Source: Bolinopsis microptera
Lineage: Eukaryota; Ctenophora; Tentaculata; Lobata; Bolinopsidae
Length of the DNA stretch: 64,000 nucleotides
NCBI RefSeq assembly: GCF_026151205.1
Contig: NC_087078.1
Span: 19,197,765-19,261,764 of the forward strand
Direction of reading: 5' to 3'
A program made the position numbers and the translations under genes. The notes beneath the pieces were generated by a model. That model was not told the origin of the DNA, did not search any database, and was given only the letters and a program-made list of their open reading frames with translations. Positions 1 through 64,000 of this stretch are shown here, in pieces. The first letter of the stretch is position 1, and the number at the start of each line of letters is the position of its first letter.

Positions 1-355
1 CACGACTACTGCTATCCAGTTCTGCAACATGCACGACTACTGCTATCCAGTTCTGCAACATGCACGACTACTGCTATCCAGTTCTGCAACATGTACGACT
101 ACTGCTATCCAGTTCTGCAACATGCACGGCTACTGCTATCCAGTTCTGCAACATGCACGACTACTGCTATCCAGTTCTGCAACATGCACGACTACTGCTA
201 TCCAGTTCTGCAACATGCACGACTACTGCTATCCAGTTCTGCAACATGCACGACTACTGCTATCCAGTTCTGCAACATGCACGACTACTGCTATCCAGTT
301 CTGCAACATGCACGACTACTGCTATCCAGTTCTGCAACATGCACGACTACTGCTA
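1..355. repeat. 31-bp minisatellite at left window edge
   Basis: About eleven near-identical copies of a 31-bp unit; a few single-base variants (a tgtacg and a cacggc copy). The array continues beyond the left edge. Each unit contains a possible 3' splice site, ctatccag followed by ttctgcaaca. The last unit runs, with a 2-base change (ccattc for ccagttc), into an open Cys-rich reading frame in the same frame as the Cys-rich coding exon that follows. The array may therefore be another one seeded on a splice acceptor, but the gene model here is incomplete. The open frames through the array are by-products of a unit length that is not a multiple of three. Confidence 0.9.
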
Positions 356-487
356 TCCATTCTGCGCCAACAATGAGTCAGGTATTTACAACTTGGATGG
401 TTGTAGTCCCACTTGTACTTACGGTCAATCCTCTAGTGACCAGCACAGCCAAGACTACTAGTACTACTACACCACATTATCTTACAG

Positions 488-1001
488 CTGCAGCCCAACA
501 AACAGTGTAAACGCAACTGGTATTGTGGGTAGATGTTCCTGCGAAGCTGGCCTGTACTGGTCGGGGGGTCACTGTCTACCTTGTCCAGCGTACAAGTACA
601 GTGCTGCTAACTCAGTGAACTGTACCCAGTGTCCTAACGGAGCTACCTCCACCCCTGGTTCAAGTAACTGTATTTGTTTTCTAGGACTGTACAAAAATGA
701 CACAGAGTGTATGGAATGTGGTGGGAACACTTTCAGTGTTCGGAACAGCACTTCTTGTACAAATTGTCCTGAAAACAGCACCGCCTCTCTCGACCACTGT
801 GCTTGTGTGTGTCAGGACAACTATATCTGGAACCCAGCCGGCAACAACTGCACTGAGACAAAGAAACACCACTCAGAGGAACCTTCAACCAACAGGACTA
901 CCACAGTGCCATCGAACAACGCCGCTCAACCACAAAGAAGAACATCACCCAAAACAACAAGCAGACACCAGCTCAAAACAATAACACACCACTGGGAATA
1001 A
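488..1001 (+). CDS. 3' part of a Cys-rich extracellular protein (ephrin-receptor-like / GCC2-GCC3-type Cys repeats)
   Basis: A likely exon starts after the acceptor ttatcttacag at 487 and stays open to the stop at 999-1001. It encodes Cys modules of the type seen in ephrin-receptor ectodomains and many animal matrix or receptor proteins: CSCEAGLYW, then CLPCPAYKYS, CTQCPNGAT, CICFLGLY, CMECGGNTF and CTNCPENST. Potential N-glycosylation sites are frequent. After the last Cys (about 850) the sequence becomes Thr/Asn/Gln-rich, like a mucin-type stalk. The 5' part lies off the window or within the array-bearing region before 480. Another frame, open from about 857, would end in CCVDEEDIYEMPE if the element at 1049-1200 were absent, so the true C-terminus is uncertain. 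I do not recognise the specific gene; family level only. Confidence 0.5.
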
Positions 1002-1048
1002 TACCTGACACCAGCCCCGCAAACACCGGACCACCAACTTGCTGTGTA

Positions 1049-1200
1049 GGGTACTGCGACAATTGACCCCCCGACAATTGACCCCTATGTAATTACACTG
1101 GGGTCAGGGTTAATTGTATTAACTTATATTGTCTGGGGGTCAATTGTCGGGGGGTCAATTGTCGGGGGGTCAATTGTCGGGGGGTCAATTGTCGCCCACC
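1049..1200. mobile_element. Small terminal-inverted-repeat element (MITE-like) with 8-9 bp direct flanks
   Basis: The left end reads GCGACAATTGACCCCC and the right end carries its inverse, with one extra copy of a 15-bp motif on the left and three on the right (tandem ggggggtcaattgtc). The direct repeat GCTGTGTA (or GCTGTGTAG) stands at 1041-1049 and again at 1201-1209, as expected for a target-site duplication of the hAT or Mutator size class. No coding capacity. The assignment as a non-autonomous DNA transposon is inference from the inverted ends plus flanking repeat. Confidence 0.65.
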
Positions 1201-1209
1201 CGCTGTGTA

Positions 1210-4080
1210 GACGAGGAGGACATTTATGAGATGCCCGAATAAACTTGAGCACGTTATGAGTAAGGGTATTTGTACATATTTGCTAGTAATATCACTACCA
1301 TGATGTTACACCCGTTTAAGCAGATGATTGTTTGATAAACCGTTTATTTTTGTGAATTATGTCTCGAATAGAGTAAAGTAGTTCACTTTTAATTTCACCA
1401 AATTCAGTTTGTGAAGACTGCACTTGCTATTTTACCAAATTTATCATCTTTCAAGCAGAGTTAATGATCTTATTTTTCCCTACTTTTTATAAACTAATCT
1501 AGTTAATTGGTGATTGGACATATTATTGTACAACTTTTAGGTGCTTGGGTATTCCTAGAAATTTTTGTTTATGTGATTGTAGATCTTTCTAGAAAAAAAA
1601 ACATCTAGAAATGTAGTGAATTAGAATAGGGGTTATTTTCATAACATTTACATAGGGGTTATTTTCATAACTATCCATCATGTTACGCACTCGGAATCAT
1701 TATCCACCAGTTGTCGGCGGTATGACGTGTGCTATGTTGTTTTGTGCTTTGATTCAGTTTTACTTTTATTAAACGTAAAATTTTGATTGTTTGTCTTTTT
1801 TCAAAGAATTTGATCCATGGGCATGATGCATTAGCCATATGACGGACAAGTAAGGCGTTGTTTTTCATTTGATTTGATTTGATTGCGGGTACAAGAGCTC
1901 GTACCTGACGTTTATTTGACACCGTCACTCTATCTTAGGCTTAGAAATGTCTCGTGAGTTATTCACAAGACCAAAGCTGATGCTGACATCTTCTTCTTCG
2001 TGGGGCAGTGGTCTTTACTACTAAGGAATAGATCAAAACCACTATAAGATAGAGCATTGAAGCCCTGTGCTTACCCCGGTAAAGTTAATCTGTGAAGAAA
2101 GCAAGGTTAAGCCTTGTCCTCTCCACATTTGGTAATGCTGACATCAGTAACAATTACCTTGAATATACATTATAAAGCTCTTGCAGGTGAGTCTCGCTGC
2201 AAGTGCAATATGTTTACTGTTTAAACATATTGCAGCCCATCGACCACCCTTGTATATTATTTGCGCAATTAAGCAAACGCCGTGCTCTATAATATTATGT
2301 TTAAAGAAAACAAAAGGTGGTGACCAGTCCCAATTTCATTATGAGATCTCCAAAGCAGTAAAATGCGGTTATATTACATGATATTCACGTGTATTGGGTA
2401 AACCTTTATTAAGAACAAGCACGGGGTCATGCACAAAATGCGTTGATTTCTTTAGGGAAGCCTTTGATTATATGCACATAATTTGTCGGCATCAAACTTA
2501 TTCAAATTTGTAACTCCTTGCATTGTTCATACTAGCATTCAAACATTCGCAAGATATTGCTGTCATTAGCAAATGGAGCAGTTATGATCTAGTGACAATT
2601 CTCGTAAGGAACCGACTAGATTTGTGTATTTTAGGGATTGTCAGGCCTTTCCAGGTACTACAATCTTTAGTCTCTATTCTGAGAATATTCAAATATCCTC
2701 CAATTTAAGACTGATGCGTATATTTGTTGATTTTTCCTGATAATGAGGACCTTTATTGTGAGTTTTAAAACGTGATTGTAACTCAAGTATGTGACTTGTG
2801 GAGCACACATCGCTCAAAAGCAATCGCTAAGCAGGTCTCATAAAGACCAGGTGCACTGTATATCTTAATATAGGGCTTTTTCCTGAGGACAAATTACCAG
2901 TAGTTTACGTTTGTGTTGTGTGTTACGATACATCGTTTGATTTTTTCCATTCACACGTTTTTGTAAAAAAAGTAATAATGAAAGGTTACGAATGGTCGTT
3001 TTTGCAGAAAAACGTGGATTTTGCAGATAGCGGTAGGTGGGTCTGAATATGTTGTCATTCCTTCCTTCCTTTCGTTAGTTACCATGACAACTAGCCGCGT
3101 GCAGCGCGCGAGGATTACTTGCGGAGATGTGATGTATAGCTAGCCTGTGGTCAATGAATGCGCGGTGCAAGTGTATTCTAATGTATACTATGTAATATAT
3201 AGTATTAGGTAATAAGCCCAATTTGTACGTGACACAGTACGCGTAGTGTACTGATGTGTATAAAACATGAGTATAGTTATTTTTGCTTACAATTTCTTGA
3301 ATTACAGATACAAGTTAAGTTCTAGTTCTACGGCAATTTCAAGTGTTTCCCGTATTTGTTGGGTATGTTGGGTATTTATATTTATGTACGGGTATTTATA
3401 TTTATCAAACTTTATATTAGTAATTCTTCAATATTATAGTAAATATTAACCAGTGTACCAAAAGCTTGTCCCCAAACAACCAACAAATTATCTGTAGACC
3501 TCAAAGTTTTCGTAAACACGGGCAAGGGCGAATGTTTCTTTATGCAGCCAGGGGTGTATATTTGAGTTGCCCGAGAAATGAGGTTGCGAAACGTACGAGG
3601 GAAATAAACAATAAATTTTATACATAGTCATGTCATAATATTAATATGAGTTCCCTGTTTGCATTGGATCCCTCTGTTGAACGTTTAACATCACGAAATA
3701 TATCACGGACAGTATGGTTATTCAGATATTGACATAATACCAGGTCAGTAAATGAAACTCTAAAACAGCACTATAAGAAATTTCAAAAGACCATTATTGT
3801 CTGATTTATACAAAGCAAAGACAGTTTAAGTTGCTTGGCGTTTAAGAGGGGTATGATACAGAAGAAGGTATATAATATTCAGAACTCGTAATATCTTTAA
3901 ATAGCTTATAGCTTCGTTGCAACATTCTTTGAGGTCATTCTTTCGAAATAGTTGTCCTTTCAAAGAAATCGCTTTGTTTCATATCGATATTTTTTTAAAC
4001 AATGAGTCGAGGGTCAAGAATATGTACGATCTATTAAGGAACAGCAGTTTATAACATCATATGGATATTGTTTAGTGTTC
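1210..4080. other. No gene recognised
   Basis: AT-rich sequence without a convincing coding exon on either strand. An 81-codon minus-strand frame at 1683-1928 resembles nothing I know and has no supporting splice context. The fragment around 3100-3130 is locally GC-rich. Confidence 0.5.
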
Positions 4081-4081
4081 A

Positions 4082-4469
4082 TGTGTTGTCGGAACATTGA
4101 CAACATCGTGACACTGTGTTGTCGGAACATTGACAACACCGTGACACTGTGTTGTCAGAACATTGACAACACCGTGACACTGTGTTGTCGGAACATTGAC
4201 AACACCGTGACACTGTGTTGTCGGAACATTGACAACACCGTGACACTGTGATGTCGGAACATTGACAACATCGTGACACTGTGTTGTCGGAACATTGACA
4301 ACATCGTGACACTGTGTTGTCGGAACATAGACAACATCGTGACACTGTGTTGTCGGAACATTGACAACATCGTGACACTGTGTTGTCGGAACATTGACAA
4401 CACCGTGACACTGTGTTGTCGGAACAGTGAAAACATCGTGACACTGTGTTGTCGGAACATTGACAACAA
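4082..4469. repeat. 33-bp minisatellite with internal dyad
   Basis: Nearly twelve copies of a 33-bp unit. Each unit holds tgttgtc and, after eight bases, its inverse gacaaca, so the single strand could form a row of small hairpins. Copies differ mainly at accg/atcg. Because 33 is a multiple of three, all frames stay open across the array on both strands; these are not taken as genes. Confidence 0.95.
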
Positions 4470-6171
4470 CATTTTGATTTATACCCTTTTGTGCTCCTCG
4501 TCCGGTCCCGACAAGCCGGAGGTACTTATACAAGACAGATATATAAGATATATAAGAAGGCCGGGTTACACTAGTATAAGATATATAACAGCTATACTCA
4601 GACATTGTTAGATCTGAGGACCTTGAATGGAGTAATTCTATCAAGCTATTCCACCAAACCTCCTAAGTGCTTACTACTTACAATGGTAGTGACCTGGAAT
4701 GCTTTCTGCTTTGAGTTATCAGAGAGTTTAAGAGTTCCGCTTATCCTCACTATCAAAATATTACTATTTTATTAATTCTGTGGTGATATACCTCAATTTA
4801 TGTGGTGTGACATATCTGCCGTTTTCTGACAAAAGTGCTTAAGTAGACTAAGGTTCATTTTGTGCAAATTGACTTTAAAGATTTCAGTTCTGTAATTGCT
4901 CTGGGCTAGCTGCTGTCAAATTTAAACTGCACCCACTATGTTTCTAAGGTGCTTTGTCGACTGATTTATATTTTACATTGCCCGACAGCTTTAATAAATT
5001 AGAGGTTTTATTACAACAGCTTTCAAAAATGAGCACTTATATTTATCACTCGTAATTTTGTTTGCCCAATCGCTATGTCACTTACTTCAAAACTTCGAAC
5101 TTTATACTTTTTATCTATACTCTTTATGTTGGGCATCAATATTATACTTGATAATTTAGATGTTTTGTAAATCCTTCTTTTAGGAGACAGCTACGTATTG
5201 TTTATACCGCATATTTGATAATCTGTTCTTCGTATCAACTGTTAATGGACATATAACTTAATAACCATGATTCAAAATAAAGAAAATTCTCCAGACAAGA
5301 CTTCGTATCTCAGTGGGAGGATCTTTCCTACTTTAATACCACGAAAAATCATTTACATTCGGGGAAGCGTACTGATTACTGATAGCTAGGATTCGGTTCC
5401 AAATAGCGGTGGAGTAGGGTAATTACTAGTAGGGTGGTTAATTAAAAGTGTTTTCCGGAGAATCTACGTCAATATTAATGATTTTATAAGGCGGAGAATA
5501 TTCCAGGACTAAGTCAGAGCAAAATATACCCAATATATGACATGACGCGGGCCATTAAAATTTAAACATATCCATTTATTGCTAGACATTTACTATTAGT
5601 TCATTTTTCTTGTTTATAGCGGCTATGGATGAGTGGTATGGTTTGCTGGATATTTGCCAAGGAAATAGATCATTTAGGGACATTTATTTATAGCAGTTTT
5701 ACATTTATTTATAGCAGTTTTACACTCTGCAGATAGTTGTTACGTAGCAGTGCTACTCTTCCAAGTTCCAGCCTTCCTTAGTTATGATTAACTGATTTAT
5801 ATAATATAGCGACTTGATTAGAGCAGAGGCCAGAGGTCATGTGCACAGCTATAACAGGTCATGTGAAGCGTGTCAACTTCTTAAAGTGAGGAGCAATTCT
5901 TTGTCGGCAGAGTTCGCGTTTGCAGAGACTTCCTCACTTCCTGTTTGCATTCTTGATAACTTATCTCAAGGATACCAATTGAGAAGCGTTCGAGCTTATA
6001 TTATATTATAACCCTTTAACTTTTCTGTTTATTCAATTAACTTTTTACTTTCATTCTAAAGGTGCAACTTAGATTTGTTATTTAAACTAAGAATATAACT
6101 ATTAACTATATTGCATTCAGGAGCAGGTTAAAGAGCAGATACGTACTCTGTTTCCTTGATTTTTGTGAAGC
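4470..6171. other. Intergenic, no gene recognised
   Basis: AT-rich. Contains a direct repeat of acatttatttatagcagtt near 5690-5723. The last 60 bases before 6172 include a plausible splice acceptor (ttgcattcag, about 6120), so the GPCR downstream may have a 5' untranslated exon somewhere in this stretch. Confidence 0.4.
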
Positions 6172-7314
6172 ATGGTATTACCTCACAAACCAACAATAAA
6201 TGAGTCGGTTTTTGAACTGTATGCTGAATATGAATCTCAGTTTGGAGGACATCTCAACGTGGAAACCCAGCGGCCACTTTGGATAACATTCTTCTCTCTT
6301 GGAACAATCCTCGGTCTGATCGGCAACACAATAATCCTCATAGCAAGCAACCGGAGAGTCATCAAACTGGATAAAATCACAACAACCTTGATCTCTCATG
6401 TGGCAGTCCTGGATCTGATCAACACCCTTATCTTCATCTTCCCAACGTTCCTAACAGTAGCAACAGACCACTGGATGTTCGGCAAAGAGTTCTGCTACTT
6501 CCAGGTCTACACCCGCAACCCCTTCATCTACTGCAGCATGCTCCTTGTTTGTGCTCTCAACTGTAGTAAACTAGCCTCTGTTCTCCTGCCCTTCAGATCC
6601 ACTAACTGGAGTGTGAAACACGGTCACGTGACAGCTGGAGCCATGTGGCTCCTCTCAGTAGCATCTCTCCTACTCCTTATCACCAGCAGCTACACTGTCA
6701 TCTTCTTCTATCCCCTCATGAGTTGCGGGGTCATTCTCACTAATTATGCAATTAATATAATAGTTGAGAGCACGATACTGGTTGTGTGCATGGCGATTGT
6801 GGTGGGAACTACAGCCGGCCTCATTGTGATCGCGATCAGGCTGAACTTTCAGCGGGGCAGGGCCGCTAACTTACAAGGAATAATAACGGTTATCATTGTC
6901 GCCACGGTGTACTGCGCAAGCTTCCTACCAACAGTCGCGTACTCTGTTACCGAACTAATGATTGTTAATGAGATTATCAGCGATTCGGGCGGGTTTGTGG
7001 AGATTATAACCCGATTTTGCGCCATCATGAGACTGGTAATTTATCTGAACAATATCTCAAATGTTCTGATATACTATGCTTCCGTTATCAGTTTTCGGGA
7101 GTGGGTTAAGACTATGTTTTTGTCGCTGTTCATGCTCCATGATCGGGAGAGGTGTAACGAGTTCCTGAGACAGCGGGTAACTAACAGGGTCATACCTACG
7201 GTGAGAGACCACAGGACCCAGCAGGGGGTACATCTTGGTGAGAATACGGCGAGAAGTGAGATTGGCATGTTACAAGAGCTAGGAGAGGTCTCAAGAGCAA
7301 GGCACTCCTACTAA
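6172..7314 (+). CDS. Intronless class A (rhodopsin-like) G-protein-coupled receptor
   Basis: 380 residues with seven hydrophobic segments and no intron. Seen: the TM1 Gly-Asn pair at residues 51-52 (GLIGNTIILI), Asp81 in TM2, the extracellular-loop-1 motif WMFG at 101-104, Cys108 at the top of TM3 and Cys185 in loop 2 as a likely disulfide pair, Trp159 in TM4, Pro253 in TM6 (CASFLP) and a degenerate TM7 motif NNISNVLIYY at 293-302 in place of NPxxY. The TM3 end reads SKLASVLLPF, so the usual DRY triplet is missing. A possible N-glycosylation site is Asn10. Ligand unknown. Intronless, divergent receptors of this type are abundant as orphan expansions in cnidarians and placozoans. The start is the first Met of the open frame. 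Confidence 0.9.
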   Translation: MVLPHKPTINESVFELYAEYESQFGGHLNVETQRPLWITFFSLGTILGLIGNTIILIASNRRVIKLDKITTTLISHVAVLDLINTLIFIFPTFLTVATDHWMFGKEFCYFQVYTRNPFIYCSMLLVCALNCSKLASVLLPFRSTNWSVKHGHVTAGAMWLLSVASLLLLITSSYTVIFFYPLMSCGVILTNYAINIIVESTILVVCMAIVVGTTAGLIVIAIRLNFQRGRAANLQGIITVIIVATVYCASFLPTVAYSVTELMIVNEIISDSGGFVEIITRFCAIMRLVIYLNNISNVLIYYASVISFREWVKTMFLSLFMLHDRERCNEFLRQRVTNRVIPTVRDHRTQQGVHLGENTARSEIGMLQELGEVSRARHSY

Positions 7315-7778
7315 CAGGCCACATTTCCAGATCCCTACATAATTTGTGAACGATCTCTGACTTATAATACAGGCACTATACTGTTGCGCGGAAAAACGGG
7401 AGTTTTCCAGAACCCTTCTGATTATTTTCATACGCACGTGAGTGAACTGTATTAACTAACAATGCTTAAATAATTTACTGATCGTTTCTGTTGTAACAAT
7501 GATAATTGTGTTTTGAAATTTGGTTTTTAAACCAAATTGATATGAATTTTTTTTTAATATGAATTTAAAAATGATATGAATTTAAAAATTCATATCAGTA
7601 AAATAGTTGTGATTAAATCTCGAGTACTGTGGTCTCTAATATATTAATTCATAATATTCGATCCAAATTTCCAGCTCGAGCATACTTTTAAGACCACATT
7701 AGTGTCACCATCCTGGATTAATCAACCCAGAACGGAACAGCAGCTTACTCTAGCCTTGAAAACTATTAATCCACTTAC
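7315..7778. other. Intergenic / 3' flank of GPCR
   Basis: AT-rich spacer with short dyads around 7520-7600 (tatgaattt and its inverse). No coding exon seen. Further exons of the minus-strand EF-hand gene would be expected here or further left but were not found. Confidence 0.4.
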
Positions 7779-10700
7779 TTTGGCCTCTTCTTCAAGCTGA
7801 CCCTCCTTCTCCCCGTAGTACAGTGTCATATAGTGGAGCAGCTCATGTTCGTCTATAAACCCGTCCCCATTGTGGTCTAGAGTGTGGAAGAGCGTTTCCA
7901 GGCGCACGTGGTCCGCCTCCACGTGCTGCAGGGGCGTCTGCACGTGCTGCGGGGGAGTCTGCACGTGCTGCAGTGGTGTGCGCGCGCAGGGCACAGGGTC
8001 ATGTTCTTTAATACTATAATACCTCCGCCACTGAGTGCTGCGCGCTATAATTCCCGACAGCTTGCTGGAGGGAATTTGCGGGCACGAAGTTGCGGAGGTA
8101 TTATATTTTATAATACGTTCCGGTTCCGATTGCAGAAGGGGTGTAATCCGATACGTGCGCATCATACAATATAGTGTCTAATATATAGAACGCCAGTGTT
8201 ATTTGTTTTGAAACTTGCCGCCAGCCAGTCTGAGTCTGGGCTGATAATACCCTCGCTTCTCTTGCGGGAAAAATGAGCAAATTATCAGCCCTCGGTGTCC
8301 CCGAGTTTTAGTGGATATAATTCCCGGAAGGTATTATAACAGTCATTGCCTCACATAGGAACTGATGCTACTACACGTGTAAGAGAGTTAGATCTGCTGG
8401 ATATTCACAAGCGGGTATAAAGTCAGGGAAAGTTGCAAATCGGCGGCATTTTTACTTTCACACATCATAAGCGGAAATACAAAAACTAGAAGCATTACCA
8501 GAGGAATCAAAAATGTGAATGGAAAGAGCATAAGTGATTAGAGACGTAAGTGATTAGAGATTCCTGCAAATAGCAAATTCTGTGATCATTATTGAATTCA
8601 ATAGTAATTTTACTACATTTTAATATCCAGTGCATAAAACACATAATAGTATTGGTTTACATGTCATTAGTAGTAGTAGTGGTTTACATGTCATTAGTAG
8701 TAGTAGTGGTTTACATGTCATTAGTAGTAGTAGTGGTTTACATGTCATTAGTAGTAGTAGTGGTTTACATGTCATTTGTAGTAGTAGTGGTTTACATGTC
8801 ATTAGTAGTAGTAGTGGTTTACATGTCATTAGTAGTAGTAGTGGTTTACATGTCATTTGTAGTAGTAGTAGTGGTTTACATGTCATTAGTAGTAGTAGTA
8901 GTGGTTTACATGTCATTAGTAGTAGTAGTGGTTTACATGTCATTTGTAGTAGTAGTAGTGGTTTACATGTCATTTGTAGTAGTAGTGGTTTACATGTCAT
9001 TAGTAGTAGTAGTGGTTTACATGTCATTTGTAGTAGTAGTGGTTTACATGTCATTAGTAGTAGTAGTGGTTTACATGTCATTAGTAGTAGTAGTGGTTTA
9101 CATGTCATTAGTAGTAGTAGTGGTTTACATGTCATTAGTAGTAGTAGTGGTTTACATTAGGATGCAAATTATTTGTAAAACTACATCAGCTCTGACTATT
9201 AACTAGATTGAAAGCCTACAAAGTTAGGCGAGAACGAAAAACAAAAAGCATCGGAGCTCTTGAAACCGGACGCTTGAAGTTGAACTACTCGCACATTTTA
9301 CACGGCACTATTAATGTACATCTGAAGCTGCTGCCAATTAACTAGCATGGAGATAAGGCTATTATCAAATAATGAACTACTTATGCGAGCTGGTATGGGT
9401 AATTTCTTGGGAAAGTTGTAACCAGTTATATAAGATTGTCATAATTTAAAGTAATTATGACCCATTATATGACCGTTATTTAAAAGCTTAACGTCTAATA
9501 TGATTTGTGTCGTTGCTTTAAGTGACCGTGCTCCATTATCATTGCGATAACAGCACAAGTCTGACTATAAAGTGATAAGAGATATTATGCAATCAAAATA
9601 TACAATATAAGTTTGACAGTATAACATATAAACTACAGTAGTGAATATTATCATACAGTAATCAGTAAACACGACTCCATCACTAAATCACTAAGCTTAC
9701 TTAACTACTACTACTTAACCCCCACTACTTAACTACTCCAGTAGCAACAGCGTTAATGTTACCTATAAAATGACGGACAGCAACATGTTCCTTGTATAGT
9801 TTGTTACATGTGTACAACTGCAATAGCTGGAAGAAGTGCCAATAAGGCTCGCGAAATTCGTAATATCTTGTTACGATTACAACAACAGTTCACCACAAAC
9901 ACTGAATTGTCAGCTTATATATTAAACAGATTTATTTATTTACATCTCTGAGAAGTGAGATGTAAATATGGTGTGTATAATGGAGCTTTAACTTTATAAT
10001 AAAACCAGCGATAGGTCGGTAAATATATAATATATAATAGCATGTCAAATGTAATGACTGAATAGCAGATAAGGTGGCTCAGTCGATGAGCGATGATGAC
10101 GTGAAATAGAGATGGTAATCGCATGAAATGCATACTTTGTGGATATCATAATGTGCATAATGTGTACACGGTGTACACTGTGTATAATTTGTACACTGTG
10201 TATAATGTGTGTAATGTGTATAATGTGTACACTGTGTTCACTGTGTACACTACTACATCTGCCACGTTGCCTGCTAAAGAATTAGCTAAGTGAAGTATCA
10301 AGTATAACAGTTTATGCTCTGATTTGGATCCTGGACCACTCAGGGAATTAAATGAGTTAAACTCACCATACTTTCGATTCTAACATCTATGATATTCCTA
10401 TGTACTGCCTATATCGTAACAAAATATATCAGATATAAATACTGAAACTTCAAAGCCTCATATATCATAAAAATGTCAATGATTTACAGTCTGACTTACA
10501 AAGTAAGACATGTTAAACGCAGCTAACTACATAATTCAAAATAAGGATTAATTCTTATTATAATCATTTTCATAATTATGCAATATGCAATACAAGATAT
10601 TATGCTTAGTATTCTGAGTAAGTGTTTGTCCCTGTGTTCTGTAGAATATATATTTAAGTATAGCAATGTTACTCAGGGGTAATCTCGAAGTTTCACATGA

Positions 10701-13700
10701 CGATGTCTTAAAAGCTCACTTACAATGTAAAAGTTAGAGCACTCTGCATAACAAAACAAACCAGCTTAGATCGCTAGTAAAATATTATTTATACAACCAG
10801 GCCAGCTCTGCTGTATATGCAGAAACAAAATCTAAACAAAATTACATATCTGTCAGACATGACTGTATTTGGCGGCTCTTATAAGGACATACAGTATCTT
10901 TGCAACTACGCCCTGCTACTACAGTATCTTTGCAACTACGCCCTGCTACTACAGTATCTTTGCAACTACGCCCTGCTACTACAGTATCTTTGCAACTACG
11001 CCCTGCTACTACAGTATCTTTGCAACTACGCCCTGCTACTACAGTATCTTTGCAACTACGCCCTGCTACTACAGTATCTTTGCAACTACGCCCTGCTACT
11101 ACAGTATCTTTGCAACTACGCCCTGCTACTACAGTATCTTTGCAACTACGCCCTGCTACTACAGTATCTTTGCAACTACGCCCTGCTACTACAGTATCTT
11201 TGCAACTACGCCCTGCTACTACAGTATCTTAGCAACTACGCCCTGCTACTACAGTATCTTTGCAACTACGCCCTGCTACTACAGTATCTTTGCAACTACG
11301 CCCTGCTACTACAGTATCTTAGCAACTACGCCCTGCTACTACAGTATCTTTGCAACTACGCCCTGCTACTACAGTATCTTAGCAACTACGCCCTGCTACT
11401 ACAGTATCTTTGCAACTACGCCCTGCTACTACAGTATCTTAGCAACTACGCCCTGCTACTACAGTATCTTTGCAACTACGCCCTGCTACTACAGTATCTT
11501 TGCAACTACGCCCTGCTACTACAGTATCTTAGCAACTACGCCCTGCTACTAGTAGTATCTTAGCAACTACGCCCTGCTACTACAGTATCTTTGCAACTAC
11601 GCCCTGCTACTACAGTATCTTTGCAACTACGCCCTGCTACTACAGTATCTTTGCAACTACGCCCTGCTACTACAGTATCTTAGCAACTACGCCCTGCTAC
11701 TACAGTATCTTTGCAACTACGCCCTGCTACTACAGTATCTTTGCAACTACGCCCTGCTACTACAGTATCTTTGCAACTACGCCCTGCTACTACAGTATCT
11801 TTGCAACTACGCCCTGCTACTACAGTATCTTTGCAACTACGCCCTGCTACTACAGTATCTTTGCAACTACGCCCTGCTACTACAGTATCTTTGCAACTAC
11901 GCCCTGCTACTACAGTATCTTTGCAACTACGCCCTGCTACTACAGTATCTTAGCAACTACGCCCTGATACTACAGTATCTTTGCAACTACGCCCTGCTAC
12001 TACAGTATCTTTGCAACTACGCCCTGCTACTACAGTATCTTTGCAACTACGCCCTGATACTACAGTATCTTTGCAACTACGCCCTGCTACTACAGTATTA
12101 GGACAATTCAAATCAAACCAGATATGGTAGACTTGGTGGTTCCGATAAAACTGTAGCTAGAAAACATGAAACGGATCATTAAAAGCTAAAAATAGATTTA
12201 AGTAGTGGCTGCAGAATGAGTAGAGGTTTCTACCACTAGCAGGAAATGGTGTCACGTGCCATTACGTGTGCGGTGTAAAGGGGGAGGGGGGGGGGGGTAT
12301 TGAGTATTTTTGAGAGTCCCGACGAAAATGGCCAAATTCTCATACTCACAAATTATTTTTGAGTATTTTTGAGAAAAGTTTCCAGGAGAGGCGAAAAACT
12401 CATTCTAAAAAATTGATTTTGAGTATTTTGAGTACCACATCGCACTAATACGAAGAATGATTTGGTACATCCCCCCCCCCCCCCCCCTGTACATTAGACA
12501 TGAAGTAACTTGAGCTGGTAAAAAGCTGGTCTTAACTTAGAGAATTGAACAACTTGGCAGTAGTGGACTTTTTGAGGAGGGGACACATGTTTTACGCACG
12601 TGACCTTTTTGTTAATGTTGGGCAGGATTGCAGATCGGGCGTTAAGTTTAAAAACGATTCAATTATAATAGTTAGGGCACGAATAGGATAAACTGCCCGA
12701 ATGAATTCGAAACAAAGGTTTCTCTTCAGGAATGTGTTGTCTATAGTCCCAGGAAATACCCCGAAATGTTTTCAGACTGAAACTGACGGGGAAATATAAG
12801 CAATATGAAAGAGGCGCTCATATGCCCCGACCTTAAAAGTCATAACTAAGTTTTGGAGGGTCTGTGGGTTGCAAAATAACTGCAATACTATATTATGTAA
12901 CCATTGGTTACCTTACCAATAATGGGAAAAATTCAGACCAAGTAGCAGATTCTCGTGCTCAACTGACAATAAATACATAATTGTCAGTATCTGTACAGAA
13001 GCAATTCAATGAACTACACACACGAGAGTTATTTTGTGCTATAGTAAACTGTATGCAGACAACAGCAATACATGTATGTAGACATCATGTGTCACCATGG
13101 CAACACAACATGTGTGTGCAGCTCAGCAGCTAGTGCAGTAGAAGCCGGAAGTGATTGTTTTCTTGTGTATCGCAGAGAGCAGTGCTATTTTCATACTTCG
13201 ATACATATTAACCTTATGTCGAAATTGAAGTTATACAGTGTAGTATAGCTGTTGATATTTATTTTGTAGCTTTCTACCTATGCAGCAAGGAAATTAAGGA
13301 CGAATTTACAGCAATAATAGCTTAAGATCGGACCATTGTGTTGGTCCGACGCTCAGCAACTACAGGATCCGACAAAACGAACATTTTGTTACAGTGAACA
13401 AGGAGACTGCCAGTGAATGAACAACTGGACTGATGCTGTTTCCCTGCATATATTCACCCAGCGTGACAATACCTGTGAGCCGGAGCCTAGAATGCAGCAT
13501 ACAAGATGGTCACTACCTAGAATACATATTGTTACAGCCAGACAGCAGTATTTGCAAAACCTTGTTAGGATCAAGTGAAACAACCGCGGCAGCAACCTTG
13601 GGAAAATCACATGAAGAACAAAACATGGAGCTTCACAATATTTTCAGGGTCCATTAGCTAATGAATATGGATGAAGCAGTCTTCACGCGATCTCTTGAAG

Positions 13701-14966
13701 TTTTGTAGTGTGTCTCTCCAGAAATAGTGAGACTTTTGTGCAGTTAATTGAAATACTACCGCACGTCTGCTTATCCCACAATGCTTTGGATATTTTTCGG
13801 ATGGAGACATACTTTTTAACAGCTCATGTAAATTTGCATACCTTTTAACAGGTTATAAAAATTGCAACACAAAATACCTGAATTTCAAAACACACAAGCA
13901 AGAATATTCACAAATTCTCAAACTCAAGGATTAACAAGATGAACTGTGTTGCCTGTTGAATTAGACTTAATCAGTAGTCAAAGAACGTTAATTTATACTT
14001 GAGATGTCAATGATTGATCGCGTATGTGATGCCGCTTGATGGCAACGGTTGCTAAAAGTCACTCACACGCAGGTCAGTATTTCAAAAATGAGATTGATTT
14101 ATTTTCATCAAATTAACTCATAGTTGTAGTCCAGGTGCTGTTAACAGTTAGTGGCTGCACAAATTGAGAAGCAGTGACTAGTGAGTAACCATTGCTTGAG
14201 TAGATCATAACATATCTTTTTAAGGGCAACTTTTGAGTTTAATTCGGGTTAACTTGTACAAACCTTGCTAAGTGTAGGAGGGGTAGCGTTTCCAAACAAA
14301 TATTAGTGGATAACACCAATTTTGAGGACGGCATTGAAAATTAACGGTGGGAAGTTCGAGCACCAAAATATGATAACACACATCAAAATTAAAAACTAAC
14401 CTCAATTTCACTTCGGTCCGTCAACATTCCTTTCCTGGTGAGGTACCTCTCAAGTTCATCCACAGACACATACCCATCCTTGTAGTAGTCGAGAGTGTAG
14501 AACAGTGCCGCCAACCTATCCTCATCTGCGAAGTACTCCGATATTCCCGGACTGCAAGAGTGATGAGGACTTAGTAAAGGTGTGAATAGAAAATATACGT
14601 TTATGGACAACCGAAATTATTAGATATTTAATCTCATTTAACATACACTGTCTGGCAGGATCTTGGTTTTAGGCAGAAATATCGATTTGTATGACATACC
14701 TACCGAGAGTGCTTAAAATTAATTATAATTAATTAATTAATGTCAGGTGTTAAAATAGATTTGTGTCCCTCACGCTTCCTTCGTCGAGTTTATAAGAGTC
14801 AAACTATTTACTATAGGTAAATTATTATTTATCATGTGGGCCATACAGTTAAACCCGCTCATTATTCATCTATAAAACTTATACTACTCATGAGTTTGGT
14901 ATCACAATTGAACATAAAATTTGTTAGTCGTTCACATATTACGTAATCAATATTTTAGCAATTTTT

Positions 14967-15003
<37 letters not shown>

Positions 15004-15419
15004 GGCAGATTACGTAATATAATAACGACCCCATGGTGGGCGGGCATTAACTTTATCTGAACAACATATGCGCGTAAAAAACGTACGTGCATGCGCGTTT
15101 TCAAAATGACTACTGATGTGAAAATTATGGTTTGGTTTCCGCGCCTTAATACTGGTACGGAAATATGATTGCCAAAAAGTGGTACAAGACTGTTCAGGAC
15201 AACGTGGGGTTATTTAACCTCACTGAAGATAAGAATCTGTGTTATGTACTCAGAACGATTTACTTAACAAAAAAGATTAGTCGGTAACATGGAAATATAA
15301 TTAAATGACAAGATAACACAGCATTAGAATATGATACGTATAAACTTACACTTCGGACCAATCGACAAGTGGTTTTACATGATCATTGGATCCGTTTTTG
15401 GCCATAAATGGGATATCGT
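7779..15419 (-). CDS. EF-hand protein, partial (three phase-compatible exons)
   Basis: Exons on the minus strand: 15350-15419, 14401-14551 and 7779-7925 (the last may extend upstream). Phases fit: the first ends in GT before gtaagt, the second starts with T (Val-Pro-Gly), the second ends phase 0 (gttagt), the third starts phase 0 after ctgcag and ends before gtaagt. The second and third each encode one EF-hand-like unit: RLAALFYTLDYYKDGYVSVD and RLETLFHTLDHNGDGFIDEH. The latter has the full DxNxDGxID calcium loop; the former (DYYKDGYVS) is weaker. They resemble the N-terminal EF-hands of mitochondrial Ca-dependent carriers (SCaMC), but no carrier domain was found to the left, so the family stays open. 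The 6.5-kb intron is long for this region, and it is possible that 7779-7925 belongs to a second gene starting near 8165. Confidence 0.5.
7925..7975 (-). repeat. Triplicated 21-bp splice-acceptor segment
   Basis: Reading the minus strand, three successive gcag-CACGTG junctions occur 21 bp apart just before the EF-hand exon (cactgcag, ccccgcag, cccctgcag, each followed by CACGTG). Twenty-one is a multiple of three, so using any of them would keep the frame and only add seven codons (HVQTP...). It is a small instance of the splice-junction duplication seen elsewhere in this window. Confidence 0.6.
8012..8110. repeat. Imperfect foldback sequence
   Basis: The inverted pair tataatacctccgc and gcggaggtattata lies about 70 bp apart. 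A second inverted pair (gggctgataat and attatcagccc) lies at about 8238-8303. Both are GC-richer than surroundings. They may be remnants of short hairpin elements; no coding capacity. Confidence 0.5.
8655..9158. repeat. 27/30-bp minisatellite with variable TAG run
   Basis: About eighteen copies of ggtttacatgtcatt plus a run of three to five TAG (or TTG-TAG) trinucleotides, giving 27- and 30-bp variants. Length variation is always in steps of three inside the TAG run. Open frames on both strands across the array are artefacts of this three-base periodicity. Confidence 0.95.
9159..10890. other. Intergenic, no gene recognised
   Basis: AT-rich. 10150-10255 holds a degenerate tract of tgtgtacactgtg / ataatgtg units (short tandem repeat). 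No coding exon identified. Confidence 0.5.
10892..12097. repeat. 30-bp minisatellite, about 40 copies
   Basis: A very homogeneous 30-bp unit. Variation is almost limited to ctttgc versus cttagc, plus one insertion near 11550 (ctactagtagt) and two gatact copies near the right end. Every unit has a 3' splice-site-like gctactacag. No neighbouring exon could be identified, so I cannot say whether this array is tied to a gene as others here are. The long frames of repeated YLCNYALLLQ or ATTPCYYSIF are not taken as proteins. Confidence 0.95.
12098..14400. other. Intron or intergenic, no gene recognised
   Basis: Lies in the large gap between the second and third EF-hand exons. Contains a poly-G run (about 12282-12298) and a poly-C run (about 12471-12487) that bracket an AT-rich core with repeated gagtatttttgag motifs; see findings. 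The rest shows no convincing exon. Confidence 0.4.
14969..15001. repeat. Poly-C homopolymer (about 33 C)
   Basis: An uninterrupted C run between the EF-hand exons. The exact length is likely unreliable in any assembly. See the finding on poly-C runs. Confidence 0.9.
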
Positions 15420-15842
15420 CTGCTGTTCTTCTGATGTTTTATAGCACTATTCTATCTTATTAGCTAGAGAGTAAGTTTGTTTGTCATTTAAATCAAACAT
15501 TTGGATGAACCTAATATTACTGCCGAGACAGATAAAATGAAGGAAAAAACTTACAAATTGTTCATTAAAACGCTGGAATAGAATAAGAACTGAAATAGAG
15601 AACCACAATATCAAATATCAGAGAATTCATCAAATTTGGGATGCAAAAAATACTAACTTAAATCTGTACAGAACTTGATAACAACTGGAGCCAGAAATAA
15701 AAACCAATCTCTTTGCAATATTAAACATCAAAACAGAAAACTATCAGATTGGGATGCAAACGATGCCAACAATCGACTTCAAAAACTGACGATAAATATT
15801 TACACCTATATTGCATAGAATTTCCGATATTTATCAAACATT
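15420..15842. other. Spacer between UROS and the EF-hand exons
   Basis: The 5' exon(s) of the EF-hand gene should be here or upstream of UROS: the exon at 15350-15419 begins phase 1 after agcag, so something precedes it. A donor-like AATTT-gtaagt near 15552 on the minus strand is a candidate but its phase does not fit simply. Nothing else seen. Confidence 0.35.
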
Positions 15843-16556
15843 TCACAAACTCTGTAATACATTCAAAACACCTGAAGGCGTGGGACGTTCACATATTCTG
15901 ATAATATAACCATCGCCAAATAACGCTGAAATACCAGCGGCAGTGCTTTTACCAAATGCCACAAGCACACACTCCTTTGTAAGTTTATCTTTTAACGTTC
16001 CAGCTGTAAATCCTACACCGGATGGGCTGAAGAAAACCACAGCTTGGAACGAATCCTTGTCAAGTAGAGAGGAGAGTTTATTATCAAAATCTTTCTGTTT
16101 TTCCACTTTGTAAACCACAACCTGCTTTAACTTAACATCGTTTTGACACAAAGTCTTTGGAATTATATCCAAAGCTTGGTTACCAGCATAAAATATCCAG
16201 GAGTAGTTTTGAGGGAAAGAGGAGAGGATAAGGTTGCAAAGAGCTGTCGCGTTATCAGCCCAAACAATCTTAACATTGTGATACTTTTCCGCATGTTCTC
16301 CAATGAGTTTAGCTGTGTTTGGTCCAACAACTGCCAATACTTTACCACTGACATCAATCCTGTTATTCACGATAAAACTGACACCATATTTGCTGGAAAT
16401 AATGATTCCTTGGTGGTTTGCAGTGCTTATATCAGAACTATCCCCCAAATCAAGAACTCTAGTTTGTAGGACGGGAAGGTTTGTTATCTTTATGTCATGT
16501 TCCGATAACAGGTCATCGTACCTTGTATCAGCGTCGTGTAGCAGTAAACACTTCAT
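15843..16556 (-). CDS. UROS: Uroporphyrinogen-III synthase
   Basis: 237 residues, single exon. The enzyme cyclises hydroxymethylbilane with inversion of ring D to give uroporphyrinogen III, the fourth step of haem synthesis, in the cytosol. The sequence shows the two-lobed HemD pattern: an N-terminal beta strand (MKCLLLHDAD), GIIISSKYGVSFI near residues 50-62, the lobe linker with VLAVVGPNTAKL (about 73-84), WIFYAGNQALDIIP (about 119-132), the conserved VVFFSPSGVGF (about 174-184), CVLVAFGKSTAAGI (about 196-209) and the C-terminal ERPTPSGVLNVL. Animal homologues run about 240-265 residues, so this is essentially complete. No intron, although neighbouring genes are split; it could be a compact native gene or an old retrocopy that stayed functional. 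Confidence 0.92.
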   Translation of the reverse strand: MKCLLLHDADTRYDDLLSEHDIKITNLPVLQTRVLDLGDSSDISTANHQGIIISSKYGVSFIVNNRIDVSGKVLAVVGPNTAKLIGEHAEKYHNVKIVWADNATALCNLILSSFPQNYSWIFYAGNQALDIIPKTLCQNDVKLKQVVVYKVEKQKDFDNKLSSLLDKDSFQAVVFFSPSGVGFTAGTLKDKLTKECVLVAFGKSTAAGISALFGDGYIIRICERPTPSGVLNVLQSL

Positions 16557-17379
16557 TCTTTACATTATCATGTCTCCACCACCATACAGTTTCGTGGACA
16601 TTCTTTTCATATATCAACTAAAATTAATTATATCAGAATTGAAATGATCAAGACGTGTGAGAATAAAAATTGGCAAATGATAATAATGAAATGTCTTAAC
16701 ATAATGTCATGTTAACGAAGATTGATGAGGGTTTCGTTTGAATCGATCGATTTCCCCCCAAATTTTGATAGTTAAACACAAGATTTTATAACTTCAAAAA
16801 TTGAGTGACACATGACACAGTGAAATCAATATTCAGTAAATGATAAATACCAAAGTAAAGGTGCTAATTAAGCAGTGACCATCCCAAAACGCTTTACTCT
16901 TATCTTGATTAATCTAATCAATCTCCGTTGCCAATATATTCTTTCGGCACCAATGTAATGTTTTGGTTCAGCCGAAATAAATTTTACTTTGATGTTTACA
17001 TAATGTTTCTCACTCCAGCTGTAGTCTGGTAGTGTTGAGTCTCATGAATATTTTTCTAGCTCTCTTTTTCCATGTTTTTGCCTCACAGGAGATATTGTGG
17101 TCTTTTTTATTGAATATAACTGTAATACATTGATGTAAAGTTTATTTGAATTTTGAAATAAAAAAATATCTCCAATAAATAATACAGTATCACCAAGATA
17201 CAAAGTTTAAAAGTTAAAAGATTGCTCCCACATTGAGTAATGAAATGAATTAAATTACCAACACGGACGATCGTATTTCTCTGAAGCAAAATTTACATCA
17301 CAAGAAGTTAAGTAAAAGTTCGAATTTTGCAATTGGAATAGACATATAATCTTCAGTCACGTGATATGACCACACGAGG
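16557..17379. other. Spacer between UROS and MED1
   Basis: AT-rich spacer, containing the promoter side of UROS and the 3' untranslated side of MED1 (both minus strand). Candidate poly(A) signals for MED1 (aataaa on the minus strand) occur at about 17141-17146. No exon seen. Confidence 0.45.
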
Positions 17380-20300
17380 TCACGTGTTACTATCATTCCC
17401 CTCACCACCCTGGTCATGTTCAGACTCACTCTTAATCTGTATCCCTGCTTGGAGAGCCGGCACAGGACTTTGTAAATTCGGCACACTACTTTGCAGTGCT
17501 GGCATGACTCGAGTCATGCGCGGCGCGGGTGATAAACACGGTATTATACCCAGTCCTCCTTGAGGGGACGATGAGTGTATTGGGGCAGGTTTTAGAGATG
17601 GTGGCCCGATGGGTCTCATGGGGTGTCTGATAGTGTTGTTAGATAGTCCACTCATGGGTGATAATACAGGAATACTTGGGACAACTGAATCACAGATCTT
17701 CACCAGCTTGGTGGGCTTTTTCAGCAGAGCTTCATCTCCATCACATCCAACGGGGCGTTTCCTCTTCTGAGCGATAATATCGGGTGGGCTTGGAATAGTT
17801 TTGAGAGAATCAGGCCCGAAAGGGCTGGACATGGTGGGCATGTGTCCCTGGGACATGGGAGGCGGTGTGAGCATTGGTCCGACGTCTGTAGGAACTGGGT
17901 TGTATTCAGAAAGAGAGCTCATAGCTTCACATTTTACTACAGTTGGAGGAGGACTAGCCACCTTCACAGAGCTCATATCGTAGTCTGACGAGATAACGGG
18001 AGATTCCTTTGTTTCTTGTTTGGGTTTCACGGGTTTGATGTTGTTTTTGTGGTGGTGGGTGAGGATCCTGAGTATACTATGCAGAGTCAGAGGAACAGAC
18101 AGGTATCTACTGGCAATCCCACTGAGAACTGATGTTTTCTGTGTGTCAGATGAGGATACGGCCACCACAGTTTCCGACCTGATCTGTGAGGAGAAGCTGG
18201 TCTGTGAGGAGAAGCTGGTCTGTGGTGAAATGTCCATGTTCATAACACAGAGCTGGGGTAGCTCGGGGTGAGCGAACACGAACTCGATGGAGCAGCCCGG
18301 TTGAAGGGTAATGTCAACTGTGGTCTGGTTGCAACATGTTGTTGTTGGGAGGTTGTCATGACAACTTAATATCAGCCTGTTGTAGACTGTTTGCTGTCGT
18401 AACATGTTGATAATCACTGGGACCTGTAAGTTGTTTAACAATATTTAGTTTTATATGACTAATAATGGAGGTGAAACGTGTTTTCTATAAATTAGATATA
18501 TTATATTATTATATTATTATATATTCATTTCATTTCATTGTACATATATATGACGCATAAATGTTAAAGCACACGGCATTTTCCTGACCATGGCTAAGAT
18601 AATTTCAATAATGTGTCCTCCAAACCTGGGATGGGTGTGAGAAGGGAATACGGTGAATTTCAACAGCTTTCTCATCGCCACTGCAGGGGAGGTAGTACAC
18701 GTGGTTCAGTTTGTTGTGTTTCAGAGACTTATCCTTGTTTTGCAGCACCTGGCTCAACCTGTAAACATGTTCATAATTACGTTACGAGTAGTATTAAAAA
18801 CAATAACGATCGTTATTTTCGTGAAACCAACCCGTTTAATCCAATAAAACAACGAAATTAATCTCCTTGGCCTAAGGCAAAAGAACAATGTCCCACAATA
18901 CCACAGAACAATGTGTCACAATACCACAGAACAATGTGTCACAATACCACAGAACAATGTCCACAATAACACAGAACAATTTCCACAATAACACAGAACA
19001 ATGTCCCACAATAACACAGAACAATGTCCCACAATAACACAGAACAATGTCCCACAATACCACAGAACAATGTCCCACAATACCACAGAACAATGTCCAC
19101 AATACCACAGAACAATGTCCCACAATACCACAGAACAATGTCCCACAATACCACAGAACAATGTGTCACATACCCCGCATTGTTGAGCAACAACTCCAGG
19201 AATGTGGTGGACACTGCCTCAACTTTAATGAGACTGTTGTTTCCTAGTTTCTTGAGGAGAGCGTTCATCTTAGATACGGTCATTACAAGGGGCCTACTTA
19301 GCCTCATTACAAATGTGGCTTCCACATATTCTGAAAAATACAACTCACGATGAGGAGATCAAATTATCTTGATCTAGATTATAAATAATTTTGGGCATCA
19401 TCCTTCTAAATTAAGAGAATATATTGAATTTACTTTTGTCAATTGGTCCCGCTGCTCACTAAACCAATAATTAAAAGAACAAATTAGGTAATATTACAAA
19501 CAGTACAGCGGGTTAACTTACCGGAATTAACTTTAAGGGACAACTGTTTAAACTCGTTGTTTCTGATAAACAAGTTTTGTGTTGGTAGTTGGTTGGTATT
19601 GGAACACTCCACTCCGATACTCACACTAGCTGACTCCTCCCCCAAAACATCACTCCCAGTCCCACTTTCTAGTTTCACTTTCACTTTCTCTTTCACTTTC
19701 TCTTTGGCTTTCACTTTGTTCTCACTGTTAATCAGTGACGTGTTGTGGAAGTACAGTATCTTGATGCCCATGCCACCACGTGACTTTATCACGTGACCAG
19801 TGTGGGTGTTGTTGATAGAGTAGGAGGTGGGAGGGTCTGGACTATTACTCATCACAATCAGGTCACTCTCCAGCGATCTGATCGATATATCGTATTTAGA
19901 ATTTATATACGAGGAATCATGATCATCAATATAGAGGCAGGTATAAATCGTTCATATTTGCAAAATTTATTGAGCAACAATATAATTGGACAAATTATTT
20001 TAAAAAACTGTGAAGAATGTTTTATCAAAAAACACATGTCCGTAACCAAACCTTAGAGCAGAAAACAGGATAGGTCGGACTCTGGGCTCCAAAGGAATGT
20101 TAAAAATGCTGATGAACCCCTTGAGGTGTTCCTGGAATTTGTTAAAGTCCCACTCGTTAAGCGTGTCCGCTATGTGGGGCTGGTCTTCTGGTTTTCCCTC
20201 CGTTACCAAACTCACTTTAGCTCCCGTACTCTGTGTTTAGTGGTAACGTTAGCAATCCAGGTATTCATATATTGGAGCTATTCACATATATATTGGGTAT

Positions 20301-21453
20301 TAAGTGCAAAATTCTGGGCGGGAAATCTGATAAACATGATATTATGTAAGCTGCAGCCTGCAAAACGAAGCCAGACACCAATCATATAAAAATGACAATG
20401 TGGGAACCAAAATCTTAATATGTCCCGGCTAAATGATAGTACAGCCACTGAAGTGACTACGGAAGCTTACCTCGGATTTGAAGTCGGACGACTGCCCGAA
20501 AGAGACATCCAGGTAAAACTCGTTAGCGTCAAAACTTATGTAACTTTTCAAATCGTCACCTTCTACGCACTTCAATCCTAGAGAAAAGTCAGTGTAATAG
20601 TCAAAATGTAGAAATTAAATTTTACACGACAAAATTTATGAATGATATCTATACTTTTAGAAATTTTTTCCTTTCGACGTTTGAGAATTGCAAATAGCTA
20701 CCCACTTACCTAGCGCCTGGCAGATATGCTGAATGGAAAGTTTCTTGGACTCCACAGTATCGCATTTGCTTGCTTTGTGGAGTTTTATCTTGTTTTCCAG
20801 TATATTCCTCTGTACGTGTTCTGAAGAAAGTTTCAGTAGTTTTATATTATTTATACCATTCGGTTCCACATGTCCAAAATGTTATAGTGTAAATGTTCAG
20901 CTGAAAAATAAACTTTAAAGCTTAGCTGTTATTGGTCAGTAGTAGTAGTAGTGGCCCGTCTATAAAGTATAACCTACTGTTATTGGACGCGGATAAGCCT
21001 ATCACGTCCTTGACCTTCATATTTCACATCAACTACTACTATTACTACTACTATTTCACATCAAGTGCGGTAAAATAATCAATTATTGGACCACAACTCC
21101 ACCCACCTGCTTTCAGTAAAGGTTTTAGCTTATCAATATAAGTCTGAAACTGTCTGTTCATACGTATTTCTTCAATCTTCATCTGCAGCTTATTGAAAAC
21201 TTGGCTCACCTGAATTTAAATTACATTGAACACAAAAATAAGTTCCGAAACCCTTTAATTTAATTATCTTCTTAAATAAATCTAAAGCAATGTAAACACA
21301 TTATCCAGAATATAGCTTTAATTATTCACTCACAAATGCAATATCCTGTTTAATACATCTCCGGGAGTACTCATGTTGGGTCTTGTTAGTTTTATAGTGG
21401 CAGATAACCTCACTAAGCTGATCAAAACACTCACCAACCGTTACACTCGACAT
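17380..21453 (-). CDS. MED1: Mediator of RNA polymerase II transcription subunit 1
   Basis: Nine exons on the minus strand: 21334-21453, 21107-21209, 20710-20820, 20471-20577, 20052-20230, 19522-19877, 19174-19330, 18626-18758, 17380-18423. All junctions are GT-AG, phases agree, and the total is 770 codons with stop. Homology to the MED1 N-terminal domain is seen throughout: EFYLDVSFGQ, WDFNKFQEHLKGFISIFNIP (human: FDEFSKHLKGLVNLYNLP), GGMGIKILYFHNTS, ATFVMRLSRP, HVYYLPCSGD and VPVIINMLRQQTVYNRLILS. The last exon is Pro/Ser-rich and disordered. The protein (769 aa) is about half the vertebrate length and lacks the long C-terminal Ser/Lys tail; I see no LxxLL box in the tail, only LELLL inside the folded domain. 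MED1 bridges activators to Mediator in the nucleus. Intron 7 carries a donor-derived minisatellite. Confidence 0.94.
18886..19173 (-). repeat. 23-bp minisatellite starting at the MED1 exon 7 splice donor
   Basis: About twelve copies. Read on the minus strand, the true donor is GCGGG|gtatgtgacacattgttc and the following units are gtattgtgacacattgttc or gtattgtgggacattgttc. So the first unit of the array coincides with the first 22 bases of intron 7, and every later unit repeats a donor-like tg|gtattgtg. Confidence 0.9.
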
Positions 21454-22286
21454 CTCCTAAATAAATAAAGTACATTTTATTCAGCACTTTATCGGTAAAT
21501 ATTTGATTCAGTTGTATAAGGAACTTTATATACAGATATATAAGATGACAGTCAAAGATTGAGTTTAGTTTACCTCATACAAATTTGAAAAAAGAAAACT
21601 TAAAGTTGAAACGAGTAAAATTATTGTAATATCTGACTAAATGAAATAACATAAAACAATTAAAATCATTACATGATATCTTTCGATGTAAAGTTTAATC
21701 ATTATATAAATAATTTGAGAGAAAACTGTTAGCCCTAATCTGATGCTTACATTCCTAAACCCCTGCTTACATTCCTAAACCCCTGCTTACATTCCTAAAC
21801 CCCTGCTTACATTCCTACACCCCTGCTTACATTCCTACACCCCTGCTTACATTCCTACACCCCTGCTTACATTCCTAAACCCCTGCTTACATTCCTACAC
21901 CCCTGCTTACATTCCTACACCCCTGCTTACATTCCTACACCCCTGCTTACATTCCTAAACCCCTGCTTACATTCCTAAACCCCTGCTTACATTCCTACAC
22001 CCCTGCTTACATTCCTACATCCCTGCTTACATTCCTACACCCCTGCTTACATTCCTAGACCCCTGCTTACATTCCTAAACCCCTGCTTACAGAACATACT
22101 GATACTTTATCTCATTAACAATTTAGATTTGTCTAAGTCTAACATGAACAAACAATTAGATCAAACTTATGAATTAATTATGCTTAAATAAGCCTGGCAT
22201 GATGACCAATAACTGCCTGATTAACAGGTATCATAATTTGAAGAAAACTAAAAAATGAAGTTTGTGTTCGACTTGAAACATAATTT
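21454..22286. other. Spacer between MED1 and KANSL2
   Basis: Separates the MED1 start from the KANSL2 stop on the same strand. It holds the 20-bp minisatellite below and otherwise AT-rich sequence, including candidate promoter DNA for MED1; no TATA-type element stands out. Confidence 0.45.
21746..22091. repeat. 20-bp minisatellite
   Basis: About seventeen copies of ccctgcttacattcctaaac with a frequent aaac/acac alternation and single tcat/tagac variants. It lies upstream of the MED1 start codon. No splice-junction relation seen. Confidence 0.95.
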
Positions 22287-24753
22287 TCAACTCGTAGTGG
22301 GTTTGGCTTCGGTTTTGATGACGTGATCTTCATCACCGTTTTGTTTCACGGTGCTTGTCCCTTTGTCTTGGGTAACAGGCTCAACTTTAACTTCTGATAG
22401 TACAAATTGGTAATGGGTTAAAGATAACAAAAAACCACAGTCTCGTCAGTAAACCATGGTTAAGTCAAAATTCAGACAATTCGTCTGAGATATTGAATGG
22501 CGAATGCTAACCAAACTACACAAGTAGTAGTAGATACCAAGCACAGAAAAGCTTCTTTCAACAGAGAAAAATGAATACTAACCGACAAGTTTAGATGACT
22601 GTTTGGGAGGTAGTAGATCCAGTATCTCTGGGTGGTAAATACATCTGTCACTATTAGCCAACAACATGGTCCTTTTGCACCCTTCATGTGAACAGCACCT
22701 TATAAATAAATAAATTAAGTCACATTTTATACAACACTTTATATGTAAATATATGAGTCAGTTATATAAGGAACTATAAACCATGCTGTTAAGCAAATCA
22801 GATGGTTAAATCATAAAGATCTGGACTCCTTTTTCAACTGAACTTAACAACTGCAAGTCACTTTCAATTTTGTACGTGTCAAAGGAGCATTTAAACCCCA
22901 CAAATAAGCCATTAATAAATACAGTGTAAAGAATGATATAATTAATAAATACAGTGTAAAGAATGATATTATATTAATAAATGTATGTAAAGAATGATAT
23001 TATATTAATAAATACAGTGTAAAGAATGATATTATATTAATAAATACAGAGTAAAGAATGATATTATATTAATAAATACAGTGTAAAAAATGATATTAAT
23101 ATTATATTAATAAATACAGTGTAAAGAATGATATTATATTCGTTCTTATTAAACTTGATCAATACCACCAATTGTAGAACATACTTGAACAAGAGCTGTT
23201 GAGTGTCATGCCCCACGTGCGCGCGACAGTAAACAGTAAGCGGGAGCGCGATCTCGTCACACGCCCTACACCGCCCGTTTACTACACCTGACTCGGTGTA
23301 CTGTTTCTCCACTGTCAACTTGTGCTCTATTATTTCTTTGTTTTGGGTTACTAATTCCTCCTCATGGTGCAGCTGCATTGTTTGAGGAAACATAATTAAT
23401 ATAAATTATACTTTATCATAATTGTACAATTAATATAAATTATACTTTATCATTATTGTATAATTAATATATTATACTTTATCATTATTATATAATTAAT
23501 ATAGATTATACTTTATCATTATTATGCTTTCTTAGCTCAGTTAGAGTAATAGGTTTAAAAAACTGGTTAACGATTCCGATTTAGTGGCGAATTTGAATCC
23601 ATTTGGAATTTAGCTGATAGATTTTAAACGAGCATGCAAAATCATACCAAAACTTGCAGGCTTTACATTGAAATCATATCGATGGAAGTATTGAAAGCTA
23701 AATCTTCGTTCACATACTTTACATCAGTAGAAAGCAAAACAGAAAAAAAACCATGAAATATCTGTACCTGTACATACTGAGAGGAAGAGTATAGGTTGTT
23801 AAGTTTGCTGAGTTCCTGACCTCTTAATTCACTCTTATTGTACATTGATAGGGCTTGCTGCTGTCTTCTGGCCTGATTGTAAAAACTATTGCAGTTTACT
23901 GATGAGGACAGTACACATAATATTTGCATCATGTTAAATTATGATACAATTATATTGAAAATCATTTAACTTACTTGTTGCCGTTTATACAAGACAGCAT
24001 CAATGCCTCGTTTCTTGCAATAGTTTCGGAGACACTGCCTCGTTTTTGCCTTGATCAGAAGTTCCCTTGATAACTGTTTAGATGATTGGACCTGAAATTC
24101 ATATTGTTGAGAGATAAGCCACAGTATACAGGGTCACCATTATAAAGTGATGCTAGGTCTAATATTGTTGTAACAATTCAATGATTACACCAACCTTAAA
24201 ATCCTGGAAAGTGGGCTGCGGGATTGGAATGTTATGGTTGCTACCTTTTGCGCGGTTTAAAGACTGAGCTTTTTCCATCAAATACTTCCTTCTTTGACTT
24301 TTGTACTCCATGTGAAGATGTTTCATCTGCAAAGCATACAACTTCTGAAGCTTCTTCATCTTATCTCTCAGTATCCTGTGAGCTTCCTCCACGTTCCAAA
24401 CACCCGCATTTTCCAGTACTTCTTCCTCTGAACCATGTGACTCTGCATCACTGTCGTCATAGTTTTTCAGTTGATCCTGAGTAATGACGTGAATTTAATT
24501 AATTAATTAATTGTCAAGGTAACATGAGAGATGAAGTTTTGAATTTTGCAATATACATTTTTTTATGTCAAAAAAATTGGTCACCAACCTGTGAAAATCC
24601 ACATGATCTGGTTGAAGGGTAGTTCCAAGGCGACACTGCTGTTTGAGGAGTGTCTTCAGTCAAATTACGCCCATTGGAGAGTCGTATCGTGCGAAAATCT
24701 TCAACAACTGCTTCCCTCTTCTGCTGGGAGTCACTGATAGACATTTGAACTAT
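22287..24753 (-). CDS. KANSL2: KAT8 regulatory NSL complex subunit 2, N-terminal exons missing
   Basis: Seven exons found on the minus strand: 24589-24753, 24195-24476, 23975-24091, 23768-23872, 23185-23372, 22583-22698, 22287-22393, 360 codons with stop, all GT-AG and in phase. Matches to animal KANSL2: an acidic stretch then NAGVWNVEEAHRILRDKMKK with a coiled coil (KLQKLYALQMKHLHM), CLRNYCKKRGIDAVLYKRQ, and the second C3HC3H zinc finger (RCRACDEIALPLTVYCRAHV, then LFKCCSHEGCKRTM and CIYHPEIL). The C-terminal tail carries two sumoylation-type motifs (VKVEP, IKTE). The first exon seen begins after a good acceptor (ttgttacag), so exons for the N-terminal zinc finger should lie further right, perhaps beyond the LINE; I did not find them. 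NSL complex: MOF-dependent histone acetylation in the nucleus. Confidence 0.9.
22914..23140. repeat. About 32-bp AT-rich tandem repeat in a KANSL2 intron
   Basis: About seven copies of attaataaatacagtgtaa followed by agaatgatatt and a variable ata spacer. Lies in the intron between exons 23185-23372 and 22583-22698. Confidence 0.85.
23391..23525. repeat. About 34-bp AT-rich tandem repeat in a KANSL2 intron
   Basis: Four copies of a unit built on attaatataaattatacttt plus atcattattgta. Starts about 20 bp upstream of the exon 23185-23372 acceptor. Confidence 0.85.
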
Positions 24754-26589
24754 CTGTAACAATATCATAGTTTGAAAAGGCAATCGGTACATTACCAAAT
24801 GTGTTGACATGACACAGAAAATTTGGATATGCCACCATAAATTCCCAAGCCACAAATTAGGTTCCTATAATGATTTAATATTGTTGAATAAAGAGATTTG
24901 ATATAATATTTGTTTTATTCTGAATATTTGTTTTATTCAAGCTGGTGACTGGTGTATCTATAGATGATTCAATCATGCCAATCCAAGCAGTTGCAGCTGC
25001 GCTGTATTATGGTTATACTTGCTGAGGGATCCAGCTCTCCTACTAAAAAATAGGCATGCTGAAGTGCAAAATGACATATTGAGGTCTGTCAAAAATCAAA
25101 TATTCAATATTCGTACATTTCGCCTGCTTACACAGATAAGATACAAGATAAACGCCAAAAAATTTTAATTAAAAAAAATTAAAACGAACACTGGGCCTCC
25201 AGCGTCCAATTAATGTCCGGTCCAATATAGTCCGATATGGTAGTCCGACTCCTCGGACTACATTAGATATATTCCTTTTGTACCCTCCTCAATAAAATGT
25301 AAAAGATTTTCAATGCTGTAATCAGTTTAAGGCCAGTTCAAACACATCCTTAACCCTACACATAATAATCGAATTTCCGTTTTACTAACCTGTCACGTGA
25401 CCAAGACAGTTTTTACCCTGTAACTCCTTAGGGAAGCATTTTTACCTTGCGTCATGAAGGGTGATTCGGAAAATATCTCAGGGCTTTTTCACAAGTTTTT
25501 GGAATTTGGGTGAGCAATTTAGTGCAATAATGAATGCCTAATGTGAGTATCATCTGTCAATGTCCTTGTAAAACAGTCTGTACAAGAGATATGAGTAACT
25601 AATATAGAAGAAAAAACAGGAAGTTGTCGTCTGTTGAAAAATAAATAGAACATAAATAGAATATAAATTAGAATATAAAATAACATTCAGTCAATGTGTC
25701 GTCAATAAACTGTACAATTATCAAATGTTAAAACTGGGTGATACAGTCACCAAAAATAAATACTAAGTATGATAAGTTAATAAATTAAATGTGGTCTATA
25801 AAACTACCACTAGGTATAATAGGTCAATAAATTAAAAGTGGTTTATAAAACTACCACTGTGCGAATCCCTTCTCCAGTTATGTAAAACATAATAAGTAAT
25901 AAATTAATGAGTGATAAAATAAGATATGATAAATTTAACAGTGAACTGTGGGCATGAAGGTAACAATTTATGTTGAAAATTACATAGATGCCCACTTTGG
26001 AATTTCGTAAGTAATATTATTTACAGTTATTGATTGAAATAAATTTTCGTGCACATACAGAATGAATGGTTAATAATTTAATATATATGTAGACCAAGGT
26101 CTGTGCACAGGATGCTTCCTGGAAGAATCCAGTTCTTTTAGCGGGGCACCCTACCTAAAGCCACACATAGAAGTATAGAACAATAATAAAATGGCAATGA
26201 TAAACTTAAAAACAACTCTAAATCAGTAGGCTGACACTCTATTAATGCACCACAACGCTCCCCCAACGCCTTGTAGGTTATAAAATAAATTCCACAATCC
26301 TAATTTTATATCGTGATGGAGACCAGTGTCCATACAAAACTTTTACTAGGTTGTCGTTTGGTGTGAGCAATAGCGAACCATCTGCACACTCCTTTGCCCC
26401 GTCAACCTATATCTAATATATTCATTATTCAAAGAGTGACAGCCATACTTTCTTTTTTTAAAGGGGAACCCCCAACCCATGTAGCTGAGACACCTCACAG
26501 CAAGTAGACCAAAGTGGCTCTTGCTTGTGAAAGGTGTATCAACTACCCGCCGAGGCGGTGGGTTGGGAGTCATGCTACACATTGAATTA
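24754..26589. other. No exon recognised between KANSL2 and the LINE
   Basis: AT-rich. I looked on the minus strand for the missing KANSL2 N-terminal zinc finger and saw none. An 83-codon minus frame at 26346-26597 adjoins the LINE 3' end and resembles no known protein; it may be part of an older repeat. Confidence 0.4.
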
Positions 26590-26853
26590 GGATTCAATTA
26601 AATATCAAATTGATTTATTGTAAATTTGTATATTCTATGTAATAAATGGCATACAATTGTGATTTTTAAAAAAAGTAATAATAATAATTACAACATTTAT
26701 AAACCGCCTTATAGCTAAATCATATAACTCGATATAATAATTTAATCCTGGAGATAAACTCCAGTGCTTTCTAAAGCGGCTCTTACATTAACTGAGCTTA
26801 GTTTAATTGAAAATTAGACATGACAAGTTCATTTTACCTATGTAAATGCAAAA

Positions 26854-29748
26854 TCAATCAAATGCTAGAGAAAAGAAGTATGTTTTAAGTTTGGTCTTGA
26901 AAGATGTAACTGACTCAGCTGATCTTATGTCGTATGGCAAGGAATTAAATACTTTAACTGCACAGTGACTAAAAGCTTTCTCTGTGTTTACATAGTTAGG
27001 AGAGGGCGGAAAACTAAGGTAAAAATAATCATTATCAAGACGTACATTTTTAAAACTTTGCTGCCTAGGAGATATCAACTCTTTTAAGTAAGGAGGAGCT
27101 ATATTATTTAAACACTTGTAGGCAAGTAGGGCAATCTTAAAATCTATTCTAAATCTAACTGGTAGAAAATGAACTTTCTTAAGTAGTGGAGTAGTGTGTG
27201 CCTTTCTTCCTCTCCCGAAAATAAATCTTACAGCAGAATTTTGCACCTTCTGTAAACGACTTAAATCATAAGAGCTCAGTCCAAAATATACGCTATTGCA
27301 ATAATCAATTCTAGAGAGTACTAGAGCATGAACAAGCTGAATCTTAAGGTTAAAAGACAGTTTTGATGCAATAAACCACAAATTTCTGATCTGAATATTA
27401 CATGCTTGAACCACTGACGTAATCTGATCACTCATTGAAAGATAACTGTCCAAATACAGCCCAAGACTCTTCACAGTTCCACTAACAACATGTGGCTCTT
27501 GATCCTTAACAATCTGTAGAGATGCTGGAATATTTGTTGAGTCAAATTTAGAGGATATAACGATGACTTCAGTCTTAGAAGAATTCAGTTGAAGGAAATT
27601 GTTTGTCATCCATTTCTTGATATCAGACATACAGTGTTCCATATTGTGCTCTAGCTGTGATGGGTCATCAGAATCAAGAGTGAAATACAGCTGGGTGTCA
27701 TCAGCATACAAATGAATACAGCACCCATGCATACTTGCAATGTTCTCAAGATCTTTGGTGTACAATATGAATAGCAGGGGGCCAAGGATTGAACCTTGTG
27801 GCACACCTATCTCAAGAACAGTTGCTGAGGAAGACGAATCCTTGACTTTGACACAAAATGAACGGTTAGCCAAGTAGGACCTGATCCATGTAAGAGCAAT
27901 GCCTGTAATGCCATAAGCAGATCTTAGCTTCTTGATTAATCTTGGGTGATTGACAGTATCAAAGGCAGCACTCAAATCTAGAAGTAAAAGAACAACTTTA
28001 GTTTTCTTGTCAATAGTTATCAAGATGTCGTTATGGATTCTGGTTGTTGCAGTTTCACAGCTATGAAACTTCCTATAGCCGGACTGAACTTTAGAAAGCA
28101 AGTTGTTATCCTCAAGATAACTGGTGAGCTGTATAGATACACACTTCTCAATGATTTTTGACAAGAATGAGAGATTGCTAATAGGCCTATAGTTAGATAG
28201 AGATTCACCGTCAAGGCCACGTTTCTTCAAACTTGGACGAATGAGAGCCTCCTTAAGTTTTATAGGAAACTCACCTTTAACTAATGATTCATTGACTATA
28301 AATGAGATCAGAGGAAGGAGTTCTGGGAGACACTTGATGAGAATCTTTGTAGGTATGGGGTCAAGATCACAGAATTTGTTAGACATATTCTTTATGATGC
28401 TTACTAGTTCTTCATCAGACACATGACGGAATTGTACTATCTTTGGGCTATTAGAAAGAGGAACAAATTCATCTGAGTTAGGAGAATCTTGCGATTGTTG
28501 TTCTAAATAAATGTTGTTGTATATGTTGTCGACCTTTGATTTAAAGAACTGTGCAAAGTTGTTAGCACTCTCAAGATTTGAAGAGCAAGAAGGTGTAGTA
28601 GTACTAACTTTTTCTTTATTGAGCAACTTATTAACGATGGAATAAGTCTTTTTAGCATCACCTGCACTATCTTGTAACCTTGTTTTGTAGAAGTGATCTC
28701 TTGTGGATACAATGACTGAGGATGCTCTCTCTGATGCTTTCCTGTACAGTCGTTTATAATCTGGGCAATCATGATTCTTTTGATACAGTCTCTCAATCTT
28801 TCTTCTCATTGCTTTTGCTTGTTGACAGTGTGTAGACCACCATTCAGCGTTATGATCTTTTCTTGGGATGAAAGTTTTTTCTTTAGCATGCTTGTCCAAA
28901 ATACTGCTCAACTCAGACTCATAGATATCAACTGCACTATCGAGGTCATTGAAGCAATCAGTGTCACATAGTTTTGACTTAAGAATATCCTCAACAAAAG
29001 CATCTAGTTCTATGCAAGCAATGTTTCTGTAAGTAATTGGTTCTAGAGTGCCTATGGGTGCTGGAGATACATTGCAATTGAAAGCAACAAAGTAGTGGTC
29101 AGACGATGTACCAGAATCAGTAATGACAGGATCTAGAACTTCAATGCAATCGTGAGTAAAAGAACCATCCCTGGTAATTACAAGATCTAATATGCCCCCA
29201 TCTCTGTGTGTTGCAGCTGAAATTTGTTGCACCCACCCACAAGACTTAAGTAGTGAATTAAACCTTTGTGCAACTGAATCATTTTCGTCTTCAATGTGGA
29301 TATTAAAGTCACCCATGATCAAGGGCTTTCCAGGTTTGTCTACTAAATCAACCAAGAGTTGCTCAAAGTCAGTTAGAAATTGGGGGATGTTAGCACTCTG
29401 AGATGTGGAGGTGCCAGAACGGTAAATTGAAACAATTCGTAGTATATCTCCAGAAGATGATTTGAAGGTACATTCACAAGACTCAAACGTTTTGAATCGC
29501 TTGCACTTCTGAGGAGTCACTTTAAGACTTTTCTTATATAGAACAGCAACACCTCCTCCCCGCCCAGCTCTTGGCTGGCTATGAATGGAATATCCAAGTT
29601 CTTTCATCTCAGAAAACTTAGCATTGTCATCTTTTCTCAGCCAAGTTTCTGTAGCACAGCAAATATCAGTATCAAAGTCTTCAAGCAATTGCATAACTCC
29701 AGCAGTTTTATTGCAGATGGATCTGCAATTGAACAGGGCAAAGTTCAT
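26854..29748 (-). CDS. LINE ORF2: AP endonuclease plus reverse transcriptase
   Basis: 964 residues. The N-terminal apurinic-like endonuclease shows ETWL (residues 34-37), MGDFNIH (145-151) and SSDHYF (215-220), holding the usual catalytic Glu, Asp/Asn and His. The reverse transcriptase follows: NYRPISNLSFLSKIIEK (about 519-535), LLLDLSAAFDTV (588-599), GVPQGSILGPLLFILY (648-663) and the active-site YADD (681-684). The C-terminal part (LARLQKVQN-like region, SRLQKVQNSAVRFIF) is typical for the CR1/Jockey clade. No RNase H domain seen. The protein nicks target DNA and primes cDNA synthesis from the element's RNA. Every catalytic residue is present, so the copy may be young or active. Confidence 0.95.
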   Translation of the reverse strand: MNFALFNCRSICNKTAGVMQLLEDFDTDICCATETWLRKDDNAKFSEMKELGYSIHSQPRAGRGGGVAVLYKKSLKVTPQKCKRFKTFESCECTFKSSSGDILRIVSIYRSGTSTSQSANIPQFLTDFEQLLVDLVDKPGKPLIMGDFNIHIEDENDSVAQRFNSLLKSCGWVQQISAATHRDGGILDLVITRDGSFTHDCIEVLDPVITDSGTSSDHYFVAFNCNVSPAPIGTLEPITYRNIACIELDAFVEDILKSKLCDTDCFNDLDSAVDIYESELSSILDKHAKEKTFIPRKDHNAEWWSTHCQQAKAMRRKIERLYQKNHDCPDYKRLYRKASERASSVIVSTRDHFYKTRLQDSAGDAKKTYSIVNKLLNKEKVSTTTPSCSSNLESANNFAQFFKSKVDNIYNNIYLEQQSQDSPNSDEFVPLSNSPKIVQFRHVSDEELVSIIKNMSNKFCDLDPIPTKILIKCLPELLPLISFIVNESLVKGEFPIKLKEALIRPSLKKRGLDGESLSNYRPISNLSFLSKIIEKCVSIQLTSYLEDNNLLSKVQSGYRKFHSCETATTRIHNDILITIDKKTKVVLLLLDLSAAFDTVNHPRLIKKLRSAYGITGIALTWIRSYLANRSFCVKVKDSSSSATVLEIGVPQGSILGPLLFILYTKDLENIASMHGCCIHLYADDTQLYFTLDSDDPSQLEHNMEHCMSDIKKWMTNNFLQLNSSKTEVIVISSKFDSTNIPASLQIVKDQEPHVVSGTVKSLGLYLDSYLSMSDQITSVVQACNIQIRNLWFIASKLSFNLKIQLVHALVLSRIDYCNSVYFGLSSYDLSRLQKVQNSAVRFIFGRGRKAHTTPLLKKVHFLPVRFRIDFKIALLAYKCLNNIAPPYLKELISPRQQSFKNVRLDNDYFYLSFPPSPNYVNTEKAFSHCAVKVFNSLPYDIRSAESVTSFKTKLKTYFFSLAFD

Positions 29749-29777
29749 ACTCTGACATTCTGACTTAGAGTTTGTAG

Positions 29778-31442
29778 CTAGTTTTTTGAAGTAAGGATGT
29801 TTTGTTTATACCGATTCAATGCCTGTTGCATGATGGGGCACTGCTCTGAGCTGGAATGGTGAGTGTTACAGTGAGATGAGATTCTTGGATCTTTTGACAG
29901 ACTGCAATTGCGACATCTATGTCTGCTAGGGTCTTCCTTGTAATGACATTCTGATGTTCTATGCCTACCGCTGCAATACATACAAACCAGAGTTTCTTTC
30001 TCAGGACAATTTTGGGAAATATGGTGGAGCTTCTGACAATTATAGCACTGCTTGATGATGAATCTATCCTTTACAGGACAAGCACTATTCAGAATGAAGA
30101 TTTTGCCGTCTCCTGTCAATAGGTTCCTAATCTGAGGAGAGACCTTGATCCCAGCAGTAGTGTACCTTAGTCCAACATTTATGTACACAATTTCAAAGAA
30201 ATGCTCATTATCTAGCAAGTGTTTAAGTCCAGGATTTTGCAAGGGAATAATATCTAGAAGAGCTTTTTTAGTCTGTAACCGGAAATCTTCAGCGGGCAAA
30301 CCAGAGCGATCAATGGTTTCGAATATCTGACTGGGAATATTAGACACAGTGACCTTAGGGAGAGCTTTCTGTGAGAGAGTGATGTGAAAACCAAGTAATT
30401 TAATGACATCAGAGTTTTCAATAAGACTTTTAGCCTTCAGCCTATCAGATGAAGATGGAAAAACTAGCGTTATCTTCTTATGTGAATCTAGTAGGCTAGT
30501 TTTCATAGCAATCAATCGTGTGTCATAGAGCAACTCAGATAGAACATCTGGAGCAGATGAAATATCAGCAGAAGGAGAGGGACTATCTAGCACCAATATC
30601 TCTTTACTTTCCTTGCTAATTTGATTTATGTTAGCGGACACTTTACTTGGCTGAGGAGAACTAGCACCACCTACAAGAGCTTCAGCAAAATTGCTGTAAG
30701 AGGACAGTGCACTTGGAGACCGGGATTGCAAGTTTTCTTTGTTAACATTAGAAACTCGCTCTTCCAGCGAATGTTCAGAGGCTGGAGCACATAGAGCAAG
30801 CTTGTCGACAATAATGCTATGCATTTCCTCACGAAATGATTCCAGAAGGGCAGAGTTGTTTGCCCTCATCAGGTGCTCAACTTTGGAGAGAATATCAGGA
30901 GCTTCATCATGACCATTATCATGACTCATCACAGGGTTGGACTTAGGAGCATCTACCACAGATGGTACAGGTGGACCAGGTGGAGAAAAGTTTTTGGAAA
31001 AACGGGTGTCATCTACCAGTGAAATGCAATCTTCACATACGAATAGAAAATAACCCCAACGAGCTTGATCTGCAATCATAGGTCTCACCTTAGCACGGAA
31101 GGTATTTGTACAAATGGACTCAGGAAATTGAACACCGGTTTTTTTGCGACAAGCGGAGTGAAACATCCCATCACAGACATTACAGATAATCGATTCATTC
31201 ACAGTGTCATTACTCCCACACTGTTTACACGAGCCGTCTTCAAATACAGGAAGTATAACAGAGTTCTTCTTTGGCTTTAGAGTCTTCTTGAGCTTCTTAC
31301 TGGCCAGGGCCTCGTGCCCCTTTTGGCCCGCCATTGACATTGCTTCCTGAAACTCAATAAATGTATTTAATTGTAGTTGTGAAAAAAGTTTAAAGCTATT
31401 GCCAATATATATTTTTTTAGAAACCATTTTTGTCAGACGCAC
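29778..31442 (-). CDS. LINE ORF1: PHD-like finger plus zinc-knuckle protein
   Basis: Open for 554 codons. The likely start is the internal MSMAGQKGHEAL Met at about 31337, or the first Met at 31442. It has an N-terminal PHD-like Cys/His cluster (CKQCGSND, CNVCDGMFHSACR, CEDCISL), a long Ser-rich middle, and C-terminal Cys-rich knuckles (CYNCQKLHHISQNC, CMYCSGRHRTSEC, CRNCSLSKD). PHD-type ORF1 proteins are known from CR1-related LINEs; the role is nucleic-acid binding in the retrotransposition RNP. Confidence 0.9.
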   Translation of the reverse strand: MRLTKMVSKKIYIGNSFKLFSQLQLNTFIEFQEAMSMAGQKGHEALASKKLKKTLKPKKNSVILPVFEDGSCKQCGSNDTVNESIICNVCDGMFHSACRKKTGVQFPESICTNTFRAKVRPMIADQARWGYFLFVCEDCISLVDDTRFSKNFSPPGPPVPSVVDAPKSNPVMSHDNGHDEAPDILSKVEHLMRANNSALLESFREEMHSIIVDKLALCAPASEHSLEERVSNVNKENLQSRSPSALSSYSNFAEALVGGASSPQPSKVSANINQISKESKEILVLDSPSPSADISSAPDVLSELLYDTRLIAMKTSLLDSHKKITLVFPSSSDRLKAKSLIENSDVIKLLGFHITLSQKALPKVTVSNIPSQIFETIDRSGLPAEDFRLQTKKALLDIIPLQNPGLKHLLDNEHFFEIVYINVGLRYTTAGIKVSPQIRNLLTGDGKIFILNSACPVKDRFIIKQCYNCQKLHHISQNCPEKETLVCMYCSGRHRTSECHYKEDPSRHRCRNCSLSKDPRISSHCNTHHSSSEQCPIMQQALNRYKQNILTSKN

Positions 31443-31450
31443 ACACGTGA

Positions 31451-32591
31451 CAGGTGGCTAGTCTCATAAACCAATCATATTTGAGCTATTTATGCTTAAA
31501 TATTCAAGTTCATTTTTTCATGGTTTTTAAGTAATCGTGAAAATAATGTAAAAATTTTAAATACAAATTTGTGTTGATTGACGTTGTCAACCTTTTCAGA
31601 TCGTTGCTCTGCGAAGCAAAACAACAATCGCGCGGCCGGCCGGCCGCAAAAAGCTTTCTCGCCGGCCGGCTTGTAGGTTTACAACCTATTAGGACGCGCG
31701 CCGAGTTGGACTCGTCGACGGTCCAATATATGGAACAGATATTCTACGAGTATCACCCGTTAACGGCCGGCCGGCGTGCATGTTTCGCGTGCACGAGAGG
31801 TATACAACGTGTAGCAAGCTTGCTCTATCCAGAGCCGTTACGCTTGCAGTAGCGCGCGCCCGCCTCATGGCTGTAAAAGGGCTCTAAAAATTACAAGCGC
31901 GCCCGCAACGGCGCGAAAGCACATGGTTAGGTGAACTAAATGGCCACGATATAGATACAGCTGCACATTTGTGCGCGGCAGGTCTGCAACGTATGACAGC
32001 AAACAAGTCAAAATATAATTGCGCCCGTGCGGCGTGCATGCTTTCGGTACGGAAATATTCACCTAGCCATGAGTCTACCCGTACTGCGTGACGCGCTTGT
32101 TTCACGCGCTTGTTTCCTGTGCCACCTTTGGCGGTCGCACGCTACTGTAAGCGAAAGGGTTCTGGATAGAGCAAATGGAAATATAACCTAGTGCGCCATA
32201 ATTTTTCACTTTATATTGATCGTGTTTTATTTGGGTTCATATCATGCAATGATCATATTTTACATCTGTGGGCAATATTTTTAATATTTTTGACTAGTTT
32301 TATTTAATGTTTATTTATTGCTGTACCGCGCTGCAAAGACTTATGATTAGGTGAATTAATGATTGGAATACGTTTTATCGTTTATTATAATTATTGTCTA
32401 TACCTTTTTTACGCATAGAGCCGCAGTGATATAACATAAAAAGGTATGCTCACTATGCATGCAACGTGTATCAAGTAAATGGACGAGCTAATTTTAACCT
32501 GGTTTAGTTTTTTTTAAAACTTCCATCCCATTATACAATATCAACAATGTAATAGTATATAGTGGTGTAATTATTTAAAAAATTCATGTGC
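31451..32591. other. GC-rich block upstream of the LINE, then AT-rich spacer
   Basis: 31620-32150 is markedly richer in CpG than its surroundings, with repeated ccggccgg motifs, cgcgcg tracts, and an inverted pair in which ctctatccagagcc (about 31824) reappears inverted as ggttctggatagag (about 32157). Short frames on both strands resemble nothing known. It might be the 5' end or promoter of the LINE or a separate element of roughly 340 bp bounded by that pair. No gene called. Confidence 0.4.
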
Positions 32592-32927
32592 TTAATTTGA
32601 ATTTATATTTTAGTACGAATATGGAAATCATGCTTCCCACAGTACTCTCCTTAGATTCACGATGTCAATCCTTCGCAGCTCGGCGAGGCCCAGTGGTGCA
32701 TCGCTCTACAACATTCTTCAGACTATAATACATAATTCTATTTGTAGTCAATAGTGAAATTTCACTATTGACTACAAATAGAATTATGTATTCTAGTCTG
32801 AAGAATGTTGTAGAGCGATGCACCACTGGGCCTCGCCGAGCTGCGAAGGATTGACATCGTGAATCTAAGGAGAGTACTGTGGGAAGCATGATTTCCATAT
32901 TCGTACTAAAATATAAATTCAAATTAA
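32592..32927. repeat. Near-perfect palindrome, 168-bp arms, no spacer
   Basis: Symmetry centre between 32759 and 32760 (gtgaaa|tttcac). The arms match over about 168 bp with one mismatch seen (agactataatac versus agactagaatac). The arms contain a moderately GC-rich core (gctcggcgaggcccagtgg). No frame of interest other than its mirror. Confidence 0.95.
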
Positions 32928-32941
32928 ATATAAATTCAAAT

Positions 32942-33079
32942 TATGAACACAGGTAGGTAACCTTTTCACTTTGGGTAGCAATATTAAAATTGTATAACGG
33001 ATCAACTATTAATAGTTGATCCGTTATACAATTTTAATATTGCTACCCAAAGTGAAAAGGTTACCTACCTGTGTTCATA
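32942..33079. repeat. Perfect palindrome, 69-bp arms, no spacer
   Basis: Centre between 33010 and 33011 (aactatt|aatagtt). Both arms are identical as far as I can read, from tatgaacacagg outward-in. Begins only 14 bp after the previous palindrome ends, and the joining bases repeat tataaattcaaatta from that palindrome's right arm. Confidence 0.95.
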
Positions 33080-34613
33080 CATTGCAGACATGTTGAATAT
33101 TAAAGATAAACTGATTGAAGTTAGTAAAGCGAGAGCGTGGCTCTGGTTAAAACCAAAATCGTATCCAACCCTACTATACAAATACAAAAACGCAATACAG
33201 TATACACACAATCCAACTAATCATGTGCCTATGCATACTACGTGTCGCGTACTAAGCAAGTGCAAGGGCTAAGTTATGGTTAGAGCAATAAACATAACAG
33301 CTGAGGGGCAAAGTGCAACTTTACAGCTGCTTATAACTGGTGCTAACTGCTACTTAATGCTATGTAATATGTTTTACTCTTGATGCAGGGTTATGCATTC
33401 AGTATTATCTGAGCAGTTACATATATATTTCTTTACATAAGAAAGTAAGCCTCCTCCTTAGCAAGATTTTCTAACTGGGGCTTGGTAGACTGGAGGATGA
33501 AAGCTAATCAATTGGGCCTCTTATTTTACCCCAAACTTTTAGTTAATTAGCTAGTTGTGTACAAGAAGTGGGATTTATCATAGCTCCAATTGCATTCGGT
33601 GGTGGCTTGAGTACATGTATTGCATCACAATACGACATAATACGTGCATTATATAAGGCTCCAACCGGTATCATATGAGACACTTGAAGGTTATCTGAGA
33701 GCTAGTGGCTACATAAACTAGTATGGGAATTGGGATAATGTGAACCTCTATAAGGTTTTTTCTATACGGGGTACTTTTTGATTCACCCCAAAATATAGAA
33801 TGTACTGACAAATTTTCACAATGTATAAAATCCTCGTTTATGTTGGATGTAATTAATGGTGTCTCATCATATAGAATTAACAATAGCGTTTGCTATTTCT
33901 GCACTCCAGCTCTGTGACAACCACATAAAGTGTTTTGGAGTCTTTGCTAAGATAGCAGGGTCCCATACAGTGTATACGTGCATTTCTAACCAAACCAAGT
34001 AATCCACAATCTTTTTTAGTTAATTTTTATTAAAAATAGTATAGAAATGTATGCCTCTGTTACTTTAATTAACATAACAATGACCAACCTGTTGTCCTTT
34101 TAGTTGTACTCCAAATTTGTTCTATACTTCTTCAAAAATGTTTACCCTGTAAATAATTGTACATAATTCTTACGAAATGTCAAAGTGAGTAACCATAATT
34201 TAATGGTTACCTTCATGCCCATGGTTTAATGTTTTAACCCATCATACCAATATACCATACTTAATAATCATTAACTTATTATTTATATATTTTTGTTTTG
34301 ATTCTTAGTCCTTAGAAGAGCACTCTATTAACAGTTTTTCATTGATTTGAATGTCCTGCACAGCAGAATGAAGCATTCTGCTGCTTAAAATTATTTACTA
34401 TTTTTATTGTGTTGCTGTGTAAATTTGATTATAATTCTGAATTCCTATACGAGAGGCCCGGTATATAGAGGTTTCACTAAAATATAGGGAACACTGAACA
34501 GAACTCATTTTACAGACTACATATTGTTAGTATTAGTTTTGCAAAATTTTGCTTTGGCAAGATACCTATTAATCAAACAGATTATAATCCTTAATCATTT
34601 TCAGTGTAACAGC
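33080..34613. other. Intergenic, no gene recognised
   Basis: AT-rich. Ends with a good acceptor (cattttcag at about 34604), ten bases before the U-box gene start, so a 5' untranslated exon of that gene is likely somewhere here. Confidence 0.45.
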
Positions 34614-35521
34614 ATGTCAAATCCATGGATCCCGCAGCCAAGCAATGCAGGGAGTTTACCGTGTAGGAATGACGCAAGTTGTTATTTCTTGAAAAATGGA
34701 CACTGCTGGTACTTCCATCCTCCTCACCACTACACGCACAATCAGAGAGTGAATGAAAGGCAACCAACTACCACAAGCAACAGCAGCTCCAACCCTTCTT
34801 CAGAAGAAAACTCTAATCCATTTAGTCAACCATATAATAACAGTAGTGCTATCAGTAATGATGTTCCTAATGTTTTCAACACAACACACCCACCAACCAG
34901 AAATCAAGGTAATAGCAATCAAACTATAAGCAGTAATCGTAATGCCAGGAGAAGGAGAAACCAAAGACAAAACCGAGCAGCAAGAAACAATTCGAACAAC
35001 TCTCATTCATCTCACCCACCGAGAAGTGCTCCTTCTATCCAGTCTCCAGTTACTAAGCGAACAAGAATTGATACTCCAGAAATTGAGTCGCTTCATATGT
35101 CAAGTCTAACTATTCAATCTTCAAATGATAAAGAAATCACCATCGAAGCTTTTCAATGTCCAATCAGCATGGAGGTATTGATCTTTCACAAACAATCCAC
35201 CTTTTAATCATATATAGTATGCTTGTTTTCTGTAGATGATTAAACATCATTGCTTCCATTTGTGAACCTCAACAACCATTTGAAGATTTACAGTAATAAA
35301 TGATATTATCGTCTCTATTTCAGGCTATGTCAGATCCTGTGGTTGCTGCAGATGGACACTCCTATGATAGGATTTGTATAGAGCAGTGGTTACGTCATAA
35401 TAACAGAAGTCCTATGAATAACACCATCTTGCAGCACAAGAAGCTCTTGCCAAATTACACATTGAAAAAGTGTATTTTGGAGTGGAACACTTTGAAAACT
35501 GTTCTGTCACCAGAGATTTGA
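34614..35521 (+). CDS. CCCH-finger and U-box protein (probable E3 ubiquitin ligase)
   Basis: Two exons, 34614-35174 and 35324-35521, phase 0, 252 residues. The N-terminus has a CCCH-like zinc finger (CRNDASCYFLKNGHCWYFHP, spacing C-x5-C-x7-C-x3-H). The middle (about residues 45-165) is low-complexity Asn/Ser/Pro-rich with a basic Arg cluster (NARRRRNQRQNR) that may be a nuclear signal or RNA-binding. The C-terminus is a full U-box: FQCPISMEAMSDPVVAADGH, SYDRICIEQWL, SPMNNTIL and LLPNYTLKKCILEW. The intron splits the U-box after SME. U-box domains bind E2 enzymes without zinc. CCCH plus U-box is not a combination I know under a standard gene name, so no symbol is given. Confidence 0.9.
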
Positions 35522-35844
35522 TTTTCTGAATTAAAGTTTTCTAATCCAGAAAATGTAATTAAAGTTTTAAGCCCGTATGGTTCATATTGAAAATGTGGGC
35601 ATATTTCATTGTAGTAGCCAGATTTGGGAATCCGCAGTGGATTTTCAGATACCAGTGATGTATAAAGTATAACCCCCTAATCAAATTTAATTTACATAAT
35701 GTATTTAAATTACAAAATAACACCAAAAGTGAATGTTATAATATAGTTCCACAAATAAAATGAGGATGAAACATGTGAAATCAATGTTATTGAAAGGTTA
35801 CATGGTAACTCTACCGGCTACCATGGCAACTCCACTGGTAATTA

Positions 35845-36033
35845 CAGTAAAACCCAGATTTACCGCAAACCCTGATTTACCGCAAACCCCCAATTTACCG
35901 CAGCCATTTTCTTTCCCCAAATACGGCTTAACATACATAATTCCAAGAACCAAAACCCCGATTTACCGCAAACCCTGATATACTGCGGCATTTCTCTTTC
36001 TCCCAAACACTGCGGTAAATCAGGGTTTTACTG
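35845..36033. mobile_element. Short mariner/pogo-type MITE with TA target site
   Basis: 189 bp flanked by TA on both sides. The ends are inverse: CAGTAAAACCC-GATTTACCGCA on the left and its complement TGCGGTAAATCAGGG-TTTTACTG on the right. Internal copies of tttaccgcaaaccc repeat on the left half. No coding capacity. TA duplication and CAGT termini fit Tc1/mariner/pogo non-autonomous elements. Confidence 0.8.
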
Positions 36034-37827
36034 TATCTAACTAACCTATGAGATTTTAATGAAAGAAAGCTTTCAAATTTGAGTTTAATTTCTAGTTGTA
36101 AACTTCTGATGTGATGAAATCAACTCTTTGTAAACAGTAGGTTTACCATATATAATAATCGTAAATACAGTTATCAAATAATTTGGGATTTTTCAACAAA
36201 TCAAATGCAATTTCTGTACATCGACTTTGCTGTACTTATGATCAATTTCTTCAAACCCTTAAAAAACCAAACACCTAATATACCTATATAAACCAACCTA
36301 ATATATGCTGAACCATTCCTCTAAACTACCTGACAACTTTAAAGACACACAAATCCTTAAGGGTCCTATTTAACTATCTATGGCTATAATATATGATAAC
36401 CATTACTTTATTATACATTATTGTACATTATTCGGCATTATTCGAAATATTGAATGTGGTGTTAATCTTCATGAGCAAGTACACATAATTTAAATTTGTA
36501 CTTTGCGTATCCCTGTATCACTTGAACTCTATAACTGTCCTTTGTACAAAATTAATATTTATTTATAAAATAACTTCCATGGGTTTCAAGAATTATTCCT
36601 GTGTTGATTTGAGTATAAACGAAAGATGCAAGGTAGCAATGTAATGTATCACCCTGTAATTTGTATTTAACATTATAATTGACGATCTTGACATGCAGAA
36701 TCCGTATTCCGTAATAAACTTGTTGTAAAGTTTAATTTTTATAGCATATATTGTGTTCGGTAAATTATAGCCGCCAATGTTCTTGCCATACACTGGCACA
36801 TAGTGATAAATTTTAATTTCAGTTTATCGATTGTTTAAATCATTTAAAAAACCACAGTTTCAAGATTTTAATAAAATTGAAGTTTTAATTTGATTCTGTA
36901 ACGTTACTGTAATTGATGTTCAGTAACATGGAATCAGATACTTTTAAATCAAATGATGTAATAATATGGTAACCACATTGCATGAATGAGAGTGAGGTTA
37001 TTTCACCGCACTCTCAACAGTATCTGTTTAATATTGTATTATCACCTGCAACTATGACTTACCATTTTGAGGTTACCCCAACAATCCAACAATCAACAAT
37101 CAACATGATTATATAGCTGATATATGACCCGAAATCAGCATTATACTATATTACAACAAATGCCATGTGCTATGGTTTCGGTTTCGTAAAAAGTGATTAT
37201 ACACAATATGTTTCTAGAGTCATAGTTTAGACTGAATTATTTGTCCTCAATCAAAGCAACAAAGCATTTAAATTGAACAAAATAAACGAGATAAAAAACG
37301 AAAGCAATTCGAGAATTTTTAAATTTCATTCTTGCAGCAGACCTTTTCCTTCTTTTCAAGCAAAAATTTATTCAAAAGAGTTTTGCGCACGATTTGCAAT
37401 AGTTGGGCGAGAATAAGCCAAGATTTGTACGAGTATGATATCGAAGTTATCACAGATTCGTTCTATTGTGAAGTTGGCAGTTGCAGGTGAAAATTATTAT
37501 TTTTAAAACATTTTCAGTATTTGTATTACGAATTAATAGTTAAATTAAAACATTAACCAACATGACCAGTTTGTATAGGTTTGTATCAGTTTGTACTTTT
37601 GCATAACTAAATTTGTGTTTTATTATCACGCAAAGAATTTATCGTTATCTGACTGTGGGAATCATGATTTTGTGACATTAAATTTGTTGTCTCAAACACC
37701 ACCTGCTGACCATTTGAAATTTTTAATAATATAAAGGTTTTATAAAATTAATTGTTTTTATAAAACTCAAACTCTTTAACTCTATATAGATATCGTTATC
37801 TTCAACTAAACATGCTATTAATAGACG
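36034..37827. other. Intergenic, no gene recognised
   Basis: AT-rich spacer upstream of GOT2, whose promoter and 5' untranslated region must be in its right end. A short frame at 36593-36799 (minus) is unsupported. Confidence 0.5.
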
Positions 37828-40225
37828 ATGTTAAGGGCGCTGCAAGCAACAACCCCTCTGCTGAGCCGTTCTTTCTGGTCACATGTACCAATGGGACCTC
37901 CAGATCCTATTATCGGTGTAACAGAAGCATTCAACAGAGACACTAACCCTAATAAGATGAACGTTGGGGTCGGAGCTTACAGAGACGATTCCGGTTTCAA
38001 AACATAACGATATAATTTTGAGGCTGGCATATACCAATCGCTTCATAATGCAGTCTTTCTTTGCGAAATACGATGATTCGTATTCGATATCGTGCTGTTG
38101 CTCCTTCCTACTAAACCTGATTAACCTTTACGCTCAGGAAAGAAACCTGATTAACAGTTCCATTTACAGGAAAGCCGTTCGTTTTACCATCAGTACGGGC
38201 TGCAGAAGAGAAGTTACTTTCCCAGAACCTAAACCACGAGTACCTGCCTACACATGGGTGCCCTCACTTCAGGCAAGCTGCCAAGATCCTGGCTTTTGGG
38301 GAGGACAGTGTTGCTGTTAAGGAGAACCTCGTTGCTTCCGCTCAGTCGATTTCAGGTTACCTTCATGTTACTTGTTTGTGTGTAGCTGCAGTAGTGGTGA
38401 GTTTGTACCAATGCCGAATATCTTTGTAGATATATCCCTAGATACAGAGAGAATATCTACTTCTTAGAAAATCACTTTTAAAAGGAGATATTTTATGATT
38501 TCTTTGAAAATCTTCCTAAATATCTCCTTCTATTCTGATTATTTTTCGTTTGTAAAAGCTCCTCTTCAAAAATCTTCCAAAATCTCTTTTTATATTCTGA
38601 TGATTTTCCGTTTATCATTTAAGCTTTCTTTTGGAATAGAACTTTGAGTACCTCAATCGTGTCTTATGCCATCCTCAGTGACCTTGTAAGATGGTCATTC
38701 AAGAAAAATTCAGTCAAAACAGTGAAATTCAGGTCGCGGAAAGCTGAAATTCGAATATGTCCTACCGCGCCGGTAAGACATATTCAAAATGTTCATTGCA
38801 TCAAAGGTTTCTCCGGATATACTGCTTCCAGTACCTTGATGGCGACTTGTGTCACTCTCACTGAGTACTGACCTTGTTCACTGGTCAAAAATGCAGACAA
38901 AACCGCGAAATTTCGGTCAAGGAAACGCCGTTTCCTTTCCGAAACGGCAGAAAAGCTTATATCTGACCTGTAATTTAATAACATTTAACCTTATCTATGA
39001 CATCCACAGGTACGGGTGGTCTTAGAATTGGAGGTATGTTTCTGAAAAAGTTCCATAGCTCCAAGCAGCTTTACCTTCCATCACCTAGCTGGGGGAACCA
39101 CACACCTATATTCAAGTTAGTATGCTGAAGAAAAGGCTTGTAATTGGATGAAATTCTGGTCTTCAAAGAGACATTTAATTGTAAAGCCTTAAAATGTTGA
39201 TGTTTTATCGTAAATTTGAAGCTTCAACTCATAAATGACCATTCCTTGTTATGTTATTTAAACTCAAAACGTCAGGGAAAGTGGACTGGAAATCAAATCA
39301 TACTCATACTACAAAAAAGACACGAAATCTCTCGACTTGGAGAACATGTTAGCTGACATAGGTAAAATAGAGGAGGGAGCCACGATACTACTTCATGCGT
39401 GCGCGCACAACCCAACTGGAGTAGATCCAACCCCCGAGCAGTGGGACCAAATATCTCAGGTAATGTAGAATTGTTTTATGAACTGGTTGATGGTTCTCCC
39501 CAGGCTAAATCCCGGGGGTATTGATCATACCATGTTATCACATTTCAATGATCATGACTACTAGTAATAAATATCTTACCAAATGATGTCATCATAAGAT
39601 ACTGATACCCAAAATTTACCTCCAGGCTATAAAAAAGAGGAATCTACTGGTATTTATTGACATGGCGTACCAAGGCTTCGCCAGTGGCTCTGTTGAAAAA
39701 GACGCCTACGCAGTCCGCAAATTCATTGCTGATGGGCACAGAATCCTTCTGTCTCAGTCCTTCGCGAAGAACATGGGCGTGTATGGCCAGCGATGTGGTG
39801 CATTCTCTATTGTTGCTGAAGACGCTGAGTCCGCTGCAGCTATTGAATCCCAGCTGAAGATAATAATCCGCCCTCTCTACTCCTCACCTGCTCTGACGGC
39901 TGCTCGGCTGGTAACCACCGTCCTTACAGACCAGCAACTCCACAAACAATGGCTTATAGATGTAAAAGGGATGGCGGACAGGATAATATCCATGAGATCA
40001 GCGCTGAAAGCGGGGCTAGCCCGGGAGGGATCAGTCCACAACTGGGACCATCTCACCAACCAGATTGGGATGTTCTGTTTCACGGGCATGAATCCTGAGC
40101 AGGTAGAGCGGCTTACCAGGGAGTTTAGTGTGTATCTGACGAAAGATGGGCGTATTTCTGTTGCTGGCGTTAGTTCAAAGAATGTGGATTATTTGGCTAA
40201 GGGCATGCATGAAGTAACCAAATAA
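37828..40225 (+). CDS. GOT2: Aspartate aminotransferase, mitochondrial
   Basis: Five exons: 37828-37993, 38170-38355, 39010-39115, 39276-39459, 39626-40225; 414 codons with stop, all in phase. PLP enzyme interconverting aspartate/2-oxoglutarate and oxaloacetate/glutamate; with the malate-aspartate shuttle it moves reducing equivalents. The N-terminal [17 protein letters not shown] is Arg-rich without acids, as for matrix import, and is followed by the mature start [20 protein letters not shown]. Conserved blocks: [66 protein letters not shown], the PLP-lysine region SQSFAKNMG (Lys about 262) and [15 protein letters not shown]. Length fits animal GOT2 (about 420-430). The start is the first Met in frame with the transit peptide. 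Confidence 0.97.
38640..38965. repeat. Diverged direct and inverted repeats in GOT2 intron 2
   Basis: Two diverged direct copies about 200 bp apart (around 38700 and 38885; both run tcaa-aaat-cag-caaaac). Inverted motifs inside include gaatatgtcctacc / ggtaagacatattc and ccgtttcc / ggaaacgg. Probably an old hairpin-type element. Nothing coding. Confidence 0.45.
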
Positions 40226-41810
40226 CTGAATAACTGTGTACGGAGTTCAGAGGGTTTGGAGCTCATAGTTAGGACAAATTCTATTATTCTAGGAAATTTA
40301 GAAGAAAAATAGTGGTCAATCTTCTATATACCATTTTAGGCTCACTATGTACACAATCTTCATGAACAGTTACCTGCTGACCAGTTTAAATCTGCTATTC
40401 ATTATTTTTGACGTGGTTTCCAAAGCTTTATTCGATGGGTTTAACTATTTTAAGGAAACGTTTTATCGATGCTGGGCATCTAATATTTAGTAACTTAATC
40501 AAGTTTAAAGTAGAAGTTTTACTGTCGTGTTTTTAAACCGAAAGTATTTATAGTTTAGCATGGTGAAACGTAAATTATTATATTAACATCTTCATAGTTC
40601 ATACATTATCATTTATCATTAAGTGTAAACAAGGATTCATTTCCAATAATCATTTTACGATCATGACAAAAACTTTGACAATGCAGGACAGCAAGATACT
40701 ATGTCATCAAAGTTGTTGAGTGCCAATGGATCTACCAAAATAGGTTTTTCAGTAGACCAAACAGATAGTTGTTACTGTAGATAGGTTCCGACAACAGGAG
40801 TGCTGCGGCCCGCCCGCTCACCTAGTCACTTGTTAGACTCCGCCACAGCCAAGCGACTAATAGTGAGGGGTTAAGGTACCATACGGGAATAACTCTCTCC
40901 AAGGATTAAACCACCGAGAACAGGTCATAGCCAACTCATTAATAAAACACAAGGTTATATTTGAAATCCATAAAAGCATCAAGGATGTCACTCCCAGATC
41001 TTGACCACCAGTTGGAGGATGAAGCGTAGCATGAGGCGTCACTGAATTTCCGCAAGGGATCAAACAATGGATCAAACATTTACGATCAAATTGTATTATA
41101 GCGCTCGATTGGAATTGATTTGTCTTTTATACAAATTATTGTTTAAATTGTCAATTTCTTTTACGTAAAAACCAAATAAATGTTATAGACCGATCTATAA
41201 CGATACGTAATATCCAGATCCGGAATTTTGCAACGATTATGAGTACATTTTTCAGATTTTTCTAACTTAGCACCAGATCAGGTAGTGACGAATGAAGTGA
41301 GCTAGAAGTTGAAACGAGTTGAGATCTAAAAATGACCTGACGTCATTAGACTAAACACGTGACGTAATCAGACGGTTTTAGGGATCTCTTCTTTCTTCCT
41401 TCTTCCTTCTTCTACATATAATAATCTGCAGTAAAATGAAGGAGAATGTCAGCGGTGAGATGGTTATTTTTGTTTATTATTGTTGATTCGAAAATATGTC
41501 TCGATCACATACAGGGGGGGGGGGGCGGGGGGTTGCCACGTGTCACCCCCTCCCATACATAATAATATAATATTCTCACTTAACGCAATAGTATTTCTCA
41601 GTAATTTAAGAAAATTTGACTGTAATTTATGGATTTTCATCTAATTATAGCTATAGCACCAAAGAACAAGTTTTTCAAACAGGAATATCCGGTTTGGAGA
41701 ATAATGATCGAATTTAGTGATAACAATCATTTCGTTGCATTCTGCAGGAATTTTCAGATAAATATCTTTCAACCTTTCGTAGCTAGTAATTTTGCACTTT
41801 TCTAGAAATC
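40226..41810. other. Spacer between GOT2 and MTR
   Basis: No exon seen. Contains a ctt-rich stretch near 41390-41412 and a G run with one interruption at about 41513-41531. The promoter and 5' untranslated region of MTR are expected in the right end. Confidence 0.5.
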
Positions 41811-44800
41811 ATGACAGGTAAATCGTTGATATTATGTTTGATATAATATTATAATATCAAGCATGATATCTTCTTGACGTTTCTTATTTGTTGTACCTTG
41901 TCCTTATTTCATAACCTATCTCCCTTTACACAAAGCCCCATTTTAGAAGCACTGCGAAGCGAGCTGTCCCGGAGGATGATGTACATGGATGGTGGTATGG
42001 GAACCATGATACAAGAACTCGACCTCAAGGAGGCTGACTACCGAGGTTTGAACTGTTAATTGGGATGAAAACTGTTAACTTTTCATAGTTATAAAATAAT
42101 GTAGATTTTTTTGATTCATTAAATTTGAAGCAACTACTGACTCAACCTTATAATAATTTTATTAGCTGTAGTTAAATAAAGTCTAAACAGGAGAACAGTT
42201 CTCCGAGCACCCGTGTCCGCTGATTGGTAATAACGACCTCCTCTCAATTACACAACCTTATCAGATCAAGAAGATTCACAAAGTTAGTTTTACCATATTT
42301 TCTAGGTTTTCGTTTACATTTTCCTATCTGTCGGGTTTCTTGTCTTTACATAACTTGGAAACTGCTGAAAACTTCAATTTTTTCTCTGGTATTAAACCGG
42401 GGTTTTAATTTATGGGTAGTGACACTGCCAGGTGACATCGATAAAATGGTATTTGTCGTGGAAGAGATGCTCTGCGTCCGATAAGAGAATTAACTTATCA
42501 ATTTACAAAGACTTAAATTTTTAACAAAGTTAAATTTTAACAATTCTTAATATAACCGGAGTACGTAATAATGACCAGATTATACTGCATTGTAAAAGTT
42601 TAATTAATATACAGGCTACGTCTGGTACTACCAGTACTGGTAAAATTGCAGTCCGGTCTGTAAGTTCATGACACTTATTTCTTCGTCAAACCCAAGCAGC
42701 TGTATGCAGCCCCCCGCCCCCCCCCCCCCCCCCCCCCGCCCCCGCTCAACCCCCCCCCCCCCCCGGTGGAACTGCAACTACCAACATGACATAAAAACAA
42801 CCTTATATATATATATATGATATACAGGGTGTACCACAGTATATCACATCAACTCTAATCTTTTTACAGGACTATCTACTGACTGGAGGAGCAGACTTCA
42901 TTTCTACCAACACTTTTAACTCAACAAGCATTGCAATGGCTGATTACCAGATGGAAAACTTGGTATGATAGTTAATAGTATGATTTAGTTTCATTCAAAA
43001 TACATTTTCTCTTTCCTACCCAATATTGAGGATAAAGTTTATTAAACTTTCCTATCCTGTTTTTACAAACTGTAATCCGTCAAATTTGGAACTGACACCC
43101 CCCCCCCCCCCCCCTAATCTTTACTCCCTTAGTAAATGTGATTTCTCCCAGGTGTACCAGCTGAACATGGCTGCAGCGAAGGTAGCAGTAGAAGCAGCCC
43201 AGGAAGTGACGTGTGAGACAGGAGTAGTGAGATATGTTATCGGAGTCCTGGGTCCCACTAACAAGACTCTGTCTTTATCTCCGAGTGTGGAGGACCCTGC
43301 TTTTAGGAATACCAGTGAGATTTTAGTAAAAATGAGAATCTCAGAAAATTGATGATAAAACGTCAGCGAATTATTAAATACAGTAACATAATATCATAAT
43401 ATATTATATAGTATATAATAGTTGTGCTAGTGATCATCTGTACAGCGGAGAGATCAAATCTCAGCTTGGTTGTCCGCCGGGGTAATAGTTACGTGCTCCA
43501 GCCTGGGTAATAGTTACGTTGTCCAGCCTGTGCCGCTTAGTTAGCTTAGTTAGCTTAGTTAGCTTAGTTAGCTTAGTTAGCTTAGTTAGCTTAGTTAGCT
43601 TAGTTAGCTTAGTTAGTGTATGACGTCATATCTTATCAGCGTTTGACGAGCTGGTAACAGCGTACACGGAACAAGCCACAGCACTACTCGACGGAGGCGT
43701 GGATATTCTCATGGTTGAGACCATATTTGATACTCTCAACGCTAAGGCCGCACTTTTTGCCATCAGTCAGCTGTTGGAGACGGACAAATATACACATTTG
43801 GATGTTCCTATTTTTGTAAGTTTTTATAATATCACGGATTTGATGAGTGAGTGAATTTTTTTCAAAAAAGTTATTATTTACGAATGAATTGGGTGCATTT
43901 TTGTGAAATATGAAATTGAAGAGAAAAACATAAATATTATGTAGTATACTAGTAGTAAATAGAGATATTACTACCACTTTCCTTTTATTTATTCTCTGGA
44001 TTTTGACTAAAATAACTTTCTTCCGCTGCGAATAAAGTTGAACTCAATACATTCCGCAGATTTCTGGAACTGTAGTAGATCTAAGTGGACGGACCTTGTC
44101 CGGACAAACAGTTGAGGCTATGGTAACGTCCCTAATGCACTTCAAACCTCTGTGTATGGGGCTCAACTGTGCTCTGGGTGCTACTGAAATGAGACAATTC
44201 ATTAGAGAACTAGGTTAGTTGGCTGCTAAATGGTAATTAATGGTTCTCTTATTTTTCACTATTTATTTTAGTATGTTTTCGATCGTTTGCAAAGAATAAT
44301 TCATATGCATATGAATTATTCTTTGCAAACGATCGAAAACATACTAAAATACCATATATATGGTCACGAGCGACAATTTGTAGTGCCAGAATTCTGCAGA
44401 ATTCTGACTCCATGAAAATTAATTCTAAACCAACTTTTTAAACAGGTGAGTTTTGTGATACGTATGTGAGTTGTTATCCGAACGCTGGACTACCTAACGC
44501 TTTTGGAGGATACGATGATTCTCCAGAGGAGATGGCTGAGATTCTACAGGTTTTTATAAACGGCTAGTTTTTTAATCAATAGAGTAACCCGGGTTTCCTA
44601 TCATTATTGCTCGAGAACCGTAGAGTAACCAAGTAACCAAATAACCAAGTAACCAAATAACCAAGTAACCAAGTAACCAAGTAACCAAATAACCAAGTAA
44701 CCAAGTAACCGAGTAACCATGTAACCAAGTAACCAAATAACCATGTAACCAAGTAACCAAATAACCAAGTAACCAAGTAACCAAGTAACCATGTAACCAA

Positions 44801-47800
44801 GTAACCAAGTAACCATGTAACCAAGTAACCATGTAACCAAGTAACCAAGTAACCATGTAACCAAGTAACCATGTAACCGAGTAACCAAATAACCAACTCC
44901 TCTCCTCAGGAGTGGTCGGACTCAGGACTAGTGAACATACTGGGGGGTTGTTGTGGTACCACACCGCAACATATCAGAGCTATTGTAGAAGCAACTAAAC
45001 ATGCTCCTCCCCGCTTACCGCACTCTAAACTGGACACCTTCAAACTCACTCTATCTGGTGAGAATAGTGTTTAATGATGAGCCCTTATTTTTCTTCGTGT
45101 TACTAGAGTCAGTGAATGCGTGAGGGGACTGAAGTGTCCGTCAGTTATGTGTTTTTAGTCGAGCTGTTATAACTTGTTTTAGCCGCATCGTTCATTTTAT
45201 AACAAAACCATTTTTCAGGTCTTGAACCCATGTTGGCGTTTGAAGAGAGCAACTTTATCAACATTGGGGAGAGGTGCAATGTGGCCGGTTCAACTGTATT
45301 CAAGAAACATATAATGAACGATGATTTTGCAGTGAGTATAACAGTGTTTGATGCAATTTTATTAAATCTAGACATCTATAATGTATACAGTATAACAGTA
45401 ACAGCTGTCAACAACGAAAATTTTCTCATTTTTGGTGGAAAATATGGATTGCGCCGTGTACATTGTAAAGGAAAATGGCGCGCAAATGCTATTATTTTGG
45501 CGCGCATGCATGCATGCAGTTACCTAAATACCTTAATTCCCAAAAATTTGGGCGACAAAAAATTTGAGCGGGCCTCTCGCCCAAATTTTTTGCAGACCAA
45601 ATAAATTGCATAAATCTTTTCCGTCTGCTAAATTTTTTGCTAACCAAACTTTTGGCATTTAGCCTGTGGCCCTGAGATCTTTACACTTTAGAAAGATGGC
45701 TTTTTCTTCATATCCAAGTGAAATAATATTTGAAATTTTAGTTTTCTAATCTGTCATTCATGGCTTAACCAAGTGAAATGACAGATTTCACTAGAAATTA
45801 ACGATTTTTAGTGGAAAATCGTTCATTTTTCGAAGAATTTGTGCCCAAATTTTTGGTCGCCCAAATGAGTTCAAATTTTCTGCCCAAATTTTTCGGGCTC
45901 AAATAAATTGTGCTCAATATAATGGCACACAAATTTTTGGGAACTAAGGTATACTTAGAGGAATCACGCCGAATGTTAGTTTCTCGGAAATATAGTTTCC
46001 CAATCTTGCATCTCGCCTGATGCCCAATGCGGGCAATGCCCATTACATCCCTTCATAGAAAGCCGAAAAGGGCTGCTTTATTTGACCGAGTGCAGTGGAT
46101 AGAATTAAGTCCCAGAGGTAGACCGAAGTTAAAAGGTCATAGTTATAGAACCTGAATAAATACCTAACCTTCACAATATAACACGTGATGTCGGGAAAAT
46201 CAGTAACGACAATTTTCTTAATGCTAATAATTTTTATTCAAATTTGTTTACGCCAAAAAATAAAATCAGATATCTGAAGATGGTGAAATCAACATGTTTT
46301 CTTCGTGCAGACAACTGCTCCGTTTCTGAGACAGGTGCAGACGTTGCAATCGTCCCTGATTTGCTCTCCCTCGTTGTATTCCTTGCCTTTGTATTCACAA
46401 GCTGCCCAAGCTTTGTCATCATCACAAATCTTTTTCGTGCAAGCAACTGCTCCATCTCTGAGACACCTACAAAGGTTACAGTAGTCCTTGAATCTGTCTC
46501 CTTCCTCGTATTGTTCGCCTTTATAATCGCAGGTGTCTTTGGTTTCTTCATCGCAGTTCTTTTTTGTGCAGACAACTTTTCCACTTCTTGTGCAGCCACA
46601 GTTGTTGCAATTGTCATGGAATCTCTCTCCTGCTTCGTATTGCTCACCTTTGTACTCACAAATGACGATAGTATCGTCATCACAATCGTCTCCGTCCGCT
46701 GTGCAAATAACTTTGCCATCTCCGAGACAGTGACAGAGGTTGCAGCCGTCTTTAAAATCTCCAGCTTCGTAATGTTTACCTTTGTACTCGCACATGGCAT
46801 CACAGTTTTTTTCAGTGCAGATAACTTCCCCAGTTCTGGTGCAGCCACAGTTGTTGCAGTCGTCCTTGAATCTTTCTCCTGCTTCGTATTGCTCACCTTT
46901 GTACTCACAAGTGGCTTCACCATCGTCACGATCACATGCTTTTGATGTGCAGACTACATTTCCATCTCTGAGGCAGTGGCAAATGTTGCAGTCGTCTTTG
47001 AATTCTCCAGCTTCGTATTTTTCACCTTTGTACTCACAAGTGGCTTCAACGTCGTCACGATCACAAGCCTTTGATGTGCAGACTACATTTCCATCTCTGA
47101 GGCAGTGGCAAATGTTGCAGTCGTCCCTGATTGCATCTCCAGCATTGTACTCCCTGCCTTTGTGTTCACAAGTTGCTTTGTCTTCGTCATTATCACAGTT
47201 CATCTTCGTGCAGACTACTTCTCCAGTTCTGGTGCAGCCACAGTTGTTGCAGTCGTCCTTGAATCTCTCACCAGCCCTGTATGTTTCACCTTTGTGCTCA
47301 CAACCTACGGGTACTGGTCTGTCACCTCTCACTGACACTGCAGCTAGTACCAGTATGACAATCACTAACATTATCTTCATCTTTAATTCCTTGAAGAGTG
47401 AAAAGGTTAAAATGAGTTGTTGGATTAAAGAATTGAAACTATAATTGTACGTGTAAAAGTTCATATGAAAAAAGCTCTGTCTATAACTGATAGTTAGGAC
47501 ATCAAGGAACATCGTCCTACATTAGCAAAAGTTAGCTGTGGTGTAAATTGTAAAGTCATATTAATTACATATGTAATTAATATGTATACATGTTGGTAAA
47601 ATGGATCAGTCTTTAAACGTTTAAAAGAGAGATCGTTTAGCAGTAAGTGACCCAGTCCAGGGCGAGAAAAATCTTTAAGGAAGCCCTTTCCGCTGCAATG
47701 AGAACATCAGAAAATATCTACTTTCCTCCGACTCCTCCGCCCCTTTTAAACGGCTTAACGTCCTTTGTTGATTTGTTTTACACATCTGGATCAGTGTGAA

Positions 47801-50800
47801 AAGTTTTTTATAATAAGGTCTATTTGTTAAATCCTTTGTTAAATCGTTTTTAACTTTAGAGTGTGAGAAGGTTTTTTAAAGAAATGTTTCTCACACTATA
47901 GAGGCGAAAATGACTCTTTTGTTAACATGTTTTTGTGCGTTAAGGAAATTTAAAAACCGCGATAACACGCCCATGACGGGCTCTAACCACAATAACAATT
48001 TTGCAATTTTAACATGAAGTTAGCTGGTAGTCGGGCTAATGCTCAGAGGGTGGTATATTTTGTTTTAAAGTGTGAACTGCGAGGACGAGATAGATGTTTT
48101 TTGTTATAAACTGATAAATAGCTTAATTGAACCTATTGTATTTTTATATAACACCTTTCCTCACTCCATCCTGAGCTAGACTAACAATGAGAATCTTTGT
48201 GTTTGCACCAATAGTAGTAGTATACACGCCATCTCCATGCAGTCCATTAAAACTATAAAAACAGAGTGAGGCTGGTCGTGGTGTTATGACGTTTCCTTTG
48301 TAAGTATCAAATATCATTACCGAAAAGTCAAGAAAAATGAAAATATAAACCTAAAAATATAAACGTACGATGTTTCTGCGTTCGTGAATTCCGCGTTATT
48401 TGACCATTATTGATCTCCACGAATAATAAATACACGATCTAAAATAACCGAGTTTAACCGGCGCGGAGGTTCTTTTTAGTTTAGTTTCATATTTCTCACC
48501 AGGCAGCACTAGAGATAGTTTAGTTAAAACTAAACACATTTCTCACCAGGCAGCACTAGAGATAGTTTAGTTAAAAGTAAACACATTTCTCACCAGGCAG
48601 CACTAGAGATAGTTTAGTTAAAAGTAAACACATTTCTCACCAGGCAGCACTAGAGATAGTTTAGTTAAAACTAAACACATTTCTCACCAGGCAGCACTAG
48701 AGATAGTTTAGTTAAAACTAAACACATTTCTCACCAGGCAGCACTAGAGATAGTTTAGTTAAAACTAAACACATTTCTCACCAGGCGGCACTAGAGATAG
48801 TTTAGTTAAAACTAAACATATTTCTCACCAGGCAGCACTAGAGATAGTTTAGTTAAAACTAAACACATTTCTCACCAGGCGGCACTAGAGATAGTTTAGT
48901 TAAAACTAAACATATTTCTCACCAGGCAGCACTAGAGATAGTTTAGTTAAAACTAAACATATTTCTCACCAGGCGGCACTAGAGATAGTTTAGTTAAATC
49001 TAAACACATGTCTCACCAGGCAGCACTAGAGATAGTTTAGTTAAAACTAAACACATCTCTCACCAGGCAGCACTAGAGATAGTTTAGTTAAAACTAAACA
49101 CATTTCTCACCAGGCGGCACTAGAGATAGTTTAGTTAAAACTAAACACATTTCTCACCAGGCAGCACTAGAGATAGTTTAGTTAAAACTAAACACATTTC
49201 TCACCAGGCGGCACTAGAGATAGTTTAGTTAAAACTAAACACTTTTCTCACCAGGCGGCACTAGAGATAGTTTAGTTAAAACTAAACACATTTCTCACCA
49301 GGCAGCACTAGAGATAGTTTAGTTAAAACTTAACACATTTCTCACCAGGCAGCACTAGAGATAGCCAGGAGACAGATTACAGAAGGTGCACAGATCCTGG
49401 ATCTTAACTTTGACGACGGAATGATTGACGGGGAGAAAGCCATGGCTCATTTTGTGAACCTGATTACGTGTGAACCTGACGTTTCTAGAGTCCCACTCTG
49501 CATCGATTCCTCGGACTTTCAGGTCAGTTCTCTCGTCCTAACTCCAATAATTGATCGACCCTTACTTTTACCCGCTTAGCAACTCTTGTGGAAAAAACTT
49601 GATCATAACTTTAACGCATTAACAATTCAATTCACTTTCCCAAATATTGAAGCTACCTGACCTCAATCGTCCTTATTTATATTTGTTTTGAACAAATATC
49701 ATTTTAACGAGTACGCCCAATTGGCTGCCCCGCCCCCCCCCCCCCCCCCCCCCCCCGGCCCCCCCCCCCCCCCCCCCCCCCCGCCAAGATAAACTACACA
49801 GGTAATAGAGGCGGGGCTGAAGTGCACTCAAGGGAAGTGTATTGTTAACAGTATCAGCTTGAAGGAGGGTAGGGAGGAGTTCCTTGCCAAGGCAGCTATT
49901 GTTAAAAGATATGGTGCTGCTGTGGTTGTAATGGCTTTCGATAAGCAGGGCCAGGTCAGCAGAAAGTATATCAACTTTCATCATCCAGGCTGTTAAATTC
50001 GCCAAATTTTCGTCAAAAAGTACGGCGTATTTAGAGTTCTCAGAAAGTACGCGAATAATTCGCCAATTTACAACTTCAAGTTTTAATTTTTAGGGCTGTT
50101 AGTGTTAAATTCGCCAAAAAATGCGCAGAAAATTCGGTAAAAATGCGGCAGTGGGAACTCGCAGCATTCTCGAGTACTAACCAGTAACCACGCACGTGTT
50201 GCGGGAAGCACATGTTTTGGCAATATTCCACCATACAAAGCCAACTTTCGTGAACAATTTGATGTGGGCACGTGATTTCCTGTTTCCGTATTTTTTTAAA
50301 TGCGGCAATTTTCAAAAAAAAATCGTACGCGAATTTAATTCGATTAATACGTTTAGTGCGAATTTAACAGCATTGTTTATCATTCCAATAATTTGTAGTT
50401 GAATTAGTTAAATACATACATCACATTTATGTGAATCAATAATTCAACATATTAATTAATAATTTAACCACGACCGCGACCGTCTTTCCACGTATTGTTT
50501 TTAAAACTCTAGTATTACCTGCTACATAATATACCCTATACAGGCGGACACGTTTAAACGGAAGATAGAGATCTGTAAACGGTCCTATGATCTGTTGGTG
50601 CATGAGGGTGGGTACAACCCTACAGACATTATATTCGACCCTAACCTGCTAACTATTGGAACCGGGCTGGTGGAGCATGCCGAGTATGGCCGGGACTTCA
50701 TCAGGGCCACTGAGTGGATCAAGGTTTTAAAATATACAATATATACATTCTTGGAAATTTCGGATTTACAATTTACATCGGTTAAAATATCTGTAATTTG

Positions 50801-53800
50801 AAACCTGGCTGTGATTAATTTGGTTCTCCTTTTAATTGTAGTATTTTGTGATTTTGTAATTTTTAATTTTTAATTTTTAATTTCAGAAAAACCTGCCCGG
50901 TGCCCATGTGTCTGGTGGACTTTCAAATCTTTCCTTTGCTTTCCGGGGAAACAGAATTATCCGAGAAGCGATGCATTCTGTCTTTCTGTCTTATGCTACT
51001 CAGGTAAGCTTAAACTCTGATATATCAGTATGATATGGAAAGACTGACGAGAGTTCTGAATGTGTTGCTGACTGCTGACTGCTGACTGCTGACTGCTGAC
51101 TGCTGACTGCTGACTGCTGACTGCTGACTGCTGACTGCTGACTGCTGACTGCTGACTGCTGACTGCTGACTGCTGACTGCTGACTGCTGACTGCTGACTG
51201 CTGACTGCTGAATATCGCACGTAGCTATCGCCATATAATGGAGGTCGTTAGTGTAAACCATATTCGTAAGTTCAAATGTTTTATTTCATAACACCCCTCA
51301 TTCTGCAGTTTGGTCTGGATATGGGGATAGTTCACGCTGGGAATCTCCCTCTTCTCAAAGATATTGACTCTACTCTCAAACAACTGTGCGATGATCTCAT
51401 ATGGAACCGAAACGGCGAGGAAGTCACCGACCTCATGCTGCTCTACGCAGAGGTTTGTAATTGGAATTTGGATACTGAACGGTGTCATATTATTCAGTTG
51501 TTTTAAACAACTTATCGGTTTTAAGTTATAGTGCAAAGATTTAGAATTGGCGGTTATTTACAAATTCGAAGTTCCTAGCGTTTCAAATGGAAATACCGTG
51601 AGACCCTCTATTATTATTATCAGAGATCTCAACCGCCAGTACTAAATTGTTTACGCTAATATAAGATACCTAGTCTTGTGTTGTTAATTGTTTTATTTAA
51701 TTTGTATTTTTGTGAGTCCTCTACCAGAGCTATTGCAGAAAGTTAAAGGTAGTGGGGGAAAGAAGAAGATGACAGACGATGATTGGTTCAAGAAACCGCT
51801 CGACGCGCGACTATCTGATGCCATAGTAAATGGAATCGACAAACATATAGTGACGGATGTTAAAGAACTACAGTTAACGACAGACATAGAACCTTTACAG
51901 ATTATTGAGGGTCCCCTGCTAGATGCTATGGGGATTGTGGGAGATCTCTTCGGATCCGGGAAGATGTTCCTTCCTCAGGTGCTTTCAAAATACAGATCAC
52001 AGTTCACACAATAAAACAATTAGCTAATTTCTTTATGAAGGTCAAAAATTGCGTTAATTACGTCTTAGTTTAAACTGACATTTCCTAATCAGTTTGTCTT
52101 TATTTTTATTGGAGCAATATGTTCAAGGTGATAAAAAGCGCGAGAGTAATGAAGAAAGCTGTTGCCTACCTCACTCCTTTTATTGAGGCATCAAAAGTTG
52201 AAGGACAGAATTACAAAGGTAACGATCAAGGATTTTTATCTGTCACGAAAAAGTCATTTTAAATAATCAAATTTTATGATTTTGCCTTCACTATATTTTT
52301 CCTGTGTCCACTGCTCCACGATTTCCTGCCCCAGATTTTACAGTCCTCTAAAATCTAAATCAATGCTAGAGTTGTTATAATAATGGGGATAGAGAGCAGG
52401 CCCATGAGTTGATATCACTGAACAACAGGATACAGCTCACAGCGCACTTCTTATTCTTGTTCCCTCCTTTAAAGGTACGATAGTGCTAGCCACAGTGAAG
52501 GGCGATGTCCACGATATTGGTAAAAACATTGTTGGTGTAGTGCTGGGATGCAACAACTACAGGTATTTATAATTCTCTACAGGTATTATATTACGCTGCT
52601 AGCTTTTATATAACTACTTATCTAATGAAGTTAGATCAGGATGAGCAAGTGTATCGGGGGGTTGATCTCTGATACCCTACTATATCTCTGTTGATACTAT
52701 ATTTCAATATAACTCTGCTGCAAAATTAATGGTTTGCCTCTACAGGGTTATTGATTTGGGGGTGATGTGTCCTTTAGAGAGGATACTGTCGACAGCAGAC
52801 AAGGAGAAGGCAGACATTATTGGAGTGTCGGGTATGTGGAATATAATTAGCAGATTATCATTACCGAGTACTCCTTACTCCTTTCGCGAATAATAACCTC
52901 TACGGTTATAACCTCAACGGTTATAACCTCAATCATAACCTTTATATCATAATCTTAATTATAACCTCTATATCATAGCCTCAATTATAACCTCTATATC
53001 ATAACCTCAATTATAACCTCTATATCATAACCTCAATTATAACCTCTAGTATAAACTGGTTTCCTTATCCCACAGGTCTGATAACTCCATCTCTAAGGGA
53101 GATGGTGAACATAGCAACTGAGATGAACAACAGGGGGATGACTACACCTCTACTTATTGGGGGAGCAACTACCAGCAGGTAGTGTGTGCTTTCTTAGTAG
53201 TGTGTGCTTTCTTAGTAGTGCAGTATCTTACAGTCGTCTCAGTGGTAACTACCAGCAGGTAGTGTGTGCTTTCTTAGTAATGCAGTATCTTACAGTCGTC
53301 TCAGTGGTAACTACCAGCAGGTAGTGTGTGCTTTCTTAGTAATGCAGTATCTTACAGTCGTCTCAGTGGTAACTACCAGCAGGTAGTGTGTGCTTTCTTA
53401 GTAATGCAGTATCTTACAGTCGTCTCAGTGGTAACTACCAGCAGGTAGTGTGTGCTTTCTTAGTAATGCAGTATCTTACAGTCGTTTCAGTGGTAACTAC
53501 CATGCCAGCAGGTAGTGTGTGCTTTCTTAGTAATGCAGTATCTTACAGTCGTCTCAGTGGTAACTACCAGCAGGTAGTGTGTGCTTTCTTAGTAATGCAG
53601 GTAGTGTGTGCTTTCTTAGTAATCTTACAGTCGTCTCAGTGGTAATTTATTACGTATGTTGGTAATTACTGGTAATTACAGGTAATTGATTACCTCAGAG
53701 GTACTGCTTTGTCTCCTCTTTCATCTTACAACTACAATAACATTCTATTCAGGAAGCACACACTACAATAACATTCTATTCAGGAAGCACACACAACAAT

Positions 53801-56416
53801 GACATTATATTCAGGAAGCACACACTACAATAACATTCTATTCAGGAAGCACACACAACAATGACATTATATTCAGGAAGCACACACTACAATAACATTT
53901 TATTCAGGAAGCACACACTACAATAACATTATATTCAGTAAGCACACACTAACATGACATTATATTCAGGAAGCACACACTACAATGACATTATATTCAG
54001 GAAGCACACACTAACATAACATTCTATTCAGGAAGCACACACTACAATAACATTCTATTCAGGAAGCACACACTACAATTACATTCTATTGAGGAAGCAC
54101 ACACTACAATAACATTCTATTCAGGAAGCACACCGCGGTAAAGATCTGGCCATCTTACCCCGACTTGTGTATCTACGTCCCGGATGCGTCCCGGGCCGTT
54201 AACGTGGCCACGTCCCTCGTTAACAAGGACCCGAAGTATATGGGGGACATTAGGAAGCTGTATGAGAAGGTGCAGCTGGATCACACCAAGGTTCTTCAGG
54301 TAGGAGATTTTTTTGAAATGAGTTTCCAGTTAGATACAGGTAGTTGTATTGCCGATCTTTTGGCAGGGCGACGGTTTACTTATTTTGAATTGAGTATATT
54401 TTTTACTGTGTCTGGTAACTCAGTAGGTATACCTACCTACTTAACTCGGTTTCTATTTTTACAGAAGAAACAAATAACCCCTCTACTAGACTGCAGAAAG
54501 AAGAGATTCCAATGCACCATGCCCACCCCTCCGACTCCAAACGAATTAGGTAATTATTTGTTTTATCACTTTATTATCAGACGAATACACTAATACAGTT
54601 GCCTGATTAAATATAAAATAACATACCGGGGTTACGTGTGTTTGAATTAATGTTCTAGAAAAGAAAAAAACAATTTCAGGGGTCCAAGTATTTGATAGTT
54701 ACGATCTGAACGAAGTCGTTGAGCTGATCGATTGGAAGCCGTTTTTCGATGTGTGGCAACTTCGTGGTCGTTACCCCAATCGGTCTTATCCCAAACTATT
54801 CGATGATAAGACAGTAGGTACGTAAGTCTTGTAGTTGTACACTGTCATAAGCTGTAGTACATATATAATTATATATTACATTACATTTTTTTAAATGGTT
54901 GCCCCCCCCCCCCCCCCCCCCCCATTGTGATTTAATTTAAATATCCTAATGACCCACCAGGAGCTGAAGCAAAGAAGCTGTTTGGTGATGCTCAGGAAAT
55001 GCTTGCGGAGTTGATGACGTCACTGGAAGGGAAGGCTGTGATTGGTCTGTTTCCAGCTCACTCCCAGGAAGATGACGTGATTATTCAGCACGGGGGACGG
55101 GATTTAACCTGTTACATGCTCAGACAGCAGGTTCAGTTCTAACCCTGTCTTTATTTCTTTAACCTATATACTATATAGTAATCCATTCATTACAAGTATG
55201 AAGACAAAACTGAGGAACCATATCTCAAATCAGTATCCATATCGCAGATAAAGTCAGGGAAAGAGGACGTGTACCTGAACACATCTGATTTCATTGGTCC
55301 ACCTGGGTCACATGATCACATGGGCATGTTCTGCTGTTCTATTTTTGGCTCTGTTGCCATGGCAGCTAAGTATGAAGATGCGGGTGATGATTACAATAGT
55401 CTCATGGTTAAGTCTCTGGCTGATAGATTGGTGAGCAAACTATTTTCCACCCTTATTTATGTTTGTTCAAATTCAATACAATCATATATAAGTATTTAAG
55501 TTAGCTTTGTAGATTTCTCCAGATGTGATCTATATATTATTTGGGTTAAGTTTAGTTTTATTGTCACCAGGTTGAAGCATTAGCTGAGCATCTCCACGTG
55601 AAAGTTCGCACAGACCACTGGGGATACGATAACAACGAGGACCTGGACATCGCCGACCTTCATTCTGTGAAATACCAGGTACATAAGTACAGACGATTAT
55701 TCGTAAATTATCATTGTCGGACCTTTATTAAACGCACCATTTTAAAATGTAGATTGTGGACCGATCTAAAAGCTCTTTTATCAGACCCTCTTGGAAAAAA
55801 TTAGATACTAAGGACACCAGTAGGGAAGAGTTGTGACTATACATTAGAAGTTAGTAGTAGTACTATTTGTATAGTCCCACTGTAAATATCCTGACTCAGG
55901 GCACAAGGCCAGCCCCCGGTTATCCGTCCCTACCTGACCACGCCCTTAAAGACGTGCTCTGGGACCTTCTCAGCGTGTCCGGCTCCATTGGAACTGAGCT
56001 GACTGACTCGTACGCGATGTCACCCCCTGCTAGTGTGTGTGGACTGTATATTGCACACCCGGACTCCTTTTATTTCAACCTGGGACTTGTAGGACGGGAT
56101 CAGGTGAGATTTATTCTTTACTCGTTAGTTCTGCTGCCTGTGTGCTACTTATTTTCCTTCTTTTAGTTTGGAATACTTATTTAATAGAGGTTATGGTTAA
56201 CTCCACAGAATGTTAAATCAACCTATTTGAGTTACCACTTATCTACCGTAACTGCAATCCAGCCTTATATTTATAATAGTAGTAGTATACTACTACTATT
56301 ATAATAGCTCTATACTTCATCAGGTGGAGGATTACGCCCAAAGACAGAATGTTAGTGCGAGTAGTGTTGAGATATCACTAGATACTGTGTTAGGATACGA
56401 GCCTGCCAAGAGATGA
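41811..56416 (+). CDS. MTR: Cobalamin-dependent methionine synthase
   Basis: Exons: 41811-41817, 41947-42045, 42191-42282, 42870-42962, 43152-43314, 43640-43815, 44060-44213, 44446-44549, 44910-45057, 45219-45331, 49349-49522, 49802-49954, 50544-50723, 50887-51003, 51309-51452, 51739-51978, 52128-52218, 52475-52562, 52746-52831, 53076-53178, 54125-54299, 54465-54549, 54680-54817, 54961-55130, 55248-55430, 55571-55678, 55900-56103, 56324-56416. Phases agree throughout; 1226 residues (human 1265). It methylates homocysteine from 5-methyl-THF through methylcobalamin in the cytosol. Homocysteine domain: [10 protein letters not shown], zinc Cys in GLNCALG (about 247) and GGCCG (about 310-311). Folate domain: [30 protein letters not shown]12 domain: DVHDIGKN (axial His about 762). 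Activation domain: RPAPGYPS (about 1131-1138). Nothing essential is missing. Exon 1 codes only MT plus one base. Confidence 0.97.
42711..42765. repeat. Poly-C tracts in MTR intron 3
   Basis: Two C runs with a short interruption (gcccccgctcaa), about 105 bp before the exon 4 acceptor. Confidence 0.9.
43098..43114. repeat. Poly-C run in MTR intron 4
   Basis: About 16 C, 37 bp before the exon 5 acceptor, positioned where a polypyrimidine tract would begin. Confidence 0.85.
43532..43616. repeat. 9-bp tandem repeat in MTR intron 5
   Basis: About nine copies of gcttagtta. Lies 24 bp upstream of the exon 6 acceptor. Confidence 0.9.
44264..44351. repeat. Perfect palindrome, 44-bp arms, in MTR intron 7
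   Basis: Centre between 44307 and 44308 (tcatatg|catatga). The arms end in tattttagtatg on the left and its inverse on the right. No spacer, no mismatch seen. Confidence 0.95.
44622..44897. repeat. 8-bp tandem repeat in MTR intron 8
   Basis: About 34 copies of gtaaccaa with variants gtaaccat, gtaaccga and ataaccaa. Starts about 70 bp after exon 8 and ends about 12 bp before the exon 9 acceptor, so it fills nearly the whole intron. Confidence 0.95.
45531..45949. mobile_element. MITE with TA target site in MTR intron 10
   Basis: 419 bp flanked by TA (45529-45530 and 45950-45951). Terminal inverted repeats CCTTAATTCCCAAAAATTTG and the inverse of CCTTAGTTCCCAAAAATTTG differ at one base. The interior repeats caaatttttgggcg-type motifs in both orientations. 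No coding capacity; fits a non-autonomous Tc1/mariner-type element. Confidence 0.85.
46233..46238 (-). promoter_or_regulatory. Poly(A) signal of the VWC-repeat gene
   Basis: AATAAA on the minus strand, about 50 bp after the stop codon of the nested gene; orientation and spacing fit. Confidence 0.6.
46289..47380 (-). CDS. Secreted protein with eight VWC-like Cys repeats, nested in MTR intron 10
   Basis: 363 residues from the Met before a clear signal peptide ([19 protein letters not shown]); the open frame extends 44 codons further upstream but that part is not signal-like. The mature protein is eight tandem modules of about 35 residues, each with six Cys in the pattern C-x14/15-C-x2-C-x-C-x7/8-C-x4-C, e.g. 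[20 protein letters not shown] then [16 protein letters not shown]. Acidic linkers (DDD, DEE) join them. This resembles the first half of von Willebrand factor C domains found in matrix proteins and BMP modulators. No intron. Antisense to MTR and wholly inside its 4-kb intron. Modules 2 and 3 are nearly identical, also in DNA, indicating recent internal duplication. Function unknown; extracellular matrix or signalling is inference. Confidence 0.85.
   Translation of the reverse strand: MKIMLVIVILVLAAVSVRGDRPVPVGCEHKGETYRAGERFKDDCNNCGCTRTGEVVCTKMNCDNDEDKATCEHKGREYNAGDAIRDDCNICHCLRDGNVVCTSKACDRDDVEATCEYKGEKYEAGEFKDDCNICHCLRDGNVVCTSKACDRDDGEATCEYKGEQYEAGERFKDDCNNCGCTRTGEVICTEKNCDAMCEYKGKHYEAGDFKDGCNLCHCLGDGKVICTADGDDCDDDTIVICEYKGEQYEAGERFHDNCNNCGCTRSGKVVCTKKNCDEETKDTCDYKGEQYEEGDRFKDYCNLCRCLRDGAVACTKKICDDDKAWAACEYKGKEYNEGEQIRDDCNVCTCLRNGAVVCTKKTC
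48483..49364 (+). repeat. 47-bp minisatellite carrying the MTR exon 11 splice acceptor
   Basis: The true junction is tttctcaccag|GCAGCACTAGAGATAGCC. The same acceptor and the first 16 exon bases occur in every unit, 47 bp apart: the first AG is at 48502, the true one at 49348, exactly 18 periods. Between copies lies tttagttaaaactaaacac, which holds an 8-bp dyad (gtttagtt/aactaaac) and a branch-point-like ctaaac. A minority of copies has ggcggcac instead of ggcagcac. Entry at a decoy acceptor reads AALEIV and then TAG. Confidence 0.97.
49731..49782. repeat. Poly-C tract in MTR intron 11
   Basis: About 50 bases of C with one gg and few interruptions, ending 19 bp before the exon 12 acceptor (actacacag). 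Confidence 0.9.
49988..50371. mobile_element. Inverted-repeat element in MTR intron 12
   Basis: The ends GCTGTTAAATTCGC and GCGAATTTAACAGC are exact inverses about 384 bp apart; internal ttcgccaa and ttaaattcgc motifs recur. No coding capacity. Target-site duplication unclear, so the superfamily is open. Confidence 0.65.
51066..51212. repeat. 7-bp tandem repeat in MTR intron 14
   Basis: About 20 uninterrupted copies of tgctgac. Apparent frames of repeated SQQSAV come from the 21-bp triple period. Confidence 0.95.
52905..53045. repeat. About 26-bp tandem repeat in MTR intron 19
   Basis: Degenerate copies of tataacctctatatcataa and cctcaatt. Ends about 30 bp before the exon 20 acceptor. Confidence 0.8.
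53168..53640 (+). repeat. 62-bp minisatellite carrying the MTR exon 20 splice donor
   Basis: The true donor is ACTACCAGCAG|gtagtgtgtg at 53178. The last 11 exon bases plus the intron start recur with donor positions at 53258, 53320, 53382, 53444, 53511 and 53573 and, in partial form, at 53600. The first step is longer (80 bp) because ttagtagtgtgtgctttc is doubled. Read-through of the true donor meets TAG within the first intron codon (AGC AGG TAG). Confidence 0.96.
53733..54133 (+). repeat. 31-bp minisatellite carrying the MTR exon 21 splice acceptor
   Basis: The true junction is ttctattcag|GAAGCACACCGCGG at 54124/54125. The acceptor plus the first nine exon bases recur every 31 bp from 53752, twelve periods upstream. 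Variants include tatattcag, one attcagtaagc and one attgagg. Entry at a decoy reads RKHTLQ and then TAA in the common unit. Confidence 0.96.
54902..54923. repeat. Poly-C run in MTR intron 23
   Basis: About 22 C, 37 bp before the exon 24 acceptor (gacccaccag). Confidence 0.9.
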
Positions 56417-57518
56417 TCATTCTCAAAGCTCAGCATACTGCAGACTTTGGTTTTTGGACTAAACAAAGTTACTTTTATTGTACCATATATTATTTAGTGT
56501 ATAAAGCTGCTTTTGTATGGATTTTATTTTCTTAATCAAACCATTCATACCTGTTTGTTGGAAATGTGCCAAGTTTATAATAGTTGGATCGTGGCCAAAC
56601 ATTCTCTTGGTTCCACCATGCTTGTCTGTATTTTTGCGAGGTTTATATTAACTAGCTGTGTATGTACTAATCTCTGAAATGTTCATATCAATGTAAGTGG
56701 CACAATTTATTTAGATCATGGGGAATTATTATTTTGGTGCAACTTAAGTTCTTTTATGTAATACGATGGTGAATGTCATCATTATTTTTTTATAACTTAT
56801 TGGTTCTTTTTATGTTTGGGAGTTCGTTTGTTGTTACTTTAATTTATTTCCTAATTTTATATACATAATTCATATTTGATACGATAATGTAGATAACCGT
56901 TTCCTGTTTGCTCATTGCTCCACCGTCACATCATACCCATAGTACATGAAAAATGAACATTTGGTATTTTAATTTTAATTTGTAATTTCCTAGTTATTAT
57001 GTTTTTACCTGAAACGTTGTATCCTTTGTTGTCTAAAATATTATATTATTTGATAGTAACCTCTTCTTAATGTGGGCGCATTAGATTTTTCACTTAAACC
57101 ATTCCAGCTTACAGATCAGAATTTTCTACCATATAATGTTAAATTTGTAAAAGTATAGACATAGTTGCTGTTAGTAACTAGGTAACTGTACTGTTAGTAT
57201 AGGGAGACAGATGAATAATGTATGGATTAATTTGGAGCCGAACTTAATTCAACATGTCTTATTCTAAGCTGAGCTGCTCGTATAAATACCATGATGCTCA
57301 TCATAATGTGGAGATCAAGGACTTGCAGACAATGTTTGAACCTAGGAAAGCGTCTAATATCCTTTTTAAACAGAGGCACATGTTTTTAAAATAGGTTATC
57401 TTCGCGAACTTTGCTGTGGGTAACAATAATACTGCACATTATACCGCACCAATACTGTATCATGCTAACTTTATCAAGATCAGAACAATGCCCAACCGGT
57501 CTCAGAGTGGGGGGTACC

Positions 57519-57553
<35 letters not shown>

Positions 57554-57892
57554 CGCCTCAGAGTCCAACATTAAACTCAGGAAGAGCTGTGTAAGACTAG
57601 CTACTCTCACTAATGTAAAGAAACTAGGGACTCTATTTAGCGGGATTTAGCTTAATTCGTTATTATAATGTCTTATTCTTAAAAGCTTAAACAAAGAAGA
57701 AAGATATCTGGGTTTTAGGAATGACGAGAAATTAATATTATCGTTCGTTTCTGAGCTGAAAGAGTTAGCCATCCCATGTTAATAACACACCCTGTTACTC
57801 CGAAATCCCTTACTGCACAAAAAGCAAAAATTATTATTTGATCTTTAATGACTAACCACAGCTATCTTTGTCCGTATTAACGACTGTTCCTG
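56417..57892. other. 3' flank of MTR, no gene recognised
   Basis: AT-rich. A 46-codon frame at about 57257-57394 (MSYSKLSCSYKYHDAHHN...) is open and ends after a cag-like site but has no recognised homology; it could be a small protein or a first exon. A C run of about 31 bases lies at 57520-57550. Confidence 0.4.
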
Positions 57893-58070
57893 CTTCATAG
57901 TCAGAACATGTTGCAGATCTAGCCTCACTGAATCTTCCTACTTCACAGTCAGAACAGGTTGCAGATCCAGCCTCACTGAATCTTCCTGCTTCACAGTCAG
58001 AACAGGTTGCAGATCCAGCCTCACTGAATCTTCTTGCTTCACAGTCAGAACAGGTTGCAGATCCAGTGGT
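57893..58070. repeat. 48-bp tandem repeat
   Basis: Nearly four copies of a unit beginning gcttcacagtcagaacaggt and continuing tgcagatccagcctcactga-atcttcct. No exon identified next to it. Confidence 0.9.
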
Positions 58071-58399
58071 AGTTCTAACAAATGGTAGATACTGAAGCTA
58101 GCGAGTCTAATAGGTGGTAGATAGGCTGTAACTAAAACAGTAAGGGTTCGGTTGGGGTTAGTGTTAGTTGGTTATGATAAGGCCACAGGGGTGCGTTATC
58201 AGTTGTAGAGGAGAATACTGAACTACGCATCAAAACTTCTCCTTCCATCAATTTGCACAACAAAATTAGAATTATCGATTTCATAATTAAGACTTTTCAA
58301 TAACTGGTGTACGCTGAAAATTTTCAGAGCTGTGAGGTAGCAACACTAAACTATGAGCAACGAGGTTTCTAGATTTTTCTAGAACAAAGCAGAGTGAAC

Positions 58400-59100
58400 A
58401 TCCAGCTCCTTATCTGATGGCATCATCCTACTCTCTGCTCCTTATCTGATGGCATCATCCTACTCTCTGCTCCTTATCTGATGGCATCATCCTACTCTCT
58501 GCTCCTTATCTGATGGCATCATCCTACTCTCTGCTCCTTATCTGATGGCATCATCCTACTCTCTGCTCCTTATCTGATGGCACCATCCTACTCTCTGCTC
58601 CTTATCTGATGGCATCATCCTACTCTCTGCTCCTTATCTGATGGCACCATCCTACTCTCTGCTCCTTATCTGATGGCATCATCCTACTCTCTGCTCCTTA
58701 TCTGATGGCATCATCCTACTCTCTGCTCCTTATCTGATGGCATCATCCTACTCTCTGCTCCTTATCTGATGGCATCATCCTACTCTCTGCTCCTTATCTG
58801 ATGGCACCATCCTACTCTCTGCTCCTTATCTGATGGCATCATCCTACTCTCTGCTCCTTATCTGATGGCATCATCCTACTCTCTGCTCCTTATCTGATGG
58901 CATCATCCTACTCTCTGCTCCTTATCTGATGGCATCATCCTACTCTCTGCTCCTTATCTGATGGCATCACCCTACTCTCTGCTCCTTATCTGATGGCATC
59001 ATCTGCATCCTACTCTCTGCTCCTTATCTGATGGCATCATCCTACTCTCTGCTCCTTATCTGATGGCATCATCCTACTCTCTGCTCCTTATCTGATGGTT
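58400..59100. repeat. 32-bp minisatellite, about 22 copies
   Basis: Very uniform unit ctccttatctgatggcatca plus tcctactctctg. Variants are ggcacca for ggcatca in three copies and one 6-base insertion (ctgcat) near 59003. Confidence 0.95.
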
Positions 59101-60394
59101 CCCAAACACATCACGTGACAAGATAAGCCAGTTAGAACGACAAAGCAGTTACGGCCAACCAATCTTTTTTAAGTCTGCCATATTTCTACGTGGAGATTGC
59201 CCTATCCAGCTTATAACCAGGCGACGAGGCCTCCTTCCGATATTTGGCACTTAAAGTTGAACAAATTAAATTGTTGTAAGTCTGGACTTTGCCTGCTAAA
59301 CAGAAATCTCTTTGTTATTCTATAAAAGCCTGGTCTTTAGCCATTGAAACGAGACTGATCTTCTCTCTAACCTGTTGAAAATCACCTGCAGCAGCTATCA
59401 TAGCTGGGCTGTGGAACTGCATGTGGAACTGCATGTGGAACTGCATGTGGAACTGCTATGTTTATTATAGGTGATATTATAGGTGATACTTATTATACTA
59501 TTAGCACACTAGATTACCTAATCGATAGCCTAATATGTATCCCGTACCGTCCAGTATATATATATAATTAATTAATTTGGGCGGTCGATTTCGATTGTAG
59601 TTTTGATTTTCAAGCGTATATTAAATATCAATCTTTCAAGTTTCAATCGACCAATGGGGACATAGTAACTCGGTTTACGGTATAGTTAAATGTAGCGGTT
59701 CAAGGTTGATTTCAATTTTGTTTATAGCGATCTTTTAAGCAATCCATCTTCTTTCGTGCTTTGTACGGATACAAAGAGAATTAGAACTAAAACAAAAGGT
59801 CAACCTGTTGCTCAGAACATGTGCTATTCTCCGCAATTTGTTTATCGCCCTCCTGTGATGCAGTGCTTAATGTTAAATCACTGAGACCCTGACGGGAAGA
59901 GAGAGAACACGATTAGCATTGTCATAGCAACACGATTAGCATTGTCATAGCAACATGATTAGCATTGTGCATTAAATTGTGGTGTGAAACATGTGTTACG
60001 TAAGACAGAAACCAGCTGACGCTGTCGAATCAGAGTAAATTGCTATCGTGGCAACTAGAAATCTATGGTTCATGATAATGCACCGGCATTAGGGTACCGG
60101 GATGCTTGCGATGAGTGTTTTAGATAAAATTTTCTAATGTAAGAAGCCAGAGAATGTAAAACCCCCCCCCCCCCCCCCCCCCCCCCGACAAAGGTAATAC
60201 CACGTGACAGTCAGGCAGCAGGTTTTCTTGCTGTTTTAGAATACTTTTCTCAATCTAACAATTGAAGGCCAGATTTTCCGACTTCTAATCCAATCAGCAC
60301 CTCCACAGGTGCGGTTCTTTAGAGCAATACTTTAAATGTTTTCATCCGCTCCAATTCTAAATTCGCGACATATTGTTCCACACGTTTAGTCAAA
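59101..60394. other. Spacer before the glutaredoxin-like gene
   Basis: No exon recognised. Contains four copies of gtggaactgcat at 59411-59456, a doubled acacgattagcattgtcata near 59910-59950 and a poly-C run (about 24 C) at 60163-60186. The promoter of the next gene should lie in the right end. Confidence 0.45.
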
Positions 60395-61252
60395 ATGAAG
60401 CTTTCCGTAATTTTCGCACTTATTGGGCTTTCTCAGACTTTAAAGTAAGTAACTCATAACTTTAGAGTAAGTAACTCATAACTTTAGAGTAAGTAACTCA
60501 TAGCTTTAGAGTAAGTAACTCATAACTTTAGAGTAAGTAACTCATAACTTTAGAGTAAGTAACTCATAACTTTAGAGTAAGTAACTCATAACTTTAGAGT
60601 AAGTAACTCATAACTTTAGAGTAGTTAACTCATAACTTTAGAGTAAGTAACTCATAACTTTAGAGTAAGTAACTCATAACTGGATCAATTCATTATATTG
60701 TCAGTAACTTTATGCAATATTACTACTAATGCTGGTTATCAGTAGTAGTATGGTGAACTGGACCTTACGTAATCTCTGAGGGATAGGGAACCCGGCCCTA
60801 ATAACAATAAATAACAGTAACACCTGCAGCAACCTGAAATGGGACGCAGACTGCTCCAACCTCGACCCAGCTGCTGCCAAGCATGTTGAAGATAAGATAG
60901 CCGGCAGCAAGGTATACCTCATCGGCCTCACTTATTGTGGATGGTGTACAAGAGCCAAAAGTGTCATCCAGAAAATGGGTTAGAAGTTGAATTTCAACTT
61001 TCACTGTTTAGTTTCAACTTTCACTGTTATATGTTATAAATATAACATATAACAGTATGTTTTCTGGGTAAATATGTTATAAATATAACTATATCAAGTT
61101 CTCATTAAACTTCTATTTAAACTTCTCATTAAAATTCAGCTTTACTTGATGAATGGACAAATGTTTTAATTGGGCGCGATTGAGCTATAAATATATCATT
61201 GATTAACACCTAAAATACGCAGGATTTGACAAGAGTGATATTGAGGTAGATG
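60395..61252 (+). CDS. 5' part of a secreted glutaredoxin/thioredoxin-like protein
   Basis: Exon 1 60395-60444 encodes a short signal peptide (MKLSVIFALIGLSQTL); exon 2 60830-60978 encodes NNLKWDADCSNLDPAAAKHV, EDKIAGSKVYLIGLTYCGWC and TRAKSVIQKM; exon 3 begins at an acceptor of the aatacgcag|GATTTGAC type and would encode GFDKSDIEVDV. Phases agree (2, then 1). The beta-strand, CGWC, TRAK and following helix have glutaredoxin order (glutaredoxins usually CPYC), with a thioredoxin-like CGxC site. A signal peptide would place it in the ER or outside the cell. The first acceptor copy at 61222 is one of about 66; which copy is the true exon 3 start cannot be told, and it may lie beyond the right edge. 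Remaining domain not in the window. Confidence 0.6.
60437..60681 (+). repeat. 22-bp minisatellite carrying the splice donor of exon 1
   Basis: The true donor is GACTTTAAA|gtaagtaactcata at 60445. The unit actttaga|gtaagtaactcata follows with GT positions every 22 bp up to 60665, ten copies after the true one; one has gtagtt. Skipping the true donor reads Lys and then TAA. Confidence 0.96.
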
Positions 61253-64000
61253 TAACACCTAAAATACGCAGGATTTGACGAGAGTGATATTGAGGTAGAT
61301 GTAACACCTAAAATACGCAGGATTTGACGAGAGTGATATTGAGGTAGATGTAACACCTAAAATACGCAGGATTTGACGAGAGTGATATTGATTAACACCT
61401 AAAATACGCAGGATTTGACGAGAGTGATATTGATTAACACTTATTATACGCAGGATTTGACGAGAGTGATATTGAGGTAGATGTAACACCTAAAATACGC
61501 AGGATTTGACGAGAGTGATATTGATTAACACCTAAAATACGCAGGATTTGACGAGAGTGATATTGATTAACACTTAAAATACGCAGGATTTGACGAGAGT
61601 GATATTGATTAACACTTAAAATACGCAGGATTTGACGAGAGTGATATTGATTAACACTTAAAATACGCAGGATTTGACGAGAGTGATATTGATTAACACT
61701 TAAAATACGCAGGATTTGACGAGAGTGATATTGAGGTAGATGTAACACCTAAAATACGCAGGATTTGACGAGAGTGATATTGATTAACACCTAAAATACG
61801 CAGGATTTGACGAGAGTGATATTGATTAACACTTAAAATACGCAGGATTTGACGAGAGTGATATTGAGGTAGATGTAACACCTAAAATACGCAGGATTTG
61901 ACGAGAGTGATATTGATTAACACCTAAAATACGCAGGATTTGACGAGAGTGATATTGATTAACACTTAAAATACGCAGGATTTGACGAGAGTGATATTGA
62001 TTAACACTTAAAATACGCAGGATTTGACGAGAGTGATATTGATTAACACTTAAAATACGCAGGATTTGACGAGAGTGATATTGATTAACACTTAAAATAC
62101 GCAGGATTTGACGAGAGTGATATTGATTAACACCTAAAATACGCAGGATTTGACGAGAGTGATATTGATTAACACTTAAAATACGCAGGATTTGACGAGA
62201 GTGATATTGATTAACACTTAAAATACGCAGGATTTGACGAGAGTGATATTGATTAACACTTAAAATACGCAGGATTTGACGAGAGTGATATTGATTAACA
62301 CTTAAAATACGCAGGATTTGACGAGAGTGATATTGATTAACACTTAAAATACGCAGGATTTGACGAGAGTGATATTGATTAACACTTAAAATACGCAGGA
62401 TTTGACGAGAGTGATATTGATTAACACTTAAAATACGCAGGATTTGACGAGAGTGATATTGATTAACACCTAAAATACGCAGGATTTGACGAGAGTGATA
62501 TTGATTAACACTTAAAATACGCAGGATTTGACGAGAGTGATATTGATTAACACTTAAAATACGCAGGATTTGACGAGAGTGATATTGATTAACACTTAAA
62601 ATACGCAGGATTTGACGAGAGTGATATTGATTAACACTTAAAATACGCAGGATTTGACGAGAGTGATATTGATTAACACTTAAAATACGCAGGATTTGAC
62701 GAGAGTGATATTGATTAACACTTAAAATACGCAGGATTTGACGAGAGTGATATTGATTAACACTTAAAATACGCAGGATTTGACGAGAGTGATATTGATT
62801 AACACTTAAAATACGCAGGATTTGACGAGAGTGATATTGATTAACACTTAAAATACGCAGGATTTGACGAGAGTGATATTGATTAACACTTAAAATACGC
62901 AGGATTTGACGAGAGTGATATTGATTAACACTTAAAATACGCAGGATTTGACGAGAGTGATATTGATTAACACTTAAAATACGCAGGATTTGACGAGAGT
63001 GATATTGATTAACACTTAAAATACGCAGGATTTGACGAGATTGATATTGATTAACACTTAAAATACGCAGGATTTGACGAGAGTGATATTGATTAACACT
63101 TAAAATACGCAGGATTTGACGAGAGTGATATTGATTAACACTTAAAATACGCAGGATTTGACGAGAGTGATATTGATTAACACTTAAAATACGCAGGATT
63201 TGACGAGAGTGATATTGATTAACACTTAAAATACGCAGGATTTGACGAGAGTGATATTGATTAACACTTAAAATACGCAGGATTTGACGAGAGTGATATT
63301 GATTAACACCTAAAATACGCAGGATTTGACGAGAGTGATATTGATTAACACGTAAAATACGCAGGATTTGACGAGAGTGATATTGATTAACACTTAAAAT
63401 ACGCAGGATTTGACGAGAGTGATATTGATTAACACTTAAAATACGCAGGATTTGACGAGAGTGATATTGATTAACACTTAAAATACGCAGGATTTGACGA
63501 GAGTGATATTGATTAACACTTAAAATACGCAGGATTTGACGAGAGTGATATTGATTAACACCTAAAATACGCAGGATTTGACGAGAGTGATATTGATTAA
63601 CACGTAAAATACGCAGGATTTGACGAGAGTGATATTGATTAACACTTAAAATACGCAGGATTTGACGAGAGTGATATTGATTAACACTTAAAATACGCAG
63701 GATTTGACGAGAGTGATATTGATTAACACTTAAAATACGCAGGATTTGACGAGAGTGATATTGATTAACACTTAAAATACGCAGGATTTGACGAGAGTGA
63801 TATTGATTAACACCTAAAATACGCAGGATTTGACGAGAGTGATATTGATTAACACTTAAAATACGCAGGATTTGACGAGAGTGATATTGATTAACACTTA
63901 AAATACGCAGGATTTGACGAGAGTGATATTGATTAACACTTAAAATACGCAGGATTTGACGAGAGTGATATTGATTAACACTTAAAATACGCAGGATTTG
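61196..64000 (+). repeat. 42/49-bp minisatellite carrying the exon 3 splice acceptor, running off the window
   Basis: About 66 copies. The unit is the end of the intron (gattaacacttaaaatacgcag) followed by the start of the exon (GATTTGACGAGAGTGATATT). A longer 49-bp version with gaggtagatgtaacacct occurs at the left end (61223-61880), where the two types are mixed; from about 61910 only the 42-bp type remains, with small cctaaa, cgtaaa and cttaaa variants. Entry at any 42-bp copy reads GFDESDID and then TAA. The 49-bp copies probably preserve the original exon continuation (IEVDV). The right end of the array is outside the window. Confidence 0.97.

Follow-up and report, generated by a model that had tools for sequence, protein, structure and literature searches.

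Minisatellites at splice junctions in genes of the ctenophore Bolinopsis microptera

Junction arrays and their host genes

The window, by which we mean the whole 64,000-nucleotide stretch of Bolinopsis microptera contig NC_087078.1 that was analysed, contains a MED1 gene (minus strand), an MTR gene and a glutaredoxin-domain gene (both plus strand), whose introns carry six minisatellites at splice junctions (arrays A to F). The spliced genes gave Pfam matches to Med1 for MED1 (1.9e-26; match 103-443), to Met_synt_B12 (6.5e-94) and Pterin_bind (4.7e-55) for MTR, a B12-dependent methionine synthase, and to Glutaredoxin (2.7e-10) for the third gene. Arrays were called by Tandem Repeats Finder (TRF), and junctions were taken from flank reading and gene splicing. 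A minisatellite is understood here as tandem, head-to-tail copies of a unit of ~10-100 bp with high identity; arrays A to F have units of 22-62 bp and 91-97% matches (TRF). The first-pass annotation had described six arrays, with units of 23, 47, 62, 31, 22 and 42 bp, that contain or start at junctions of genes identified by homology: TRF recovered all six, splicing bore out the junctions, and Pfam bore out the genes as MED1, MTR and a glutaredoxin gene. Non-junction arrays had been left uncounted in that annotation.

Array A (18882..19173, minus strand; 23-bp unit x12; donor-type) occupies part of MED1 intron 18759-19173. It begins at the donor at 19173 (CAATGCGGG/GTATGTG, junctions being marked by a slash) and includes at most two exonic bases; the last base of the upstream exon (19174..19330, minus strand; splicing and Pfam) is 19174, and the junction falls at residue 378, within the Med1 match. 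Array B (48483..49364, plus strand; 47-bp unit x19; acceptor-type) lies in MTR intron 45332-49348 and contains the acceptor at 49349 (CACCAG/GCAGCACTAG), such that each unit holds 16 exonic nt of the downstream exon (49349..49522, plus strand; splicing and Pfam). Arrays C (53168..53640, plus strand; 62-bp unit x6-7; donor-type) and D (53731..54133, plus strand; 31-bp unit x13; acceptor-type) occupy opposite ends of a single MTR intron (53179-54124), and their units are unrelated. Array C includes the donor at 53179 (CTACCAGCAG/GTAGTG) and 11 exonic nt, read from 53168, of the upstream exon (53076..53178, plus strand, ending ...LLIGGATTS; splicing and Pfam). Array D spans the acceptor at 54125 (CTATTCAG/GAAGCACAC) and takes in 9 exonic nt of the downstream exon (54125..54299, plus strand; splicing and Pfam), with GGATTSR/KHTAVK as the protein across the junction.

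In the glutaredoxin gene, array E (60437..60681, plus strand; 22-bp unit x11; donor-type) contains the donor of intron 1 (60445-60829) at 60445 (ACTTTAAA/GTAAGT), with 8 exonic nt in the unit; exon 1 (60395..60444, plus strand) encodes a sequence, MKLSVIFALIGLSQTL, that is signal-peptide-like by eye. Array F (61196..64000, plus strand; 42-bp unit, ~67 copies; acceptor-type) fills the end of the window within intron 2 and extends to ~64100 (window numbering), ~100 bases past the window, into the true exon, the acceptor of which reads ACGCAG/GATTTGACGAGAG with the junction at 64079 (window numbering). A seventh array, G (36 bp unit, GGATACTACCT/GTAAGTACTC), lies at a later donor of the same gene, outside the window. 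Pfam domains continue across the window junctions of MTR and MED1 and across the second glutaredoxin junction.

A genome search with the units of arrays B and C (E <= 0.001, very common words skipped) matched only their own loci, and a dispersed repeat or transposon-borne satellite was rejected for these two units on that basis. One non-junction 32-mer array is present at two genomic places.

Frequency of junction contact

Introns of chaperonin, myosin, Ras and kinesin genes, picked without regard to repeats, formed a blind sample. An intron was admitted if an HMM exon hit lay on either side of it; of 185 pairs of adjacent hits, 125 were resolved, and those left out comprised 40 with a missing stretch of the model, 14 that were weak and 6 without a junction. 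Because unresolved gaps were excluded, the striking arrays MYOi, the KIN13 acceptor and MYOh are absent from the counts. Removal of four introns of the near-duplicate genes KIN4 and KIN6b left 121 introns in 49 genes, 10 of which (10/121) bear a junction-touching array. Among 41 arrays with a TRF score of at least 80, 10 lay within 3 nt of a junction, compared with 3.7 expected under random placement (P = 0.002); seven are donor-type and three acceptor-type, distributed over nine genes and all four families. The count fell to 6 vs 3.3 expected under strict exon overlap (P = 0.10), to 6 vs 3.0 for arrays of ~3 or more copies (P = 0.07), and to 4 vs 2.7 with both restrictions (P = 0.27). An analytic version of the placement gave P = 0.03 (score >= 80) and 0.055 (score >= 50). 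Composite TRF periods (207, 109) raise the expectation, to 10 vs 4.3 (P = 0.005) when left uncorrected.

The window set comprised 39 introns of the MED1, MTR and glutaredoxin genes (window plus the next 4 kb), including one MED1 intron (18435-18625) whose acceptor fails the GT/AG check. By TRF edges, 5 of 15 arrays scoring at least 80 lay at a junction (B, D, E, F and G; 3.0 expected, P = 0.15), as did 6 of 20 scoring at least 50 (3.6 expected, P = 0.12); the TRF edges of the best rows miss arrays A and C, both of which touch the junction only by eye. From the blind and window counts it follows that the process recurs, and that preferential nucleation amounts to at most ~2-3 fold and is unproven. 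Junction-grown repeats recur, as the first-pass annotation had proposed. Donor- and acceptor-type arrays were seen on several contigs, and neither their host genes nor their units are related; they are not much commoner than expected amid repeat-filled introns. Its further proposal that duplication seeds at junctions agrees with the full blind count, and lost ground under strict overlap and in the window genes. The blind excess (P = 0.002) is unpredicted by purely random birth.

Seeding at junctions would imply hotspots, at which damage tied to transcription or to splicing (R-loops, stalled forks or RNA-templated repair) gives rise to distinct junction arrays; we regard this as possible but doubtful. 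The excess is found mainly in the bin nearest the junction (observed/expected 10/3.8 at <=3 nt, 3/2.0 at 4-20 nt and 13/18.8 at 21-400 nt), and arrays covered 10 of 242 real junctions vs 5 of 336 pseudo-junctions shifted 80, 120 or 200 nt inward (Fisher P = 0.045). In addition, one MTR intron bears arrays at its two ends, and one glutaredoxin gene bears them at three junctions. Against this, pseudo-junctions shifted by 40 nt were covered in 6 of 212 cases (P = 0.31 vs real; all shifts pooled, P = 0.074), strict overlap, the higher copy numbers and the window genes give P = 0.10, 0.07 and 0.15, respectively, and kinesins are the single family with an excess of their own (6 vs 2.4 expected, P = 0.02). 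Furthermore, junction arrays and interior arrays (10 vs 31) were alike in period, copy number, purity and length (MWU P = 0.43-0.70). A two-fold excess, should RNA-supported junctions bear it out, would suggest mutation linked to splicing or to transcription.

Word counts in the genome also bear on hotspots. The donor word AGGTAAGT occurs in triple tandem 1347 times genome-wide vs 11 for the reversed word (singles, 10764 vs 7968), and the acceptor word 1363 vs 319 times (singles, 60126 vs 30183), with 37, 228, 41 and 372 triple tandems for four neutral words; these are match counts, in which a few long arrays dominate among the matches listed, and they are therefore supportive only. Random seeding predicts less than the tandem excess of the donor word. 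Flanks were read for 14 arrays taken from the top of the two lists, 6 of the 7 with the donor word and 8 with the acceptor word: three lie at a coding junction, two near one (~20 nt), two sequences are all array, and seven have no recognisable exon. Among the donor-word arrays alone, 1/6 lies at a coding exon, 4/6 do not visibly do so, and 1/6 was not judgeable. The three at coding junctions are a donor-word array (L070; Reprolysin, 3.6e-4) and two acceptor-word arrays, one next to a UQ_con match (L077; 1.3e-14) and one next to an open frame without a Pfam match (L076). The two within ~20 nt of a likely junction adjoin a zinc-finger frame with Pfam support (L079) and, on the opposite strand, a sequence that we take to be sushi-like (L073).

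Splice sites within the repeat units

Further examples lie outside the window. In the blind sample, a kinesin exon (...INTSLSELG/GTAAGT) is followed by 52 copies of a 33 bp unit with 26 exonic nt, and a myosin P-loop exon (GSGKSTALHYIVHYYAQ/GTAGGA; Myosin_head, 3.4e-11) by 22 identical copies of a 40 bp unit (MYOi), the latter falling outside the blind count since the neighbouring exon is missing. Two-copy stages occur in KIN5 (53 bp x2, 98% matches) and KIN21 (38 bp x2, 94%). The array MYOh has the look of an acceptor array, but it could not be placed at a conserved exon. Automatic estimates of exonic overlap fail where copy length varies (C, KIN13 and KIN21a), and the sequence itself was used there.

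The first-pass annotation had also described each array as a bank of decoy splice sites. Copies were searched with a 22-mer around the site, a search that is biased toward copies resembling the site and that gave none for A and KIN19. In the 12 arrays for which it matched six or more copies, the GT or AG of the putative internal sites was intact in 348 of 349 matched copies; the bank is borne out in part, within this search bias. A donor in each unit together with an array abutting the exon was found for C, E, G, KIN5, KIN13, KIN21d, KIN22 and MYOi; array A also abuts its donor, and its inner copies read GTATTGT. Internal sites score near the used (homology-predicted) site in most arrays, while for D, E, RASh and KIN21a the exon-proximal site exceeds the internal mean by 1.1-2.0 units. 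With up to ~110 near-identical sites per array, the predicted choice of the outermost site is the interesting and testable part.

A composite account, which we consider rather unlikely, would make junctions real birth sites of minisatellites (2-3 fold over the intron interior), with rows of up to ~110 sites kept functional, the outermost one picked by the spliceosome through exon definition, and a copy-number rheostat of unproductive splicing. Selection might likewise maintain rows of intact sites as a regulatory device, the copy number setting the fraction of productive splicing; this is very unlikely. In favour of such a device, most arrays have internal sites whose scores come near that of the used site, and the core dinucleotides are nearly invariant, with 1 variant vs 16 for random adjacent column pairs (12 arrays, P = 0.027) and 23/24 invariant core columns (P = 0.053). 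However, both P values are borderline, site-like copies are the ones that the search tends to pick up, and arrays that are young or have been homogenised show no variation in any case (MYOi has no differences). Unit length has no frame preference (multiples of three in 5/15 junction arrays), and the stronger exon-proximal sites of four arrays argue against the device as well.

Probable origin by straddling duplication and relation to known systems

Junction minisatellites probably arose where a local tandem duplication happened to span a junction, was tolerated through splicing and then expanded. The introns of this genome are rich in short local tandem duplications, and a duplicated segment that straddles an exon-intron border would take a bit of exon and the splice site along. 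Such a duplication would be tolerated because the copies on the intron side are spliced out when splicing continues at the site next to the exon, be it the first donor or the last acceptor; that copies lie on the intron side, as earlier annotated, held for the arrays. The array would then expand like any minisatellite, leaving a longer intron with a row of near-identical, intact sites. We infer both birth by straddling duplication and tolerance by splicing from the DNA sequence, and use of the exon-proximal sites from the conserved reading frame, which demands them.

Alternatively, duplication of an exonic AGGT segment may have made the introns themselves, with the arrays as remnants, for which two papers offer precedents (PMC3443670; PMC4974935). 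Some units do hold AG and GT near the junction (KIN22, KIN21 and G), but in 14/15 junction arrays the likeness of the unit to the opposite splice site was under the 95th percentile of shuffles, G being the exception (above the 95th percentile and equal to the shuffle maximum). The array accounts for anything from 0.03 to 0.95 of intron length, and the units at either end of MTR intron 53179-54124 are unrelated to each other; intron gain is thus largely refuted and highly improbable as the source of these arrays. Misannotation or misassembly is scarcely credible, even though tandem arrays are hard to assemble and the junctions come from homology rather than RNA, given that the exon joins fit the protein model without indel in 95/121 introns and within one residue in 106/121, that Pfam domains continue through the MTR and MED1 junctions of the window and through the second glutaredoxin junction, and that the arrays are many and unrelated, some with just two copies.

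Straddling duplication with tolerance by splicing bears on how introns lengthen by this route. Among the titles listed in literature searches, none announced a survey, on the scale of a genome, of junction minisatellites at donors and acceptors, subscription papers being mostly outside reach. Introns from tandem arrays were reportedly treated by Zhuo et al. 2007 (PNAS), and Hellsten et al. 2011 is said to be related earlier work.

The IFI6-type minisatellite supplies splice donors, and two downstream repeat units serve as donors (PMC4526556); it resembles the donor-type arrays in abutting an exon, but is a single donor-type locus, whereas donor and acceptor arrays occur here in many genes. The IFI6 case may pass from an isolated curiosity to a member of a recurrent class, acceptors included. 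In potato RdRp, a tandem duplication over an intron-exon boundary likewise spans an existing boundary and inherits its splice signals (Ma, Lan and Niu 2016, PMC4974935), although there one duplication gave a new intron, unlike the mostly longer arrays in pre-existing introns described here. Variable internal tandem repeats in human primate-specific paralogues may form novel introns (PMC2812944); minisatellite expansion, exon-intron boundaries included, alters gene structure in both cases, but those are young paralogues with possible novel introns, whereas conserved coding exons are intact here. Intron-creating tandem duplication shares the extra splice sites and an mRNA that may stay unchanged, yet it makes introns, and the units here do not supply both intron ends. 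Direct repeats of 4-30 bp at or near intron borders, from comparison of 5' and 3' borders (PMC11782384), are similarly placed, but are paired across two borders, whereas the arrays here stand at one end. Hormiphora has 13 chromosomes, and TRF called 13% of its genome (PMC8527503).

The arrays offer natural test constructs for spliceosome choice among tens of near-identical sites, a question of long standing. They also accompany a warning for gene predictors: a simple home-made ab initio predictor recovered 97/125 of the homology-resolved introns, so its introns were kept out of the blind counts, and 23 of the 28 that it missed are at least 500 bases long.

Splice-junction arrays of the window genes

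Tandem Repeats Finder (TRF) returned 72 rows across the 64 kb window (genome: 264.65 Mb in 232 contigs, of which 13 appear to be large), and these include all six arrays, with their units, that the first-pass annotation had placed at splice junctions. Gene structures were derived by reading the array flanks, continuing 4 kb past the window on the same contig, assembling the genes, and checking them against Pfam, which confirmed three: a MED1 subunit (− strand), a cobalamin-dependent methionine synthase (MTR; + strand), and a glutaredoxin-domain gene. The placement holds for all six, each of which touches a junction required by the encoded protein. Array A (18882–19173, − strand, 23 bp) starts at a MED1 donor with at most 2 exonic bases; exonic bases per unit are 16 in B (48483–49364, 47 bp, MTR acceptor), 11 in C (53168–53640, 62 bp, MTR donor), 9 in D (53731–54133, 31 bp, MTR acceptor), 8 in E (60437–60681, 22 bp, glutaredoxin donor), and about 22 in F (61196 to beyond 64000, 42 bp, glutaredoxin acceptor). 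C and D occupy opposite ends of one 946-base intron, and their units are unrelated. A third array of the glutaredoxin gene (G, 36 bp, donor-type) lies just beyond the window.

The 4-kb MTR intron at 45332–49348 also holds a nested antisense cysteine-rich repeat gene (46292–47386, − strand), the exon of which contains coding repeats of about 130 bp. Two long ORFs (26857–31457, − strand) belong to what we take to be a non-LTR-type retroelement with endonuclease- and reverse-transcriptase-like sequence. Poly-C runs of 25–55 bases occur in introns and intergenic DNA (14968, 42710, 49728, 57520, and 60162).

Recurrence and possible preference for junctions

Because the window itself was picked for repeats, the multi-exon genes used for replication were taken solely for belonging to one of four families: chaperonins, myosins, Ras proteins, and kinesins. 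Introns in the 64 fetched stretches (L041 was left out of the counts) were set between neighboring HMM exon hits using reading frame, splice signals, and model continuity; 125 of 185 neighboring hit pairs were resolved, and dropping near-duplicate genes gave 121 introns (91,342 bases, 49 genes) with 41 arrays of TRF score ≥80. Not every family hit was used: intronless or clustered Ras hits, several hits to chaperonins and kinesins that had few introns or none, a kinesin of 13.7 kb, one member (the second copy) of a myosin pair, and two very distant myosin exons were omitted. As omissions were mostly for size, the longest introns are under-represented in this blind sample.

Recurrence of junction arrays is secure: 10 of the 41 arrays, in nine genes, cross a junction or sit within 3 nt of one (7 donor-type, 3 acceptor-type). 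They include kinesin donor arrays at GTAAGT following INTSLSELG (33 bp × 52, 26 exonic bases per unit), at GTAAGT following DIFRYCA (about 53 bp × 8), and at GTAAGA after DSKLT (53 bp × 2, 98%), and a kinesin GGNS acceptor array (21–24 bp, 23 matched inner copies); two others (one chaperonin, one myosin) are two-and-a-half-copy repeats ending 3 nt before the exon. Uncounted gaps hold a 40 bp × 22 array at a myosin P-loop donor (GTAGGA following HYIVHYYAQ; 0 differences in 20 aligned copies) and a 26 bp × 112 kinesin acceptor array.

The first-pass annotation had further proposed that arrays nucleate at junctions; here the preference is only modest and varies with the criterion (P = 0.002–0.27). 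When each array's unit was placed randomly in array-collapsed introns, exon overhang allowed, the 10 junction arrays compared with 3.7 expected (P = 0.002); by family, observed vs. expected was 1 vs. 0.45 for chaperonins, 1 vs. 0.70 for myosins, 2 vs. 0.47 for Ras, and 6 vs. 2.4 for kinesins. Adding lower-scoring arrays gave 12/74 vs. 5.6 (P = 0.008), and arrays of about three or more copies (score ≥100) gave 6/31 vs. 3.0 (P = 0.07). Under a strict criterion of at least one overlapped exonic base, the corresponding values were 6/41 vs. 3.3 (P = 0.10), 7/74 vs. 4.8 (P = 0.20), and 4/31 vs. 2.7 (P = 0.27). Arrays covered 10 of 242 real junctions, and pseudo-junctions shifted inward by 40, 80, 120, and 200 nt were covered in 6/212, 1/142, 2/112, and 2/82 cases (P = 0.074 with the 40-nt shift; P = 0.045 with it set aside, because it can still overlap arrays crossing the true junction). 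Seeding of duplications at junctions is possible. In the 39 introns of the window genes, counted together with the following 4 kb, 5 of 15 arrays touched a junction by TRF edges vs. 3.0 expected (P = 0.15), where one of the five lies outside the window and A and C touch only by eye; the window is not exceptional for such a repeat-rich genome.

Genome-wide, three tandem copies of AGGTAAGT occur 1347 times vs. 11 for the reversed word (10764 vs. 7968 as single words), TTTCAGG gave 1363 vs. 319 (singles 60126 vs. 30183), and other words gave 37, 228, 41, and 372; one array's copies are counted many times, so these counts have a heavy tail. Among 14 word arrays taken in list order and judged by their flanks, 3 lie at a coding junction (2 with Pfam support), 2 are about 20 nt or less from a likely junction, 2 are not judgeable, and 7 have no visible adjoining exon, so that junctions are not the sole reason why donor-bearing repeats are common. 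One 32-bp donor-bearing array stands at two sites with similar flanks (C1:36576–37703 and C1:761375–762150; L066/L067), neither with a recognizable coding exon.

Rows of splice sites

Seventeen junction arrays were scored: seven of the window region, two in gaps (KIN13gap and MYOi), and eight of the blind ten. GT/AG is intact in 348 of 349 matched inner copies (hand-summed) of the 12 arrays with at least six copies, and in the single matched inner copy of each of three more; A and the kinesin array KIN19 had none. Inner-site scores are mostly near that of the used, homology-predicted site. Core columns held 1 variant vs. 16 in random adjacent columns (P = 0.027), and 23 of 24 were invariant (P = 0.053). 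This intactness is inflated, because copies were retrieved by their resemblance to the sequence surrounding the site; young arrays also show little variation at any position. The data do show that inner sites of these arrays are not eroded.

Since conservation of the protein requires the first donor or last acceptor, and intron definition would favor inner sites, we infer that the outermost site would be chosen, as in exon definition. Inner-site use would bring in a stop in KIN13, F, and G, where in-frame reading was done; by inspection, in the KIN21 acceptor array it would extend the protein in frame by GGNSMFS. In the KIN22 array (L064, C2:16577933–16578346), the unit joins acceptor-like TGTTCAG, 21 coding bases, and a donor, and could form a row of 7-codon micro-exons.

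Origin and precedents

These introns do not look to have been born by duplication, because in 14 of 15 junction arrays the unit lacks likeness to the opposite splice site of the same intron. Units B and C had no matches elsewhere in the genome in a search skipping very common words, and so probably arose in place. Near-perfect two-copy repeats number 39 in the fetched loci, and 28 of them have 0–6 extra bases past the second full unit, which serves as a rough gauge of microhomology. Unit lengths do not favor the reading frame (5 of 15 are multiples of three), and junction and interior arrays (10 vs. 31) do not differ in period, copy number, purity, or length. All these data fit ordinary local duplication, which would come first and be followed by minisatellite growth; copies are probably tolerated because exon-proximal splicing would hide them.

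Junction arrays are real and recurrent, and single elements of the kind are already described: repeat units serving as splice donors in the human IFI6 transcript (PMC4526556), a tandem duplication spanning an intron–exon boundary in a potato gene (PMC4974935), and minisatellites at exon–intron boundaries in human paralogues (PMC2812944). No survey treating donor- and acceptor-type arrays as a recurrent class was found in the literature searched, which took in few subscription papers.

Two other features of the fetched loci concern introns and exons themselves. The near-identical kinesin genes L044 and L045 differ by one intron, of 1062 (C13:5068692–5069753) vs. 122 bases (C13:4981878–4981999); the longer resembles a mobile insertion and has opposite-orientation repeats near both ends. 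In the myosin locus L011, adjacent exons (C3:9154013–9154205 and C3:9154363–9154487) match nearly the same model positions (105–167 and 102–167) and are a candidate mutually exclusive pair.

Follow-up and report, generated by a model that had tools for sequence, protein, structure and literature searches.

How did a single intron come to carry tandem copies of its own donor at one end and of its own acceptor at the other, and how might such an intron still be spliced? The question is raised by the MTR gene of the ctenophore Bolinopsis microptera, which lies in a stretch of 64,000 nucleotides (the window; coordinates without a locus name refer to it). MTR exons were placed by tblastn with the human protein, an approximate query, and the junctions were then fitted. 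The resulting spliced model runs on the plus strand over 27 exons (41952..56414) and reads 1229 codons without a stop. Its closest relative among the best 120 of 7997 candidates is a Mnemiopsis leidyi protein (84% identity, full length), and the protein across the exon 19/exon 20 junction is identical to that of Mnemiopsis. The intron between these exons is the 19th among the located exons and would be the 20th if one further 5' exon lay upstream. Its layout is as follows.

53076..53178, plus strand: MTR exon 19 of the 27 located (gene model), 3' end ...ACTACCAGCAG
53179..54124, plus strand: double-array intron, 946 nt (about 200 nt with one unit per array)
53168..53623, plus strand: donor-spanning array, eight CAG/GTAG donors (the slash marks the splice site), 62-nt unit with about 12 nt from exon 19
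53624..53730, plus strand: intron core separating the arrays; contains three imperfect GGTAATTAC copies and, at 53682, a donor-like CAG/GTAATT
53731..54133, plus strand: acceptor-spanning array, 31-nt unit in 13 copies, ACTACAATAACATTCTATTCAG/GAAGCACAC, the final 9 nt being the start of exon 20
54125..54299, plus strand: MTR exon 20 (gene model), 5' start GAAGCACACCGCGG

The three imperfect GGTAATTAC copies, at 53650-53690, may represent a third small array within this intron. Several other features of the window were also observed. A 410-codon open frame on the minus strand (46292-47521), with a signal-like start and cysteine-rich 132-nt repeats, is nested inside MTR intron 9; nested genes have been reported from the ctenophore Hormiphora in the available part of that account (PMC8527503). 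Long open frames of 983 and 559 codons on the minus strand (26857-31457) resemble a non-LTR retrotransposon by eye. A 23-nt array at 18882-19164 lies beside an exon-like frame with weak Med1 similarity (PF10744, E 0.023) and, by eye, seems to adjoin a donor without spanning it. A 42-nt array of 62.6 copies occupies 61351-64000 and continues past the window end.

In the donor array, CAG/GTAG copies start at 53179, 53259, 53321, 53383, 53445, 53512, 53574, and 53601, and a ninth, partial copy without the preceding CAG lies at 53197. The array begins with an 18-nt partial duplicate and closes at its 3' end with a 27-nt truncated copy. The acceptor copies, each an AG followed by G or T and AAGCACAC, number 13 from 53753 to 54125, and the AG is preserved in 13/13. 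Tandem Repeats Finder reports a unit of 62 nt x 6.4 for the donor array and 31 nt x 13.0 for the acceptor array. A first-pass annotation of this DNA had counted seven donor copies and twelve acceptor copies beyond the real sites and had derived the arrays from the intron's own two junctions; both counts were recovered, and exon and splice-site sequence does lie inside the units. Genome searches (264.65 Mb, one assembly) found neither unit at another locus, and hence no older repeat family over both arrays elsewhere, the finding that the annotation had named as fatal to its view. We also considered the 62-nt unit as a dimer of the 31-nt unit and rejected this, the best half-to-half identity of 12/31 being equalled by 1746 of 2000 shuffles.

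The five full donor units have a mean identity of 99.4% and the thirteen acceptor units one of 92.5%, with 8 distinct forms, so that the donor array looks younger or more recently homogenised. The acceptor copies resemble one another more closely over the 9 exonic nt (98.3%) than over the 22 intronic nt (90.2%); small numbers may account for this and are the sole explanation that we offer. Tandem arrays are a classic weak point of assemblies, and the structure might be an assembly artefact. However, the copies differ from one another (8 distinct units of 13) and in-frame exon sequence flanks the arrays, and we give this explanation hardly any credence. Structurally, the MTR intron is a mirage as known from lancelets: tandem units extend across both exon-intron boundaries (about 12 and 9 exon nt in the units), and the units carry splice signals (eight CAG/GTAG; AG in 13/13).

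When each of the eight donor copies was combined with each of the thirteen acceptor copies, 103 of the 104 pairs reached a stop and the outermost pair was the only one to leave the MTR frame open; this test covered the donor and acceptor copies, with other donor-like words such as that at 53682 falling outside it. The outermost pair is probably the one used in MTR mRNA. Donors were scored at positions -3 to +6 with a matrix built from the other 25 introns of MTR. The donor copies are identical over these positions and all score 5.5, the authentic one included, which is low within the range of the gene's other 25 donors (3.7-11.3), and CAG/GTAATT at 53682 in the core scores 9.7, higher than every donor copy. 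Acceptor copies score 1.4-10.4; the authentic acceptor reaches 9.0 and one decoy 10.4. YTNAY is a branch-point motif. A branch-point-like word of this form, which is not derived from ctenophores, is absent within 40 nt from 8 of the 13 acceptor copies, the authentic one included; the first decoy acceptor is preceded by one, CTTAC, at a distance of about 25 nt. If the outermost pair is used almost always in the real mRNA, neither local strength nor a first-AG rule can account for the choice.

The first-pass annotation had further held that the two units share no sequence and that the expansions were independent. This is wrong on the first count and unsupported on the second. In direct orientation the longest exact match between the donor and acceptor units is 5 nt, whereas with one unit inverted the exact match extends to 13 nt (15/16 in local alignment). 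The match starts exactly at intron +1 and, on the other side, crosses the joint between acceptor units.

53179..53191, plus strand: GTAGTGTGTGCTT, intron +1 to +13, present in all nine donor copies and the exact reverse complement of AAGCACACACTAC
53754..53766, plus strand: first exact AAGCACACACTAC joint between acceptor units (8 of the 12 joints are exact)

Among dinucleotide shuffles, the local score was reached in 1/3000 and a shared 13-mer in 0/3000. Among 272 comparisons between 17 array units, the donor/acceptor pair has the longest exact match and is second by local score (27), behind an AT-rich pair (22911/23392, 31). Across the genome (264.65 Mb) the 13-mer occurs at 23 exact sites, 17 of them in the MTR intron (9 donor-side and 8 acceptor-side) and the remaining 6 at 3 loci. 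Since the units share this inverted sequence, the two expansions were probably linked. A broader comparison of 67 arrays found 7 units, both MTR units included, that match their own flanks in inverted orientation over at least 12 nt, where 0.53 would be expected from the flanks of other arrays; 15 units match their own flanks in direct orientation. The excess of inverted matches stems partly from dispersed motifs. The third of the further 13-mer loci (L015) holds three short arrays and was included in this comparison.

Introners can carry terminal inverted repeats at intron ends. The MTR intron may resemble them in this respect, its inverted repeat lying at both ends and beginning exactly at intron +1, and a mobile element of this kind might have created the intron. 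Yet neither unit was found elsewhere, the 13-mer has no more than 3 loci outside this intron, coding sequence common to Mnemiopsis forms the end of the right-hand repeat, and the full right repeat exists solely across tandem joints. The MTR units thus differ from introners in that no dispersed family was found for them, and an introner family was rejected when dispersed near-identical copies forming other introns were not found genome-wide. We consider an introner origin extremely improbable.

Complementary arrays might instead act as a zipper in the pre-mRNA, keeping the two intron ends joined or concealing the decoys. Compared with 25 shuffled sequences, the region is predicted to fold more stably (z -6.8). 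Most pairing runs from one array to the other (204 predicted pairs, against 42 inside the donor array and 11 inside the acceptor array); the predicted duplex energy is -20.3 kcal/mol per 13-mer. However, complementary repeats would fold likewise without selection. The predicted unpaired fraction of the authentic donor is 0.24, within the range of the eight other donor copies (0.02-0.30). Since its pairing is similar to that of the decoys, nothing in the fold marks the authentic donor out, and selective masking of decoys by RNA structure is unsupported. A zipper function seems very unlikely to us.

Besides the double-array intron, three arrays and one duplication with coding flanks were found at exon-intron junctions in this genome, together with one more array that reaches a few nt into an exon. 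On the evidence of gene models and domain matches these make five further probable junction cases, with a possible sixth (L047).

48491..49364, plus strand: acceptor-spanning array of MTR intron 9/exon 10, 47-nt unit x 18.6, 16 exon nt
G000:C1:428000-434750: sushi-domain exons L040 and L041 (PF00084, E 0.002 and 8e-7)
L013, 3140-3582: 62-nt donor-spanning array at an SH3-like exon (PF14604 half-domain, E 0.037, below the Pfam cut-off)
L014, 4711-5682: 43-nt acceptor array of a deaminase-like gene (PF00383, E 3e-7), entering its last exon by about 5 nt
L047, 226-275, minus strand: 25-nt two-copy repeat TTTTTCAGGT... directly after a BCCT transporter exon (PF02028, E 4e-10)

The last intact decoy acceptor of the MTR intron 9 array leads to a stop within a few codons, and its 47-nt unit contains, by eye, a hairpin GTTTAGTT-AA-AACTAAAC. 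At the first sushi exon, 54-nt units lie over the donor and at least 44 copies of AAGGTAAGT are listed; at the second, 4 kb on, the exon end and donor are duplicated once, 79 nt apart. L013 and L014 were identified through the 13-mer loci outside MTR. The intronic part of the 62-nt unit of L013 also contains AAGCACACACTAC, and the last exon of L014 is itself tandemly duplicated (287 nt x 2, 98%). The repeat of L047 may be a two-copy duplication of the exon's donor.

Do such cases exceed what chance would place at junctions? Random placement was predicted from the unit length and from the length that each intron would have with single-unit arrays. The test set comprised 12 arrays of MTR introns and excluded overlapping Tandem Repeats Finder rows and the intron-2 arrays 42511-42543 and 42710-42764; 2.27 junction-spanning arrays were predicted and 3 observed (P = 0.40). 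With the two short intron-2 arrays added, the prediction was 2.42 of 14 (P = 0.45). A sample of 200 kb, drawn from 12 contigs at round coordinates, contained 73 arrays covering 10.7% of bases, or 0.97% when counted as single units. Independent seeding at 0.97% would cover about 5 introns per 50,000 at both ends, the number of introns being assumed. No junction-spanning case was recognised in this sample among 38 arrays with units of at least 15 nt, the flanks of 11 being inspected by eye, and such a screen gives no verdict where a flank has no recognisable coding sequence. One array of the sample, L030 with a 21-nt unit, takes up an intron of a Sec3-like gene (PF20654, E 1.2e-5) and, as far as it can be read, spans no junction.

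Array density and the placement result fit two independent expansions by chance in a minisatellite-rich genome, with the inverted identity also fortuitous, and short inverted repeats of 8 nt are common between intron ends. The 13-nt identity, rarely or never matched by shuffling and present at only 3 further loci in 264.65 Mb, argues against this, and we regard chance as a possible but improbable explanation.

Splice junctions might also be preferred seeds through a junction-linked cause, such as a DNA structure related to transcription or splicing. Two strong donor words were tandem-clustered at 6/134 loci compared with 1/198 for the reversed words (Fisher p = 0.019), in a small test, chosen post hoc, that covered the first 100 sites listed per word with clusters counted by eye. 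Counting the two clusters of one region once gave 5/133 (p = 0.040), and collapsing runs with a period near 400 or 1000 bases gave p = 0.015. Only two of the six clusters are verified junction cases, however, and these lie 4 kb apart in the same region; two have no coding flank (L042, L043), and for two the stretch examined stops short of the upstream flank (L044, L045). An acceptor-like word, TTTTTCAGG, formed 2 short-spaced pairs among the first 100 sites listed, one of which (L046) has no recognisable coding flank; the other is L047. The first MTR donor lies in a hairpin (ACTACC-AGCA-GGTAGT; z -2.27, matched by 9 of 200 shuffles), but with z values of -0.74 for an inner unit, 0.38 and 0.27 for the acceptor stretches, and 1.05 for L013, hairpins are unremarkable there. 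The first-pass annotation had taken the two arrays as evidence against chance and for a junction-linked cause. The donor-word clusters lend that view some support, which the placement of arrays in MTR (P = 0.40) does not, and we consider a junction-linked cause unlikely.

We therefore favor, with a probability of roughly 70%, a reading in which the MTR intron holds two mirages that arose by ordinary repeat turnover, one of them perhaps seeded by foldback of one intron end onto the other. Two stretches have been multiplied in tandem, one of 62 nt across the donor and one of 31 nt across the acceptor, and every unit retains GT or AG at the splice position. The copies would have been tolerated because the first donor is probably still spliced to the last acceptor, leaving the mRNA unaltered. 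The arrays may then have been lengthened and homogenised through slippage or unequal exchange.

Seeding of the acceptor array by foldback is a less certain element of this turnover scenario than tolerance and turnover themselves. If every array is collapsed to a single unit, donor +6..+13 (GTGTGCTT) and exon 20 +2..+9 (AAGCACAC) form an inverted repeat of 8 nt. To these 8 nt the acceptor joint adds five more, ACTAC, which is complementary to donor +1..+5 and also opens the intronic part of the acceptor unit. A strand ending in ...AAGCACAC could thus pair at the donor, copy ACTAC from the donor start, and re-enter the intron at its own ACTAC, which would produce a 13-nt inverted identity exactly across the unit joint. 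To judge from the same sequences, copying could also have run in reverse, from the acceptor joint to the donor. Inverted repeats of 8 nt occur between the ends of 3 of the 26 MTR introns (the collapsed double-array intron and introns 1 and 15). In yeast, short templated inverted insertions via foldback are described in the available part of one report (PMC11724301). A bolder version holds that intron ends seed each other's arrays by foldback over an inverted repeat shared by donor and acceptor; the arrays would then be complementary by construction, so that the ends of the pre-mRNA zip together. We consider this mutual seeding unlikely.

In lancelets, mirages with tandem units across exon/intron boundaries are described in Adh3, TnC, the globins BflGb6 and BflGb9, and PGBD5, at both 5' and 3' boundaries and apparently without aberrant mRNA; the Adh3 units measure 10-72 bp (PMC3087553, PMC3902484). 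As far as the available parts of these accounts go, the MTR intron shares with them the minisatellite-like duplication of boundaries and the many units carrying splice signals, but differs in being from a ctenophore, in having arrays at both ends of one intron, and in that its units are partly reverse complements. No double-ended intron was found in those parts of the lancelet accounts (PMC3087553, PMC3902484). Among the matches listed in the ctenophore, lancelet, and mirage literature, mostly outside subscription journals, there was no report of junction-spanning arrays in ctenophores. Human segmental duplications contain internal tandem repeats at exon-intron boundaries, and there too minisatellites at the boundary alter intron structure; in the available part of that account, however, they lead to novel introns or exon elongation, whereas MTR mRNA is probably unchanged (PMC2812944). 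The C. elegans minisatellite CeRep25B, which lies near alternative exons, is likewise a near-palindromic intronic minisatellite with possible RNA pairing, but in the portion available it is not described as being composed of splice junctions (PMC4039745).

The MTR intron is an unusual double case of known boundary-copying repeats, and it extends mirages from lancelets to a ctenophore. Ctenophores are a proposed sister group of other animals. The finding suggests that mirages recur where minisatellites are dense. The intron also provides a natural test of splice choice, in which eight donors identical at -3 to +6 face thirteen acceptors, of which five have the same sequence throughout the unit, and protein would be made only from the outermost of the 104 copy pairs. 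The complementary units offer a testable route from an inverted repeat to a tandem array, and if mutual seeding were true, double-ended mirages would form a class of coupled, self-reinforcing events instead of two accidents.
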